From positions 2,749,501 to 2,813,500 of the forward strand of contig CM073331.1 of NCBI GenBank assembly GCA_037043015.1: a stretch of DNA of 64,000 nucleotides, written 5' to 3'. The notes below the pieces were generated by a model, which was given only the letters and a program-made list of their open reading frames with translations, made no database searches and was not told where the DNA came from. This stretch comes from Bryum argenteum. Lineage: Eukaryota > Streptophyta > Bryopsida > Bryales > Bryaceae. The position numbers and the translations under genes are program-made. Positions 1-64,000 of the stretch are shown here, piece after piece (position 1 is the stretch's first letter; each line of letters opens with the position of its first letter).

Positions 1-228
1 TTACACCTCTAAATTCTGAACCCGTATAAGTCGAGTGGCATAACTGAAACAACCTCTAAAAAATCCTTTCCAAAATGAATGTGCGAATTTCTCTTAAAAC
101 TTGATTATACGATTCTCAATTGTAGGATCTCATCCATATTGCCCAACATTTTTTTTTTAAAATGAAAATTTGACCATGTGGATCTTGACACATTCAATCA
201 AATGTTATAAGGATTCCATTTTATTTAA

Positions 229-490
229 CCCCTAACTTTCCTTAAAACCCAAAACGGGTTTAAGAGGTTCGCGCAAGAGAAAAACTCAGCCAACTTTGAC
301 CATTATAGTCTCACAAATGAGGAAGAATGAAGGGTTCAAATTTGGTATGTGAGAAGAATGTCAAGTGAACTTTGAGATCTTATGATTGAATCTTTTAAAT
401 AATGCTTATATTGAGATTTTTTGAGCTTAATTTAAAGGAAGTTCAAATTTTGTGACTTAGACTTTTGCAACTTACAAGGAAATGTAGGGG
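229..490. mobile_element. piggyBac-like MITE, short (262 bp) class, copy 1
   Basis: The ends are inverted: CCCCTAACTTTCCTT on the left and AAGGAAATGTAGGGG on the right. Both are flanked directly by TTAA (225-228 and 491-494). There is no coding capacity. It lies in the intron upstream of the aminotransferase exon at 647 and closely matches the copy at 63348-63607. The superfamily assignment rests on the TTAA target and CCC ends only. Confidence 0.75.
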
Positions 491-646
491 TTAATCTTGA
501 ATTTTATTTAAAAATAATAATTCAACCAAACAATGTACCACATTTAGATGTGCATGTGTTGATTATGGTTCCAAATGATCACCACACATGTATGCACATG
601 AAGTGTGACATGATGATGATGATGATGTGGCATGAGGATGTGGCAG

Positions 647-1834
647 ATGGGCAATTGTGAAAGATGCGAGAGTGGCGGCAGAAATGGCATTCTACATCCA
701 GATGAACACGCTGGGGTCATCCCATGACGCGCAGCAAAGGGCGATCAGTATTTTACGCAACATCATGTCGAGCTACTCTCGGGGCGGCCCCCGTGACTTG
801 GGCCGAGATGATAAAAAGATCCAACCGTTTTTCCACTCGTGCCAGGCGATGCTAGAGGATCGGTGGAGGCGATTACGACAAGCGTTGCGAGACTCACCCC
901 GTCTTGTTGTTAAGGAGTATGACTCGGAGTTTTGTACGTTTCTTGGCAAGGCTTTTCAAGCTAATCCCGGTACGTGGTGCCATTGTTATTTTATGTTTTA
1001 GCTTTTGGCAAAAATAAGGGAATGGATTTGGAGAAAAAGAAAGAATTGATAATAGTGGGTCTTTTAGGAAGTTGCAAGGTGGTTGTGTACACTAATTTAT
1101 TTAATTATTAGTGTAGTGTCATAATTAGGTTGTGTCGAAAAAGAAGGTTGAATTTGATCATTGTGTGTAATTAAAAATACTATTGAAAAAAGCCAAGATG
1201 GGTCACATTCTAGTGGAATCTTGGGATTTCTCCGGGACAAAAATCAAGTGGAGTGGCCAAGTGAATAAACTTTAGAAAGATGTGCAAATTTTGTAGGTTT
1301 AGTTTAGATTGAATCTTAATTTTTGAACTAATTTTTTGAATTATTATGAATCTTTGAAGGTGGAGTCATAGGTATGTCTAAATCACCCAGAGGTTAAATG
1401 CTAACTAGGAGTAAATTGAACTCTGTGCGTGACACTTGAAATGTACCTCCTTAAGAGTGGTTGGCTTGGCTTCTAGTCCCAATCAAATTTAGGCTCATCT
1501 ACCTTACACTAGCAAACATGTGCTACATAGACAGTTTCCAAATTCATATGAGTCATAAATAATTATGGTAAAAAAGATACTCTATTCATGACAACCTCAA
1601 AAATAAGTTTGGAGTTCTTCGTTTGATGTGGTTGTTATGATGTGGTATGATGCAGCTTTCTTGTGGCTCAAGTGCAAGGGAGAAGAGGATTGTGGGCAAC
1701 TTCTCAAGGAGCACAAGATTATCGTTCGAAGTGGCCCGGCCTTTGGTGTGTCGTCGCAATATGCGCGCTTAAGTATGTTGGATAGGCATCCCTTATTCAA
1801 TATGTTGCTTACAAGACTTGCATCTATCAAATAG
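647..1834 (+). CDS. TAA1/TAR-type tryptophan aminotransferase-related protein, 3' end (last two exons)
   Basis: Two exons, 647-969 and 1656-1834, join in frame across a GT-AG intron (donor CCCG|GTACGT, acceptor GATGCAG|CT). The first reads WAIVKDARVAAEM, then NTLGSSHDAQQRAISIL, and later DRWRRLRQAL and SEFCTFLGKAFQANP. The second reads AFLWLKCKGEEDC, RSGPAFGV and YARLSML, and stops after TRLASIK. This is the C-terminal part of the PLP-dependent alliinase/TAA1 fold. In that family the Arg of the 'RLSML' strand binds the substrate carboxylate. The known family reaction is conversion of Trp to indole-3-pyruvate, the first step of the TAA-YUCCA auxin pathway; whether this copy does so is inference. 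The PLP-lysine exon ('TGHAGxRxG') should lie upstream, outside the window. The intron to the left carries a 262-bp transposon. No break is seen in the two exons. Confidence 0.85.
1262..1400 (+). repeat. Remnant of the dispersed 'GCTCAAT...CCTATAAT' repeat family
   Basis: Inside the aminotransferase intron, the stretch around 1340-1400 (GAATCTTTGAAGGTGGAGTC, ATAGGTATGTCTAAAT) matches the 3' half of repeats at 22905-23100 and 44880-45270. It is old and fragmentary, with no visible ends. Confidence 0.4.
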
Positions 1835-3254
1835 CGGTTGAATTATACTTGTTGGAAGGCTTTCTACAAACAAACTCTTTTACTTGGTTCAAAACAAGCC
1901 AAATTTTTTGTTTCAAATGCACCAAAAATTACAAAAAAAAGTTGAAGGATTTTGTTCACTTTGAGGCTTTTTGAGTATGTACATCTTTCAAAGTGTTTTT
2001 TTAATGGTTTGTTGTATGTTTATGACACATTGCAATGAACTTTTTTGAGGTGTTGCAATACTATATATACTATATCCTGTAAAGACAAGGCTTAGGAGGG
2101 CTATATAGTAATTTTAAGAAAAAAAACCAAATAACAAATCAACATCGTAATAGTTCAATTTGGGATTTTTGCAGTTTCTGGTTGAAAAACTTGAATGTGA
2201 AGTGAAATGTGGAAGTCTTTTTTATCTTAAATAGTCTTTGATTACAATTACTGTGATATTTAGTTGCAGATTTGAGAATTCTCCAAGAAGTAATATATTT
2301 AACACCCTTCAAAGCACCGTCTCATTACTTACTTCATGTCCTCTATATTTGTGCTATATAAGAATCAAGCTCATGTGAATAAAAAGATCTCCAATTTTTT
2401 ATATTTACTACGCAAATGAATTTTTCTGTATGAAAAGAAATGAAGTATAATGTGTACACTTTCTTGCTTTTCTACAATGATAAAGACAAGTACTTGTACT
2501 TGTATACTACGATCATACTAAGGTTGAGTGTCCTAAAAGCACCAACTTAAGAGATCTGACCTATTTTTAGCACTAGTAAATTCAAAATAAAATAATGACC
2601 ACATTCGAAATAGGTTTTCAGGAGGATCGCAAAAATTTGCAACATGTAATTCGCATTTGTGAATTTTATACAAAATTCCAAAGTGCTAAGTAAGATTTGA
2701 CCCAATTGCGTTATATACAAATGAGGTACATCTGTATTTTCACAATCTACAAATGAGGTACAACGCGCTTTTGGGTTCCCTGGCGCTTTTAGGTAGTCCA
2801 ACCGTAGTTGTTGTCTTTGTTTCAACCAATTGCTTTTCATATTTGTAAAGCCTTGGATAAATCATAGGTTGCCTCTTCAATGCATGCATCCTTACTAACT
2901 ATGCATGGTTATGAGGGCGTTTTGCTCTATACCGAAAGAGAGTTACAGATTTTACAATAAAACATATATGCCACATTGAACTAAATCCGGACTCATTCAA
3001 GAATTCTAAACTGAGAGATTTTGGATTCGTCGATTTTGGAAAGTGATTAGTATGCTAACTGAATTAACTCCGGGGATTCGAGTACTATTACATTCTTGTG
3101 CAATCCCCAAAATGAATTTTTTAAACGCTTTAATTTTATGTTCTCAAAGCCATGGGAGGAGCCCTCAACGTGTTACTTCTAAACGGCTCCTAGTCCAAAA
3201 GTAGTCAAATGTAGCATACATGAACAAGATCATGGCGATATCACCATAAAACTA
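1835..3254. other. Intergenic stretch, no gene recognised
   Basis: AT-rich sequence between the aminotransferase stop and the 3' region of the HMA gene. The open frames here are short, have no recognisable motif and lack convincing splice context. The first few hundred bases presumably include the aminotransferase 3' UTR. Confidence 0.5.
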
Positions 3255-3420
3255 GCTTATTATCATGTACTCTTAACAAATATCAACAAAGATAGACTTA
3301 CAAGGGGAGCCTCACAAAACTCTAAACTCACACGCCCAAAGTCTACTACTCAATGATACACATGCATACTTCTATGGGTAACCTAATGGGAGGATACGAT
3401 GCACCTGATCGAACTCCAGG
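3255..3420 (-). repeat. Partial duplicate of the HMA gene 3' end
   Basis: About 160 bp here resembles 3495-3650, which covers the last codons and 3' UTR of the HMA gene. Shared blocks include ATATCAA.AAAGATA, ACAAGG.GAGCCTCA, AATGATACA.ATGCATA and a CACCTGAT end. It is a local tandem duplication of the gene terminus and codes for nothing complete. Confidence 0.55.
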
Positions 3421-3590
3421 AAAATTTTCCGAGAATCCTAAAACAAACAGTCCATGAACACAAAAGGGAGCCTACCAGTTCCATTACCAGAACTATTTAC
3501 TCTTTACAGATATCAAGAAAGATACAGTTACAAGGAGAGCCTCAAGAAATTATAGTACTAAACTCACTGTTACTCATTGTAACATACTAA

Positions 3591-5334
3591 TTAATGATAC
3601 ATATGCATAGTTCTGTGGGGCACCTGATGGACGTCGTCCATGCCATAAGGAGCTGAAGGAATCCACGGACGACCACCCCCAAAATGCTGCTGGAATGGAA
3701 CAGGACCAGGAACAACAGGAGGAGGAGGAGGAGGCGGAGGCCTGAAATGCGGTGCGCTTCGGTACGACCTCCGTCTCGGCGGACTCGTGGAATGATGACT
3801 GCGCTCTGGGTAATACCCTGCGCTTCCGTAATGCGGTGGACTCGATGGAGCTCGCCTGTAAAACTCATCGTAATAACCAGGAGTCGGTGGTGGTGGAGAA
3901 GCTCTCACATTCGTTGTCGGACGATGGTGGTGATCGTAATAAGCAGCAGCAGCAGGCGGTGGTGCAGTCGTTGTCGGAGGAGGACGATGGTGGTGGTCGT
4001 AGTAAGCGGCAGCAGGCGGTGGTGCAGTCGTTGACGGAGGATGGTGGTGATCATAGTAAGCAGCTGCAGGTGGTGGAGGACGATGATGATGATGGTCATA
4101 AGAAGGAGGAGGGCGATGGTGATGGTGGAAAGGTGGTTCTTCGTAATGCCTGGGTCTCAATGGAACACTACTGTAAGGTGGCTGATGGAAAGCGTATGAT
4201 GGTGGTGGTGGAATCTCCTCCCGGGGATTGCTGTATGAGATGAGTCTTGACTTGCGCTTCACTTTCTTCGCCTTCTTTAAGAGTCGATCGGGGTCGGCGG
4301 TCCCTGACACTTTCACAATCTGATTCTCCAGATCGCACGCCACTTCCCGTACCCCTGCATTAACTCACTCATGTTATTGATGATCATATGAGTGATCGAA
4401 CGAATAGCCTCGAAATAGGTTTGAGTGGATTGAATGGAAGAAAGTGGTGTGAGAAGATGATGCTTACCTTTGATTTGAAGAGCTGCTACCACTTTTCGAA
4501 CATCGTCTTCATTCTCCATTGGTACCCTCAGACGCACAACCTGCAGATGAGCAACAATCAGCTCTCAAAGCAACAAATCGAGCTTCATGCTCGTTTTTAG
4601 GGGTGAGTGGTTTTCTTTAACGAACTTTTGTTTGCTCAATGTGTGCAATGATACGAAACTTGGCTTCATAGACGATCAACTGATTTTGGGTCACTGTTAC
4701 ACTCTTCAATCTGCGCTTACCGTTCCTACCAAAGTATAGATGATGTTACCTGTTACGAGCAGCTTCATGGAGTGGCTCAATTTTATCAGACATGATTCAA
4801 ATGAGGCAAAGTATCGTATCACCGAGCATTGGCATTAGTGATAAGCTCTGCAATTTCGTCTTCTTCGAAAGGAATGGTGAGATTTAGATGATGACTAACC
4901 GGGATGAGATGGGGAGGCTGATGTTGATGGTGACGAGCGTCATCGTCGTCGTCGTCTTCAGAGGAAGAATGGTGAGAGCAGGAAGGTCGAGTGTCCTCCG
5001 TATCGCTAGTGTCGTTGGCGCAATTGTCGCAGCCGAACATACGAATGAACCCCGGCGTTTTGAGCTCCAGAATCTCCTCTTCTTCCACTCTCGGAGCCTG
5101 CTCTTTCTCCTTCTCCTTCGTGCCGTAACTCACCATGTCTCTCACCGGATTCGCACTTCTTCCAGGCACAGCTTTAGAGTTCGTGCTCCCAGCTTTAGGT
5201 TTGTCCGCCATAGCTTTCGAGTTGGTGCCATTCAGTCTGGGCATATCCCTCACCGGATCCTCACTTGCTTTGCTTTGAGGATTGATGCCCTTAGGTCTGG
5301 TTCGAGCCTCAGGAAACAAGGAGGATGATTCCAT
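3591..5334 (-). CDS. HMA-domain (heavy-metal-associated plant protein-like), Pro/His-rich; three exons
   Basis: Exons 5334-4900, 4540-4468 and 4354-3591 join into a 423-residue frame. The junctions are CCG|GTTAGT / CTGCAG|GT (359-bp intron) and AAG|GTAAGC / ATGCAG|GG (113-bp intron). Residues 1-145 are charged and disordered, with a Lys/Glu stretch, a CDNC pair and an Asp run. Residues 146-208 form a ferredoxin-like HMA domain (VVRLRVPMENEDDVRKVV, then GVREVACDLENQIVKVSG and DPDRLLKKAKKV). The rest is a Pro/Tyr/His tail built of repeated 'AAAYYDHHHRPPP' units. The family's MxCxxC metal site reads M-E-N-E-D-D, so both Cys are gone (Asn155, Asp158). There is no C-terminal CaaX, so it is not a HIPP in the strict sense. 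HMA proteins normally bind metal or act as protein-interaction modules; loss of CxxC argues for the latter, with the His tail a possible alternative metal ligand (inference). Confidence 0.85.
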
Positions 5335-6560
5335 GCGGCTTTCCTTCGGGAGGAAGCAAGCAAGGCTCTTCTTCGAAGCTAGCTGAACAACAACGACGAC
5401 TCATCAAGCTTCCTTCTAACTCTACAAAGCTCAATCCAATTAAGCATGTTGTGCCTGAGACATTCACGATTCAATATTGGTGCGACTACTCCATTCACGC
5501 CATCAGCAAAAAGAAACCTAGAGTTTGAAAATGAGGCAAAGCAAAAAGTGCCCCGATAGCATAAGGCAGTCGACGTTAACCGATCAAACAGTTGAGACTT
5601 CAGTGATTCATGATCTCGTGCTCGTTCTCTGGTTCATTGCAGACGATTCATCAACTTCCTAAAGCAGTCATCCTAACCCTAAAAGGCCACTTTTCGATTC
5701 CTCATGTTGTGTCAATTCAAATTTGACCAAGTCAAAAGTGGATCAACCGATCGCTCTACAGATTCATAATCTCCTGCTCGCTCTTCTGGTTCTTTGCAAA
5801 TTCATACCCGATTCCAAGGAACAACACCACGCACCTTCAGCTTAACCAGCTTAGACATCCGCTTCCACACTCCCCAGTGGGTCGATCAATCACCACTTAA
5901 AAGATGGCCAACCCTAGAACTCAGATCTTCGATTATATTGAAAGCTCCTAAACAAAAGCAAGCAATCGCTATGTCGGTAGAATGATCGCTCAATTAAGCT
6001 CCCGTTGCTTGCAATTGAGCACCCAATTGCACCAAATCTAAACCCAAGAGCAGGAGAATCGAACGCTAGAGATCAAGATGCAGAAGGGAGACACTGACTA
6101 ATTCCAAGTGCCACAATGGCCGGCTATGACACTTCCAGATACGAGGTAGCAGTCAAATCTGTGTGCTCACCGTGGGCCCTGAAAGGGAGATCGAGTGATT
6201 GCTTGCTTGCTAGATTGCTGTACTGCGAGAGGTTGATCGATCGATCGATCAGTGGCTTGTAGCTAGTACCCCGATAATCTAGCACCGACAGTCTGAAGTA
6301 GAAATTGTCCGCGCTAAAAGTCTGCAAAGTGGAATTAAAGCATCGATGATTGATGGATTCCTGGGGTGAGAAATTCTGGTGAGCACTGTGAGAAGCTCGA
6401 AAGGAGTTTCTCCTTCCGAAAAAGGAAAGGCTGGGAAAGGAAGAGCCGACATCTGGTTCCTTCCCTCCCACGGTCTTCGGTGCCCGCACGTGTAGAATTG
6501 TATAGAGGCGTTTCCTTTCATATCTTGTTTCGAATTTTGACAACTTTCAAAAAAACATTT
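5335..6560. other. Upstream region of the HMA gene; no further gene supported
   Basis: This should hold the promoter and 5' UTR of the - strand HMA gene. I cannot place a convincing TATA box or start site. A 139-codon frame at 6124-6543 (-) has no recognisable motif. A short GATC run lies near 6236-6252. Confidence 0.4.
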
Positions 6561-7407
6561 GAAAATTTTTTAATCAAAAACTTTGAATATTGTTAAATTT
6601 TGCAATTTTTGGAGGGTGTCCTTGAAAAATTGGTATACTTTTTTATATTACTTAATTTAACAACAATTTAACAACAAGGTGTTTAACTAGCCTTTGACAT
6701 ACGTTAGTGCCATTTTAACAAAATTGTTGATTTCATCAAATATACAAATACAAAGTATGGAGTAAATGATCAATACTAAGGTGATACTTGAGACATTCAT
6801 AGACTTGTTGTATCTTGTGCACTCATTTTTTTTGAAGTTGAAATACAAATAAAAAATAACATCCTTATCTAATACTTAACTATATGCCCTTGCTGCTTTC
6901 CCACACTCACTCTTAAATATTTTGACCATGCCCTTCTTGTTTTTCTTGCTATATCTAAAATTCGATCATTTTTGTAATTTCAGGTGATTAGGGGGTCATA
7001 ATTACTTGGAAATTCAATATCTCGAGATTCATTAGAATATCAATATTGAAACATGATACCCACAAAAGCAAGTAATATGAACTTCTCTCCAACCCAAGTC
7101 ACGTGGTTGTGAGAGTAATTACGACTTACTTGTAAATTGATAAAACTACAATTCATTTAAGGTAATCAAGCCACGACATTATGTAGACTGCAACTCCCAC
7201 AATGCATCATCAACAATTGCATATCAATCTTCTCTAAGCTCTTACTCTGGTCTAAGATAATTAATATAAAGTGAAGAAAAACAACTAAAGGATCATGACT
7301 AAGTAAGTTAACTAACAAATACTTTTGCCATTAAAGAGAAATTCAATCATACTTGCACCTCTTGAAGTACTAACCACTCAACTCTTTTCCACCAAAGCCT
7401 ATGATAG
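6561..7407. other. AT-rich intergenic stretch
   Basis: No gene. Bases 6570-6650 weakly resemble the interior of the large TTAA-flanked elements (a 'CAATTTTTGGAGGGTGTCC' block), so an old fragment of that family may lie here. Confidence 0.35.
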
Positions 7408-7792
7408 GCGCATATGAATGTTTAAGGCGCTTATGGATGTTTGAGGCTTGTACAAATGTTTGATCTGCGAACGAATATTCCAAGCTCATACAAATGTTTG
7501 AGGCGCTTACAAATTTTCAAGATGCTTACGAGTGTTCAATCCTTAAAGGCGGATATGAATGTACAAAGCGCATGCGAATGTGCAAAGCGCATACGAATGT
7601 GCAAAGCGCGTACAAATGTTCATGCATTGGACATCTGAGTTACGAATGTTGAAGGTGCGTACGAATGTTCGAGGAATGTTCGAGGCGTGTACGAATGTTC
7701 CAAGTGCGTACGAATATTCCATGCCAATTCGAATATTCCAAGTGTGTCTGAATGTTCAAGGCGCGTATAAATGTTCATCCATTGGACATCCG
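7408..7792. repeat. Minisatellite, about 19-bp unit, with higher-order repeat
   Basis: Imperfect tandem copies of a unit like CGAATGTTCAAGGCGCGTA run through the whole interval. The most regular copies lie near 7570-7612 and 7690-7770. A longer block ending AAATGTTCATGCATTGGACA occurs at about 7613 and again at about 7768, so the array also has a higher-order period. The open frames through it are by-products of the repeat. Confidence 0.75.
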
Positions 7793-7879
7793 TACACCGT
7801 ATCAGGGTCTTTACCGCCTTCAAAGTCTAAACTTAAACAAAAAGAAGGTTGCAAAATGTCTCGATAACCATAGTTACAC

Positions 7880-8330
7880 AATTGCTGCTGCCGACCTTGG
7901 GCCATTTAAACTGCTAGGGGAGTCTTCGGTAAGTTCCAATAAGTCACTATCCATACGTCGATCGATTTCAAGCCATTAAGAGATCAATCATCTTTCAATT
8001 GACAATTAGCGTGAATTCTTGATCCGATCGTGTGCCCAACCCTATTCGCAATTAGCGTGAATTCACTAGGCGGGAGACTTTGATTGTGCACACGGAAGTG
8101 CAACCAATTGGTGTTGTTGTTTCTGGTATGAGTTTCTACGACTTAGCAATTATAATTCTAGTGTCAGCAGTATTATTTAGTTTGTGAGTAGTTGGATCGC
8201 GAGTTGAAGAGACTAAGTATGAATCCAGCTTCGTTCGGTTCGACTACGATATGAATGACTCATTGTTGCCCTTTTTTAGATCAAGCATTGTCGAAGAAGC
8301 ATTAGTGAGTACGTTCTTCTCCAAGGGAAC
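7880..8330 (+). promoter_or_regulatory. Distal 5' leader block of the cluster family (belongs to the 9.6-kb copy)
   Basis: It carries the shared leader elements in order: GCTAGGGGAGTCTTCGGTAAG, then CGTCGATCGATTTCA, then an ATTCACTAGGCGGGAG block ending in the donor TTCTG|GTATGAGTTTC at 8126, then TTCGGTTCGACTACGATATG and GATCAAGCATTG. The same elements precede the genes at 19.15, 25.4 and 27.7 kb. It is non-coding in every frame. It is separated from its proximal part (9.48 kb) by a palindromic insertion. Confidence 0.55.
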
Positions 8331-8800
8331 ATGCATGATCGATGTGCATTCTAGCGTAACTCACAATAAGCAATACGTTATTGTATACCCATTAATAACA
8401 TTTTCATGTGCGTCCTTTTTAAAACACCTACAAGTCCAACTTCAGAAATCCATAATTATATTGTGGAAGAGTATTAGTACAAATTTCACTTACTTTGCCT
8501 ATACACACAAATTGCTCACATGCCTAACTTCTACTACTAGGAAAACATGCAAAATATGATTAGAAATGTCTGATATAACTTGTCCAATATGAATCGATTT
8601 TATCAAAGTTTGTTTTTAATCTTAATCACATTTGACTACTCTAGTCAAGGTTGACAAAAATAAGTAACATACCCTCTAATTATTCATAAAATTTGATAAA
8701 TTTGAATCCTATCAGAAATATCATAAAAGACAATTCTAATTATATCTTGCTTATTTTCCCAGTAGTATTTGGTACAAATATCTTCGTCCTCCACTCTTTC
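8331..8800. other. No feature recognised
   Basis: AT-rich sequence between leader sequence and the palindrome. A 102-codon frame at 8251-8559 overlaps leader sequence and has no motif. Confidence 0.4.
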
Positions 8801-8804
8801 CACT

Positions 8805-9490
8805 TGCCTTCTCGCTTTCTCGCCTCCTTGCTCTCTTGCGCCCTTGCCTTCCTCGCTTTTTGTTCTCTCTACCTTTCCGCTTACGCCTCGTAGCCATCAA
8901 CTAGTAGAAAATGGCAAAAAAGTGACAGCCGTAATGACTTGACCAAGAGAACACAAAGTGTGAGTTTTAATTTTGCTTCTAATAACGTCAAAATAAATTA
9001 TTATATTTGTCACTTTTCCTTAATTTTTTAACTGATCTATTACAGAGTTGTCTTACATAATACACTTTCGGTAATGTCTGTCTAAATTGGTGTGTTCAAC
9101 ATGTCTGTTTGATGTCGAGTTCGACGGGGATGTTGAACCCTACTAAAATATGCATAGAAAAAACAGGAACATTGGCCTCTTCGTGTTTTCACCTTCCTTC
9201 GAGGGCAATTGTCGTGTTTGTGTGACGTTTGACAGTGTCGCATAAGACAACCCTGATCAATTAGGGTGTGGTATGCTTATTACAACAAAAAAATATAAGA
9301 AAAAGTGACAAATATAATAAATTTTTTTTGAAGTTATTAGAAGCACAATTAAAACTCACACTTTGTGTCATTCCGGTCAAGTCATTGCGGCCGTCACTTT
9401 TTTGCCATTTTCTACGAGTGGATGGCTAGGGGGCGTAAGCGGAAAGGTAGAGAGATCAAGAGAGCGAGGAAGGCAAGGGCGCGATGCTAA
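8805..9490. mobile_element. Foldback element / long imperfect palindrome
   Basis: The left arm (about 8805-9022) and right arm (about 9293-9490) are inverted copies. Matching blocks include GCGTAAGCGGAAAGGTAGAG, GCGAGGAAGGCAAGGGCGC, TTGCCATTTTCTAC, AAAACTCACACTTTGTGT and AAAGTGACAAATATAATAA. CACTAGTAG-like sequence at 8905 and CTACGAGTG at about 9413 sit within the arms and resemble CACTA ends, but pairing continues some 70 bp beyond them. The loop is occupied by a hAT-type MITE. A transcript would form a roughly 200-bp hairpin. Confidence 0.65.
9043..9255. mobile_element. hAT-type MITE, copy 1 (213 bp)
   Basis: It starts CAGAGTTGTCTTA and ends AAGACAACCCTG. The flanking 8-mers are ATCTATTA (9035-9042) and ATCAATTA (9256-9263), matching at 7 of 8. 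Its interior resembles the copies at 28392 and 41949. It is nested in the loop of the palindrome, so it is younger than that structure or inserted during its formation. Confidence 0.7.
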
Positions 9491-9607
9491 TATTGTTCCG
9501 TCGATCCTCCAAGACTCTTTGCACCACGTAGTATTGAGTGGTCACGGTCGCCGGCGTGCCTGAGTTGGTTGGACAGTTCTGTTTGCAGAGTTGATAGAGC
9601 TATCAAC
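9480..9607 (+). promoter_or_regulatory. Proximal 5' leader of the 9.6-kb family copy
   Basis: It contains the family box GGTCACGGTCGCC at 9540-9552, 55 nt before the ATG, followed by GAGCTATCAAC just before ATGGCG. Both match the leaders of the 19.15-, 25.40- and 27.74-kb genes. Confidence 0.6.
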
Positions 9608-10190
9608 ATGGCGGAGCCACCCAGGCAGCCTGAGTGCGGGGCGTTGAGGGTGCTGAATTTTTCAATCTTCGATTGGCTCGTACGGCACTTGGATTACAAC
9701 TGCCAAGATGACTCCTTGTCGCCCCCAGTCCCTCCCAATTCCCTCAAGCTTCTCCCCAACTTTTTCAATACTGGTCGGCATCAGCCGAGGTTCAGGACCG
9801 ACTCAAGCCGTTGCCGCCGCACCTCGACTATGGGTTGGAGCCTCAGTACCCGTACCGACTCCCCCTGTGGGCACTGCACTTCAAATATGGGCAGGGGCCG
9901 CATGACCAGCACCCACACCCGGAATGGTCGCTACACTTCTAGAGCAAAGAGACGTTTGAAGATCGGTCCTATCTGATTAAGCTTGAGAAAGTGCCCTTTG
10001 CCTACTTCATCCAGAAGTTCACTATTCAAGGCCTGCCTCTCCTATGATCGTATCGTGACGTCGTCGTTAATTGCATGCCGTTCTCCGATGTCGGCATCAT
10101 CGCTAAGGATGCACACTTGAACTTCTGAGTCAGTGCCGTGTGCAAAGTCTCTCAAGATTACCAGTACATCAACTTGGAGTTAACTTGTGT
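9608..10190 (+). pseudogene. Cluster-family (cystatin-like fold?) pseudogene
   Basis: It starts ATGGCGGAGCC in the family start context and reads LRVLNFSIFDWLVRHLDYNCQ, the family's N-terminal helix. The core continues in other frames: ALHFKYG, then EDRSYLIKLEKVPFAYFIQ and FTIQGLPL, then VSAVCKVSQDYQYINLEL, the last being the C-terminal hairpin. At least two frame changes and several stops (after LHF, after GLPLL and in the hairpin) break it. The linker between helix and core is longer than in the 27.7-kb gene. It is a recognisable but dead member. Confidence 0.75.
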
Positions 10191-10485
10191 CGGCTCTCAA
10201 TGTCGATTTAATCAGTGATCGAGCTGACTCTGACTTCGCGAGCACCATCTTACACAGTCTCTGGAGAACTCAACCTCTCCCCCCCTCCAAAAGCGATTTC
10301 TTCACCGACCTGTTTTCTCAAAGTTATTTTCTCAATGTAAAAGCAAATTGTATTCAAAATATGATATATGTTGAAAACATATCTATCAAGATTCAAATCA
10401 TGAGCACATTGACCTCTCTATGTATGTATATGGATGAGAAATTTAGTAGAAGTAAAAAATGAAAGTAAAATGATATTGTCATACC

Positions 10486-10569
10486 AAAATGTTTACTACT
10501 TAAATCTCAAGTTGAATATATTACTAGTTAAATCTCAAAATAACTTGAGATTTAAGTAGTAAACATTTT
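10486..10569. repeat. Perfect 28-bp inverted repeat with 28-bp spacer
   Basis: Arms 10486-10513 and 10542-10569 are exact inverted copies starting AAAATGTTTACTACTTAAAT. No target duplication was recognised. It could be a small foldback insertion or a hairpin-forming site. Confidence 0.8.
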
Positions 10570-10604
10570 GAGATTTAAAAAGTTAAATGTTAAGTAAGAT
10601 TTAA

Positions 10605-10990
10605 TGTCAACTAACTTAACATTTCCAATTTAATATATTCAACTTAAATCTTCGAGCTTCTAATAAAATTTAAATCTATATTCTATATAAATTTATCATT
10701 TAGAATCTATATTCTATAATTGTTCTTCCAATTTAATATATTCAACTTAAAACTTTGAGCTACTATTATATTTGAATCTACTCTCATCAAGAATCTATAT
10801 TCTGTAATTGCTAAGTTGTTAACGATGGAAAATACAACCTCATAGCAACCTCTAGTGATGGTCTCATTTGTTTTAGATGCTTCTTCTACTCTCACATTCA
10901 AAATACATTGGTTCAATCAAAAAACAAATTAAATTGCTTACAATCTATATTACCAATAACCGAATTGACCAAAAGTACAAAATATCCAAA
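10605..10990. repeat. Direct repeat pair, left copy
   Basis: This stretch matches 11850-12215. Shared blocks are AGAATCTATATTCT, GTTGTTAACGATGGAAAAT, ACAACCTCATA, GATGGTCTCATTTGTTTTA and CCAATAACC.AATTGAC. A shorter tandem unit (TCCAATTTAATATATTCAAC) recurs inside it at about 10625 and 10728. I see no ends that would name the family. Confidence 0.65.
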
Positions 10991-11849
10991 TTGAAATACA
11001 CAACTCGTACGGGCATGGAGCGGCCGTGATCGCCAAAGCCGTGACATTAAAATGATGATCGACTAAGAGTAAAACACTGAAGTTGTGATAATACGAAAGG
11101 CTAGAAGGCAAAACAAGCTATGGATCAAATTCACGTAAAACCAGAAAAAAAAGGAATTGAAGGTCCGTATCTGTGAGTACAAGAGGCTCTCCTCTACATG
11201 CTCAAACAAGCTCCAACTGTGACAGAGCTTTGGATTCCCATTGGCTACTGAATTGCAACTCAACTGACGACCGTCTACATTGACGCACGAAAGGAAAGGC
11301 GGTTGTAGGCGCATGAAGTGCCATTAGTGAAGGTATCACATTCACCTTGCTATCATGCCTCAATTTTGAATTTCATTATTTCCCGCTCAAACTACATTCC
11401 GACGGATCCTTCCCACTCGAATCCCTTTATTATTTCATAGTTGAATATTTCATTGTTAAAGATCAAATCTTCTCATCTCAATCACTCTATGATTGATGTT
11501 GCAAGTAAGTGTAAGTGTAAGGATTTGTTGTTCAAATTGCAATTCAATGCAGCTCTAGAATTCTTCTATTCTATCAAGACAACATGCTCAACATTAGTGC
11601 TTACTTAAAACTAGGAGATCCTTCAGTAGTAATGGAATCAATTTTGAGACGTGTGTTTTAAATGAAGGAATTCATAATTTCTCAACTTATCTTAATTATG
11701 AAGTTGTTATATTGGGGCTTTAGGAATAACAAAATATTGTGTATTCAAAAACAATTACTATAGGTACATTAAATTCTCCATGTCCCCCCTCAAGTAGACC
11801 AGTCTTCTAACTTGGACACCTCTTAGTTAGGATTGGCTCCAATTTTACA
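10991..11849. other. Spacer between the two direct repeats; no gene recognised
   Basis: About 860 bp with no supported coding region. An 83-codon frame at 11063-11314 (-) has no motif. Together with the flanking repeats this might be one mobile unit of about 1.6 kb, but neither terminal motifs nor a target duplication were found. Confidence 0.35.
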
Positions 11850-12215
11850 TATCAAACTCAAAACTTTGAGCTTTTGTTAAATTTAAATCTCTTATATTCT
11901 AGAATCTATATTCTACAATTGCTCTTCCAATTCAACATATTCAACTTAAAACTTCAAGCCTTTATTAAATTCAAATATATCATCATCAAGAATCTATATT
12001 CTATAATTGCTCGCTTAGTTGTTAACGATGGAAAATACAACCTCATAATAACCTCCAATGATGGTCTCATTTGTTTTAAATGTTCTCATCTATTTTAAAT
12101 GCTTCTCATGCTCACACATTCAAGAAACACTAGGTCATTCAAAAGAGACAACTCAAATTGCCTACAATTTCTATCACCAATAACCAAATTGACAAAAAGT
12201 ACAAAGTAACCAAAT
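11850..12215. repeat. Direct repeat pair, right copy
   Basis: Partner of 10605-10990 in the same orientation, diverged by substitutions and small indels. The first part again repeats AGAATCTATATTCTA at about 11901 and 11990. Confidence 0.65.
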
Positions 12216-12384
12216 AGTTGTTACCCTTCACAATGATTGCCTACACTCAATGACTCAAATTCTCACTTATGGAAACTTTTCAATAAGTTAGAGCAACATA
12301 ATACTTTAAAATATACAAAAGCTGAAGATTTCGAAGCAATCTACGAGTACATATACAACTGATACAAGCATTACGATAATTCTT

Positions 12385-12552
12385 ATCAGACGAAATTTCT
12401 ATTAATTTGTCACACAATTTAGATGAGATGAAATTCTTGTTAATTTGTCAGAAACAATTTGGATGAGACAAAATTCCTGTTAATTTGTTAGAGACAATTC
12501 AGATGAGACGAAAGTCCTATTAATTTGTCAAACACAGTTTATATGAGATGTA
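12385..12552. repeat. Minisatellite, about 40-bp unit, four copies
   Basis: A unit of the form TTAATTTGTCAnACAATTT followed by AGATGAGACGAAATTCCT repeats about four times with some substitutions. It ends a few bases before the 12.57-kb pseudogene, so the array marks the 5' breakpoint of that gene copy. Confidence 0.7.
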
Positions 12553-12568
12553 CATATAAGACTCACAA

Positions 12569-12846
12569 TGGCGGGGATGCAAGCGGGGGGCGTTATTGTC
12601 AACTAGATGAGAGGGCACTTCATGGATGTTAACCCCTAAACTACCAAGGCCTCCGATTAGGAGATTTGCGATTTCGGGCAGCCTAAGTTAAGATGTTAAA
12701 AGTAATATTTTTGCCTAAAATTTTTACTGGATGTTCCTTACACTACAAGGTGTATGTGGGAAAATTTGCAAAGTCAAACTCCACCTATGGAGTTCTTAAA
12801 CACAAATTTTAGTTTTCAGCCTTGGGGCGGGCAGAAAAAAACTTTT

Positions 12847-12887
<41 letters not shown>

Positions 12888-13860
12888 AAATCTTTTCTTG
12901 ATTAATTTTGTACTTAGGTTTCCAGGTGACCCAAGTTGAAACTTTTGCCAATCCTACAAGGGCACCCTTCAAAAATTACAAGAGCTAGATTCAAAGTTTT
13001 CTTTGATATTTCAATTTTTTCTTTCAAAATTTGCCAAAATTTGAGATTTTGGAACTTTTTGAATCTCTTTTTTCTTGAAATTCGAAAACTCATGAAGGTA
13101 TATACTCACCGTTCATTTTTCCCCTAAACCATATACAATAAATGTGGTGCATGTTTTACCAAATCCTTCATTTCTACCTTCTTTTAGTATTTAAATTGCA
13201 TGAAGGTTCAAAAAGCAAAATGAGTGTCTAAAATTTTGCATGGGCATGCCCAACTTAGTTATATACATGGAAAAAAATATGAGCTAGATGTTTAAGGTAA
13301 TAAGCATCACGTTTTCCTTTGCACAAAGTCGACTATGTTTATTGAAAAAAAAATTGCATCAACTTTGAATGTTAAGATCTTACAAATGGCTACGATCCAG
13401 CGGTTGAAATTTCAGCCACTACCTCTAATAATAGTTCTCTTTAAGATCATACGGTTGAAAGTTTCAAAAAAGTGTAAAAATATTCTCACACTTCCTAGTT
13501 TACAAGGTGGTATGGAATTGCAATTTTGGAGTTTGGAGCTCACTAAACACCATGGTAGTTTAGGGGTTAAAGACCGCACTGACGCCGTATTGGCCCACGA
13601 ACTCATTCATTACGGGCCGGTGATGAACTACCGCGACCCCCAGTTGTTCCTACACTACTTTTAGAGGGAGGTGATGCTGGGTAACCAGTCCTTCTTGCTG
13701 CAGCTTGAGAAGGAGCCCTTCACCTACATCCTGCACAAGCTCACTGTCCGCACCCTGCCGCTAGACCCGAACGAAGTGGGAACCATTGCTTTTAACCCTC
13801 AAACGTCTAAGGTGACCCGAGGGGTCCTTTTCCAACAGAATCTTCTATGTAGCTCTCAAT
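12569..13860 (+). pseudogene. Cluster-family pseudogene split by a TTAA-flanked transposon
   Basis: Two parts, 12569-12628 and 13571-about 13860, together mirror the intact gene at 19151-19576. ATGGCGGGGATGCAAGCGGG, then GATGAGAGGGCACTTCATGG, lies before the insertion. After it comes DRTDAVLAHELIHYGPVMNY, then an in-frame stop where the paralogue has Gln (HYF*REV), then FLLQLEKEPFTYILHKLTVR and LPLDPNEVGTIAF. The C-terminal hairpin is lost. There is also a TAG in the first part. The usual 5' leader is absent: homology starts only about 8 bp before the ATG. Confidence 0.85.
12633..13566. mobile_element. piggyBac-like non-autonomous element, long class (934 bp)
   Basis: Ends are CCCCTAAACTACCA and TGGTAGTTTAGGGG, with TTAA on both sides (12629-12632 and 13567-13570). 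Comparison with 19151-19576 gives the empty site: GATG-TTAA-AGACCG here against GATC-TCCA-AGACCG there, equal lengths once one TTAA is removed. TTAA is therefore a duplicated 4-bp target. It contains a poly(T) run at 12847-12886 and no transposase. Closest relative is 59682-60636. Confidence 0.85.
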
Positions 13861-13869
13861 GTACTCAAC

Positions 13870-14822
13870 TTTTCACTTATATTTTGATGTCAAACTGGTC
13901 ACCTTCTTCTGATGCATTCAAAAGTGAAATTTTAGAATTCAATCACAATTTGTATGAGTGATTTTGTGCTTTGAAAGGATTGTGGTAGGTAGATTGGGGT
14001 TATAAAATACTTGTAGGAGCTTGCAAGCTCATCATTGATTGGATTATTCATGATGCCCAAGTTCAAAAAGTGCACTATTCATGACGCCCGAGTCCAAAAG
14101 ATGTTGTGATCCAATAGTGGGCTGCCCAAATTCGTATAGCCTGGCGTTTAAGGGTTAAGGATGAGATCGACCTTCCGCACCCCGCTTAATATGTTATAAA
14201 CTTTATACATATCATATGATTGTACCAAAAACATTCACTAAAATACTTTGAATTATGCCACAAATTTAAAACTATTACCTTGCTTTGAAAGAGGGTAGTT
14301 CTGAAAGTAAAACATAAAATTCAGGCCTCAGAATTTAGGGGATGTACCCAGTTTCAGATGCTGAGACAGAATTGACCTACTGTACATTTTTCAATTTTTG
14401 GAAATATAACTTCTAAATAATCGATAATTCTCAAGAAGAATATCAAAGGTCGTGTAGGTCGCATGAGGGTAAAACTTTGCATCGACATGTTCGTGACTCA
14501 CCTAGGAACAAGAATTTCATATTCCAATTTACTATTGGGCTCCCGAAAAACTTCACTCCCTTTTTGCAACAAGGGAAAAAAACATTGTTTCCAAGTCTTG
14601 ACATCAAGATCTTACAAACGATGAGGAATTTGAACCTAAGATTTTTTGCACATATACACATAAAAGTAAGGTACTAGATCCTACTGCTACGTACTTCAAA
14701 ACTTGCCATAATTTAAAACTTTTCATCTTGCTTAAAAAGAGGGCAGTTTTGAGGCCACTCTCCTTTAGGGGTCAAAAAGTGTAGTGGAGAAAGATGACAA
14801 GCACAGGTTACGCACATACTAA
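13870..14822. other. Degenerate repeat sequence, no gene
   Basis: Parts of 14430-14770 resemble the interior of the long TTAA elements (AAGATCTTACAAA, GATGAGG.AATTTGAA, and a CTTTAGGGGTCAAA end near 14755). A GTTTAAGGGTTAA end lies near 14150. These are probably one or two decayed copies, but I could not pair their ends. Confidence 0.4.
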
Positions 14823-16538
14823 GGGCCGGTTTACACTACGGTGGAGAAGGCCTCCGGTCGGTCAAGAATGCTTGGTCAAGACATGGTTATATGAAGTAAG
14901 TGGTGAATGTGCCCGAGAAGAATTAAAGGCAATAAAATATTCTTCAAGGAGTCTTAACTGGTTGTAGTCTAAAACACCTAAAGGAGAAGTTTCACAGGAG
15001 AAGTTCTCCGCAGAAGACCACCGGTGAAGAGAAATTTACTAAATGGTGAAAGTTAACTATGATAAGAAAAAACATATTTCCTTACATGTACATTGTTTAA
15101 AAAAATTGATCAAGAATTGTGTTAATAAAAAATTGAGCTATATATGTATGACAATATGATTTAACTTCGTTTCAATTTGCATATCAATCGTGTCGTAAAT
15201 AACAAGTTTTTGATACACCATTACTTTCAAATACTTAGATGACATCACATGGTAATATTGTGTTCAAGTCTATACAACTATTTTAAAGAATTGCCAATTA
15301 AAAATTATCAATTTTAAACTCATGTAAGAAACAAATGTTTTCTTGGATGTTAACCCCTAAATAGTTTGACTCATTTTGTAGCAAAAAGAACACATTCTTA
15401 AAAAAAGCGTCGTAAATGAGAAAAAAGTTCAGTTTTTCAAATATCAACCGTACAATTTTGTAGTAGACATATTGTACATCATGTGGGTAAAAGTTTTAGT
15501 AATGTGGCCTCGTATATTGTAAGCTCATAATGTATTAGTGAAAAATACATTAGGAAATATTTTTTGCAGAAATAACGACTTTACAATGATGAAAATTGCT
15601 CAAAAATTCATAGAGGAAAAAATGTTCACAACTAGGCCCCTTGCACAAAAAATGAATGCTATTACTTCCTTACATCTTGGATAATATTAAGGTTTCTATT
15701 ACAAAAAATAGATCCAAATTGGTCGCAACAAAAACATTAGAATCCAACATTGGACTAAATAAAAACCTTGCCTCAAGAACCATAAAACTTTAAAGAAGGA
15801 AACGAAATCCTGACAACTAGAAATTCAAATGCATACTGGTAATTTATTAGAAGACTTCAATTATTCATTTCAAAACCATGAGGTGAAGTAGAGTTTACAG
15901 ATTAAATAAACCCATTCTTTCTGCACAGAGATAGAGATGAAAAAAAAATAAAAAAATCATGAGGTGAAGTAAAGTTTACTCGTTTAAATAAAACCCATTC
16001 TATCTACACAGAGATAGAGATGGAAAAAAAATGATCATGTACTGACTGAATGGTTCAACACAAATGATATGTGTATAGTTATGAATTCCAACCGCATGCG
16101 CATGGGGGCATCATGAGGTGAAAAAAAATACAAACAATCATGCTCAAATGGGGTATTTTTTATACTCTCAAAATAGTGATGTCCTTGAAATCCGACTTTA
16201 TTCCCTTTCTACAGTGCTAATTTTCTTATAATGACTCTTCCCTCTATAGTGAATGTGCTTTAAATACATATTTTAAAATTTCAATTGATGTTCTCCGGAA
16301 CAGTGTTTTCTTGAGGCCGGACAAGGAACTCCACCTCCGGAGAACTCTTTTTCCAAAAAGTGCCACCACGTAGGCGGCCATGTCATTTAATCATCCATGA
16401 AAAATGTTCACCACCATTGCTTTCTTCACCTAGTGTAAACACCCACCGGTCAAGAAGCACGCTTTCAACCAATCACAATCAAGAATTCCCCTTCTTTTCA
16501 TGACCGATGGACTTCTTCACCATAGTCCAAACCGGCCC
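14823..16538. mobile_element. PIF/Harbinger-type non-autonomous element (1.7 kb)
   Basis: Ends are inverted, GGGCCGGTTTACACTACGG on the left and CATAGTCCAAACCGGCCC on the right, with TAA on both sides (14820-14822 and 16539-16541). TAA/TTA targets and GGGCC ends are typical of PIF/Harbinger (Tourist) elements. Subterminal motifs with TCTCCGG and CACCGGT recur near both ends. No transposase frame is present. Confidence 0.75.
15354..15540 (+). mobile_element. One end of a TTAA element nested in the Harbinger-type element
   Basis: TTAA at 15350-15353 is followed by CCCCTAAATAGTTTGACTC. The next 170 bp match, in reverse orientation, sequence near 30100-30300 (GTAGTAGACATATTG, ATCATGTGG, GTGGCCTCGT). 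I could not find the other end. Confidence 0.5.
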
Positions 16539-16734
16539 TAAGCAAGGGAAGGTACTACATGGTTTGGTCTCCTCATCAGAGAAAACATGAGACCCTGATA
16601 TTTTGAGTTGTTCCATTGTCTGCTAATATTCTTCGCTGCTAAGGCAGCCGTTAATATGGTAGAGCATCCAAAAATGGTGCAGTGCCGAAAATGGAGCCTT
16701 AGTAATCTTCACTGTCACGTACATAATAGCTTCT

Positions 16735-17075
16735 CCTTACAATAGTACCATGTACACTCTGCAAAGATTATAGGGCGTCACTTTAGGGCACCATTTTAGG
16801 AACACCTATATTTCCATCTTTAAAAATTCATTACTCACTATAGAAGAGTCAAAAAATGATGATTCCATTTGCTCTAGTTTTCTACTAATTTTCCCCATGC
16901 ACAAAAATTGTGTGCACTGGCAACATTCCAGTAGATTTTCTGTGCTGAAAATTGCGCCATTATAGGACACATTACTATAATCCTTGCCGCACCTTTGTTG
17001 CCATGGTCCCTCGTATGAATGCGGAGTGCTAGTGATCGTAGCCCACAAAAGTCGGGGCAAACCTCGCGCTCCATT
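16735..17075 (-). repeat. Dispersed 'GCTCAAT...CCTATAAT' repeat, - strand copy
   Basis: On the - strand this parallels 44880-45115: a TTTTCAGCACAG block, GCAAGTGG, GGGGAAAATTAG, AGCAAATGGAATCATCATTTT, and an end at GTGCCCTAAAGTGACGCCCT. It is an old interspersed family of at least five copies in the window. No open frame is conserved between copies. Confidence 0.55.
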
Positions 17076-17197
17076 TACACCATTCCATAAGAGAATATTT
17101 GTTTTTTCTCCATATGGCTAGGTGCATAATACGAGCATTGTCGGGTAGCTCCCAAAACGCAACAATTGAATGCCCGAGAGGGCCACCGCTCGCGGCC

Positions 17198-17383
17198 GCA
17201 ATGGGAAATCACCTCTGTGATTGCTCAAATTTCATCCTCTCCCTCAAACCTTGAAAAACGTGCCTTTTGCATCATCTAGGCATGCGACATTAATGGGAAA
17301 TTACCTCTACGATTGCTCAAATTTCATCCTCTCCGTGAAACCTTGAAAACTTGCCTTTTGCATCATTTAGGTATGTGAAATTA
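17198..17383. repeat. Tandem duplication of about 93 bp
   Basis: Two adjacent copies share AATGGGAAAT.ACCTCT, GATTGCTCAAATTTCATCCT, AAACCTTGAAAA and TGCCTTTTGCATCAT. Substitutions suggest moderate age. Confidence 0.75.
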
Positions 17384-17441
17384 GCCTCTTTTCATGAATT
17401 CATTGGCCATTGTTTATCAATTGGTTGTTGGCATGAGGATA

Positions 17442-18703
17442 CACTAGTAGAAAAACAAGTCCTAAATCGCTCAATTATGATGATTGAAAGTGTCCTCAAT
17501 GACTAATTATTAATCTGTGAGGACATTTAATCCCTAAATGCGCTAAATGTAAAAAACGACATTTTGGATGGAAGGCAACAACTTTGAAGAGCCACAAATC
17601 CTTCATTTGAGGTATGGTCTGGATGAAAGCACTTGGGTTCCATACCGAATCAAGTCTAGTTTATGTGGTAAAAGATATGTATGATATCACTCCTTTATAT
17701 ACATTGTCACTCATTTTCCATAATATCACCTTCAAATTCTGTTATATCATATGGTTTTTGAACTGCAATTAAGAAAGTTGAAGTGTGCCATTTTAGCGGC
17801 ATAACGCCATTTTAACAGAAATGGGGATAAAGCCTTTACATGCACATTATTAATGATGGTAGAATTCTATTGCAATTGAAGATATTTACAGACAAAGTGC
17901 CAAAATTGCTTTTTGGTAGAATTCACTAAAAAATGACCCAAACTTCATCTTTTTTGCTCACCCCTTCTCAAGAATGCCTTTGGCATGTGAGTAGAGAGCC
18001 AATTTGGCCAAAATCATTGTAATCTTATCACTTTTTATTTTTGAGGAAAATACAAATTGGTACAGTTAGTACCTTGGCTTACGTCAAAATAGCTGCCTTC
18101 TCTCATAAATAGGTCTGACATCATGCATCGTTGAACACCTCTAGAATTAAAAGCCTTGAGTAATTCTACTACATTACCGCAACTACCATTGAATTTCATC
18201 CATTTTCCTTTGAGTTATTTGTAACCCTAAAAAGTTTGTATCCAACGTATCACAGATTTTGGTCTCTCAAACCCCGTTGATTTTTAGTACTTTTTGAGTA
18301 CAATTATATGCATCATTAGATAGGTCGTGCGATTGTGGCTAGAAAGAGTGATATTCAATGCAAGTTTCAAGCATTTGTTTCTAGTTGTCCACTCTTTAAA
18401 CAAGCAAAATTGTATGCATTTTCAAATGGTAATACAAGTAAACAGTATGGTAACTTCTGTCATTTGGTCCTTCACTCTCTCTTGTCACAATGACGTGGCT
18501 GAACAAGATAGACGTGGCTGAACATGGTAGACGCGACTCTTCTGTTGACGCGGGAACGGATGTGGGAACGCCAAACGTAGATCTAATGTGGCTACAAAGC
18601 CACAATTGAAAAAAATTAAATTAAAGCACTCACATCGAATCGTAGATCGAATTCATTGATGTAGTTCTTTTGCCATAGCTTCCATACGAAATTTCTAGTA
18701 GTG
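17442..18703. mobile_element. Possible CACTA-type element (1.26 kb)
   Basis: It begins CACTAGTAGAAAAAC and ends AAATTTCTAGTAGTG, the arrangement of plant CACTA (En/Spm) termini. The flanking trinucleotides ATA and TGT do not match, so the two ends may belong to different insertions. Its right end abuts the leader of the 19.15-kb gene. An AGACGTGGCTGAACA unit is duplicated near 18510. Confidence 0.5.
17683..17826 (+). mobile_element. Partial copy of the 'CCGTTAAAATGGC' MITE
   Basis: This matches the right 60 percent of 20394-20650, including ATATCACTCCTTTATATACA, CATGGTTTTTGAACTG-like sequence and the end CGCCATTTTAACAGAAAT. The left end is missing. Confidence 0.65.
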
Positions 18704-18709
18704 TGTGTG

Positions 18710-19150
18710 CAGACTGCAGACCGGAAGTGCAACCAACTGCTGTTGTTGTTTCTAGTATGAGTTCCTTCGACATAGCGATAATAATTCTAGTGTCATTAGC
18801 AGTATTAGTTCGTGAGTAGTTAGATTGCAGGTAAGTTGAAGGGCCTATAAATACAGCTTCGTTCGGTTCGACTACGATATGAATGAAACATTGTTGCCCT
18901 TTTTCAGATCAAGCATTGCCGAGAACGCTAGGGATTCACGAGGCAGCGAAGTTCACGAGGCAGGGACATTTCGAATTTGTAGGAGGGATGTGAAATTAAT
19001 TTTCTGGTAAGATTTTTAATGGAGCATCTCGTTGTCTCGACATTCTTGCTATTTCAAGAGCGGTGAGATAGTGGTCACGGTCGCCATTTGTGCCGGGAGA
19101 AGTGTTTGAGAACTGTTTGTGTGCAGTAGCATTCGGAACGAGCTCTGACA
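18710..19150 (+). promoter_or_regulatory. 5' leader of the 19.15-kb gene
   Basis: Elements in order are CGGAAGTGCAACCAACT...TTTCTAGTATGAGTT, TTCGGTTCGACTACGATATG, GATCAAGCATTGCCGAG, two CACGAGGCAG blocks, and a donor CTG|GTAAGATTTTT at 19007. Next come a probable acceptor TTTCAAG at about 19059 and GGTCACGGTCGCC at 19073-19085, then GAGCTCTGACA before the ATG. Stops in all frames make it untranslated. The donor and acceptor suggest a short 5' UTR intron. Confidence 0.65.
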
Positions 19151-19576
19151 ATGGCGGCGTGGCTGCATGCGGGGGGCATTATTACCGACTGGATGAGAGG
19201 GCACTTCATGGATCTCCAAGACCGAACTGACGCCGTAATGGCCCACCAACTCATTGACTATGGGCCGGTGATGAACTACGACGGCCACCAGTTGTTCCCT
19301 CTTTACTTTCAGAGGGAGGTGATTCTGGGCAACCGGCCCTTCTTGCTGCAGCTTGAGAAGATGCCCTTCACCAACTTCCTGCACAAGCTCACTGTCCGCG
19401 GCCTGCCTCTAGACCCGAACGAAGAGGGAATGATCGCTTCTGAGTTTTATGTCAACCTTCAACACGCCGCTTTTTTGGGTGGAACCTTCCACGTGGTGCA
19501 CAGAGTCTCGGAGGAGTCTCTCAGCTTCGTCATGACTCGCGCCACCACTCCATATTACGTCACCTTTCCACCATAA
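19151..19576 (+). CDS. Cluster-family small protein, 141 aa (cystatin-like fold suspected)
   Basis: The start ATGGCGGCG is chosen because the same ATGGCG context and the box 65 nt upstream recur in the paralogues. Residues 1-35 contain an amphipathic helix segment (ITDWMRGHFMDLQDRTDAV). The core is FLLQLEKMPFTNFLHKLTVR followed by GLPLDPNEEG. The C-terminal strand pair is GGTFHVVHRVSEESLSFVMT. No signal peptide or membrane segment is evident. The helix-plus-beta-sheet order and the hydrophobic 'QLEKxPF...KLTVRxLPL' hairpin recall cystatin-like folds, but there is no QxVxG inhibitory loop, so protease inhibition should not be assumed. It is intact, and its paralogue at 12569 is dead. Confidence 0.65.
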   Translation: MAAWLHAGGIITDWMRGHFMDLQDRTDAVMAHQLIDYGPVMNYDGHQLFPLYFQREVILGNRPFLLQLEKMPFTNFLHKLTVRGLPLDPNEEGMIASEFYVNLQHAAFLGGTFHVVHRVSEESLSFVMTRATTPYYVTFPP

Positions 19577-20393
19577 AAACATTAGATCGAGCTCTGTCCG
19601 ACATTGTAGAGACTCAAAGTTTAGAGAGATGATTGTGTTTTAATTTGTATTTTGCTTCGCTATGTGCCGATAACTGCTATGCTACTGTAGCATATAGACA
19701 ACCTCGAGGCTGTCGATCCGGAGCTGATGTAAACATTCAACCATTCTAGAATATGTTAAACATTTGAGACTGCGTTTCAGATTGAGATGATTGTAACACA
19801 CTTGTCAGTAATGGAGTTGTTGGAAATCAATGCTTAATATGGAGTTGTGATTCAAACATTAATAATCAACTCATTGTAGTCGAATCATTATGCTTTTGCG
19901 GTGGGCTTGCGGTGCGGCAACGCATCCACTCAGAACATTTCATTCACAGGCAAGGCATGCCAACGTATGCGTTGCCTTCATAGAACTTTAAAAATAAACT
20001 CATTCTTTTGTCGAAGTCACACGTTTCTAGGCATCCCTTAAATTAGATATTTGGTGCTTGCTTGTTGATTGGTCAAAAGTTGCGTTGCATTCACAATTTT
20101 GCAGCAACATGGCAGTGCGTCTTGTGCAAGCACAAAAAGAAACGGTAGTAGGACGTGAGTGAGTTCGGGCCTCGTGGTGAAAGGAGCAATCTCTAAGCGG
20201 CATAGGGACGTGCTATGAACACACGTTCAAACCCATACTTTCAAACCCTACTGTACATAGTGGGACCGTGGCATCGGATTACACCAATGTTTTCGTATTC
20301 ATCGAAGGCTTTCCCACTGTCTCAAAATGGCCCCAGTACATGGTCATTTTCGCCTCATTTTGGTAGAATCATAGTGCCTTTTTGTGGAAGTAA
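19577..20393. other. 3' flank of the 19.15-kb gene
   Basis: A stretch at about 19730-19860 (GAGCTGATGTAAA, GATTGTAACACACTTGTCA, TAATGGAGT) resembles 26470-26570 downstream of the 25.4-kb gene. The duplicated unit therefore includes 3' flanking sequence. No other gene is recognised. Confidence 0.5.
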
Positions 20394-20650
20394 CCTCAAT
20401 TCCGTTAACATGGCACTATGCCATGTGCCATTTTGTCACATCAAATCTTACATAATTATGTGCTCACATGGAACGGTGTATTCTGTAATATCACAATTTT
20501 TTCAATAATATCACTCCTTTATATACATTGTCACCCATTTTCCATAATATCACCTTAAAATTCTGTAATATCACATGGTTTTTGAACTGTAGTTCAGAAA
20601 GTTGAGGTGTGCCATTTTAGCGGCATAACGCCATTTTAACGGAATTGAGG
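20394..20650 (+). mobile_element. 'CCGTTAAAATGGC' MITE, complete copy (257 bp)
   Basis: The ends CCTCAATTCCGTTAACATGGC and GCCATTTTAACGGAATTGAGG are inverted with one mismatch. The target duplication is unclear, so the superfamily is left open. Further copies are at 28758-29011 (complete) and 17683-17826 (partial), with an end-only fragment near 48379. Confidence 0.8.
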
Positions 20651-21239
20651 ATAAGTGCAATTGTTTGAATTTGTTATATTTGATCTATTTCTCAATCACC
20701 TTTAAGTAGAGTCTTTTTCTAGTTTTCTTATTCAGAAAGAATCTCTTGTATCGGATTATGCATCAAATGAGAATAGTATGATTGGTTTGTAATTCACATG
20801 TATAATTCATAAAATAGAAAATTAGTGTCGAAATCAAAAGTTATCCTCTAGTAGATGTCATTATATTGTCGTGGTTTGAATCATTTACATGACGCATGTT
20901 CTAATGAATAGTTGTTTTTATACCTTCTTTTAGAAAATAGTCGCATAAGGTGAAAAAAGTGTATTGAATCTTTTGAATTTTGCAATGGTTGCATTGAACG
21001 AAGTTATCTACATGAAAAATATAACCATAATGTTTAGGGTGAGAATCTTCAAAGTCCCTTTTTGCACTATGGACACAATAGAGGTAGAAAATCGTAGTTT
21101 TCAATTCTCAAGCTTGTATAAAGACAAGAATATTTAAGGGTAAAATGTGTGTGTTTATTGTTGGAGTCCTTGGTTCATTTTTAAAAGCATAGTGGGGAGC
21201 ACACTTAAGTGTTCCTCGCTAAGAATATCAATACCTTGA
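20651..21239. other. No feature recognised
   Basis: AT-rich sequence without a supported gene or a recognised repeat. Confidence 0.4.
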
Positions 21240-21424
21240 AGGCACGACAAGCCTTGGCTTGGTGGCTAGTGCTAATAGCCCCTAGTGAGGAGGTTGTGGA
21301 TTCTATTCTCTCTGCCGGCCTCGTGTTCACTACCATAGTGCACTCAAATATGGTGAAGGGGGGTGATTGAACATTTGAACCTTAGATTTTGGGTACCTCA
21401 AAAGTCTTTAGAGAGTACCACGTG
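21240..21424 (+). mobile_element. tRNA-derived SINE-like repeat
   Basis: An A-box-like TGGCTAGTGCT (about 21263) and a B-box-like GGATTCTATTC (about 21298) lie at pol III spacing, followed by a non-tRNA body. No clear poly(A) tail or target duplication was found. It does not fold as a functional tRNA. Confidence 0.45.
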
Positions 21425-21430
21425 AGGTAT

Positions 21431-22008
21431 CACTACTAGAAAAGAGGAGAGTTTCTAATGTTACAAACATTGTTTTTTGTCTAAATATCGCTAACTTGAC
21501 TACTTAAGCAACGTATTGAAACTTGCTTTAGTACCATTTGCAATAAAGTAATTTTATTTTATAGATTTGAGGTTGAAATCATTGCTTATTTTCATGAGAA
21601 CAGTGTTACGTGGGGTATTTCACTAATAGAAAAGAGGAGGGTTTGCAATGATACAAACATTGCTTTTTGTGTAAACGTTGCTAACTTGAGCAGCGTATTG
21701 AAAGTTGCTTTAGTACCGTTCTCAAGAGCAGTCTTCGCAGCCCTTTATTTAGGCCTTATTTGTTAAAAGCCGCGTGAATACACACGCGGCGACGGTATCG
21801 GACTCTTATTCTGCAAGATAGGCCGACTGATGATAGAAAATGAATAAGCGATGTTTCCAACCTCAAATCTACAATAATATTATTTTATAGATTTCAAGTT
21901 AAAAACATTGCTTATTTTTATAGTAAAAGTACTAAAGCAAGTTTGAATATGTTGCTCAAGTTAGCAATTATTGTAAACTTGCAAACCCCTCTCTCTCTTC
22001 TAATAGTA
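21431..22008. mobile_element. CACTA-type non-autonomous element (578 bp)
   Basis: It begins CACTACTAGAAAAGAGGAG and ends CTCTTCTAATAGTA, with TAT on both sides (21428-21430 and 22009-22011). A second CACTAATAGAAAAGAGGAG start lies at 21621, preceded by the same ACGTG.GGTAT flank as the first, so the left part was duplicated with its flank. Inside, TTTATAGATTTGAGGTTG-type sequence recurs inverted near 21870, making it partly self-complementary. Confidence 0.7.
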
Positions 22009-22011
22009 TAT

Positions 22012-23100
22012 TTCTAAGGCACTCCTGGCTAAGTAAGAACTAACATAGTGTCCACTCCGAGGGAAAGTAGTAGTTTTGTAATTGATGTTATTACCTCCGG
22101 GCAATCATCCAACGATAGGTCGTATAGATAGGTCATATAGATATTCCATTCACACCAGTCTGAAATAGGGTTGGAGTTCATTTTTCTTTCTTTTTTGATA
22201 CCTTAAAATTATGTTGCTGAACCCTAGTATAACCAATTTCAAATTGGTACAGATACTAGTTGATTCTCACGTAGCACTCAAAGAATCAAAGTGGGCCTCT
22301 TACTAAGAGGTAGTGCTCAATAATTGCTCAAATTTCAGAATGGAAACTTTCTTACAAAATGAATTGCGTAAGTGATTTTTGTGCATGGCCAAAGTAAGCA
22401 CAATGATAGTCAAAGTGTATCTGTCATTCTTTAACTATTCTATGAAATCTGCTATAATTCTAAATGCATTCATGTAAGTGTGACTAAAATAGCGCCATAA
22501 TTTGACACCCTATAATATTCACAAAGTACATGCTACTGTTGGATAAAGAAACTATAATCTACCTATGTGTTAAAGAGCTTAGTGCTTCACTATTGGTATG
22601 TTCACTTTCTTTTAATTAGTGAAGGTATAAAACATTTGGAGAGGACGATGGAGGAATTTGAGAGTAGAATGGAAGCCATGGCGTGGGGCATTCAGATGAT
22701 ATTATTGCACCTTATTTTGTTTGCCTCAATACATCCGTTATGCTTGAAATTAGCAGTCATGTAAGTCGATTTGCACATAATTATGTAGAACAACTTGAAG
22801 TTAAATCATTTATGATTCTGGAATGTTATTGGAAAGGCTTGGAGTTCTTCTTATTCTAGGCTTGGGACATTTCGGCACCCACACAAGCTCACATTAAGGG
22901 AGAGTGCTCAATAATAGTTCAAATTTCAAATTTCCTAATATGTAGTACTGTAGTGAAGTAATTAGTGTAAGCAATTTTTGAGCATGGGAAAAGTTCATGA
23001 GGATAGTAAAACTGGATTCAAGAATTTTAGACTCTTATATAATTTGTTATGAATTTCTAAAGGTGGTCTCATAGGTGTTTCTAAATTTGCACCCTAATTT
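22012..23100 (+). repeat. Two + strand copies of the 'GCTCAAT...CCTATAAT' repeat
   Basis: Copies lie at about 22310-22530 (AGTGCTCAATAATTGCTCAAA ... ACACCCTATAATATTCAC) and 22905-23100 (AGTGCTCAATAATAGTTCAAA ... TTTGCACCCTAA). They are separated by unrelated sequence. No coding region is supported. Confidence 0.5.
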
Positions 23101-24029
23101 TGCACTAAAGTATACTAGTTTGGTATTATCACCTAAGTATGTTTATACTCATACTCCATAATATGATGTTCAAATTCTGTAATGTCTTCAGAATTCTGAC
23201 GGCAATTTAAAATTTGAACAATGTCATCTTTAATTAAATAATTCCATTTAACACAATTTTTGGTTGTACTCACTAAATATATACTACAAAATGTCAAATC
23301 CATAATTATTTTACTAGAATTCTATTGAATAACTTAAACACTTATCTTGTATAGACGATTGTCTACATAACTTCACTAACTACAATATACTTCGAATACA
23401 CATTTGCTCCTATGAAGATCTCCTTGGGCCTCAAGTATAAGACAACTATTTGTAAAAGGTTCGCAAAGTTTCACAAGTCCTATTGGTTATTACATGTTAA
23501 GTAGAGTAACTTTTGAAATTTCTCAAATAATCATTTTGAAGTTAATTTGGTCTGAAAAGTATACAACCAAATTTAAACCAAGGTAATGACATAGAAATTA
23601 ATCAAAAAAATTCTTCTCTATTATCAAAGAAGCACAATCAAGCGTTTAAGTACAAATCATCAAGTTAATAACGCCAACTTTAGTAAAGTAATGAACAATT
23701 CTCTATAATTAGAAAACAAGCATCATTTTGTCACACTAAAACATCTCATTTGTTGCTTATAAATTGGTGTATACTATAATAATTTATTTTTTCTGGTGAT
23801 ATCAGTATTTCTACATCTAATATCTCTATACTTCTTTGTAGATATATCATTATTTTTGTTTCAAGTCTTGTAAATGGAAAACCACTCGTTTAATTTATGA
23901 AATTTGACCATTCTAAAAACATAAAGATTATACTTATCATGTAATTGTTTATAATAAAGAAAAGAAAGGTAACAAACACAAATAGGTTGACAAAGAATAA
24001 CATCTATACATAAGTCTATAAGAACGTTA
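23101..24029. other. AT-rich intergenic stretch
   Basis: No gene, repeat family or transposon end recognised. Confidence 0.4.
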
Positions 24030-24368
24030 CTAGAACGTAAGATTGTCCATCATTATAATTTCATGAAAGTTAATATTGAACATGACTGTGTACATCATGT
24101 GAACAAATACCAGTCATTACTAGATGCGATTACTGTCCAAGGATGGAAAGTTAACCCCCTTATAGTCATCTTTGCTGGAGCAAGAGGAACAACCCACAAA
24201 CCATCAATGACTTCCCTTGAGAACACATTCAAACTTACCAAGAAACAATTACGCAGCTCCTTTCAAACAATTAATACGATAGCAATCCAACATGCCGCCT
24301 TAATCCTCCTCCATAAATGCAAAATAGAAAACCATCAAACATTACCTAGTAATTTCGATCCCCCATGA
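24030..24368 (+). mobile_element. Remnant of a retroelement reverse-transcriptase C-terminal region (probably LINE)
   Basis: The frame reads KYQSLLDAITVQGWKVNPL, then IVIFAGARGTTHKPSM, SLENTFKLTK and INTIAIQHAALILLHKCKIE. This recalls the tail of RT ORFs where 'GW.V.PL.V..AG.RG' is followed by an 'AI.YL..LI.NKRKLE' helix. The recognition is from memory and moderate. Only this tail remains and no element ends are visible. Confidence 0.45.
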
Positions 24369-24599
24369 CAAACCCCGGCCCATCCTAACTATAAATTCCT
24401 CTTCTCTACACCATTACTAATAAATAGGACACTATAGTTTAGTCCAGTTTACAAGTATTTGTAGCGTTTAGGGTCTATTCCAGAAAGGGGTGAGTAGTTT
24501 TGCTCTTTTATCTCTTTGTCCTGTGGCCATTGAGGTAAAGACATTACAAACAGACGTTGTATTCACGCCAATGTTCGATTGGGAAGGTTGGAGTTCTTA

Positions 24600-24718
24600 T
24601 ATACATACATACATACATACATACATACATACATACATACATACATACATACATACATACATACATACATACATACATACATACATACATACATACATAC
24701 ATACATACATACATACAT
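24600..24718. repeat. (ATAC)n microsatellite, about 30 units
   Basis: An uninterrupted tetranucleotide array lies directly upstream of the leader of the 25.4-kb gene. The Ile-His-Thr-Tyr frames read from it are artefacts. Confidence 0.95.
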
Positions 24719-24739
24719 CATGTACGATACACAACTAGT

Positions 24740-25399
24740 GCAGACCTTAGTTTTTCCTGGGGTGTGTTCCGTGAAGACTTTTCGGAAAGTTCAATTGCAT
24801 CACTCCCTACACGTCGATCGACCTCTATTGTTCACGTCCTTTATTCAGATCACATGCAACTTGGTCGTTCACTTGGTTTAACGATCGACGGGAATTCAAA
24901 AGGCTGCGAGGCTTTGGAGACGTGCAACTAAGTCTCATTTCTGGTATGCGTCTTTCCGACATGACAGTCATTCGAATCTCTGTCTGTAGGCCCCAGCAGA
25001 ATTAGTTTGTTGTTGAATGCGTAGTTGTGTTTGCAGGTGAATTCAGAGCGCATAGGTCAAGTTTTATCTCCACTCTATCGATCGGTTCGACCTCGAAATC
25101 AAGCATTGGTACAATTATTCCGAGATCCAGTATTCACGAGGTGGCAGGGTTCTCGAGGCAGGGGTATTTCAACTTCGTAGGCGGGACGTGCAACCAAACT
25201 ATTGTTGTAGTTATTGGGTAAGAGTTCGTATGATCTGTGCTACTGAAATTTCTCTCATGAAGCTTCTCGTCTCGGATGAAGTTGGTGAATGGTAGTATTT
25301 GGAGTCGTTGAAATGACTGAGGTTCTAAAGAATCTGGTCACGGTCGCCATCTTGTGTGGGTTGATTGGAGATTTCGGTCTGCAGAATTGGTAGCTCGAT
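24740..25399 (+). promoter_or_regulatory. 5' leader of the 25.4-kb gene
   Basis: It contains TGTTCCGTGAAG, ACGTCGATCGACCTC, a GAGGCTTTGGAGACGTGCAA block with donor-like CTG|GTATGCG, CGATCGGTTCGACCTCGA, ATCAAGCATTGG, and two CACGAGG/CTCGAGG blocks ending in donor TTGG|GTAAGAGTT at 25218. The GGTCACGGTCGCC box lies at 25336-25348, 51 nt before the ATG. The order matches the leaders at 18.7 and 27.1 kb. Confidence 0.65.
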
Positions 25400-26287
25400 A
25401 TGGCGCCGCCACGACCGCAAGCAAACGGCGATGTGCACGAGAACGGCCATTTGGAGCTGCCGCCAAGGCACGAGAACGGCGATTTCGTGAGGCACGAGAA
25501 CGGCAATGGTGCGGTGCCGTCATTCCACGGGAATGGCGATGCTGCGCACGAGAACGGCGATATTACGTCGCCGCCAAGGTACGAGAACGGCGACGAAGCG
25601 GACGAGAACGGCGATTCTGCGAGGCACGAGAACGGCAATGGTGCGATGGTGTTATTCCACGGGATTGACGATGCTGCGTACGAGAACGAGGGTGATGCGT
25701 CGCCGCCAGGGTACGAGTACACTGACGTTGTGTTGGAGAGCGGCATTCTTGTGCCGCGGCTGTCGTACGTGCTGCAAGTGTTCGAGAACAGCGACGCTGA
25801 GCTGCCGGCTGAGGATGAGGACCGCCATATTGCGCTGCAACCAGGGGAGAACGAGTTGTCCAGGGTGATGGATTACGCTCTCCAGGAGTGGCAGCCACGA
25901 CACATGGAACAGGAATGCGAAACAGACGCCGTGCTCGAAGAGGATTTCTTCCGGTACCCTCTAGGCTCTCGGTGTCCGCCGACGCCCGTGCCCGACGGCT
26001 TTTTCCCGACGTGGCCGCTGCATTTCCAGAGCGTAACGAAAATCAACGGTCGCCGCTACTTGATGCAGCTCGAGAAAAGGCCGTTCGATTATTCCATGCA
26101 CAAGTTCCTTGTTCGCTCCCTGCCTTTCCCGGACTGGGCGGACATCACTTATGATTTATTCGAGGAAGAGGAAAATCCAAATGGTTTTATGCGCTCAACC
26201 TATCGCAAAAAGAGAATAATCTCTGTGGATCACGAGTACCTCGTCAGGCTGGAGATCACTCGCGTCTACTCTCCACACCGTACCTGA
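25400..26287 (+). CDS. Cluster-family protein with an N-terminal Glu-Asn-Gly repeat region, 295 aa
   Basis: The start ATGGCGCCGCC is in the family context. Residues 8-105 are a low-complexity region built on HENG/ENGD units. It includes a 44-residue tandem duplication (132 bp apart at DNA level, about 25491 and 25623), each copy reading HENGNGA, FHG and DAA.EN. Residues 152-178 (ELSRVMDYALQEWQPRHMEQ) match the family helix. PLHFQSVTKINGRRYLMQLE at 206-225 and KRPFDYSMHKFLVRSLPF follow, ending in DHEYLVRLEITRV, the family hairpin. It is about twice the length of its paralogues, entirely through the N-terminal insert. The insert is acidic and probably disordered. No signal peptide is seen. Function is unknown. 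Confidence 0.7.
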   Translation: MAPPRPQANGDVHENGHLELPPRHENGDFVRHENGNGAVPSFHGNGDAAHENGDITSPPRYENGDEADENGDSARHENGNGAMVLFHGIDDAAYENEGDASPPGYEYTDVVLESGILVPRLSYVLQVFENSDAELPAEDEDRHIALQPGENELSRVMDYALQEWQPRHMEQECETDAVLEEDFFRYPLGSRCPPTPVPDGFFPTWPLHFQSVTKINGRRYLMQLEKRPFDYSMHKFLVRSLPFPDWADITYDLFEEEENPNGFMRSTYRKKRIISVDHEYLVRLEITRVYSPHRT

Positions 26288-27069
26288 TCCGTCGAGCTTT
26301 GTTCAACGCAACTAGAGCTCGTAAATTTTCAACACGGATTTCTTCCCTTGACGCAGCGACTCAGATTATCGATTTTTCAGGTCATTTGTTACGTGTCAGG
26401 AAGGTACAATTTAGCCTGATTGATATCGTAGCATACATTTAGTTTTATGACTGTGGAGTCCGACTCCGGTGTAAAGAACCGTATCTGGAATTTATATTTG
26501 GGACCGGATCGATGAAGCATTGAGTGGGACGATTGTTACACATTTGTCAATAATGCAGTCCGCTACTTGGGAGTTTTCGTGAAGTTGTGCTTCAGTCACT
26601 TGGAATGAACTGCAGCCGAATCGTCATTCTTTTACCGACAAACAGATTACGATTCCAGTTGTTCACGTGGTGGGCGTAGTGAACGATGCGTTTTCGCATT
26701 ATTTTTTATTCGCCAACTGACCGATCTAGGCACCACACAGTGGCTATATTCATTTGGATTACTTAGAGATTGCATTCTTGAGTTGTAAGGTCATTTTGTA
26801 GCTTGTACTTACATTTTACACAAGTAATTATGTACAATGTTCTTAGTTCTTGCAAAAAGAATTGTAAATCTTACTAGTTGTATATTTAAATTGAACTAAT
26901 TTTTTTTCCGGTTCACATTTTCAACATCAACAGTTGCACTATATATTTGTTGCAACTATATGCTCTTATAGACTTTATATTCAGGTTTATGATGTAATCT
27001 GTAAGAATGATAGCAAATTCTTTCAATTAGCTTCCTGTGTAAGACTATTTGTAAGACTATTTGTGCCTA
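26288..27069. other. 3' flank of the 25.4-kb gene
   Basis: Bases 26470-26570 parallel the 3' flank of the 19.15-kb gene (TGTTACACATTTGTCA, TAATGCAGT). The remainder is unassigned AT-rich sequence. Confidence 0.45.
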
Positions 27070-27735
27070 GCCTGCTGCTGTCCATCCAAACTGCTACGGG
27101 AGTGTCCGTGAAGGCTGCTCGGTGAGTTCCATTTAGTCACTTCCTACAGGCCGATCAATTTCAGTCGTTCCTGCTATCAATCGCAACTTGCCGGATTGTG
27201 TGTGCAGCTAATTTGGCAATCGACGCGATTTCACGAGGCCGGGAGTCTTCGATTGTGCACGCCGGACTTGGAATCAGACTGCAGTATTAATCTCTGGTAA
27301 TTATGAGATCCTCCAACATGACTAACATTCTTGTCTCTGTAGGTCCGAGCAGAATTAGTTCGAGAGTAGTTGTGATTGGAGGCCAATGACGAGCTACTGA
27401 TTTAGTCTAGATTTTCGTCTGCAATCCATCGATCGGTTCGACTTGATATCAATCAATGTTGCCATTATTGAGATCAAGCAAAATTTACGAGGCCTGAGAT
27501 TCACGAGGCAGTGGGCGGGTTACACGAGGCAGGGTGATTTGAACTTCTTAAGAGGGACGACGTGATATCAGTACTGTTGTACTTACTGGTAAGAGTTTCT
27601 ATGGCTTGCTTTCGAGATTTCCTATCAGGAGAGTATTGGCGTCCGTCTCGAAATTAAAGTGGTTGAAATGCACTGGTCACTGGTCGCCGTGATGATGGCA
27701 AAAGTTCTGTGCGCAGATTTTATAGAGCTGTCAAG
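27070..27735 (+). promoter_or_regulatory. 5' leader of the 27.7-kb gene
   Basis: Elements are GCTACGGGAGTGTCCGTGAAG, CAGGCCGATCAATTTCAG, a TTTCACGAGGCCGGGAGTC block with donor CTG|GTAATTATG, CGATCGGTTCGACTTGATAT, GAGATCAAGCA and a triple ACGAGGC block ending in donor CTG|GTAAGAGTTTC at 27589. The box GGTCACTGGTCGCC, with one extra base, lies at 27675-27688, 47 nt before the ATG. Confidence 0.65.
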
Positions 27736-28236
27736 ATGGAGCCGCCGAACAGGGTCAGGAGGGTACTGGATCGCATTTTCTTCAAATGGCTCGGAGTGCA
27801 CATGGACCTAAATTGCCGAATCGATATGGCGTTGCCCAACGAACTCTTGGAATATCACCCGCAGCACGGTCTCCAACTGCAACCATTCTCCATTGAGCGT
27901 ATGGAACAGCACCAACGTCAGCGGGCGCCGCTGCACTTTCAGAGCATGGAGATTTACGAAGATCGGAGCTACTTGGTGACGCTGGAGAAAGCACCGTACG
28001 TCTTCTGCCTTCACAAGCTCACTGTGCGCAACGTGCCGCTTTCGCACGAGCCCTCCAGTGCCATGATTGGTAACACCAAGGTCGAGGAAGTTTACAAGTT
28101 ACTGCATTGCCCTCAATGCATTTATCTTTTCTATTCAATCCAAACCCCTTTACTGCAACTTTTGCCTCTATGGCCAAAGGCGCGAAGCGCAGCCAAATCT
28201 TTTTTCGTGTTCTTTTTTCAGGAGTTCCGCGGTTAG
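27736..28236 (+). CDS. Cluster-family protein, C-terminus replaced (166 aa)
   Basis: The start ATGGAGCCGCC sits after the family box and GAGCTGTCAAG. The helix reads RRVLDRIFFKWLGVHMDLNC and the core PLHFQSMEIYEDRSYLVTLE, KAPYVFCLHKLTVRNVPL. After SSAMIGNTKVEEVYKL the sequence leaves the family pattern and runs through unrelated codons to the stop. The C-terminal hairpin (GFY.VV...YLVSL) is missing. Either the last exon is elsewhere or the copy is decaying. The upstream in-frame ATG-less codons are leader. Confidence 0.55.
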   Translation: MEPPNRVRRVLDRIFFKWLGVHMDLNCRIDMALPNELLEYHPQHGLQLQPFSIERMEQHQRQRAPLHFQSMEIYEDRSYLVTLEKAPYVFCLHKLTVRNVPLSHEPSSAMIGNTKVEEVYKLLHCPQCIYLFYSIQTPLLQLLPLWPKARSAAKSFFVFFFQEFRG

Positions 28237-28391
28237 CGCAAATGACTGACTGTTAAGTGCGCTGAATATATTGATACGGGATTTCGCTTTTTACTAGGGC
28301 ATTGTTCAGAGCAACAACTACCTTTTGTTGTTCCATACGATTGACCAAGATATCCTGCATCGTATTCGATCCCGGCGTAGGCCCTGGCAAC

Positions 28392-28649
28392 CAGGGTTGT
28401 CTTCTTTGACACATTTTCGGCAATGTCTGTCGAGTTGTTGTGTTCGTTGTGTAAGTCGTGTTCGTCAGGTGTCTGGTACATTAGACAAATTAGATGAAAT
28501 ATGCTCGAATATCCAAGAATATGTCGGCATACTCTAGAATATTCTAAGTATATTCTAGGAATATCGTATATTCTCAAACAAAGGGTATGTTGTCAGTCTG
28601 ATATGTCGTATTGGACGTCGTGTTGAGTTTGTAGCACAAGACAACCCTG
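28392..28649. mobile_element. hAT-type MITE, copy 2 (258 bp)
   Basis: The ends CAGGGTTGTCTT and AAGACAACCCTG are a perfect 12-bp inverted pair, with imperfect 8-bp flanks CTGGCAAC and GCGGCAAC (6 of 8). The interior (GCTCGAATATCCAAGAATAT) matches the copy at 41949-42175. Confidence 0.8.
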
Positions 28650-28757
28650 GCGGCAACCAATGCGATACTTGGAGCAACCGCTAGTCACATTCTCTAATTG
28701 CACGATCTCATAACACTTGTCGCCATTCCATGGCGAAGCAACACGATATCCAATCAT

Positions 28758-29011
28758 CCCCAATTCCGTTAAAATGGCACTATGCCATGTGTCATTTTTT
28801 GTCACACTAGATCTTACATTTGTGCTCATACAAAATGGTCTATTCTGTAATACCACCATTTTTTTGGTAATATCACTTCTTTATATACATCGTCACTCAT
28901 TTTCCCTAATATCACCTCAAAATTCTGTTATATCACATGGTTTTTGAACAGCACTTCATAATGTTGAGGTGTGTCATTTTACTGAAATAATGCCATTTTA
29001 ACGAAATTGGG
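28758..29011 (+). mobile_element. 'CCGTTAAAATGGC' MITE, copy 3 (254 bp)
   Basis: Ends are CCCCAATTCCGTTAAAATGGC and GCCATTTTAACGAAATTGGG. Internal motifs (ATATCACATGGTTTTTGAAC) match 20394-20650. The target duplication is not resolved. Confidence 0.8.
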
Positions 29012-29184
29012 AATAATCACTATACTAGAATGGCACTAAAGGGAATTGGCGATAATCACTATACTACAATAGTAATTACTCATTTCTATGTGGAATTGTG
29101 TGATTGTAGATGTTGGATGATTTTAGCTTTCATTTGTGTCTATGAAGTACCATTCCTTTTGATGTTGTAGAATTGCTTCTTACC

Positions 29185-29343
29185 CTAGAACACGTAATTC
29201 GTTATAATGGGAATATTCAGATTATCAAATTGTGCTTGAGTTGAGTCAAATGTACTGTGTGGGTACATTTAGCTCGACTCCACCTAAACCCACATTTCTC
29301 AAAATCAGTGAATAATACCATTATAACGAATTACGTGTTCTAG
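29185..29343 (+). mobile_element. 'CACGTAATTCG' MITE, copy A (159 bp)
   Basis: It has a perfect 26-bp inverted repeat at its ends, starting CTAGAACACGTAATTCGTTA. The interior contains AGTCAAATGTACTGTGTGGG and TTTAGCTCGACTC. Copy B is at 30479-30635 in opposite orientation. Confidence 0.8.
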
Positions 29344-29388
29344 TAGCTTTACTTTCAAAAAGAATCAAGGGAAAATTCCCTCATAAAA

Positions 29389-29597
29389 CCTTAAAATGGC
29401 TCTATCCTTTGTGCCATTTTGCTAAAGCTCAAATGTGCCACTTTGGTCGCGTTCTAAAAAGTGTCATTTAAGAGGCATATTTTTGAATTTAAAATCAAAA
29501 ATATTTATGCCTCTAAAATGGAACATTTTTTAATATCACTCACATAAATCAATTTGTGTAATATCACCAGAAATTACATACTATCACACTTACTTCT

Positions 29598-29639
<42 letters not shown>

Positions 29640-29640
29640 T
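29389..29640. repeat. Repeat fragment with hairpin and poly(T) run
   Basis: The first part resembles MITE ends seen at 48379 (AAAATGGCTCTATCC, GCCATTTTGCTAAAGC). A hairpin with GAGGCATATTTTTGA and an inverted partner spans about 29470-29515. A poly(T) run lies at about 29599-29636. No gene. Confidence 0.5.
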
Positions 29641-30478
29641 CTTTGAACATAGTCAAAGGGTAATACTTCTCAAGGGTTGCCCAAAAATATTTCGACAAAA
29701 GGTAAATATTTTGTACAACCGTTCGTAAAAATGTATATTAGTATGGTTTGATTACTAGGAATGGACTGTAATTCTATAATTGTGCCACTCGTTTCTGTTT
29801 TCTTTTGTTGCGGACAAGTGCAGGTCTGGAGATCGCTTCATGACATTTGACCTTAAAAATGGCGAGTTAAAAGTTATCCTTAAAATTGGTGAGTTTTGGG
29901 ATGCTTGAAATGAATAAATAAGATTATTTTTTTTGTTGATTTTTGTTATCAAAGAGAAATAAAATTATGAACTGCAGTTCAAAATATTTGCCGTTCAAAA
30001 TATCGGAATTCAATATAGTCAATGACCTTTTCATTGCAATAAGCCTATCGGTAGCATCTTCACTTCAAAGTGAAAATGTTGAGATTTAGTAATGTTTTTT
30101 GAGTACTAATGTGTTATGATCTTGCAAACTATAAGGCCTCGTGAATCATAGTATAAGCCACATGATATGCAATATGTCTACTACAAGATTGTATGGTTGG
30201 GATCTGAATAACTTACCTCAACTTCAATTTATGACACTCTTTTTGAAAATGTGTTCTTTTCTCTACCAATGAGTTAAACCATTTACTTAGGCGTTAAACC
30301 CTTAAATCTCCTGAGTGTTTTTTGGTAGCTTGAAACCTTAAAACTTCAATTTTCTACCTGTGGGCACTCCCGGGAGTTAGAACCACTTATATTTATCCTT
30401 TCATAAACTTCCAACCATAAGATCTTGTACCTAGATTTTATTTATTTTTAGTTACTATTTCATAAATTGACCGTTGAG
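29641..30478. other. Intergenic, with a decayed TTAA-element fragment near its right side
   Basis: Bases 30100-30300 are the reverse of the fragment at 15354-15540 and end near GGCGTTAAACCCTTAAATC, resembling a mutated TTAA-CCCCTAAA terminus. No gene. Confidence 0.4.
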
Positions 30479-30635
30479 CACGTAATTCGTTATAATGATT
30501 ACATTCACTGATTTTGAGAAATGGGCGTTTAGCTCGAGTCGAGCTAAATGTACCCACACAGTACATTTGACTCAACTTAAGCTCAATTGTCATCGATTTG
30601 ATAATTTGAATATTCCCATTATAACGAATTACGTG
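30479..30635 (-). mobile_element. 'CACGTAATTCG' MITE, copy B (157 bp)
   Basis: The ends CACGTAATTCGTTATAATG and CATTATAACGAATTACGTG are perfectly inverted. The interior is the reverse complement of copy A, with a few substitutions and a short insertion. Confidence 0.8.
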
Positions 30636-30739
30636 TTGTTGCCAGATGTTTTCAGAGGTCATAGCATCCAAAGTTTGTTTCTCAAGTTTTTTGGGGCATT
30701 GTGAAAATTGTTTTTGAAATTTTTCAAAGCTGCCTCATA

Positions 30740-32339
30740 CAGTGACCTTCAAAACTGTCCCAATGTTTGTACATGTTACATTCAAAAAATAATGTAGGTA
30801 AGAGAAACTCATGGAATGGAATGTAGTAAATTTATTGAAATAGTACATACAATGTACTAATTGATTACAAAAATTCCAACAAAATTGAAGCGCTCAATGA
30901 GAAAGGAAAAAAACCTAAAGCTACTCTGTACATTGGTACACTTTTGAACGTCCAACATGGAAATTCCTCACCACTTTATCCATTTTCCTCTGGATTTTAA
31001 TACAGCTGCTATTCGTCTGGGCATTGATTCTATAAGTCTCTTGCAATCATCAACAAAGTGATAGAAGGGAAGGTTTCTTCCACACGAGACCATAATTCAA
31101 GTATCCCTTTTGGTGGTGTGTCATATCGATTCAATCTCCTTTTCAAAATTGCCCATAGATTTTCTATAGGATTCAAATCGAGACCGAAAGCAAGGCTAAG
31201 ATAAGACACCAAAAGGTTGCCTAGAAAACCATTGTTTCATACTATTCTTGGTATGTATAGGTGCATTATCCTGTTGAAATATGACTCCCGATGGATCTAA
31301 ATTATATTTTTGAATTGTACCATGGAGATGCTCCTCCAAGATTTTTTGATAACCATGCCGATTGAGGCGACCTTCAATTCTACACATCATGCCGAGATCC
31401 ATGTATACACATACATCCCCATATCATCACGTAACCACCACCATGCTTAATGATCGGAATAACGGTCCGCTCCGAAAGTTCTGTGGATCACGAACCCAAC
31501 ACCAAACTCTCCCATCTCAAGAAAATGTTAATTTTAGTCTCATCCGAGAATATCACGTGACTCGGTCATCAATAGTATAGTCTTTGATACTTTTTCGGCA
31601 AATTCTAAGCGAGCCCTAATATTCTTGCGTGACAAATGTGGTTTCTTTTCTTTCACATGCGATTGCAAACCTGCTCTACAAAGTCCACGGCGACAAGAAC
31701 TTCATTGACTTGTACTCCAAAAACTTCTTGCACATGTTTAGTAGCTTCTCTTGCGGTGAGACACCTTCCCTCTTGTTATACTAGTTACACAAGACCGCTC
31801 CATTGCACTTGTCAACTTGCGTGGTCTACCTCCAACTAAAAGCTTTGCATCCGGAAAATGCTTCTTACGGAGCCTCTGTACACTTGATATACCAACATGC
31901 AAAGAATTTGCTATCTCTCTCACACTACAACCTTTTTGAAGCAAAGAGAGTATACCTTGTTGCTTCCCTGGGACAATGGTCTCACCATTTTCACTTGTGA
32001 AGCTAAACACGAAAAAGAAACAAATATATGACGCAAGAAGAACAAATACACACAATGTAACACAAACCAAGCAATTCACAATGCATGTACACTTCACTTG
32101 CTATGCATACAAGATTCACTCATATGTACTTTCAAAACTGTCCCAATGAAGAGAAAATATCTAGAGCTTCAATTCATGCACATACATGTAGAGACAAGTG
32201 GTAAGCCTTGCTCCTTGATTACCTTACTAATGATAGTATGTAACTAAATTGATGCCATGTCAGTCTAGCATGCAATCACTATGTGGTGACTCACCAAACT
32301 TTCAAATTATAAACATTGGGACACTTTTGAAGGTCACTG
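30740..32339 (-). mobile_element. Tc1/mariner-type DNA transposon, 1.6 kb, decayed
   Basis: Terminal inverted repeats of about 28 bp begin CAGTGACCTTCAAAA (left) and end TTTTGAAGGTCACTG (right), with TA on both sides (30738-30739 and 32340-32341). Related subterminal motifs occur inside, near 30930 (CACTTTTGAACGTCC) and 32130 (ACTTTCAAAACTGTCCCAAT), an IR/DR-like layout. The transposase lies on the - strand. Confidence 0.85.
31030..32010 (-). pseudogene. Tc1-like transposase (DDE_3) pseudogene
   Basis: In order on the - strand: a helix-turn-helix (GILSLLQKGCSVREIANSLH, then VGISSVQRLRKKHF), a GRPRKLT motif, the first catalytic region FSDETKINIF (near 31545), HGGGYVMIWG-like sequence, RIEGRLNRHGYQKILEEHL, the second Asp in FQQDNAPIHT (near 31260), and the Glu in LDLNPIENLW (near 31160). 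Spacing from the second Asp to the Glu is close to the 34 of Tc1 elements. Frames change at least at about 31205 and 31740, and there are several stops in between, so it is inactive. Confidence 0.85.
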
Positions 32340-32628
32340 TATAAGATTGGTGAGATATTTGACTTCAGTTTGTTTGAAATCCAAGTATTGATGTAGTAAT
32401 GAATGGATTTCAAAAATTCTTTTTGGGTTGTGCTTTTTTAACTTGAAACCTGAAATTTCTTATTGAAGGTTTAAAGATTGGAATTTGACTTTGCAGATTT
32501 TCCCACATACACTTTGCAGTATAAAGAGGACCCTGTTAAAATCTTATACAAAATTATTACTCAACCCCTTCATGTTGGTTACCCAAGATTATGAAAACCC
32601 ATTTCAGATTTCAAGGAGAGTTAGGAGT
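32340..32628 (-). repeat. Fragment of a long TTAA element
   Basis: The reverse complement of about 32440-32530 matches the part of the long TTAA elements where GGGAAAATCTGCAAAGTCAAA precedes AATTTCAGGTTTCAAG. No ends remain. Confidence 0.5.
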
Positions 32629-33592
32629 CACTACTAGAAAAGTGTGACCGAATCAACATAAAATCAACTGATTTTTGTTGTTTGGGGCACTGCATTGACC
32701 GAATTCACTGATTTTTGAGCTTTTTGTAAAAATCAACAGTTTGCTAAGTATATTTTGTTGATTTGAGTAGTGTAATGACCAAATCAACAAATTTTCATCA
32801 AATATGGAATCTTTTTGGAATATTAAGAAATAATTTAGGAATCTTTTAGGAATCTTCCAGAATATTTGGGAATCTTTTGAATATTTTTCAGACATTGATT
32901 AAAATGCAAAATGAAAAACGAAGATGCTTTGGGGCATCCTCACTTCTTCAAAAGAAAAAAAATTCAAATTTTTTTGATATTTTTCCTACATGTAGAAAAT
33001 TACCTGCACAAAATAGAGCATAAAAAATTTTTCAAAAAAGAAAAAAAAAATAATTACATCGTGAAAAATATTCAAAGTCTGCTGGGCAATAAAAAGACGC
33101 CCCAGCCTTTAAAAAAAAAATTCAAAAAATTTCGAATTTTTTTCTACATGTAGAAAAGTACCTGCATGAAACAGTGCAAAAAAAAAATTTTGAAAAAAAA
33201 AAACGTGTCAAGGCAAATTAATAGCCTATGGGGCAGTTTCCCTATATGTACAAAATTAAAACACTCACATGCACACATGGACTAAGGTGGTGTAGTGGCG
33301 AAGGACGACGATTAAGGGTCGGGAGGTCTTGGGTTTGAGCTTAGCCCCCGGCACTTAGAGCAACAGAGGAGGTCGAGGTGGGCCCCACTTGTGCGACGGT
33401 TGGATATGAGGTGTGCCCCACCTAATTGTTTTAATTTTAATTTCAATTTAATAAAAGAATAAATTTTGCTTGACCAAATCAACAGATAATATCAACACTT
33501 TTGTATTGATCAATGTCCGGATCAACGCGTCCGAATCAACTGAAAATTTTAACGTTTTCTTGTTGATTTGGACACTGAATTTTCTAGTAGTG
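32629..33592. mobile_element. CACTA-type non-autonomous element (964 bp)
   Basis: It begins CACTACTAGAAAAGTGTGACC and ends GAATTTTCTAGTAGTG, with AGT on both sides (32626-32628 and 33593-33595). Subterminal AATCAACA/TGTTGATTT motifs recur in both orientations near the ends, as is usual for CACTA transposase-binding regions. It contains no transposase and hosts a SINE-like insertion. Confidence 0.85.
33279..33465 (+). mobile_element. tRNA-derived SINE-like repeat nested in the CACTA element
   Basis: An A-box-like TGGTGTAGTGG (33288-33298) and a B-box-like GGGTTTGAGCT (33331) lie at pol III spacing. A GC-rich body (GTGGGCCCCACTTGTGCGAC) follows, with an A/T-rich tail. No clear target duplication. 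Confidence 0.55.
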
Positions 33593-33879
33593 AGTTTATT
33601 TTTAATTGTGCTTTTGAACTTATCCTCATGGGAAATCTTCATTTGTAAACCATACCTCTAGCAAAGACCGCAATTGAGGTTCTCTTTGTCAATGTTGCTA
33701 CAATCCTTTGATACGTTTAAATGAATGAGTAAATAGATTAACATCAATCAACCATTGTATGCCTTGTATAACGACAAATAAAACCTCTCGACATTCCGCT
33801 TACACATGAATCTATGTATATAATAAATTACTGTACCGCCGTCCTTCCTACCCACCAATGTACATAAATTTTTTTTAGG

Positions 33880-34165
33880 AGAAAAAAAAAGAAAAAAAAA
33901 AGAAAAAGAAAAAAAAAAAGAAAAAAAAGAAAAAAAAGCAAAAGCAAAAGCAAAAGCAAAAGCAAAAGCAAAAGCAAAAGCAAAAGCAAAAGCAAACGCA
34001 AACGCAAAAGCAAAAGCAAAAGCAAAAGCAAAAGCAAAAGCAAAAGCAAAAGCAAAAGCAAAAGAAAAAGCAAAAAAAAGAAAAAGCAAAAGCAAAAGCA
34101 AAAGCAAAAGCAAAAGCAAAAGCAAAAGCAAAAGAAAAGAAAAGAAAGAAAACAAAAAAACAAAA
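33880..34165. repeat. Purine microsatellite, (AAAAGC)n core
   Basis: About 30 hexamer units AAAAGC with variants (AAACGC, GAAAAA) are flanked by A-rich GA/CA runs. The long Phe/Ala/Cys/Leu frames on the - strand come only from this repeat. Confidence 0.95.
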
Positions 34166-34289
34166 CAAAACAAAGAGACATATGTAAAAATAATAATCAT
34201 ATGAGAAAATGGTAAACACGGGATGATTCTATAAAAGTACCATATAAAGAGCTTTCCCGTCGGGACAATGGGTACATTGCTAGTCAAAC

Positions 34290-34720
34290 AATGTATAAAA
34301 ACGACGGTCTTCTTTGGCCCTAGTTGGCTTTGCTTTCCGTGAGCAGGTCTGCCCGTCTGTCTGTCAGCTACCAACTGTCTACTCCGGCACAAAGAGCTTC
34401 ACTTTCCTTAATCAAAAAGCTTCCTCCCTTCTTCTACCCTCTTCATTTGCTCCCCTCATTTGATCGCTTACAAAACTTCTCATCAATGTGAAACTTGCCT
34501 CTTCTAAATCGCGCCCAAGAACACAGATTTGTTACGAATATCTCGTGAAACATAATCTTTCGCGTTATGCTGTTTGTTGTCGCCGATAACTTTCGTCACT
34601 TGCCCACCTTTTATTAAATTTATATCTGTAGTTCTGGGTCGTGGATCTGTACGTGTAAAAGTGGGAGTTGTGGGCTGGAGGAGGGAATTTTCTCCGTGGG
34701 ACGTCCGCACTGAGGGTTTG
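34290..34720. repeat. Dispersed direct repeat pair, left copy
   Basis: Starting at GACGGTCTTCTTTGGCCCT, this stretch matches 35703-36110 in the same orientation through GTGAGCAG, AAAGAGCTTCAC, AAAAAGCTT, ACCCTCTTCATTT, AACACAGATT, CTGGGTCGTGGAT and TGTAAAAGTGGG. Neither copy has a convincing gene. A TATAAAAACG precedes the left copy only. Confidence 0.7.
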
Positions 34721-35702
34721 TAGAGTAGTTGTTGTTTTGGGTTTATTGCAAAATGTGTGTCCAGATTTCCTCTTGAAGAAGTTGAGTCATCGAAGTAGGT
34801 TGGTGCCAGACAATGTCTAAGGGAGATCCTGGATCTGTACAAACGGAGCTTGCCGTATGGATTGATCGATTGTTAGCAGAAAGTTTGTATTTGACGAACG
34901 CGGAAACCCCAGACGAGGTGGCGATGGTCTTCTTCTGACAATGTTGATTTTGTTCGGGAATTTGATGAAGTAGGAATCTTTGTTTTATTCACGCCCACCC
35001 TCAAGAGTAATTCCTTTCTTCTTAGGTATCCCGATAGCTCGCTCTGTAGTTTTTTCATCTTCCTCTCAGAGATCTCCGGAAGAACTTTTCTGTAGTGATT
35101 TTATCTCGTTTGTAGGAATCTTGATACCAGCCTTGCTGTGGTTTCTTCTTCTTCCCCTTGAAAAGAGCTAGCTTTTTGTGGTTTTTCAAATTCTGACATA
35201 GGGTAGAGAGAGGAAGGGATTGAAACCCTTCGAGATAGGAATTTGTGGTCAACAAATGGGCTTTCGGGAGTCTGAGTGATGCAGACCGGAAAGGGAGAGC
35301 ATGGGTTTCGCTCTCACAAGACCGCTTTAGCAGTAGCGCCTAATCATGTGGCGGTGGGCGTCGTCACCTCCACCGCAGGCAATCCACCTCGTCTCTGCAG
35401 CAACGGCCGTGCACTCGGACGGACCATGCGGGACTTCAAGGTCCGCCATGGCTCACCCTCATGATCCCAGGACTCTGAAGAGTCACTTTCCTGCAGAGAT
35501 TAACTAAGTATTCATTTTACTGCTATCCTTGTGCTCCCGTCGTCACCGCATCCTCTTGCTCATCCCGTGATGGGCCCCGTCATGGAAGACAAAGCCTCGC
35601 TCTAAGTGCCATACGATCTCTCTCCGTTTCGGACCATGAGCGAAAAATGAGACTGTGTACAAGCGCGACCTCGTGTTTGAGCATATGTGGCTGGAAACGG
35701 AT
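34721..35702. other. Unassigned sequence between the direct repeats
   Basis: Bases 35270-35460 are unusually GC-rich for the window (ATGTGGCGGTGGGCGTCGTC). Short frames exist on both strands but none has a recognisable domain. With the flanking repeats it may be one duplicated or inserted unit. Confidence 0.35.
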
Positions 35703-36110
35703 CCCTACATTGACTCGACGACGGTCTTCTTTGGCCCTCGTTGGCTTCGCTTTTCGTGAGCAGCCATGTCCGTCTGTCCGTCTATTGGCTACCATCTGTT
35801 TATTCCGAAACGAAAAGAGCTTCACACTTTCCTTAAGCAAAAAGCTTACACCCTTATCCTCCACCCTCTTCATTTCCTCCTTCCCTCGTCAATATGAAGC
35901 TTACACCTTAAAAATTGCGCTCAACAACACAGATTAGTTTTGAGTATCTCGAGAAACAAAATCTATTTGTTGTTGTAATTTTTTTGGCTACTGATCCATC
36001 CTTTTAATTTACTTTGAATTTTTGGGTCGTGGATATGCACATGTAAAAGTGGGCTTGTAGGCTCGCAGACAGAGTATTCTCTGTGGGGCACTGGGGCGTC
36101 CTTCACTTCT
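35703..36110. repeat. Dispersed direct repeat pair, right copy
   Basis: Partner of 34290-34720, diverged by substitutions and small gaps. No TG...CA boundary or target duplication could be fixed. Confidence 0.7.
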
Positions 36111-36504
36111 AAAGTTCAATAACTCGGGCTATAATTTTCTCTAAATTTGCATTTGGTTGAAATCATTAACGTATACTTTTGTATAAATTCTTTTACTTAT
36201 TGTAAAATTTTTAAAAAAAAATCTTTTACTTATTGTAAAATTACAAAAAAGTACTTGAAATCAGTCAGGTTGCCTTGGTCTAAATTTAAGAATTACTTAT
36301 TGTCCAATCATATATAAAGCCTTGAAGAAGTTAGGTGTAGAAATAATGAGTTTTCTCTAAACTTGGAACTTTACTCGGGTTGGGAATATATTGATTTATA
36401 TGTTTGTTACAATTTGTTATTTTTAAGCTCTGATGAGGTAGTGTAGGCCAATAACTTACTTGAAGGAGATGCAATAGAAAGTAATTGAAAGTAATGAAGA
36501 GCAA
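36111..36504. other. Upstream region of the F-box gene
   Basis: AT-rich, with a local duplication of AAAATCTTTTACTTATTG (36205 and 36220 area). No promoter element could be fixed. Confidence 0.35.
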
Positions 36505-37905
36505 ATGGAGAGTATAAACTTAAGAAAGAGATTGAAGCATGAAAACTTTGAAGAGAACAAAAAGAAACTTGATTCTAATCTTTGGAAGAAACTCCCTTGT
36601 GCACTTCATGACTTTGTGTTTTCTCAACTTCCTATCAATGAAATATGTCGCTTACGATGTTTGAGTAGAACATGGAAGTATAAGACTCCAAATACTCCTT
36701 TTTTTACTCAAAAATGTGAGGAAGCTTATCCAATAATGTTGTTTTTGATAACAAGACATTTACATGGATATATATTGGTGAGAACGTTGGACGTCAACCG
36801 CAACAAGTGGTATTTATACAAATTTGAAATTCTTTGTAAGCACAGTTATAATACAAGAAGAATGGGGTTGATATGTTCTTCAACTATCGGTGAAGCTGAT
36901 TGTAGTCCACAAATCTACCTTATAAATCCATTGACAAGAGATTTGTATCACTTGCCTCGTATACCGAACGAATGGAAACTTAACCCCTAAAGATCAAAGA
37001 AAGCCGAAATGGCTTTTTGGGGTTTCCGCAGGAAAAAAAGTCAGCCAACTTTGACCTTTATAATCTCAAAATCGGAAAAAAATTAACGGTTCAAATTTGA
37101 CATATGGGTTTACGGTCAAGTTCACTTCAAGATCATACGGTTGGATCTTCTAATTAATGCTTAGATTGAGTTTTTTCGGGCCTGAAGTAGAAGAGGGTCC
37201 TTTGTGATAATTTAGACAATTTTGTATCAAGGATCTTTAGGGGTTAAACAGAGACTTGATTTGGTTGAGAAGCATGACAATTGTGTGGTGGTAAGCATGA
37301 GAGAAGAAGATATACATTCGAATTATACAAGAGAATATGTATATGATCTTTTGAAAAAAAACACAAAAGAGTGGACCTTATCACAACCTAACAATGAAAA
37401 AATGTATTTTCACGAACTCGAACGCTTGGCCTCTCATGTAATAACGCAAAATCCCCACTATCAACCGGAATTCATCGTCGTTGTAGCTTATTATAGCCAA
37501 TCATTATTTGTATTGTGGAAAACATCGTGTGAAGAGGATTCGAATATTCCATCAATAACAACGAAGTTTTATATCACTGAGCATCATATAAACACTAAAA
37601 ACTTCTCTATAGAAGACAAAGTTCACAATTGCAATCCATTGGAGGTGGAGTTGCAGCCTTATAATGGAATAAATAATTTGGCATACATGTATGCATGCGA
37701 AGGATATTTGATGATAGTCATTATAACAATATTAAGAGATGAGAGACTTAGGAAAGAGAGTGCATGACTTTATGACTTGACAACATGCATATGGACTACG
37801 AGTGATTTTCGGGGATTGCACTTCAATGATGATCCTGACCGTGAAGGATATCTTTTAAGATCAAAATGGAAGTTAGAACATAGCTTGCAAGATATTGTTG
37901 GATGA
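36505..37905 (+). pseudogene. F-box gene interrupted by a TTAA-flanked transposon
   Basis: The coding parts are 36505-36983 and 37248 onward. Residues about 28-62 (LWKKLPCALHDFVFSQLPIN, EICRLRCLSRTWK) are an F-box, the SKP1-binding module of SCF ubiquitin ligases. The rest resembles the beta-propeller-like C-terminal region of plant F-box proteins, with YLINPLTRDLYHLPRIPNEW as a typical blade. Leaving one TTAA in place of the 264-bp insertion and its duplication keeps the frame (EWKL then KQRLDLVEKHDNC). The frame runs on to a TGA at 37765-37767. Beyond that TGA the same frame stays open for about 45 codons (LYDLTTCIWTTSDFRG ... LEHSLQDIVG), so the TGA probably replaced a sense codon. The copy is therefore disabled twice. 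Confidence 0.8.
36984..37243. mobile_element. piggyBac-like MITE, short class (260 bp), inside the F-box gene
   Basis: Ends are CCCCTAAAGATC and GATCTTTAGGGG, with TTAA on both sides (36980-36983 and 37244-37247). The interior (AAAAAAGTCAGCC.ACTTTGACC, GGTTCAAATTTGACATATGG) matches the copies at 229 and 63348. Its length plus TTAA is a multiple of three, but it carries a stop at once (CCC-TAA). Confidence 0.85.
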
Positions 37906-39120
37906 ATTAACTGTTTGTTGATAGCTTATGTTGGCGAATCACTTTATCAATTGGTAATAAAGCCCTAGAACAACTTTGGAAATTTAATCCAAATTTGCAA
38001 TTGGAAATGTATTACGTAATTGAAGCAAGAAGTAAGAGTAATTAATGTTAAATGGTGTATCGGGTACTTAAAACTTGTTGACTTATATACAAAAAAGTAA
38101 TGATTATTTTCTAAAATGTTGTAGGACACTCCGATGTGATTTAGAAACACTATACAATTTCTCTCAAATCCGACCATTTTTGAGCTCACAATGTTTGAAA
38201 AAGAAGTCTTTTTGAGAGGATTTTGTTAATGGCTTGTACTCAAGAGTACTATAAGATTACAAGCAGTAACTTTGTCACTTCAAAGTCGAATTCTAGCATG
38301 AAGTTAGCTTGTTTTAAAATTCTAAAAATACTTGTGACTGGTGTATGCACTACGTGGATAATTGGTGTGAATGTTTACATATTATTATACAAATGGATGC
38401 ATAGTACACAAGTTAGCTTCTAATATATAAGTTTATTACTCACACGGTTTTGATCAACGACTTCACGCTCATTTTTATAGATCGAATTAAGTAATATTAA
38501 GTAAGGCCTATAAAAAGCTCAAAATTATGATGTATAAAGTGTAATGAGGGTATTGGTTATTCAGGACTTATTTTAGGGGGAATGCACACTAGACTTGTAG
38601 TAGACAAGAGTCTTGTTTTGTTGAACCTAGATTGATTGAACTAGAGATTGTGTCAAAATGGAAGATGTTATGACAAACTATAACTCTTATCGTATAAGAA
38701 CACCTGAATTTTTTATGTTGTAAGAAGGCTACTACAACCTATCAAATTATTAGAAAACTTAAGAATAAGTGACAAATATAATAATCTATTTTGATCTCAT
38801 TGGAAACACATCAAGGTTGTCACGGTGGACATGTTACTATTCATCACATTGGATACAGTGGACAGGTTCTTTTTATCACCCTTGGATTGACCCGATCATA
38901 AGGCCAAGATTCAGAGTCGTGCAAAGTGTACAATGTAATGAATAGTAAATTGTCCAATGTGACAATCATGAAGCAAAGTCAAAACGGGCACTGTGTATCA
39001 TTATATACAAGTCATTACATCGGTCGCTCTCAGTGCATTTTTCTACATCTGAAAAGCGGGATTTTTTATATTTTTTTTTTCTATCATATACTTTAATTTA
39101 TAGAATATAAAGATATAATT
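37906..39120. other. Intergenic stretch, no gene recognised
   Basis: AT-rich. At about 38815-38990 a partly inverted pair is visible (TTGTCACGGTGGACATGTTA against AATGTGACAATC), with AAGTGACAAATATAATAA nearby, as in the palindrome at 8.8-9.5 kb. It may be a relic of that foldback family. Confidence 0.35.
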
Positions 39121-39940
39121 TTACCCCTAAAGTGGACTCATGCCAAATTGGGGTCGTTTGGAGTTTGGTTAGCCTCTAGTTTACTAAATGTTCAGTATTT
39201 AAAACCTAGATTCAACCCCTCTAATTCACTATTGGGTAATATTTAAATTTGGTTTTTTGGGCATTGCAAGGGATGTGTGTTCTCAATGGTGCAAAGGATA
39301 AGTTGATGTTTGTTTACCCCAAACATTTTGTTCATAATTTATTCCATGTAGGTAACTAAATTGAGTATGAGCATGCAGAAATGTGGAGTTCTCGAAGGTA
39401 ATAATTAAAATTTTTTTGTACAAGGAGGCCAAATCTCGCCTTTGATGTGCAGTATTGGAAAACCAATTATTGTTGAATAACGGTTTTGAATTAGAAAAAA
39501 GTGAAAGGTGGCTAGGTGCCTTAATGATTTTGTGATTTTTGGGCTAAATGTTGTTAAAAAAAATTCTAAAATCTCCATTATTGACAAATTTTGAAAATAC
39601 AATTCAAAAATATATGAAGATCGTTTTTGTAAATTTGGAAGTTGCCCTTGAAGAATAGGTAAAGTTTTGACTTGGATCACTTTGAAATGTGAGTATTAAT
39701 TTGGTTGTAAACATATTTCAAAAACATATCTCACAAATGGTATAGATCCAAGTGTTGAAATTTAACTTGGTGTTTGTAGAGGTAGTTATTTTGAAGATCT
39801 TACTATTGGAAATACCAAAAAACTAAAAAAAAATGTTGAATCATACTTCAACTTACACAAAGTGGTAAAAAAATTGCAATTTTGAGGAACTATAAAAAAT
39901 AGTTAAATAGACTATTATTATCGTAAATCATGATAGGGGG
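39121..39940 (-). mobile_element. Degenerate long TTAA element, reverse orientation
   Basis: ACCCCTAAAGTGGACTC at 39123 resembles an element end. The reverse complement of 39580-39690 reads like the element core (GATCCAAGTCAAAACTTTACC, AAGGGCAACTTCCAAATTTA). The partner end is not clear. Confidence 0.5.
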
Positions 39941-40107
39941 ACAATATTGGTCATTTTCAGATTCTTTCCTCGTGTGAGCAATCTTGGTCCAGGTTTTATA
40001 TGATGTTGATTTTTATTGATCATGTAAACATAAGGACAATTCTAATCGTAGTATAAAATCACAAGTACTATAGTTATACACTGTAGTTTGTTCTTACATA
40101 TGGTTAA

Positions 40108-41033
40108 CCGCTAAAAATCCAGGAAAACTGATTCGGTTTTCTGAGATTTCGGCGCAGCTCATTTTAAGCAATTAAATTGATATTTTTGCCTAAGATTTTT
40201 ACTGGATACTCCCCATAGTGTAATGTGTATGTGGTAAAATTTGCAAAGCCAAATTTTAATTTTATAACCTTCATCTAGAAATTTTAGGTTTCAAGTCCAA
40301 AACGGGCACTTTAAAATAATTTTTTTTAAATAATTTTTTTTGGAAATATGTTCATTACCAAATTACTATTCAAATATCAAAGTAGCCAAAGTCAAAAAGT
40401 TTACCAATTTTACAAGGGCAGCCTCCAAAACTTTCAAAAACAATTTTCACAATTTCTAGTAATTTCACAATTTTTTCTTTCAAAAATTTCCAAAATTTGA
40501 GATTTTGGATTTTTTCCAAGATTTTATTTTTCAAAATTCACATTCTCATAAATGCACCTACTCACCGTCCAGATTTTTCTCAAACTAAATATATCATATG
40601 TGGTGCTTGTTTTACTATATTGTTGTTTGTAGACCTCCTTTCATAAAATAATTTACATTAAGGTCAAAAAGTGGAATTGGTTTCTAAAATTTTGCATGAG
40701 CGTACCCAACTTGATTACCTACATGAAAAAAAATGAGGGAAAAATGTTTGGAGTAACAATCATCAAGTTGCCCATGGCACCATTTAGACAATGCCTCTCA
40801 CGCAACGGCAAAAAAAGTGTTGGACAAACTTTGATCGTTATGATCTCACAAATGACAAACATCCAACGGTTGAAATTTTGACTAGTCCTTTGTATACAAG
40901 CTAGGTACAAGATCTTACGGTTCAAAGTCTAAAACCAGAAAAAAAAGTTTCTCCATTTCCGCATCTCCCAACGAAGGTGAAAAATGGCAGTTTTTGGTTT
41001 TGGAGGTCGAGGAAACGCTTGGATTTTTAGGGG
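40108..41033. mobile_element. piggyBac-like non-autonomous element, long class (926 bp)
   Basis: Left end TTAA-CCGCTAAAAATCCAGG and right end CTTGGATTTTTAGGGG-CTAA. Both ends carry a substitution. The interior is nearly collinear with 62017-62940. No coding capacity. Confidence 0.8.
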
Positions 41034-41345
41034 CTAAGTTTGATTCATGAACTAGTTTCAATCAATGTATCAATCAATTGAGAGAAATACAAACATGAAC
41101 CTAAGTAGCGGTCGGAGCTACTTGACAAAAAAGTTTCTTGTTTTTTAGATATTAGATTGAATGTGGTTTACTTATAAGTATCACATAAACTGAAACGATA
41201 TAACATGATTAAGAAACCATATAGATGCACATAATGAAGGAACTTATCGAATTAAAATAATACTTTTATATGTACAACACGCCTGAAGTTATGCCAACCA
41301 TACTATTTAATTTCTTAAAGCCTGAAGTTATGCCAACGATACTAA

Positions 41346-41862
41346 CCCCTAAAAATCCACGAAAATCGATTTGGTTTTTTGGAATTTTGGGCAGCTCATT
41401 TGAAGGGTTTAAATTGATATTTTTTCCTCAAATTTTTACTGGGTGCTCCCATCCTGTAATGTGTATGTGATAAAATTTGCAAAGCCAAATTTCAATTTTA
41501 AAACCTTCATCTAAAAATTGAAATTTGGCTTTGCAAATTTTACCACATTCACATTTATAGTATGGGGAGCACCTTGTAAAAATGCATGGAGTAACAATCA
41601 TCAAGTTGCCCTTGGCTCCATTTAGATAGTCAACGGCAAAAAAAGGTTTCAAACAAACTTTGATTGTTATGATCTCACAAATGCCAAACATCCAACGGTT
41701 GAAATTTTGACCAGTCCTTTGTATACAGGTTAGGTACAAGATTTTACGGTTCAAACTCTAAAACCAGGAAAAAAAAGTTTCTCCATTTCCCCATTTCCCA
41801 ACTGAGGTGAAAAATGGTAGTACTTAATTTTGGAGGTCAAAGAAAGGCTTGGATTTTTAGGG
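41346..41862. mobile_element. piggyBac-like element, internal deletion derivative (about 517 bp)
   Basis: Left end CTAA-CCCCTAAAAATCCACG and right end CTTGGATTTTTAGGG. The middle is missing relative to the 926-bp neighbour. At the junction, CAAATTTCAATTTT and AAAATTGAAATTTG face each other, giving a palindromic centre about 41475-41560. It lies about 310 bp from the copy at 40108-41033. Confidence 0.75.
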
Positions 41863-41948
41863 TTTGTAATTAAAACTCAATCGATCAGTTAAATTCAAGA
41901 TTAACTCAACTTCATGATTTTAATTCAAGATTATTTATCCCTTAAGCC

Positions 41949-42175
41949 CATGGTTGTCTTCTTTGACACATTTTCAGCAATGTTGTCGTGTTCCTGAGGT
42001 GTCCCGTTGAACAATTTGAAAGAAATATGCTCGAATATCCAAGAATATGTGGGCATATTCTAAAATATTCTAAATATATTTTAGGAATATGATATATTCT
42101 CAAACAAAGGGTCTGTTGTCTATCTGACATGTCATGTTCGACGTCGTGTCGAGTTTGTCGCACAAGACAACCCTG
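41949..42175. mobile_element. hAT-type MITE, copy 3 (227 bp), with perfect 8-bp target duplication
   Basis: It is flanked by CTTAAGCC at 41941-41948 and 42176-42183. Ends are CATGGTTGTCTTC and GACAACCCTG. The interior matches 28392-28649. The exact 8-bp duplication supports hAT and a fairly recent insertion. Confidence 0.9.
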
Positions 42176-42183
42176 CTTAAGCC

Positions 42184-43360
42184 TGGCTTGGTCTTTCTAA
42201 AGCAAATTGATCCTTTTGACTGAATTTTGAAACTTTTTCAGCTGCTCTCAATTTGTTGGTCCTAACTCCGAAAGACTGACTGTTAAAAAACGTAGAATAA
42301 TTTTTTATACCCCATGAATAAGCTCAACACCATCTAAAGTAATAAGTGATCAAATATGATGATCAAACTGAATTCAAATATAGATCGGTTATTATTTCTT
42401 ATACACGATTATTTTCAATTTTACTAACTCCGAAATTCATGAGTGAAATTCTGAATAGCAAATAACTGAACAGAAAATCACTAAACCTCAAGGATCAAGT
42501 ACTAGGACTTCATATCAACCATTATTCAAATTGGTTCTTCATCATTTTTTAATAGAAAAATCCTCATTCATATAAATTATCCATAAATATGAACAAGAAG
42601 TAATCACTTTCACTTAGATTCTTTGGGATTTCCTGTCGTAATCAATAGAGTAATACACATACATTCTTCTATTATATAAATTTGTATACATTATCTGACT
42701 GAACTATACCTGTCCAATAATAAGGTTACCTAACTGGATTTTAGATGTTTTATTGCTTCATACATATAACAAGAGAGGACCACATCTGAGAGTAACCAAA
42801 AAACTGGTTACATGTGTTTACAACTTACAAGTTCAGTAGACATGGTGCTCTTGTTTCATAAATATAACAACAGGGAAGTCAAGGACTACACCTAAGAGTA
42901 ATCAAAAAATTGGACAATTTCAATAAACATAGTGCCTGTCGGTGACGGAAAGAATAATTATGCAAAACAGACCTTCTTTGCACCCTGAGTTAAATGGTTG
43001 CCAAAAGAATTCTGTTCGAAGTGTGTTTTTTACGAAGAAAATTGATACAAGTACAGTTCGTTCCTGATAATCAAGTCATAGTACTACAATGACTGCACCT
43101 AGCACATTACATTATCAACATATGCATATTGACACTTAATTTAGTCTCAGATGTTTCATTATACCCCAGATGGAGATAGTTTACATCATGATCGAATTCC
43201 ACATGAAACTGAAACTATGCTACAGGAATAACCCCACATGGTATGGGGCGCTTAACAAATGATTACTCAAAAAAACACAAATGTCTCACAAATCTGAATC
43301 GTTGGATACGGGAACAGTTGAGTCTCGAAAAGTGCGAGAAGAATATCGGACCTAGGTCGA
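42184..43360. other. 3' flank of the 43.8-kb gene and unassigned sequence
   Basis: No gene supported. The part next to 43360 should hold the 3' UTR of the - strand gene. Confidence 0.4.
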
Positions 43361-43798
43361 TCAATGGCGTCTGCTCCGGAGGCTGATGACATACTGGCGA
43401 TCCTTAGTAATTTCAAGGAACGCGTAGTAGAAGCCGGACTGATCATAATAGGTACCATCGTCTCTGATGGTGTCTGGCTGGTTCAGATCGAGCAGGCACA
43501 TGGCAGTGAAGTTAAGTACGACAAAATCGCCGGGCCTTTTCTGAAGCTGCAGAAAGTAAGGCCGATTGTTCATGAACTTCACGCATTGATAGTGCAGCGG
43601 ACTTTGCAGGTTTGGGGGAGTATCCATCGGCCTCTGACGGTATTCCCGGAGCTTCTGCCGAACTGATTCCGGAGAAATCTGCTCATACGGGATAAACTCC
43701 TTGGGCGACACGGCGTGATCTTGGGCGTTGCTGGGCATATGCCGATCGAGCCAGTCGTCAACGAACGACAGCACCTCGCACACTCGGCATGGCGCCAT
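43361..43798 (-). CDS. Cluster-family small protein, 145 aa
   Basis: The start ATGGCGCCATG fits the family context, 54 nt after the inverted family box (43853-43865). The helix is VLSFVDDWLDRHMPSNAQDH. The core is SPLHYQCVKFMNNRPYFLQL, then QKRPGDFVVLNFTAMCLLDL. The hairpin is SGFYYAFLEITKDRQYVISL. The frame is whole and ends LRSRRH. The linker between helix and core (residues about 33-62) is longer than in the 53-kb gene. No signal peptide or membrane segment. Role unknown; a cystatin-like fold is inferred from strand order only. Confidence 0.7.
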   Translation of the reverse strand: MAPCRVCEVLSFVDDWLDRHMPSNAQDHAVSPKEFIPYEQISPESVRQKLREYRQRPMDTPPNLQSPLHYQCVKFMNNRPYFLQLQKRPGDFVVLNFTAMCLLDLNQPDTIRDDGTYYDQSGFYYAFLEITKDRQYVISLRSRRH

Positions 43799-44700
43799 TC
43801 TGAGCTATGAACTCTGCACACAGAAGTCCCTCATCAATCCATTGTGCACGATGGCAACCGTGACAAGTATCTGTCCGGACACAAACATAACAACTTATGG
43901 ACTCCAGTCGGCGAAACAACAATACTACTTCGAAGGCTACAACACCAGAAAGTACACAACTATACCAGAAAGAGCAGTCGTTCCGTTCCTGAAAATCGAG
44001 ATTCTCCGGCTTTGTTGAGACGCGAAATTTTAGCAACCAATCAAGCTGCGGATTCAAACGACCTGGTTATTAAACGGAATTTAATGCTATGTGCATGGAA
44101 ACACCTGAAAACCGATCGGCTAGAACCGTGACTGTAATTGGAGTCACCGTGCTGTCGACTCTGTAGTACACACATCAACTCACGTACTATGTTGGAGACG
44201 GGCCGAGAATCTCGTACATCAACTACAAACCAGATTTGGAAAACATTATTTCAGCTCACGATCTCCGTTCGAAACAGCCAGAAGTTTCCCAAGAGAGACT
44301 ACATTAGATGGAAGGAAATCTCACCGCAGCTTTATGAACAGGTCGTTAGCGATCTGAAAATGGCAACAACTACTGTCAAACACTAAGAGCAAATCGATGG
44401 AGTAGTTCGCAACTACATTATTTTACAGATCTCACTTTTCACCTCCTAAACCAGCTCACGGACTTCAATCGAAACGACGAGAAACAGCAATTTAACCACG
44501 CCGGAGAAACTCTTACCAGAAACTGGACCAGATTGGTTCCACGTACCGCGTGCTGTATCGAAATCTCCGTGCCTCGTGAAACACCCCGCCCTGACCTGAA
44601 ATTTGGCAGCAGAAATAAATCCGAATTCGAACCGATCGACTCGATACACAATAATTGGACTTTACGTGCTCTGCGTACGATTGAAGGTAACTATTTTTGA
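43799..44700 (-). promoter_or_regulatory. 5' leader of the 43.8-kb gene
   Basis: On the - strand it contains GTCACGGTTGCCAT before the start, donor GTAAGAGTTTC at 44516, GCGTGGAACCAATC-like sequence, TTCACGAGGCACGGAGATTT and a CAGGGCGGGGTGTTTCACG block. It corresponds in reverse to the + strand leaders. Open frames inside are not conserved. Confidence 0.6.
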
Positions 44701-44879
44701 TCGGTGATATTACGAAGGTAATAACAGTTAATGGAGGTGATTTTGAGCGGTGATATTATGGAGGTCAATTTAAACGGTGACGACAGACAACAACTGACAA
44801 GAGTTACAAGCTATAAAACGTTCCCACTGGATACTAAACAGAAGGTTTCAAGATTCAGATATATTTCTCTAGAGCGAGC

Positions 44880-45270
44880 ATGTGGTATAGTAGGGTGCTC
44901 AATTATGGCTCAATTTTCAGCACAGTCATGGAATCTTATGGATGTTACAATTGCAAGCAGTTTTCGTGCCTGGGGAAATTTAATGGAAAGGTAGAGCAAG
45001 TTGAATCATCATTTTTTTCCTCTTTTATAATTAGTTATAAATTTTTGAAGTTGGATATATGGGCGTTTCCAAAATTATGGTGCTTCAAAGTGACGCCCTA
45101 TAATATTTGTAGTGAATTCATACATGGTACTATTGTATGGGGAAACTATTTTGTACCTCTACTAAATAATGATTGTTTAACCTCCATTACAAGACTCGTT
45201 CCAAAGCAATGAACCTCCAAAGGTGGAGTTATAGGAGTTTCTAAAATGATGCCTTAAATTGCACCCTATA
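44880..45270 (+). repeat. Dispersed 'GCTCAAT...CCTATAAT' repeat, + strand
   Basis: It starts GGTGCTCAATTATGGCTCAA. A first 3' end lies at GTGACGCCCTATAATATTTG (45090) and a second, duplicated 3' end at TTGCACCCTATAATTTTTGC (45255). This is the fullest copy in the window. Confidence 0.55.
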
Positions 45271-45852
45271 ATTTTTGCTCTTCGTATATGAGCCATTGTT
45301 CTTCATATATTTATTTCATTAGGTGGTTTGTTTGGTGTTCTTTGAATGCTTGGTTGAAGGTGTGATTGATATGCCGAAGAAGTGTTTCTATTTCTTGTCT
45401 TTCAAATTCACTTATAAATAAGTCAACTATGTCTTCACTTAGGCATTCCCCTGCAAGGCTTTGAGGGAAGCACATTTTGATATGTTTTGATAATCACAAT
45501 CAAAAACAAAACAAAACCATGCTCTAATACCATGTAAGAAGAAACAAAGTGCACGAGAAAAACAAAGAAGATGAAGTGATGTGTATTATTTACATTATGA
45601 AGCGATGTCATAGTCATTGTTTCTAATTATATAAAGCAGATGACCTCTCTATGTAACGTAAAGGTAAAATGGTCTACATGTGTGATTGTTGAGTCTATTT
45701 TATGATTAAGTTAATATGTACTTATAAGTAATTTGTGTTTTAATGATTTAATTAGGGGTTAACTAATCATGTACAGAAGCAATCGAAGCTCATGACTAAT
45801 CGATGGATTACTAATGGATGGATGGATAAATTACTTCACAATACACATGTGA
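45271..45852. other. No feature recognised
   Basis: AT-rich sequence without supported genes. Confidence 0.35.
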
Positions 45853-45965
45853 TTCATCCACTCAGTTCATCCACTCGGTTCATCCACTCAGTTCATCCAC
45901 TCGGTTCATCCACTCAGTTCATCCACTCAGTTCATCCACTCGGTTCATCCACTCAGTTCATCCAG
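45853..45965. repeat. 13-bp minisatellite upstream of the 47.0-kb gene
   Basis: Eight head-to-tail copies of TTCATCCACTCRG plus a partial ninth. Variants ending CAG and CGG partly alternate. A single related unit (TTCATCCACGCGGCTC) follows at about 45989, and another (TTCATCCAAGCGGCTTC) occurs at 50370 in a sister leader, so the array grew from a promoter-proximal sequence. Confidence 0.9.
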
Positions 45966-46012
45966 TTCTATCGCCTCTGTACAACCATTTCATCCACGCG
46001 GCTCAAGGTGTG

Positions 46013-46019
46013 TATAAAA
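46013..46019 (+). promoter_or_regulatory. Candidate TATA box for the 47.0-kb gene
   Basis: TATAAAA within GTGTGTATAAAATACTGC. It is followed about 30 nt later by ACTCTCCACTCGATCGATTTC, which is shared with the leaders at 48.6 and 50.4 kb and would be a plausible start-site region. Confidence 0.45.
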
Positions 46020-46029
46020 TACTGCTCGA

Positions 46030-47025
46030 TGATCACATTTGAGTTACTCTCCACTCGATCGATTTCAGAAATCAATGTCGAATTACAGATCAATTGCAGC
46101 TTCGTCCATTGTGGCTACTTCTTCCAATCGCGACCTCGTCCTGCTTATGGATTGACGATTGGCTTATGAACGTACTAGGCTGGCGGCGGATTTCAATTGT
46201 GCATGTATGTAGCTAGTATGTGTAAGTAAAGTGCTGTACTTAACTTTCTGATATTGGTATCGTCGTGTCTGAGGTGTTGATTTCGCCGTCATGATGGGTC
46301 CTGGCAGAATGGAATTCTCCAGTAGTTTCGTTATCAGGTCACATTGCGCCTCCAGTCGAGTGATTCAAATTTGATGTCACATTCTGCTGCCATTTTTTAT
46401 GTCAGCCATTCACGAGGCAGGGGGACTCACGAGTCGGCGGATTTCGATGCTCTAGGCGGAACGTGGAACCAAATCGGTACAGTTTCTAGTAAGAGTTTCA
46501 CTGAGCTGGTCCTACAGATTCTCTCCTGATGTTTCCCGCCGTCTGGAAAAAAGCTCTTCAGTTACTGGATATGGAGATGAAAAGAGAGCTTGGTGAATTG
46601 AGATCAGTTTCCAGTTGATCGACTTGAGCACTCTCAGATTTCACTAGTTGTTGTCATTTGCAGATTACTTGCATCTTGTTCATCAACACTAAAACCTCTT
46701 TGTGCGGTCGACAGTATTCGAATTCACGAGGTCAGGAGAATGAGGTCGACCTTTGTGCTCCATCAGATGGTGAGAGATCCTACAAATATATATTTAATCT
46801 ACAAGTATAATTATGTAAATTCACTAGGTCAGGAGATGCCGACCGTAACGGTTGTGCTCCATCGTCTGGTAAGAAATTCTACAATTATATCTAATGTCCG
46901 TGGTGAAGCTTCTCGCCGTGGAGATATCGTGGTTGAAGATATTAATGGTCGAGTTGGTGATCATGGTCGCTGTCTTACATTGATTAACGAGAGTGTTCTG
47001 TGAGCACCATTGATAGATGAGATAC
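46030..47025 (+). promoter_or_regulatory. 5' leader of the 47.0-kb gene
   Basis: It includes CTCGATCGATTTCAG, ATTCACGAGGCAGGGGGACTC with donor CTAG|TAAGAGTTTC (46489), and two near-repeats (46720-46790 and 46820-46880) reading TTCACGAGGTCAGGAGA and TTGTGCTCCATC. The degenerate box GATCATGGTCGC is at about 46958. Two more CACGAGG blocks than elsewhere suggest internal duplication. Confidence 0.6.
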
Positions 47026-47379
47026 ATGGAACCGTGGGTTCATGACAGCCATGTCGAGAGGGTGATGATATACATCATAGAGTGGCTTTGGCGGCAGGAG
47101 TTTTACAATGTATATGGAGGCTGGTGCCACGCGAGGATCAATGTGGGCATCGGCAATCGGCAATACTTGTTTCAGATTGAAACAGTGCCAGGCTTCTGGT
47201 TGCACAGGCTCAATGTGCAGTGGTTGCGAGGAGTCTTGGACCCGCAATTTCGTAGGCCGAATTCTACAGTCGTATTTACCCGTAAATTTGGCAATACATA
47301 CTTCTTGGTGTATGAAATGACTCCGGACTGCCAATGCCTCATCAGTCTGGACTTTTCACGCATACGCGCATATGACTGA
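47026..47379 (+). CDS. Cluster-family small protein, 117 aa
   Basis: Start placed at ATGGAACCG, the Kozak-like second ATG. An ATG three codons upstream is possible. The helix VERVMIYIIEWLWRQEFYNV lies at the N-terminus, then GNRQYLFQIETVPGFWLHRL, NVQWLRGVLDPQF, and the hairpin NTYFLVYEMTPDCQCLISLD ending FSRIRAYD. It is the shortest whole member, because the helix-core linker is reduced. It has a partial duplicate 1.5 kb downstream. Function unknown. Confidence 0.65.
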   Translation: MEPWVHDSHVERVMIYIIEWLWRQEFYNVYGGWCHARINVGIGNRQYLFQIETVPGFWLHRLNVQWLRGVLDPQFRRPNSTVVFTRKFGNTYFLVYEMTPDCQCLISLDFSRIRAYD

Positions 47380-47960
47380 ACACTTTTTCTGTTATTCTTC
47401 GACAATCAGTTGTTTCCATATGGCAGCGACACAGATTTTAGAGACGTCCGATCTTGTATATTTTCGTAGTTTCACTTGTGGGACCACCAGTGAGGAACCA
47501 TGAACATTTTCATGGTGATTCACAAAATGAGACAATGAGTTCCATGTGACTCCGGACGACCCTGATGTCAAGTGCGTTCTCTCGAATTTTGATAAAACAT
47601 CTGAGACCGGATTTTGCATTGAGAATATTGATCTGTGCACTTTTCTTTATAGAATGTTGTGCAGCTTGCAGTCCTTACGACATTGTGACTTGAGTATGGG
47701 AATGAAATGGAGAAGTAGAATTTGTCTTTAACCTGTGAAAGACCTTGTAGCAAGTGTGAAAATTGTAAGATTGAGTACTTCTTAGTTCAGATATTGTGTA
47801 CTTCAGATTTCTTTTGTTCATAAATTCAACAACACAGTCTCAAGTTTAACATGATTTCCTACTCACTTCCTAAACTTTAACCAGTAATAATTCTTCAATT
47901 ATGAAATAACAGTATCTGATGTGGGCTTAAAGTCTAGTTTGTAGCGCGATTGGATTTGTA
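47380..47960 (+). repeat. 3' flank duplicated downstream (first copy)
   Basis: It matches 48884-49445 almost throughout (GACAATCAGTTGTTTCCATA, ACATCTGAGACCGGA, AAGACCTTGTAGCAAGTGTG). A 61-codon frame here (47546-47731) has a counterpart in the second copy, but both coding and non-coding parts are equally similar, so it is not called as a gene. Confidence 0.7.
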
Positions 47961-48656
47961 TAAACTTCAACCCCGAAATATTTAAACCTTCTTTTAGCTG
48001 AAAAACATGTTCTCAAAAATAGTGTCATAGATAAAATGAAAGTAAGCTATTTTGAACTAGATCTCAACCATAAAATCTTGTAGTGTAGGCTTAGTGTAGG
48101 TTATTCACATTTTGGATGAATATATATGAGGTTTGTAGTTTTGTACACCATGAAAACAAGATTCAAACTGGAAATCAATGCAATTGAACAAACAAATTTG
48201 AAATGGAATGGTGCATAAAGAAAAAACAACAGCTCTTCAAAGGTCATGTATTTCAGTATCTTCTCAATTTGTGCAGATACAAACACATCACTTCAAATCC
48301 AATGCCTAAGATATTTAATTTAGAAATATTTCAACTACAAAGTTGATGGTATAATTTATCTCAAGATCATGATAGAGCCTTAATTCCGTTAAAATGACCG
48401 TATTCGTTGTGCAATTTTGCTAAAGCTTTTTTATAAGGAGAAGAAATGTGTGGATGGAAAAAATAGACGGCATCTTTACTCTTCACCTTGCTTATTCGGC
48501 TGCCAAAAATATTTCCTTACAGAGCGGATGGGCAATAAGGAACTAGGGAATCCACCAATTTACCTCACTTCATGGATGGGCACATACATACTTCTCAGCC
48601 AGTCCATTCGGTCACCCTCTACTCGTCTGATCGATTTCCGTTCTGTAGGCAATCAG
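47961..48656. other. Spacer with MITE end and a short leader-like piece
   Basis: An AATTCCGTTAAAATGACC end of the 'CCGTTAAAATGGC' MITE lies near 48381. Bases 48595-48655 repeat the leader start (GTCCATTCGGTCACCCTCTA, TCTGATCGATTTCCGTTC) seen at 50405-50460. Confidence 0.5.
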
Positions 48657-48883
48657 CACTACTAGTTTCAGCTTGAAACAGTGCCCACCTTCTGGTTGCA
48701 CAGGCTCAATGTGCAGTGGTTGCGAGAATTCCCGGACTCGCAATTTCCAAGGCCGAATTCTACCGTCGTAATTACCCGTATATTTCACTATACATACCGC
48801 TTGATGTTAAGAATGACTCAGAACTACGAATACCTCAACAGCCTGGACTTTTCACGCATACGCCCATATGACAATTGAACACT
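48657..48883 (+). pseudogene. Truncated duplicate of the 47.0-kb gene
   Basis: It lacks the ATG and the N-terminal helix: leader-type sequence is joined directly to FQLETVPTFWLHRLNVQWLR, and the frame continues to NYEYLNSLDFSRIRPYDN. The frame is open but has no start of its own. Whether the fused leader splices to another ATG cannot be seen. Confidence 0.75.
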
Positions 48884-49445
48884 TTTTTTGTTATTCTCTG
48901 ACAATCAGTTGTTTCCATATGGCAGCGACTCAGATTTTAGAGACGCTCTGTTATATTTTCGTAGACTTTTCACTTGTGGGTCCACCGGTGAGGTGCCATG
49001 AACATTTTCATAGTGTTCCATACTTCCATGTGACTCCAGACGACCCTGATGTAAGGTGCATTCTGTCGAATTATGATAAAACATCTGAGACCGGACTTTG
49101 CATTGAGAAGGTTGATCTATGCATTCTTTTTTATAAAATGTTGTGCAGCTTGCAGTCCTTACGACATTGTGACTTGATTATGGGAATGGAATGGAGTAGT
49201 AGAATCTGTCTTTACCTGTGAAAGACCTTGTAGCAAGTGTGAAAATTGTAAGATTGAGTACTTCCTAGTTCAGATATTATGAACCTCCATTGGAGAATTT
49301 CTTTATTGAGCCAATAACACAGTCTAAAGTTTAACATGATTTCCTAGTACTCACTTCCTAAACTTGAACCAGTAATAATTCAATTATGAGATAACAGTTT
49401 CTGATGTGGGCTTAAAGTCTATTTTGTAGCAATTGGACCATACAA
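48884..49445 (+). repeat. 3' flank duplicated (second copy)
   Basis: Partner of 47380-47960. Together with 48657-48883 it defines a tandem duplication with a period of about 1.5 kb. Confidence 0.7.
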
Positions 49446-50289
49446 ATATTTTGGTCACATCTCTGCTTTGACCAAGAATTTAGTAGTGTTCTCATTATTA
49501 TGGATGGGATAGGAATACAAATTTAAAAGGCATTTAATATGTTTATTCTAATCCTAAAATCATTTGTGTACTTTTTAGATTTCTCCTAGGCACTTTAATT
49601 TAGAGTACTTTCCTGAAATATCCAAGACAATTCTATATCATTTTTATATCTTAAAATGAATCTTAAAATTCTGTTAGTTGGTTGTATAATTCATAACTTC
49701 ACTTTTCCAATTTTGAAGTACCAATTTGAGAATAAGATTGTAAAAGGTGTACCTAATGGGATCTGAAGCAAAATTAATAATGTCTGAGTTTTTGTCTCTG
49801 AAGGCGTACTTTTTGGTCTACCCTAGCATGCTTCTACCCTTACCGCCTTGTAACTTTGACCAACATCCATCGGTGACCACAAGCACGTGGAAATGAATGC
49901 TACCAACGTTTCTTGGAGCCCCATCAGCCAATGAGATTTTTTTCTTCATATTAATTCCTCAAATTTTTATTTCTGACCCCTAATGACCGTTTATGATAAA
50001 TTTGAATTCAAACATGGGGCCGAGGACCCCAAATTACTCTTGTAGCCTACTCCTTGGCAATTTAAACCTATACATTAAAAAACTACGGGATTCTTTACCC
50101 CTCCCCCTTCTTTGCTCCCGAGAAACACTCATAGCACTGATTTACAATGATCCATAAAATACCTGCACCACTCTCTTGAAGTCGACCGAGGGCGGTTGGG
50201 CAACGAAGAACTTGCCCAAGCAATGGCGGACAATGGCAGGTGCAAGTATTTAATGGCGGCTACGGAGAGTCCAATTCCTTACTAGTGCA
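49446..50289. repeat. Contains a copy of the 'GGAGCCCCATCAGCC' repeat
   Basis: About 49890-50150 matches 54285-54510 (GGAGCCCCATCAGCCAATGA, CCAAATTAC, CTACTCCTTGGCA, TTTACCCCTCCC). The rest is unassigned. Confidence 0.6.
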
Positions 50290-51075
50290 GCGTTGGCGCA
50301 GAGAGGCGCAGCGTCTTCCTCTCGTCTCATGTACGTGCAAGGGCCTCGAGAATCCACTATTTCAACTCAGTTCATCCAAGCGGCTTCGGATGTGCGCGAA
50401 CATACTTCCCATCCAGTCCACTCGGTCACCCTCTACTCCTCCGATCGATTTCCGTTTTGTGTGTCATTCAGAAAATAAACCGGGACTTCGTCGATTGCAG
50501 GTGCACCTTAATTAGCTATTCACGTGAACTCACAAGCTGTGAGAATTCTAATTGTGCACCCACGGAGTACGTGGAAGAGAAAGGTTCAGAGAAATTGATC
50601 ACCTGTCTGGCATTGCAGTTTCGGAGGTGTACTATTTTGCCGGCGTTGCCATTTTCAAATGACGCCCATCTCGTCCCTTAGCATCACAACGTTTCTGGCG
50701 ATCAACATTGCGCGAATCACGAGGTTAGTCGATTTTGGATGTGCACGCCTGGAGGTGAAACGAGTTTCCGGTAAGAGTTCCTTTGATTTCGTGTACTCAC
50801 TGTGATTAAGCATCTCCACATTTGAGTTCACGAAGAATCTCAATTCTGCAGTCAGGACATGTGATGATATTGTTGTGATTCAAGAGTTCCTCCAATTTGG
50901 CTCCTCCGATCCTCCGTTTAAGTCTCGTTGATGACGATACCGCCGTCGTAATGAGTTCCAGAAGAATGAAGTTGTTCAGCAGTCGCGTTGAATTGCAGGT
51001 AAATAGAAGACAAGTTTCCATCGCTCGGTTCAACTTCGACCCAATTGTTATTGCCATTTTGCAGACCGAGTATTC
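50290..51075 (+). promoter_or_regulatory. Orphan family leader, not followed by a family gene
   Basis: It contains GTTCATCCAAGCGGCTTCGG, CTCCGATCGATTTCCG, a GAATCACGAGGTTAGTCG block with donor CCG|GTAAGAGTTCC at 50771, TCGCTCGGTTCAACTTCGA, and a terminal ATTCATGAGGCGGCCTGG. All are cognates of leader elements elsewhere. No GGTCACGGTCGCC box or family protein follows. Confidence 0.6.
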
Positions 51076-51528
51076 ATGAGGCGGCCTGGAGATTCTCGTG
51101 GCCGGGGCATTCCCGAGGCCGCGCCATTCTCAAGGCAGTGGAGAATCAAGCTCCCGCTTCAGCTACAAGCCAATGCTGCAGCACCCGCTCCTGCTGGTAA
51201 TGCAGCAACTGCACGTATACCGCTATCGAAGCAAGCTCGGGCAAGGGCTCGGGAGAAGTCACACCTGAAGAGAAGTCAAGTCTGTGCAGCGCCAGATGAT
51301 CGGATCGCTACGCAGATTGTTGCTCCGATCTCTGCACCAATCTCTGCTCCGAATATTGCACCAATAGGTTTACAGATCGCCCCACGAGTACCGATTGCAG
51401 AGACTGATACGCCTCATGATTTGGAACAGTTGGAGGTGGATCATGTTCCAATAGCAAATATTTTCACGATGGGCGGATTACCTCCGCCCACGTTGAAAGA
51501 CCTTGGATTTGGATGTTCTGAGCTTTGA
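51076..51528 (+). CDS. Ala/Pro-rich hypothetical protein downstream of an orphan leader, 150 aa
   Basis: The ATG lies inside the terminal CATGAGGCGG block of the leader. The first residues are Arg/Pro/Gly-rich (MRRPGDSRGRGIPEAAP). Next come an Ala-rich stretch, a basic run (KQARARAREKSHLKRSQV), then four IAP(I)-type repeats (IVAPISAPISAPNIAPIG), and an acidic tail ending FTMGGLPPPTLKDLGFG. I recognise no family. The length of the open frame in AT-rich surroundings and its raised GC content support coding, but the low complexity weakens the case. It may be an exon of a larger gene. Confidence 0.4.
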   Translation: MRRPGDSRGRGIPEAAPFSRQWRIKLPLQLQANAAAPAPAGNAATARIPLSKQARARAREKSHLKRSQVCAAPDDRIATQIVAPISAPISAPNIAPIGLQIAPRVPIAETDTPHDLEQLEVDHVPIANIFTMGGLPPPTLKDLGFGCSEL

Positions 51529-52609
51529 AGTAATAGAATCCTTTTCCTTTCCTTCCATACATGTATGTACTCCAAAGCAGTAGGAAGCAGATATGTTCAC
51601 CGATTGGTTACTAAGGATATTGATACCTTAAAATGCTGCAGCTGATTGATGGATTGTCTGAGCATCATTGCTGCTGCTGAACCCCAAGATCAAACCCAAA
51701 TTACGGCAAAGACTTGGTGATTCTCACAGATTATTTAAAGTGGGCATCTTGCTTATAAAGGCGTCACACATTCAGGTCACTTCGGGAGCAGAATGGTAGC
51801 CATGGCCAGCCTGGAGAATCCAATTGAGCTGGAAGTACCGACAGTGAAGGGGTCGGTCAGTATTTGCAAGAGCGGTCAGTTTGTTTCGTTCGTTTTTTTT
51901 CCAGACGTAACCTGTTCAATAGTGGCGCAAATTCAACTCATGGCCACTCCATGTACACAACACACACAGCGTCCTCCTGTCCATTAGGATGAGATCTAAA
52001 AACAAGTAAAAACATCTACTACCAAACAGTCATCATCTTTGAGCAAGACCTTTCCAATTTTGGCAGGTTCCATCTCCCAGAGTTACCGATGCAAGCCTTG
52101 ACTGTTCACTTGTCCACAGCTATGAGTTACATCGTACAAGATCCCGGAATGTAATCCAGAATTGTTAGGATCAGATAGATCCAGGACTCAAGCTGCCAAC
52201 AAGACAGATAAGCTCAGGCTACCAAAGTGCGGTTACCAAGTGGAAAAGCTTGCACTACCGAGCCCGACAGAAACATTCCTACACGAGGTAACAAGATAGC
52301 GGTCAACACCACGCAGAACGAAATGACGAACGAGAGTCATTGTGATTCTCTCTGTGCTTATGATCAAGAAAAGATTTGGGGCGCGTGCCCATTTGGAGGT
52401 TTGCAAGATTAACAATCTATACAAGCAACAGAATTATGTCGAGTACACCGAGCGGGGCCAAGGTGATACTTAAACTGATTCTAAGCTACAATGTCTATCA
52501 GGCGGGGTCCCTTTCCGGCACCCAACACATGCATGAATATGCATCTGAGTGCTTCGTCTCCCTTCGTTTCAGGAACGACCGGATGTTGATTTACAATCAT
52601 GTCTCAAGC
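51529..52609. other. Unassigned sequence
   Basis: GC-richer than the window average. A 64-codon frame at 51793-51987 (MVAMASLENPIELEVPTVKG) has a fair start context but no recognisable motif. The right part should hold the 3' UTR of the 53-kb gene. Confidence 0.35.
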
Positions 52610-53017
52610 TCAGATGCGTGTGATATCCAAGCTGACGAGATACTCGTAATCCTCGGCCACCTCAGAGACCACTTTGTAGAACCCGGAAGTATGGTCGACG
52701 TTTTTGTTGGAGACGATGGTGGGGAAGAAATCCGGCGACTGCTTGTCGCGGAGTGGCAGCCAGCGGACCGTGAGCCTCTTCATGAGGAAGACGAAGGGCT
52801 CCTTGACAAGCTCGAGTTCGTAGTGTCGACCGTGGATGACCTCCACGCACTTGAAATGGAGCGGTCTCTGCTGGTACTGAAAGTGTTGCACGGGCTCCAC
52901 GGCGTCGGCTTGGCAATTGAATTCCATGTGCCGGTTCAGCCAGTCAAGGTAAACGTAGTTGAGCACCTTGGCAACGTTGCTGACCTCCTTCGACGTCGAC
53001 GGGAGCGCCATACTCAT
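52610..53017 (-). CDS. Cluster-family small protein, 135 aa
   Basis: Start at ATGAGTATGGCG; MALPS three codons in is equally possible. The frame is open further upstream, into leader sequence (VEVTVALLHALIG), as it is in the 57.8-kb sister, so an N-terminal extension cannot be excluded. The helix reads NVAKVLNYVYLDWLNRHMEF, followed by NCQADAV. The core is RPLHFKCVEVIHGRHYELEL, VKEPFVFLMKRLTVRWLPL. The hairpin is SGFYKVVSEVAEDYEYLVSL, ending DITRI. This is the clearest consensus copy. The helix, four-strand order and central hairpin resemble cystatin-like folds (inference); no catalytic residues are evident. Confidence 0.75.
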   Translation of the reverse strand: MSMALPSTSKEVSNVAKVLNYVYLDWLNRHMEFNCQADAVEPVQHFQYQQRPLHFKCVEVIHGRHYELELVKEPFVFLMKRLTVRWLPLRDKQSPDFFPTIVSNKNVDHTSGFYKVVSEVAEDYEYLVSLDITRI

Positions 53018-53990
53018 CTGTCTAGTCTGCAGATAGTTTTTACCTATCAGGGCATGCAGTAAGGCGACCGTGACCTCTACCCTAGATACCCGAGTGCTTT
53101 CCACACAAGATCTCACGAACAGGCGGCGTGAATCTTCATCACGGTGACGAAGAAGCCAGATCGATCAAAGAAGTAGACACAGACAATCGATTCGCGACCG
53201 GTAAATGTGAAAAATGGCAAGACCAATGAAGTCGAAAGCAAATCGATCGACTGGAGACTTATCTTGACTCATCGTGCTTTCCAATCATCTATAAACACGA
53301 TTCACGAATTCCATGCTTCGGGGATCGAGAGAAACTTCATTACAGAGCTTACGAAGATCCCTTTTTCAGACAGAACTGCCCAGCCTAACAACCTTCGCCT
53401 AGCATCTCAAGGGGTCTTCACAAACAAGAACAGGCGAACTGAATTCCGAGACGACGTGAAACTCTACCACAGTAACGACAAAGACAGAAGTTCTCACATA
53501 GTACTTAACGCTGCGATGTGGCCGCTTGCTACTATCGACCCCCTCCCGGCCTCCTGAATTGATGTAATGCAAAGCTCCTTCAGTATGCAATCGCGGAAGA
53601 AGCTGCAGACACAAACAACCGTCTGACTTGCTTTTGGTCTGTGAAATACTCAATTGGCAACAACACAGAACTCAAGGGCAAATCAATCTACTCGAAACAG
53701 AACACGACTCACCGAACTTTCCATTCACCTGCAAACACAACTCCATTCGCCTGGCGTGCATAGAGATGGAGAGCCTACCAAACTAGATTGAAAGAGCTCT
53801 TACCTGCAAAGTTGACATCCTCAGCGTCGTAAAATCAAGTCGATTGCAAAATATTTCAATCTGCAAACTCAAACAACCAGCGGTAAGTTGCGATCGTTCT
53901 GTACTATGAAATACTCAGATCGATAGGCTGGAGAAAAATACAATTGGGCTCTCGAGGAATGTCTTTATGCACAGACCCAAAGGCCACTTA
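53018..53990 (-). promoter_or_regulatory. 5' leader of the 53-kb gene
   Basis: The family box GGTCACGGTCGCC is on the - strand at 53063-53075, 45 nt before the start. A donor GTAAGAGCTC lies at 53803. Several blocks (ACCTGCAAACAC, CAGACACAAACAACC, AATCGATCGACTGGAGACTT) are shared with 57900-58640. Confidence 0.6.
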
Positions 53991-54410
53991 AATGATCATA
54001 GGCCGGCAGGTTTGAATTGCGGAGTGATAGATCCCATCAACAAGCTGTCATCAGATTCATAGTTAGCCAGCCGCTTTTGTACACAATCTGTTAATGACCG
54101 AATCCATTTTCATTAATTCCATCCATCAGGAGTGTAAACTCCATCAAGCATTCTTCTCTAAGAACCATCTCTTCAGTCTATGCGATTACGGGCCATACAC
54201 GTAGTGTGGACAAGACAGTGAGGCCTTTGTAACGAAGTCGAGGGACGGGCGCCTAAGTGTAAAGAGTGCTACCTGCGTTTCTCGGAGCCCCATCAGCCAA
54301 TGAGATTTTTACTTCAGAATCCTTGGAATGTTTTACTTGACCCCACTACCGTTTCTGATAATTTTGAAATAAAATATAGGGCCTGAGGCCCCAAATTACC
54401 CTAGAATCCT
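53991..54410. repeat. Boundary block of the duplicated 53/58-kb unit
   Basis: Bases 53990-54190 match 58630-58810 (GGCAGGTTTGAATTGCGGAG, CATTTTCATTAATTCCA-type sequence). Bases 54285-54410 match the repeat at 49890. Confidence 0.65.
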
Positions 54411-54860
54411 ACTCCTTGGCATTTAAACCCTACAAATCGAAAATTTAGGGGCTCTTTACCCCTCCCCTCTCTTGCCCCCCAGAAAAGCTCGTAGCACTTA
54501 TGTAGAACTTATTTACAGGGATCCTGAAGGGATCCGCTGGCGGTTGGCTTTGTGGCTATCAAGCCTTGCTACTAATGGCACACCGAGTGGCCACAAGGTT
54601 TGGTTATCATTAAGGTAATGGAATTGAAGTTGGATCTCCTTGGCATTTTAAGCCTATACATTAAAAATTAGGGGGATCTTAACCCCTCCCCTCCCTTGCC
54701 GCTGAGAAACGCTTGTAGCACTTATGTAGCACTTATTTTAAAGGGATCCAGGGGGATCCGCTGGCCGTTGGCTTTGTGGCTATCAAGCCTTGCTACTAAT
54801 GGCACGCAGAGTGGGCACAAGGTTTGGTTATCATTAAGGTAATGGAATTGAAGTTGGAAA
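54411..54860. repeat. Tandem duplication of about 230 bp, two copies
   Basis: Each copy runs CTCCTTGGCA...TTTACCCCTCCCC...GGGATCC.CTGGC.GTTGGCTTTGTGGC...AAGGTTTGGTTATCATTAAG...TGGAATTGAAGTTGGA. A third, partial match is at 58825-58945. Confidence 0.8.
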
Positions 54861-56699
54861 ACTAAGACATTTGATCAGAGTGAACAATTATTTAGAGTTT
54901 GTGATTCAATGACGGTAGTTTAAACTCTGGACACATTTTTTGTTTGATGATTTGATTTTATCAAGGTATTATGAGTTTCTAGTAGTAATTAGAGCTCTAG
55001 GGTGTGTCACTTAAGCAAGTGAATCTGTGAAGGTATAAGTAATTCAAGGTTGCTAGGAACATTTAATAAGTTCATAATAGTATGTACATTGTGTTGAATA
55101 TGTATTTAAGAATATACTACAATAAAATATATAATTAATAAATCTCATTCATCTATTGCTTGATACTTGATAAGTTGGCTCTTCTCTTAAAGTTAAGAAT
55201 CCAACTTAATTATGTCTGTTGAAGGGATTTTTATTTAAGGCCGGTTTGGTGATTCTTCTAGAAACTATTTCTTTTTAAAATTTACAAACTTTTACACCAA
55301 AAATTGCTAAGAAGTTGTTGTTATACTTATCATGGGCACTTTGTGATAAAAAGGTGATAAGAATTAAAGGAGCCTTTGATTTTTTACTTAAACACTTGTC
55401 ATTAATACAATTATTAGCATAGATAATTGGTGAAATTTGAAATATCACAAACTTGAGAAAAGTTTATCACTTACCTCTATGGTCGTAGTGCAGAATATGC
55501 ACTCTAAAATTTTTGATTATATTACTTCACCCCGTCATTAGGGGTCATGGGTGCTTGCACACGTGTTTAAAAAAGGAGAAACAATCAAGTTTTATCATAT
55601 TATTTTCATAGGCCATTTGTCATGTTGCAACTTGCAAAAGCCATCAACTTGATACAAAAGTAGATTTTAGTGCCAATCATTAACGGCTTACAACTTTCAA
55701 ATCAGCATTGCACATAGGAATGATAAGATGGCTTCGTTGAAAGCTGGACCATTGAAATTAACCATCATCCAGTGGCGCATTCTGTGCCTTTTGCTTAGTG
55801 CAAGAAACTGGTTTGTATACGTTAACAACTCAGGGATCTTATATCAATTATGAACTTTTTGTTCTTAACATTTAGAGTTTTAGACTTGCCCAATTTTGTT
55901 CTTCAAACGCAAAAGTTTCTATTCAACTTGATTTTCAAGCGAGGGGACTTATCTAAGCCCAATTTTTCCATAATTTCCGATCATCAAACTCAACCTAATG
56001 CCAAACTTGCCAATCAAATTCTACAAATTCTACAAATTTGTAAGTAATCGCACTTACCCAAGCCCAATGCTGCCCAATCTTTAATTTGACGTTGACAATA
56101 TCATATGCAAACAATAACTGCTTCATACTTCACCAATAAATACCCTCTTCTTTCCATTCTTCTTTTTTTACACCCTTACCTACTTGATTTGGTAACGATG
56201 CCCCTCTCGAGTTCTAGAAGAAGTTTCATCCCAATGTACCAAGTAGAATACCATACACACATGACACGTCTACCTTAGAATAAAAACTACATAAAAGACA
56301 TAGTACAAATCCTTCATTTCACATCATACGTACCGATTCTAATTCTATATTTGTGCAAACTGGTCACAGCTTACATCTCTATGGATTGATAATTACAAAC
56401 ATGCCAATTTCTCTGACTCCGTAATTGTGAAGGCAAAACAAAACACAACATAGACTGCAAGCTCATGCTTACTGCAAATGCATAATTATACTCGAGATGG
56501 TCGTCTAACACGTTTTCATATTTCCAAGAATGTCAGTTTACAACAATACAACGGGACTGCACACAAAAGACAACCATGAACCTGATTCTACGCTACAATA
56601 ACAACCAGACACTCAGGTACTACCATTGCGGCACCCAACACATCGATATGCAGAATATAGCAGATCTCCTCGTTGCAGAAACAATCGGGTGTCGAGTTC
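54861..56699. other. AT-rich intergenic stretch
   Basis: No supported gene or recognised repeat. Confidence 0.4.
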
Positions 56700-57110
56700 A
56701 GTAGCGTGTCATCTCCATGCTGACAAGATACTGATAGTCCTTGGCCATCTCAGAAACAACAGTTGTCGCCGTTCCTGATGGAGATGATGGTAGGGATGGA
56801 GAAGAGCCAGCGCACCGTGAGTCTCTTCAGGAGGAAGACGATCGGGTACTTTTCAAGCTCCAGATCCTACTGTTGGCCGTGGATGATCTCCACGCACTTC
56901 ACATTCTGCTGATATTGATAAGGTTGCTCAGGCCCTGCGGCGTTGGCTTAGCACTGTTAGCAGTCGAATTCCATGTGCCGGGTGAGCCAGTCATGGAGGA
57001 CCTTGGCTACGTTTCTGTCTTTCTTCGATGACAACGTCATCCTCACATGTAAGAGAAAAAAATCACTAATCAAGAAATGCAAGAAGGCAACTGTAATGTG
57101 AACCCCAGCA
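56700..57110 (-). pseudogene. Cluster-family pseudogene
   Basis: On the - strand it reads MTLSSKKDRNVAKVLHDWLT, RHMEFDC then a stop, VKCVEIIHG, a stop within the strand that should read RHYELELEK, then YPIVFLLKRLTVRWL, and in another frame VSEMAKDYQYLVSMEMTRY. The LHF motif and part of the linker are lost. It is a sister of the 53.0- and 57.8-kb genes, with upstream leader (ITVAFLHFLI). Confidence 0.8.
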
Positions 57111-57315
57111 ATCCAAGAGCAGCTTTCTACACAATAACTCACCTCAACAATATATTCAATGACCTTGACAATATATATTCAAGTCGGTCTCACAGGGTTT
57201 TTTTATTTCCAAGAATGCTAATTTACAACAACAGAGTGAGACTGCACTCGAAGGTAACAATCAATCTGATACGAATCTACAATGTCCAGCAGACAGGGTG
57301 CGACCTTTCCGGCAC

Positions 57316-57795
57316 CTAATTAATATGCAGAAGTTCATCGTCTGCCTTTGGATGTTGAATCACAATCATAAAAATAATGAATCGGGTTAAGTAGCGTGTA
57401 ATCTCCAAGCTGACGAGATACTGGAAATCTTCTGCCACCTCAGAGACAACGTTGTAGAAGCCGGAGAACTGCTCGACGTCTTTGTTGGAAACGATGGTGG
57501 GGAAGAATTGGGGCGACTCCTCGTCGCGGAGTGGCAGCCAACGGACCGTGAGCTTCTTCATGAGGAAGACGATCGGCTCCTTTTCAAGCTCCAGTTCGTA
57601 GTGTCTGTTGTGGATGACCTTTACGCACTTGAAACGCAGAGGTCTCTGCTGCCAATGGAAGAGTTGATGCATACCCACGGCGTCCGCTCGGCAGTCGAAT
57701 TGCATGTGCCGGGTGAGCCAGTCGAAGAGGACGTAGCTGACCACCTTGGCTACGTTGCTGTCCTCCTTCCACGCCGAAGGGAGCCCCATACTCAT
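57316..57795 (-). CDS. Cluster-family small protein, 159 aa
   Basis: Start at ATGAGTATGGGG, as in the 53-kb sister. Helix NVAKVVSYVLFDWLTRHMQF, then DCRADAV. Core RPLRFKCVKVIHNRHYELEL, EKEPIVFLMKKLTVRWLPL. Hairpin SGFYNVVSEVAEDFQYLVSL, then EITRY. About 25 further residues (LTRFIIFMIVIQHPKADDEL) replace the usual stop after the hairpin. DNA identity with the 53-kb gene is high over the whole frame. Intact; function unknown. Confidence 0.75.
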   Translation of the reverse strand: MSMGLPSAWKEDSNVAKVVSYVLFDWLTRHMQFDCRADAVGMHQLFHWQQRPLRFKCVKVIHNRHYELELEKEPIVFLMKKLTVRWLPLRDEESPQFFPTIVSNKDVEQFSGFYNVVSEVAEDFQYLVSLEITRYLTRFIIFMIVIQHPKADDELLHIN

Positions 57796-58640
57796 ATGTC
57801 TGTTCTGCATACCGAGCTCCCTAATTAAACCATGAAAGACGACGACCATGATCTCTTCCCTAGCACCGCAGGTGCTCTCCACACACAACTACCCAGGAAC
57901 TCTATTCCGTGACGGCGTGAAACCTCACTAGTAGACAAAGACAGATTGAGAAATACTTACCGGTGCGATGTGGCTCCACGTCCGCTTGCAATCATCGAAA
58001 AGCTCCTGGCCTCATTAATTGATGTACTCGAAAACTTCTTCTGTATCCAATTGCGGAAGAAGCTGCAGACACAAAGAAACGTATCGCTAATGAAGCTGCA
58101 GACACAAAGAACCGTATGGCTAATGGCAACAACTTCTGAACTCGAGATCTAACCCATCAAACTAAACCATTATATTTCAATCACGCGCGGAGAGGGGATG
58201 AACAAGAACTCCCTATAAACCTATGCAAGAAGACGACCGCAACTTTTACCCTAGCACCTAAACGCTTACTACACGACTACTCACGAACTCAAGAGCAAAC
58301 CGATCGAATGGAGGCTTAACCAAGCTTTCTAAATATCACCTGCAAACACCCCTCACGAACTTCATTCGTTGCGATGGAGAGAAACTTGACGACAGAGCCT
58401 ACCAGACCAGAATGGAAGAACTATTCTTACCTGCAGCATGTGCCGTTCCACGCCCCACTTGCAAGGTCGAAATCCCAGACCTAGTGAATTCACTTGAATC
58501 AACCTGCAGACACAAACAACGAGGTTGTGATCGAATCATGGGTTCATCAACTGAGATCGAGCGACTGGAGACTACCTCAATTGGACGTCCGAGGCTTTCT
58601 CTGTGCACACTCAGACCCGGCCGAAGCCTGCGTAAATGAT
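57796..58640 (-). promoter_or_regulatory. 5' leader of the 57.8-kb gene
   Basis: It carries a degenerate family box (GATCATGGTCGTCGTC, about 57838-57853) and donor GTAAGAATAG at 58430. Blocks are shared with the leader at 53.0-54.0 kb, with an internal duplication of GAAGCTGCAGACACAAAGAA at about 58060 and 58092. Confidence 0.55.
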
Positions 58641-58950
58641 CTTAGGTTGGCAGGTTTGAATTGCGGAGTGATGGACCCCATCGATCAGACTCACAGTTAG
58701 CTAGCCGCATTTGTAAACTATCTGTTAATGACAGAATCCGTTTTCATTAATTCTAGCAATCAGGAGTGTTCATTTCATCGAGCATTCTTCCAGTCGAACC
58801 ATCACTTCAGGCCTTTGTGACGAAATCGAAGGGATCCGCTGGCGGCTGGCTTCGTCGTTACAAGCCATTGCGTTTTAATGGCACGTCTGGGTGGGCACAT
58901 GGTTTGGTTATCATTAGGCTAATGGAATTCAAGTTGGAAAAGACATTCCA
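58630..58950. repeat. Boundary block of the duplicated 53/58-kb unit, second copy
   Basis: It matches 53990-54190 and then the GGGATCCGCTGGCGG...TTTGGTTATCATTA unit of 54530-54640. The two genes therefore lie on direct duplicates of a segment with a period of about 4.7 kb. Confidence 0.7.
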
Positions 58951-59681
58951 TTCAATTGAACAATTTAGTGTTTGTGAAATGATGAAAGTTTAAACTCTTA
59001 ACACACTATCTTGTTTTGAAGATTTAGTTTTATTTATTGTAGGTTTTTATTGGGGAATTTTTATAGAAGGCAGAACATTTGTACATATTTTCAATTGAGG
59101 GCAGGAACAAATTATTTGTTCGGAGGAGAACAAAATTGTTTTTTTGTTACATTTCCTTATCACTTCTAAATGAATTAAAGTTGATACGAAGAAGATTTGC
59201 ATCTCGGCAAATTCAGTTTAGCTCACAGCTTCTTCTAGTTGCTCATGAAGCAACAATAGAACGTTTTTCCTTCCCCTTTTTCCAAATAATTTGTGAGTGT
59301 TCCCCTATTTAAAAATATTTCACAAAAATGTCCTCTAATAATTATGAAACTTCTCCTTTTTTATATCTAGCCACCAGAAAAGGTGTGTTATTTGAGCAAT
59401 TATGGTCATTTTTGTTAAATTGAGGCTTTTTACAATCTGAATATAAATAATGCTTTCTTTTATGTTTTCAATTAATTTCTCCACTGATCCTATATTTGTG
59501 ACTGGTTTATTTACTATACATAGGAAGGTTATCGTCTACTCAAGAATAATCTACAATTAAAAATCTAAAGAAAGTCCAGATTGTCTCAAATTGGTTACTA
59601 AACTTTTAGGACAAAAGTCCCAAAATGATCATTTTGTCTCAAAATAACAAATATGGCCTTTATTTCTAAACTCTTGCTTAA
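58951..59681. other. AT-rich intergenic stretch
   Basis: No gene or known repeat recognised. Confidence 0.4.
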
Positions 59682-60636
59682 CCCCTAAACTACCAAAGTA
59701 CCAAGGCCTCCGATTAAGAGATTTGCAATTTTGGGCAGCCTAAAATCTAAATGAAGATCTTAAAAGTAATAATTTTGCCTAAGATTTTAAGTTTTTAACT
59801 CAATGTTCCCTATACCACAAGGTATATGTGGTAAAATTTGCAAAGTCAAACTCCACCTTTGGAGTTTGTAAACGCAAATTTTAGTTCTCAGCCTTGGGGC
59901 GGGCAGAAAAAAACTTTTTATTTTTACCTCTTTTTGTAGATTTTTTTTTTTAAATCTTTTCTTGATTGATTTTGTACTTAGGTTTCCAAGTGACCCAAGT
60001 TGAAACTTTTACCAATCCTACAAGGGCACCCTTCAAAAATTACAAGAGCTAGATTCAAAGTTTTCAATGATATTACAATTTTTTCTTTCAAAATTTGCCA
60101 AAATTTGGGATTTTGGAATTTTTTAAAGTCTTCTGTCTTGAAATTAAAAAACTCAAGAAGGTATACACTCGCCGTTCATTTTTCCCTTAAACCATATACA
60201 ATAAAAGTGGTGCATGTTTTACCAAATCCTTGATTTCTACCTTCTTTTAGTAAATAAATTGCATGAAGGTTCAAAAAGCAAAATTATGAGTGTCTAAAAT
60301 TTTGCATGGGCATGCTCAACTAAGCTATATACATGGCAGAAAGTATAAACTATATGTTTGAGGTAATAAGCACCACGTATTCCTTTGCACAAAGTGGACT
60401 ATGTTTGCTGAAAAAAAGATCGCATCAACACTGAATGTTAAGATCTTACAAATGGCAAAGATCCAACGGTTGAAATTTCAGCTACTCTCCCTAATGGTAG
60501 TTCTCTTTAAGATAGTACGGTTGAAAGTTTCAAAATTGTGTAAAAAATATTCTCATACTCCAAAGTTTACTATTTTGGTATTTGAAAAAGCAATTTTGGA
60601 GTTTGGAGCTCACAAAACACCATGGTCGTTTAGGAG
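59682..60636. mobile_element. piggyBac-like non-autonomous element, long class (955 bp)
   Basis: Ends are CCCCTAAACTACCA and TGGTCGTTTAGGAG, with TTAA on both sides (59678-59681 and 60637-60640). It is closely collinear with 12633-13566 but lacks that copy's long poly(T) run. Confidence 0.85.
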
Positions 60637-60640
60637 TTAA

Positions 60641-62016
60641 AATGTTGAATAAGTTAATATGCGTATACACATTGCGTAAATGAGTATCTTTGAATTAGGT
60701 AAATCATAATCTACAATTATATGTCTTATTATATTCATTCATTTAATTTGGTTAATAGTTATATGGAGAATAATACAGGCGTTTTTATAAAGTCAACAAT
60801 CCAACTAATTTAGGATGTTTTTGAAGTGATTAGTACAAATTTGTAGCTCTAATCACAATAATAATCTTGTGATTAGATGTTCTTGAAGTGATTAGTAGCT
60901 CTAAGAGAGCCGCAAATTTCACCACCAATTGTTGAGAAGGTATTACTACATACCTATGAGCACATGTCCTTAAAAAGTTATAAGAATCAAAGCTTTGACT
61001 TTTCTTGCTTAATTATACATATGCTTAGTCACTATTTCACCCCTTCCCTTGGGATTTTGGTACTTGCCTATGCACTTTTTGAAATTATAAACAATCAAGT
61101 CAACATAGCAATCATGTTTCTCACTATATTTGTAATACACTCATTCTGCATAGACCATATGTGTCATTGCCTAGGCCATCTATCATGCTACGTAGACCAT
61201 CAAGCAGTCAATATCCATACCTACAATGAGCAAATTTGTTATATTGAGACTTTTTGACCAAGAGGAGACTTTCCTCATACAAGATTGTATGAGCAAAGGT
61301 TATCAAAATGAGAGTGCTAAAAAAACCAATTTAACACATTTTCCTATCACACTACAATTTGACGAAGCGAGCATATTTTAGGGCTTATCACAAATTGTAG
61401 CGGCTTGTATCTTTCACATTAGAGAGCCACTTACGCTAACTTTACGCAAAGCTCCATTGATTATATTTATTATCTAGTGGCGCATGCTTTGTAATTTATA
61501 CATATTATTTATTACCTCTCACTTCCAATTGTACAGAGTTACTCAACTCCTTACAAACTTTAAACTCCTTCAAAGGGTGAAATTCAAGACAAGCAACTTA
61601 ATATCACCAATAAGTTATTTACAGGTGATAGGTATAGTTATATCAATTTAGCCTATCTTGGTTCCTTGCTACGGTTATTGAATTTTTTAACAAAGAGCAA
61701 TGAATCTTTTGTTTTTTTATTATCAAATACATTCGACTATTGACCAATATTTTAGGGACGCTTTACATGGGGGAGTTAAGTTGTGCATGGCGCGGAAGAA
61801 GGGCAAAAATTCACTCGACGTTATTGGTTGATCTGTTGAACTACAAGAAATAAATCAATCAGGTTGGGAGAATTTTTTGCCCTCTTTTGGCCCATGTACG
61901 ATACGGCTTGACTTTTTGTATAAAGTGTTTACTCCGTCTAGAGCTTAAGTTTTGAATCTTATGAGAACAATTTGGGTGCTCTTCAAATGCGGTATTAACT
62001 TTTGGATTATGCTTAA
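60641..62016. other. AT-rich intergenic stretch
   Basis: A 97-codon frame at 60964-61257 (+) is hydrophobic but has no recognisable motif and no paralogue here. Nothing is supported. Confidence 0.4.
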
Positions 62017-62940
62017 CCCCTAAAAATCCAGGAAAGCCGATTCGGTTTTCTGAGATTTCGGGCAGCTCATTTTAAGCATTTAAACTGATATTTTTGCCTA
62101 AGATTTTTATTGGGTGCTCCACATACAGTAATGTGTATGTGGTAAAATTTTCAAAGTCAAATTTTAATTTTATAACCTTCATCTAGAAATTTTAGGTTTC
62201 AAGTCCAAATCGGGCAGTTTAAAATAATTTTTTTTAATTTTTTTTTTTTTAGAAATATGTTCATTACCAAATTACTATTCAAATTCCAATGTGTCCGAAG
62301 TCAAAAAGTTTACCAATTTTACAAGGGCAGCCTCCAAAACTTTCAAAAACAATCTTCACAATTTCTAGTAATTTTACAATTTTTCTTTCAAAAATTGCCA
62401 AAATTCGAGATTTTGGATTTTTTCCAAGATTTTTTTCAAAATTCACATTATCATAAATGCACCTTCTCACCGTCGAGATTTTTCTCAAACTAAATATATC
62501 ATACGTGGTGCTTGTTTTACTATATGGTTGTTTTTAGACCTTCTTTCATAAAATATTTTACATTAAGGTCAAAAAGTGGAATTGGTCTCTAAAATTTTGC
62601 ATGAGCATAACCAACTTGATTACCTACATGAAAAAAAATGAGGGAAAAATATTTGGAATAACAATCATCAAGTTGCCCTTGGCACCATTTAGACAATGCC
62701 TCTCACGCAGTGGCAAAAAAAAAGTGTTGGTCAAACTTTGATTGTTATGATCTCACAAATGAAAAACATCCAACGGTTGAAATTTTGACCAGTCCTTTGT
62801 ATACAAGTTAGGTACAAGATCTTACGGTTCAAAGTCTAAAACCAGAAAAAAAAGTTTCTCTATTTCCCCATCTCCCAACGAAGGTGAAAAATGGCAGTTT
62901 TTGGTTCTGGAGGTCGAGGAAACCCCTGGATTTTTAGGGG
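62017..62940. mobile_element. piggyBac-like non-autonomous element, long class (924 bp), best-preserved ends
   Basis: Ends ACCCCTAAAAATCCAGG and CCTGGATTTTTAGGGGT form a perfect inverted pair, counting the shared TTAA bases at 62013-62016 and 62941-62944. It is collinear with 40108-41033. No open frame of transposase size, so it depends on an autonomous relative elsewhere. Confidence 0.85.
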
Positions 62941-62944
62941 TTAA

Positions 62945-63347
62945 GGGGTTCTTTTTTCCAAATTTAATTCCATTCATCCTATCATAATCAAGTCATCTGC
63001 TTGCATTTCATTGCAATCGCTTCATAATCATAAGGCCATGCAACTGCTAGCGTTTTTTGCAACTGCTACTGACTTTCAGCCTTATTTAAAGGTTGGTCTT
63101 GTCTACTCTACATGAAAGTCTCTCAAGTTTCAATGTTGGTCTAAACAATCAATTGTTGGATACTTTTGCCCCTAGATTGTCAATTTCTTGAAAGCATAAT
63201 CAATCAAATAGAACATCTATTAAGAATAAAACGGGATAATACTAACATCCAATCTCAAGTCGAAACTTAAAAATAATAGAGTAGGGCGCCAAGGTTGTCA
63301 TAGTGGGCGGACCTTCCGTTTGCCTGCCCCCCGATACACCTGTTTAA
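62945..63347. other. Spacer between two TTAA elements
   Basis: No gene recognised. Confidence 0.4.
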
Positions 63348-63607
63348 CCCCTAACTTTCCTTAAAACCTGAAACGGGTTTTTGAGGTTCTCGTAGGAGAA
63401 AAACTCAGTCAGCTTTGACCGTTATAATCTCACAAATGAAAAAGAATGAACGGTTCAAATTTGGTATGTGAGAAGAATGTCAAGTGGAATTTGAGATCTT
63501 ACGGTTGAATCTTCTAAATAATTCTTAGATTGAGATTTTTTGAGCTTAATCTGAAGGAAGGTAAATTTTTGTGACTTAGACCGTTTTGCAACAAGGAAAT
63601 TTAGGGG
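63348..63607. mobile_element. piggyBac-like MITE, short class (260 bp)
   Basis: Ends are CCCCTAACTTTCCTT and AAGGAAATTTAGGGG, with TTAA on both sides (63344-63347 and 63608-63611). Very similar to 229-490. Confidence 0.85.
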
Positions 63608-63611
63608 TTAA

Positions 63612-64000
63612 CAGAGGTATGCGCCCGCTCGATATAGTCAACGGGGCATGGACTATCTAGTAAGGTAAAAATTGACGATGTGGCTATGCTTAGGGGAAAA
63701 TTTAGCAACGTGGCTGCTACATGGGCGCAACGTTGGCGTAAGGTGGATGCCACGTGGGAGAGGCCGAGAGGGCACTGGCACTCGGAAGCTGGCGGGGGTG
63801 TGGGAGCTTAGGCACGGACGGCGGGCGCGTAGGGGCTTAGGCACCAACACTAAGGACGTGGACGCAGAAAGGCAGTTGGTGCTAGGATAGGGAATTCAAA
63901 CTCAAGTTTCCTATCTTCTTAGCCATGAAGGGTTTAGAATAACACAAATTAGGGTTGTCAAATCGGGCAAGCAAACCCGGCGGACGAGTTGTCCCGGATG
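63612..64000. other. GC-rich terminal stretch, unassigned
   Basis: Bases 63700-63850 are much richer in GC than the rest of the window. Short frames on both strands have no motif. AGGGTTGTCAAATCGGGC near 63952 resembles a transposon terminus, but its partner would lie beyond the window. Confidence 0.3.

Follow-up and report, generated by a model that had tools for sequence, protein, structure and literature searches.

A moss family of about 42 loci for small proteins, predicted to be helix-and-sheet, with shared 5' leaders and, in most young pairs, coding-centred divergence

What are the related small genes scattered over both strands of this stretch of Bryum argenteum DNA, and what drives their proteins apart? 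Eleven copies had been claimed at 9608-57795 of the window (the whole 64,000-nucleotide stretch that was analysed), six of them whole, one with its C-terminus lost and four broken. When every stop-to-stop frame in the window is searched with a profile of 15 members, these eleven are recovered and no twelfth passes the threshold of per-domain E<=0.01; the tally is right. The seven longest window copies have best domain E-values of 4e-32 to 5e-56, which are partly circular because seven window copies sit inside the profile; the reversed frames give one match, at E 0.34. Independent evidence comes from a single-protein search of the genome, with 19 matches at E<=0.01 and a best non-self E of 5e-60. 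Rfam gives no match to the window at gathering scores. The copies found by the profile search are:

9608..10041, plus strand: broken copy with a frameshift, found in two pieces (helix piece 9608-9775, core piece 9946-10041)
Immediately 5' of 9608..10041, plus strand: acceptor-like TTTGCAG, followed by AGTTGATAG
13560..13874, plus strand: broken copy with one TAG (profile match 13668-13874, preceding piece from 13560), nearest to the 19151 copy (71% amino acid identity over 78 residues)
19151..19573, plus strand: whole copy, 141 amino acids
25400..26284, plus strand: whole copy, 295 amino acids, with an N-terminal extension of ENGD repeats of about 144 residues
27736..28233, plus strand: copy with the C-terminal hairpin replaced beyond about residue 120
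43364..43798, minus strand: whole copy, 145 amino acids, of the same subfamily as loci L060, L061 and L087
47017..47376, plus strand: whole copy, 120 amino acids (second structure model)
48642..48872, plus strand: partial copy without the helix, one TAG (profile match 48666-48860)
52613..53011, minus strand: whole copy, 133 amino acids (first structure model)
56701..57037, minus strand: broken copy with several stops and frameshifts (profile match 56701-57019, three pieces)
57319..57789, minus strand: whole copy, 157 amino acids, running 24 codons beyond the usual stop position

These eleven would be the window's share of a larger moss family. A type-II LEAFY in the genome points to a moss as the most probable host. 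By hand count there are about 42 loci on seven contigs of the 259-Mb genome, 21 of them packed into 266 kb, and the 7.0-Mb contig C11 holds 24 of the 42. By our own reading about 19 are intact, the rest being broken, partial or unjudged. The loci include fragments and copies with frameshifts, one duplication between contigs is recent, and the paralogues are both tandem and dispersed, which bears out the birth-and-death pattern proposed in the first-pass annotation. Very similar copies are found on C11 and C7, each contig carrying two at a near-equal spacing (4,627 versus 4,616 bases), so this pair looks like a segmental duplication. The view that the family has no name also holds, since searches of Pfam, NCBIfam and PDB sequences with family proteins give no convincing match; a Pfam scan of 22 members gives just four stray single-member hits, the best being FANCL_d1 at E 0.047. 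No comparable moss family was found in the literature, a weak result given partial coverage and a family with no name to search for.

Most members are 115-150 residues long. Two AlphaFold models, of the 52613 and 47017 products, have the same order of elements, one helix and six strands, and the typical product is predicted to have an amphipathic helix joined by a linker, whose length varies greatly, to an antiparallel sheet of six strands. What is kept is the hairpin of strands 2 and 3 (NRxYxLxLEKxP...LTVxWLP); changes fall in the remaining strands, the linker and the last part of the helix. With Foldseek, the best PDB matches of the two models have E 0.52 and 0.05, and the best viral model for the first has E 0.027, all short of the 0.001 threshold. 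A cystatin-like fold had been suggested earlier. Phytocystatins (Pfam PF16845, SQAPI) are likewise small plant proteins with a helix and then an antiparallel sheet, and it is this order, together with the size, that speaks for a divergent cystatin inhibiting cysteine proteases through other loops. However, a cystatin has its helix on a four-strand sheet, not the six strands of the models, and none is among the Foldseek matches listed for either model, which is no proof against the fold. The cystatin hallmark given in PMC5085774 and PMC2474614 is QxVxG in the first inhibitory hairpin. This motif occurs in none of 22 family members, whereas all three phytocystatin exons of the same genome have it (QVVQG, QVVQG, QVVAG). 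These exons lie apart, on C4, C5 and C9, and score above the Pfam cut-off; the cystatin Pfam profile is matched by none of seven family proteins at E<=1 and is absent from the hits of the 22 members at E<=0.5. A regular expression for the LARFAV-like helix motif, run on the family only, also gives 0/22, and hhalign of the family against the three phytocystatin exon fragments gives a probability of 0.6%. With no support from Pfam, motifs, profile comparison or fold search, the cystatin identity was dropped, and even a divergent cystatin is very unlikely.

Many members have a common 5' leader, probably spliced, which is new in this analysis. Each intact gene has the conserved frame within a single exon, and in front of it there is probably a short leader exon or a pair of them. 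In the window, the relevant features are:

18935..19004, plus strand: leader-like exon for the 19151 copy, its last bases TTTTCTG followed by GTAAGAT; putatively spliced
25133..25217, plus strand: leader-like exon of the 25400 copy; putatively spliced
44334..44615, minus strand: 5' leader belonging to the 43364 copy, sharing 88% identity with the L060 leader probe
46320..46490, plus strand: putative exon 1 of the 5' leader for the 47017 copy, with CAGTTTCTA as its last bases before GTAAGAG
46836..46868, plus strand: possible coding start, 11 codons from ATG, whose frame would continue into that of 47017 after splicing at the TAG immediately before it

The 47017 copy may thus begin in an upstream exon, and an upstream ATG in phase is also seen in L041 and L042. 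These two loci have GTG where L045 has ATG, but an in-phase ATG is present in the upstream exon of all three, so the GTG may be internal. A leader probe has nine matches in the genome, and since all nine adjoin family coding DNA, the leader is no longer taken for a widespread repeat. One of the loci found with this probe, L088, was missed by eight protein searches. In L055 the leader is 98% identical to that of L060 over 286 bases, while the coding sequences of the two are barely alignable (205/446 differences) and the L055 protein is 76% identical to L016. L055 is a module swap, the leader of one subfamily joined to the coding sequence of another.

Differences in coding DNA were compared with those in the 500 bases upstream for nine young pairs. 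In seven of the nine the coding sequence is the more divergent (P<0.05), most strongly in L012/L040 (67/336 versus 22/473, P 1.5e-11) and also, for example, in L041/L045 (69/360 versus 25/488, P 1.7e-10) and L060/L061 (46/429 versus 19/495, P 5e-5); L011/L012 and L041/L042 have no such excess, and the old pair L001/L003 goes in the reverse direction. Downstream of L012/L040, the first 145 bases differ at 4/141 aligned sites with 8 gap columns. The 3' flank result depends on how tandem repeats of about 70 bases are aligned: over 500 bases it is 8/295 or 22/292 with about 410 gap columns, with repeat units out of register it is 40/196 and 123/344, and the lowest value, 1/200, is one alignment of the repeat. 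Synonymous divergence also exceeds flank divergence in L012/L040 and L041/L045, so gene conversion acting on the flanks, or coding DNA brought in, plays a part.

The claim of fast evolution stands for some subfamilies (omega 1.2-2.2, one significantly above 1) but not for others. The subfamily L011/L012/L040, one of five, has omega 2.20 (P 0.011, uncorrected), falling to 1.60 (P 0.16) once the linker is removed; the other two young subfamilies do not reach significance by themselves (P about 0.08 and about 0.6). Two old subfamilies are constrained, at omega 0.25 and 0.29 (2dlnL 34 and 45 against omega 1). A dN/dS of about 1 together with absent transcription in all copies had been named as telling against the first-pass reading; the dN/dS half of this does not hold, omega ranging from 0.25 to 2.2 across subfamilies. 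Variable positions number 15/67 in strands 2-3 and 46/80 in strands 1, 4 and 5 (P 2e-5), a contrast picked after viewing the variability map; taken singly, two of the three groups show it significantly. Relaxed selection could account for part of this pattern.

The reading that we prefer, at a probability of about 0.45, is that this moss family encodes soluble proteins that interact with a partner, and that diversifying selection acts on some of them, perhaps through conflict with parasites. The proteins would bind a changing partner, either a parasite factor or the host target of one, and selection would favour new binding surfaces. Tandem and segmental duplication would give rise to copies, recombination would shuffle leader and coding modules between them, and frameshifts would end them. 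Immune conflict as the cause is our guess; the earlier "defence or reproductive" is still guesswork, though compatible with the pattern of selection. The location is presumably intracellular: members lack a clear secretion signal, with N-terminal hydropathy windows of 22 members reaching a maximum of about 1.8 (in L055 a single hydrophobic window of 19 residues reaches 1.81), although this is a crude sign against signal peptides. A less likely alternative is that the family is a decaying orphan, in which weakly constrained drift, with gene conversion between neighbours evening out the flanks, mimics coding-centred divergence. That most of the 42 loci are broken, partial or unjudged would fit such decay, as would the GTG codons, the raised synonymous divergence and an omega near 1 in L014/L060/L061. 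Yet the constraint on the two old subfamilies is strong, and L011, L012 and L040 retain frames and ATG despite dN of 0.21-0.28 and dS of 0.12-0.18. Divergence in L012/L040 is moreover low in both flanks and not in the coding sequence, which is unexpected from chance conversion, and the GTG codons counted for decay may be internal.

Two further explanations were weighed. A family shaped by reproductive or haploid conflict, such as gamete recognition or sex-linked conflict, and concentrated on one small chromosome would suit the crowding on C11 and a selection pattern common to reproductive proteins, but copies occur on six other contigs too, nothing here supports C11 as a sex chromosome and the lack of a clear secretion signal does not fit; we hold this to be quite improbable. 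Less probable again is a mobile element carrying the gene among chromosomes as cargo. The similar C11 and C7 copies and a leader that travels together with the gene would agree with this, but the matching spacing points to segmental duplication.

The preferred reading of interaction proteins can be taken further, to a moss-restricted intracellular recognition repertoire with an undescribed helix-plus-six-strand fold, in which the spliced leader would be an interchangeable module recombined with diversifying coding modules. We regard this as doubtful; if true, such a modular system would be the plant counterpart of a variable-protein repertoire built from cassettes. Among known systems, the phospholipases A2 of snake venom have non-coding DNA that is more conserved than coding DNA, and are alike in their conserved flanks and leader and accelerated coding sequence; unlike them, the moss family is from a plant, lacks a clear secretion signal, and has a leader/coding module swap and constrained old subfamilies. 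The cystatin/monellin-like families of Arabidopsis (UPF0725/DUF626 and relatives), lineage-specific, expanded small plant proteins of unknown role, may be a parallel. A further candidate for comparison is the GntR-family UTRA effector-binding domain / chorismate-lyase fold. To our knowledge, little is known of moss genes in evolutionary conflict. The leader DNA marks family members, even one lost to protein searches, and gives a ready candidate list, while, with divergence centred on the coding sequence, population sequencing can test for diversifying selection. If the fold is new, it would be a small scaffold tolerating heavy surface change.

It is worth adding that one of the two leader exons may have arisen from the other by duplication. 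In comparisons with 500 mononucleotide shuffles, five of ten genes fail (L061 28, L055 54, L045 142, L060 208, L041 234) and five pass at 19 or fewer (L011 19, L040 2, L012 1, L017 0, L088 0).

On the most likely reading, the stretch holds part of a family of soluble moss proteins that act by interaction, with some young branches under diversifying selection, the cause of that selection being a guess. The family is unnamed, has a leader in common and one module swap or more, and follows an evolutionary pattern that is already known. A search with a 15-member profile recovered all eleven copies that the first-pass annotation had placed in the window, and no further ones, at a per-domain E of ≤0.01, against a single match (E 0.34) on reversed frames. 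The annotation's tally is also correct: six copies are whole, four are broken, and one has had its C-terminus replaced. Since the profile includes seven of the window copies, it is the single-protein search that serves as independent proof of kinship. The N-terminal extension of one copy (window 25400-25830) consists of ENGD-type repeats, and near the linker there is a glutamine-rich expansion in locus L013 and a proline-rich one in L055.

The window (G000:C11:2749501-2813500) belongs to a genome of 258.8 Mb in 25 contigs. Eight members, each used as a protein query, together with a single search by leader DNA gave, by hand count, 42 family loci: 24 on C11, nine on C8, two each on C4, C6, C7 and C9, and one on C5. 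Such counts are lower bounds, and this one excludes weak matches at C8:12614552 (E 0.07) and C7:6483925 (E 0.06). The excess on C11, a contig of 7.0 Mb (binomial P 5e-27, given 42 loci), is due to tandem duplication, and C11:2.759-3.026 Mb holds 21 of the 42. About 19 of the 42 read as intact from ATG to stop, with a few, such as C11:2978962, left unjudged. Two broken copies each lie at C11:2.944-2.950 Mb (2943820-2949728) and C7:0.342-0.348 Mb (341644-347531), with equal match scores and nearly equal spacing, apparently a recent segmental duplication between contigs. The sole LEAFY gene found gave two matches on C5, 66 bases apart, reading KMRDYVHCYALHC and GAWCQACYYPLV. Type II LEAFY is marked by aspartate at 312 and cysteine at 345. 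In the excerpted text of PMC6588583, LEAFY types are defined by sites 312, 345 and 387, type II is that of Bryopsida mosses, and one liverwort has a type II gene alongside a type I gene. A bryopsid moss is therefore the most likely host.

Many members share a related upstream stretch, CACGAGGC...TTCGA...GCAGGCGGGACGTGGAAC...CAGTTTCT(A/G), with GTAAGAG-like donors after it. Directly 5' of the ATG, many also have an acceptor-like TGTGTGCAG|AGTTGATAG; from this we infer that the leader is spliced. The nearest in-frame upstream stop lies at -12 to -3 in 13 of 25 genes and at -21 to -156 in the other 12, and where such a stop is 3' of the acceptor the leader would contribute no coding sequence. In the young subfamily L041/L042/L045 (window 46836-47376 for one gene) the coding start may lie in the upstream exon: with the splice assumed at the TAG just 5' of the ATG or GTG, each of the three genes has an in-phase ATG in that exon, 11 or 12 codons back, the length differing by one whole codon. 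The GTG of L041 and L042 would then be internal; otherwise their start is lost. A 301-base probe from the L060 leader gave nine matches, each with family coding DNA 3' of it. One of these, L088 (G000:C8:6648750-6650400), was missed by all eight protein searches; it has leader and core and is a very divergent member, whose helix end could not be placed in the core's open frame. The C8/C6 group (L006, L007, L008, L021) had no match to other members in the upstream comparison.

One locus, L055, pairs the leader of one subfamily with the coding sequence of another. The L055 leader is 98% identical to that of L060 across 286 bases, and upstream similarity between L055 and L061 extends to about 3 bases 5' of the ATG; divergence from L060, about 2% far upstream, climbs to 14% over the final 100 bases. 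By its coding sequence L055 groups with L015 and L016, its protein being 76% identical to that of L016 across query residues 1-99; compared with L060, it is a chimera. Similarly, L017 has a leader of L060 type (81%) and a coding sequence matching L011 (40%), and is absent among the 22 protein-search matches of L060.

NG86 ratios, computed on 21 pairs, were 1.43-2.15 in L011/L012/L040, 1.19-1.82 in L041/L042/L045 and 0.80-1.40 in L014/L060/L061, the three young subfamilies. They were 0.36-0.45 in L001/L002/L003, 0.38-0.55 in L055/L016/L015 and 0.22-0.71 in the C8/C6 group, broken L021 counted in. A codon model written for this analysis, comparing omega with 1 in five subfamilies, gave 2.20 (2dlnL 6.55), 1.83 (3.11) and 1.18 (0.29) for the young ones in the same order, and 0.25 (34.2) and 0.29 (45.0) for two old ones. 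P values of the model are uncorrected, the best being about 0.05 after Bonferroni for five groups; testing the three young subfamilies together gave P 0.019 (3 degrees of freedom). Without the linker, omega of L011/L012/L040 was 1.60 (P 0.16), and adding locus L087 to L014/L060/L061 gave 1.28-1.69 for triples and 1.27 when all four were placed on a star tree; no value differed significantly from 1. Variable positions made up 15 of 67 in strands 2-3 and 46 of 80 in strands 1, 4 and 5, a contrast chosen post hoc and absent in one of the three groups taken alone.

Coding and 5' divergence were compared in 11 pairs: nine within the young subfamilies, L001/L003 and L055/L060. Coding divergence was the higher at P<0.05 in seven of the nine, with no excess in L011/L012 (P 0.36) or L041/L042 (P 0.39); the old pair L001/L003 went in the opposite direction (P 0.048). 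L012 and L040, 2.2 kb apart, differ at 22 of 473 upstream positions and at 4 of 141 in the first 145 bases downstream, tandem repeats making the count alignment-dependent farther out, and their coding distance about equals that of either from L011. Such like flanks around distant coding sequences suggest conversion of the flanks that left the coding part untouched. The tandem repeats 3' of both stops are of about 70 bases, in unequal copy number.

The cystatin-like fold proposed earlier is unsupported. Neither QxVxG nor a LARFAV-like motif occurs in any of 22 family members, whereas QxVxG is present in all three of the genome's own phytocystatin exons that score above the cut-off of Pfam and lie on C4, C5 and C9. 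When the family was set against these exons in hhalign, a test of limited power with three fragments of 52-59 residues, the probability was 0.6%.

Other features of the window, the first three identified by eye, are:
3591-4364, minus strand: proline/histidine-rich open reading frame resembling a heavy-metal-associated isoprenylated plant protein
31738-32100, minus strand: fragment similar to the helix-turn-helix region of Tc1/mariner transposases
36478-37767, plus strand: F-box-like gene spread over two open frames
24534-24931, 33748-34398 and 45756-46169: short-repeat open frames (YIHT; lysine/alanine or their reverse; HPLGSSTQFIHSV)
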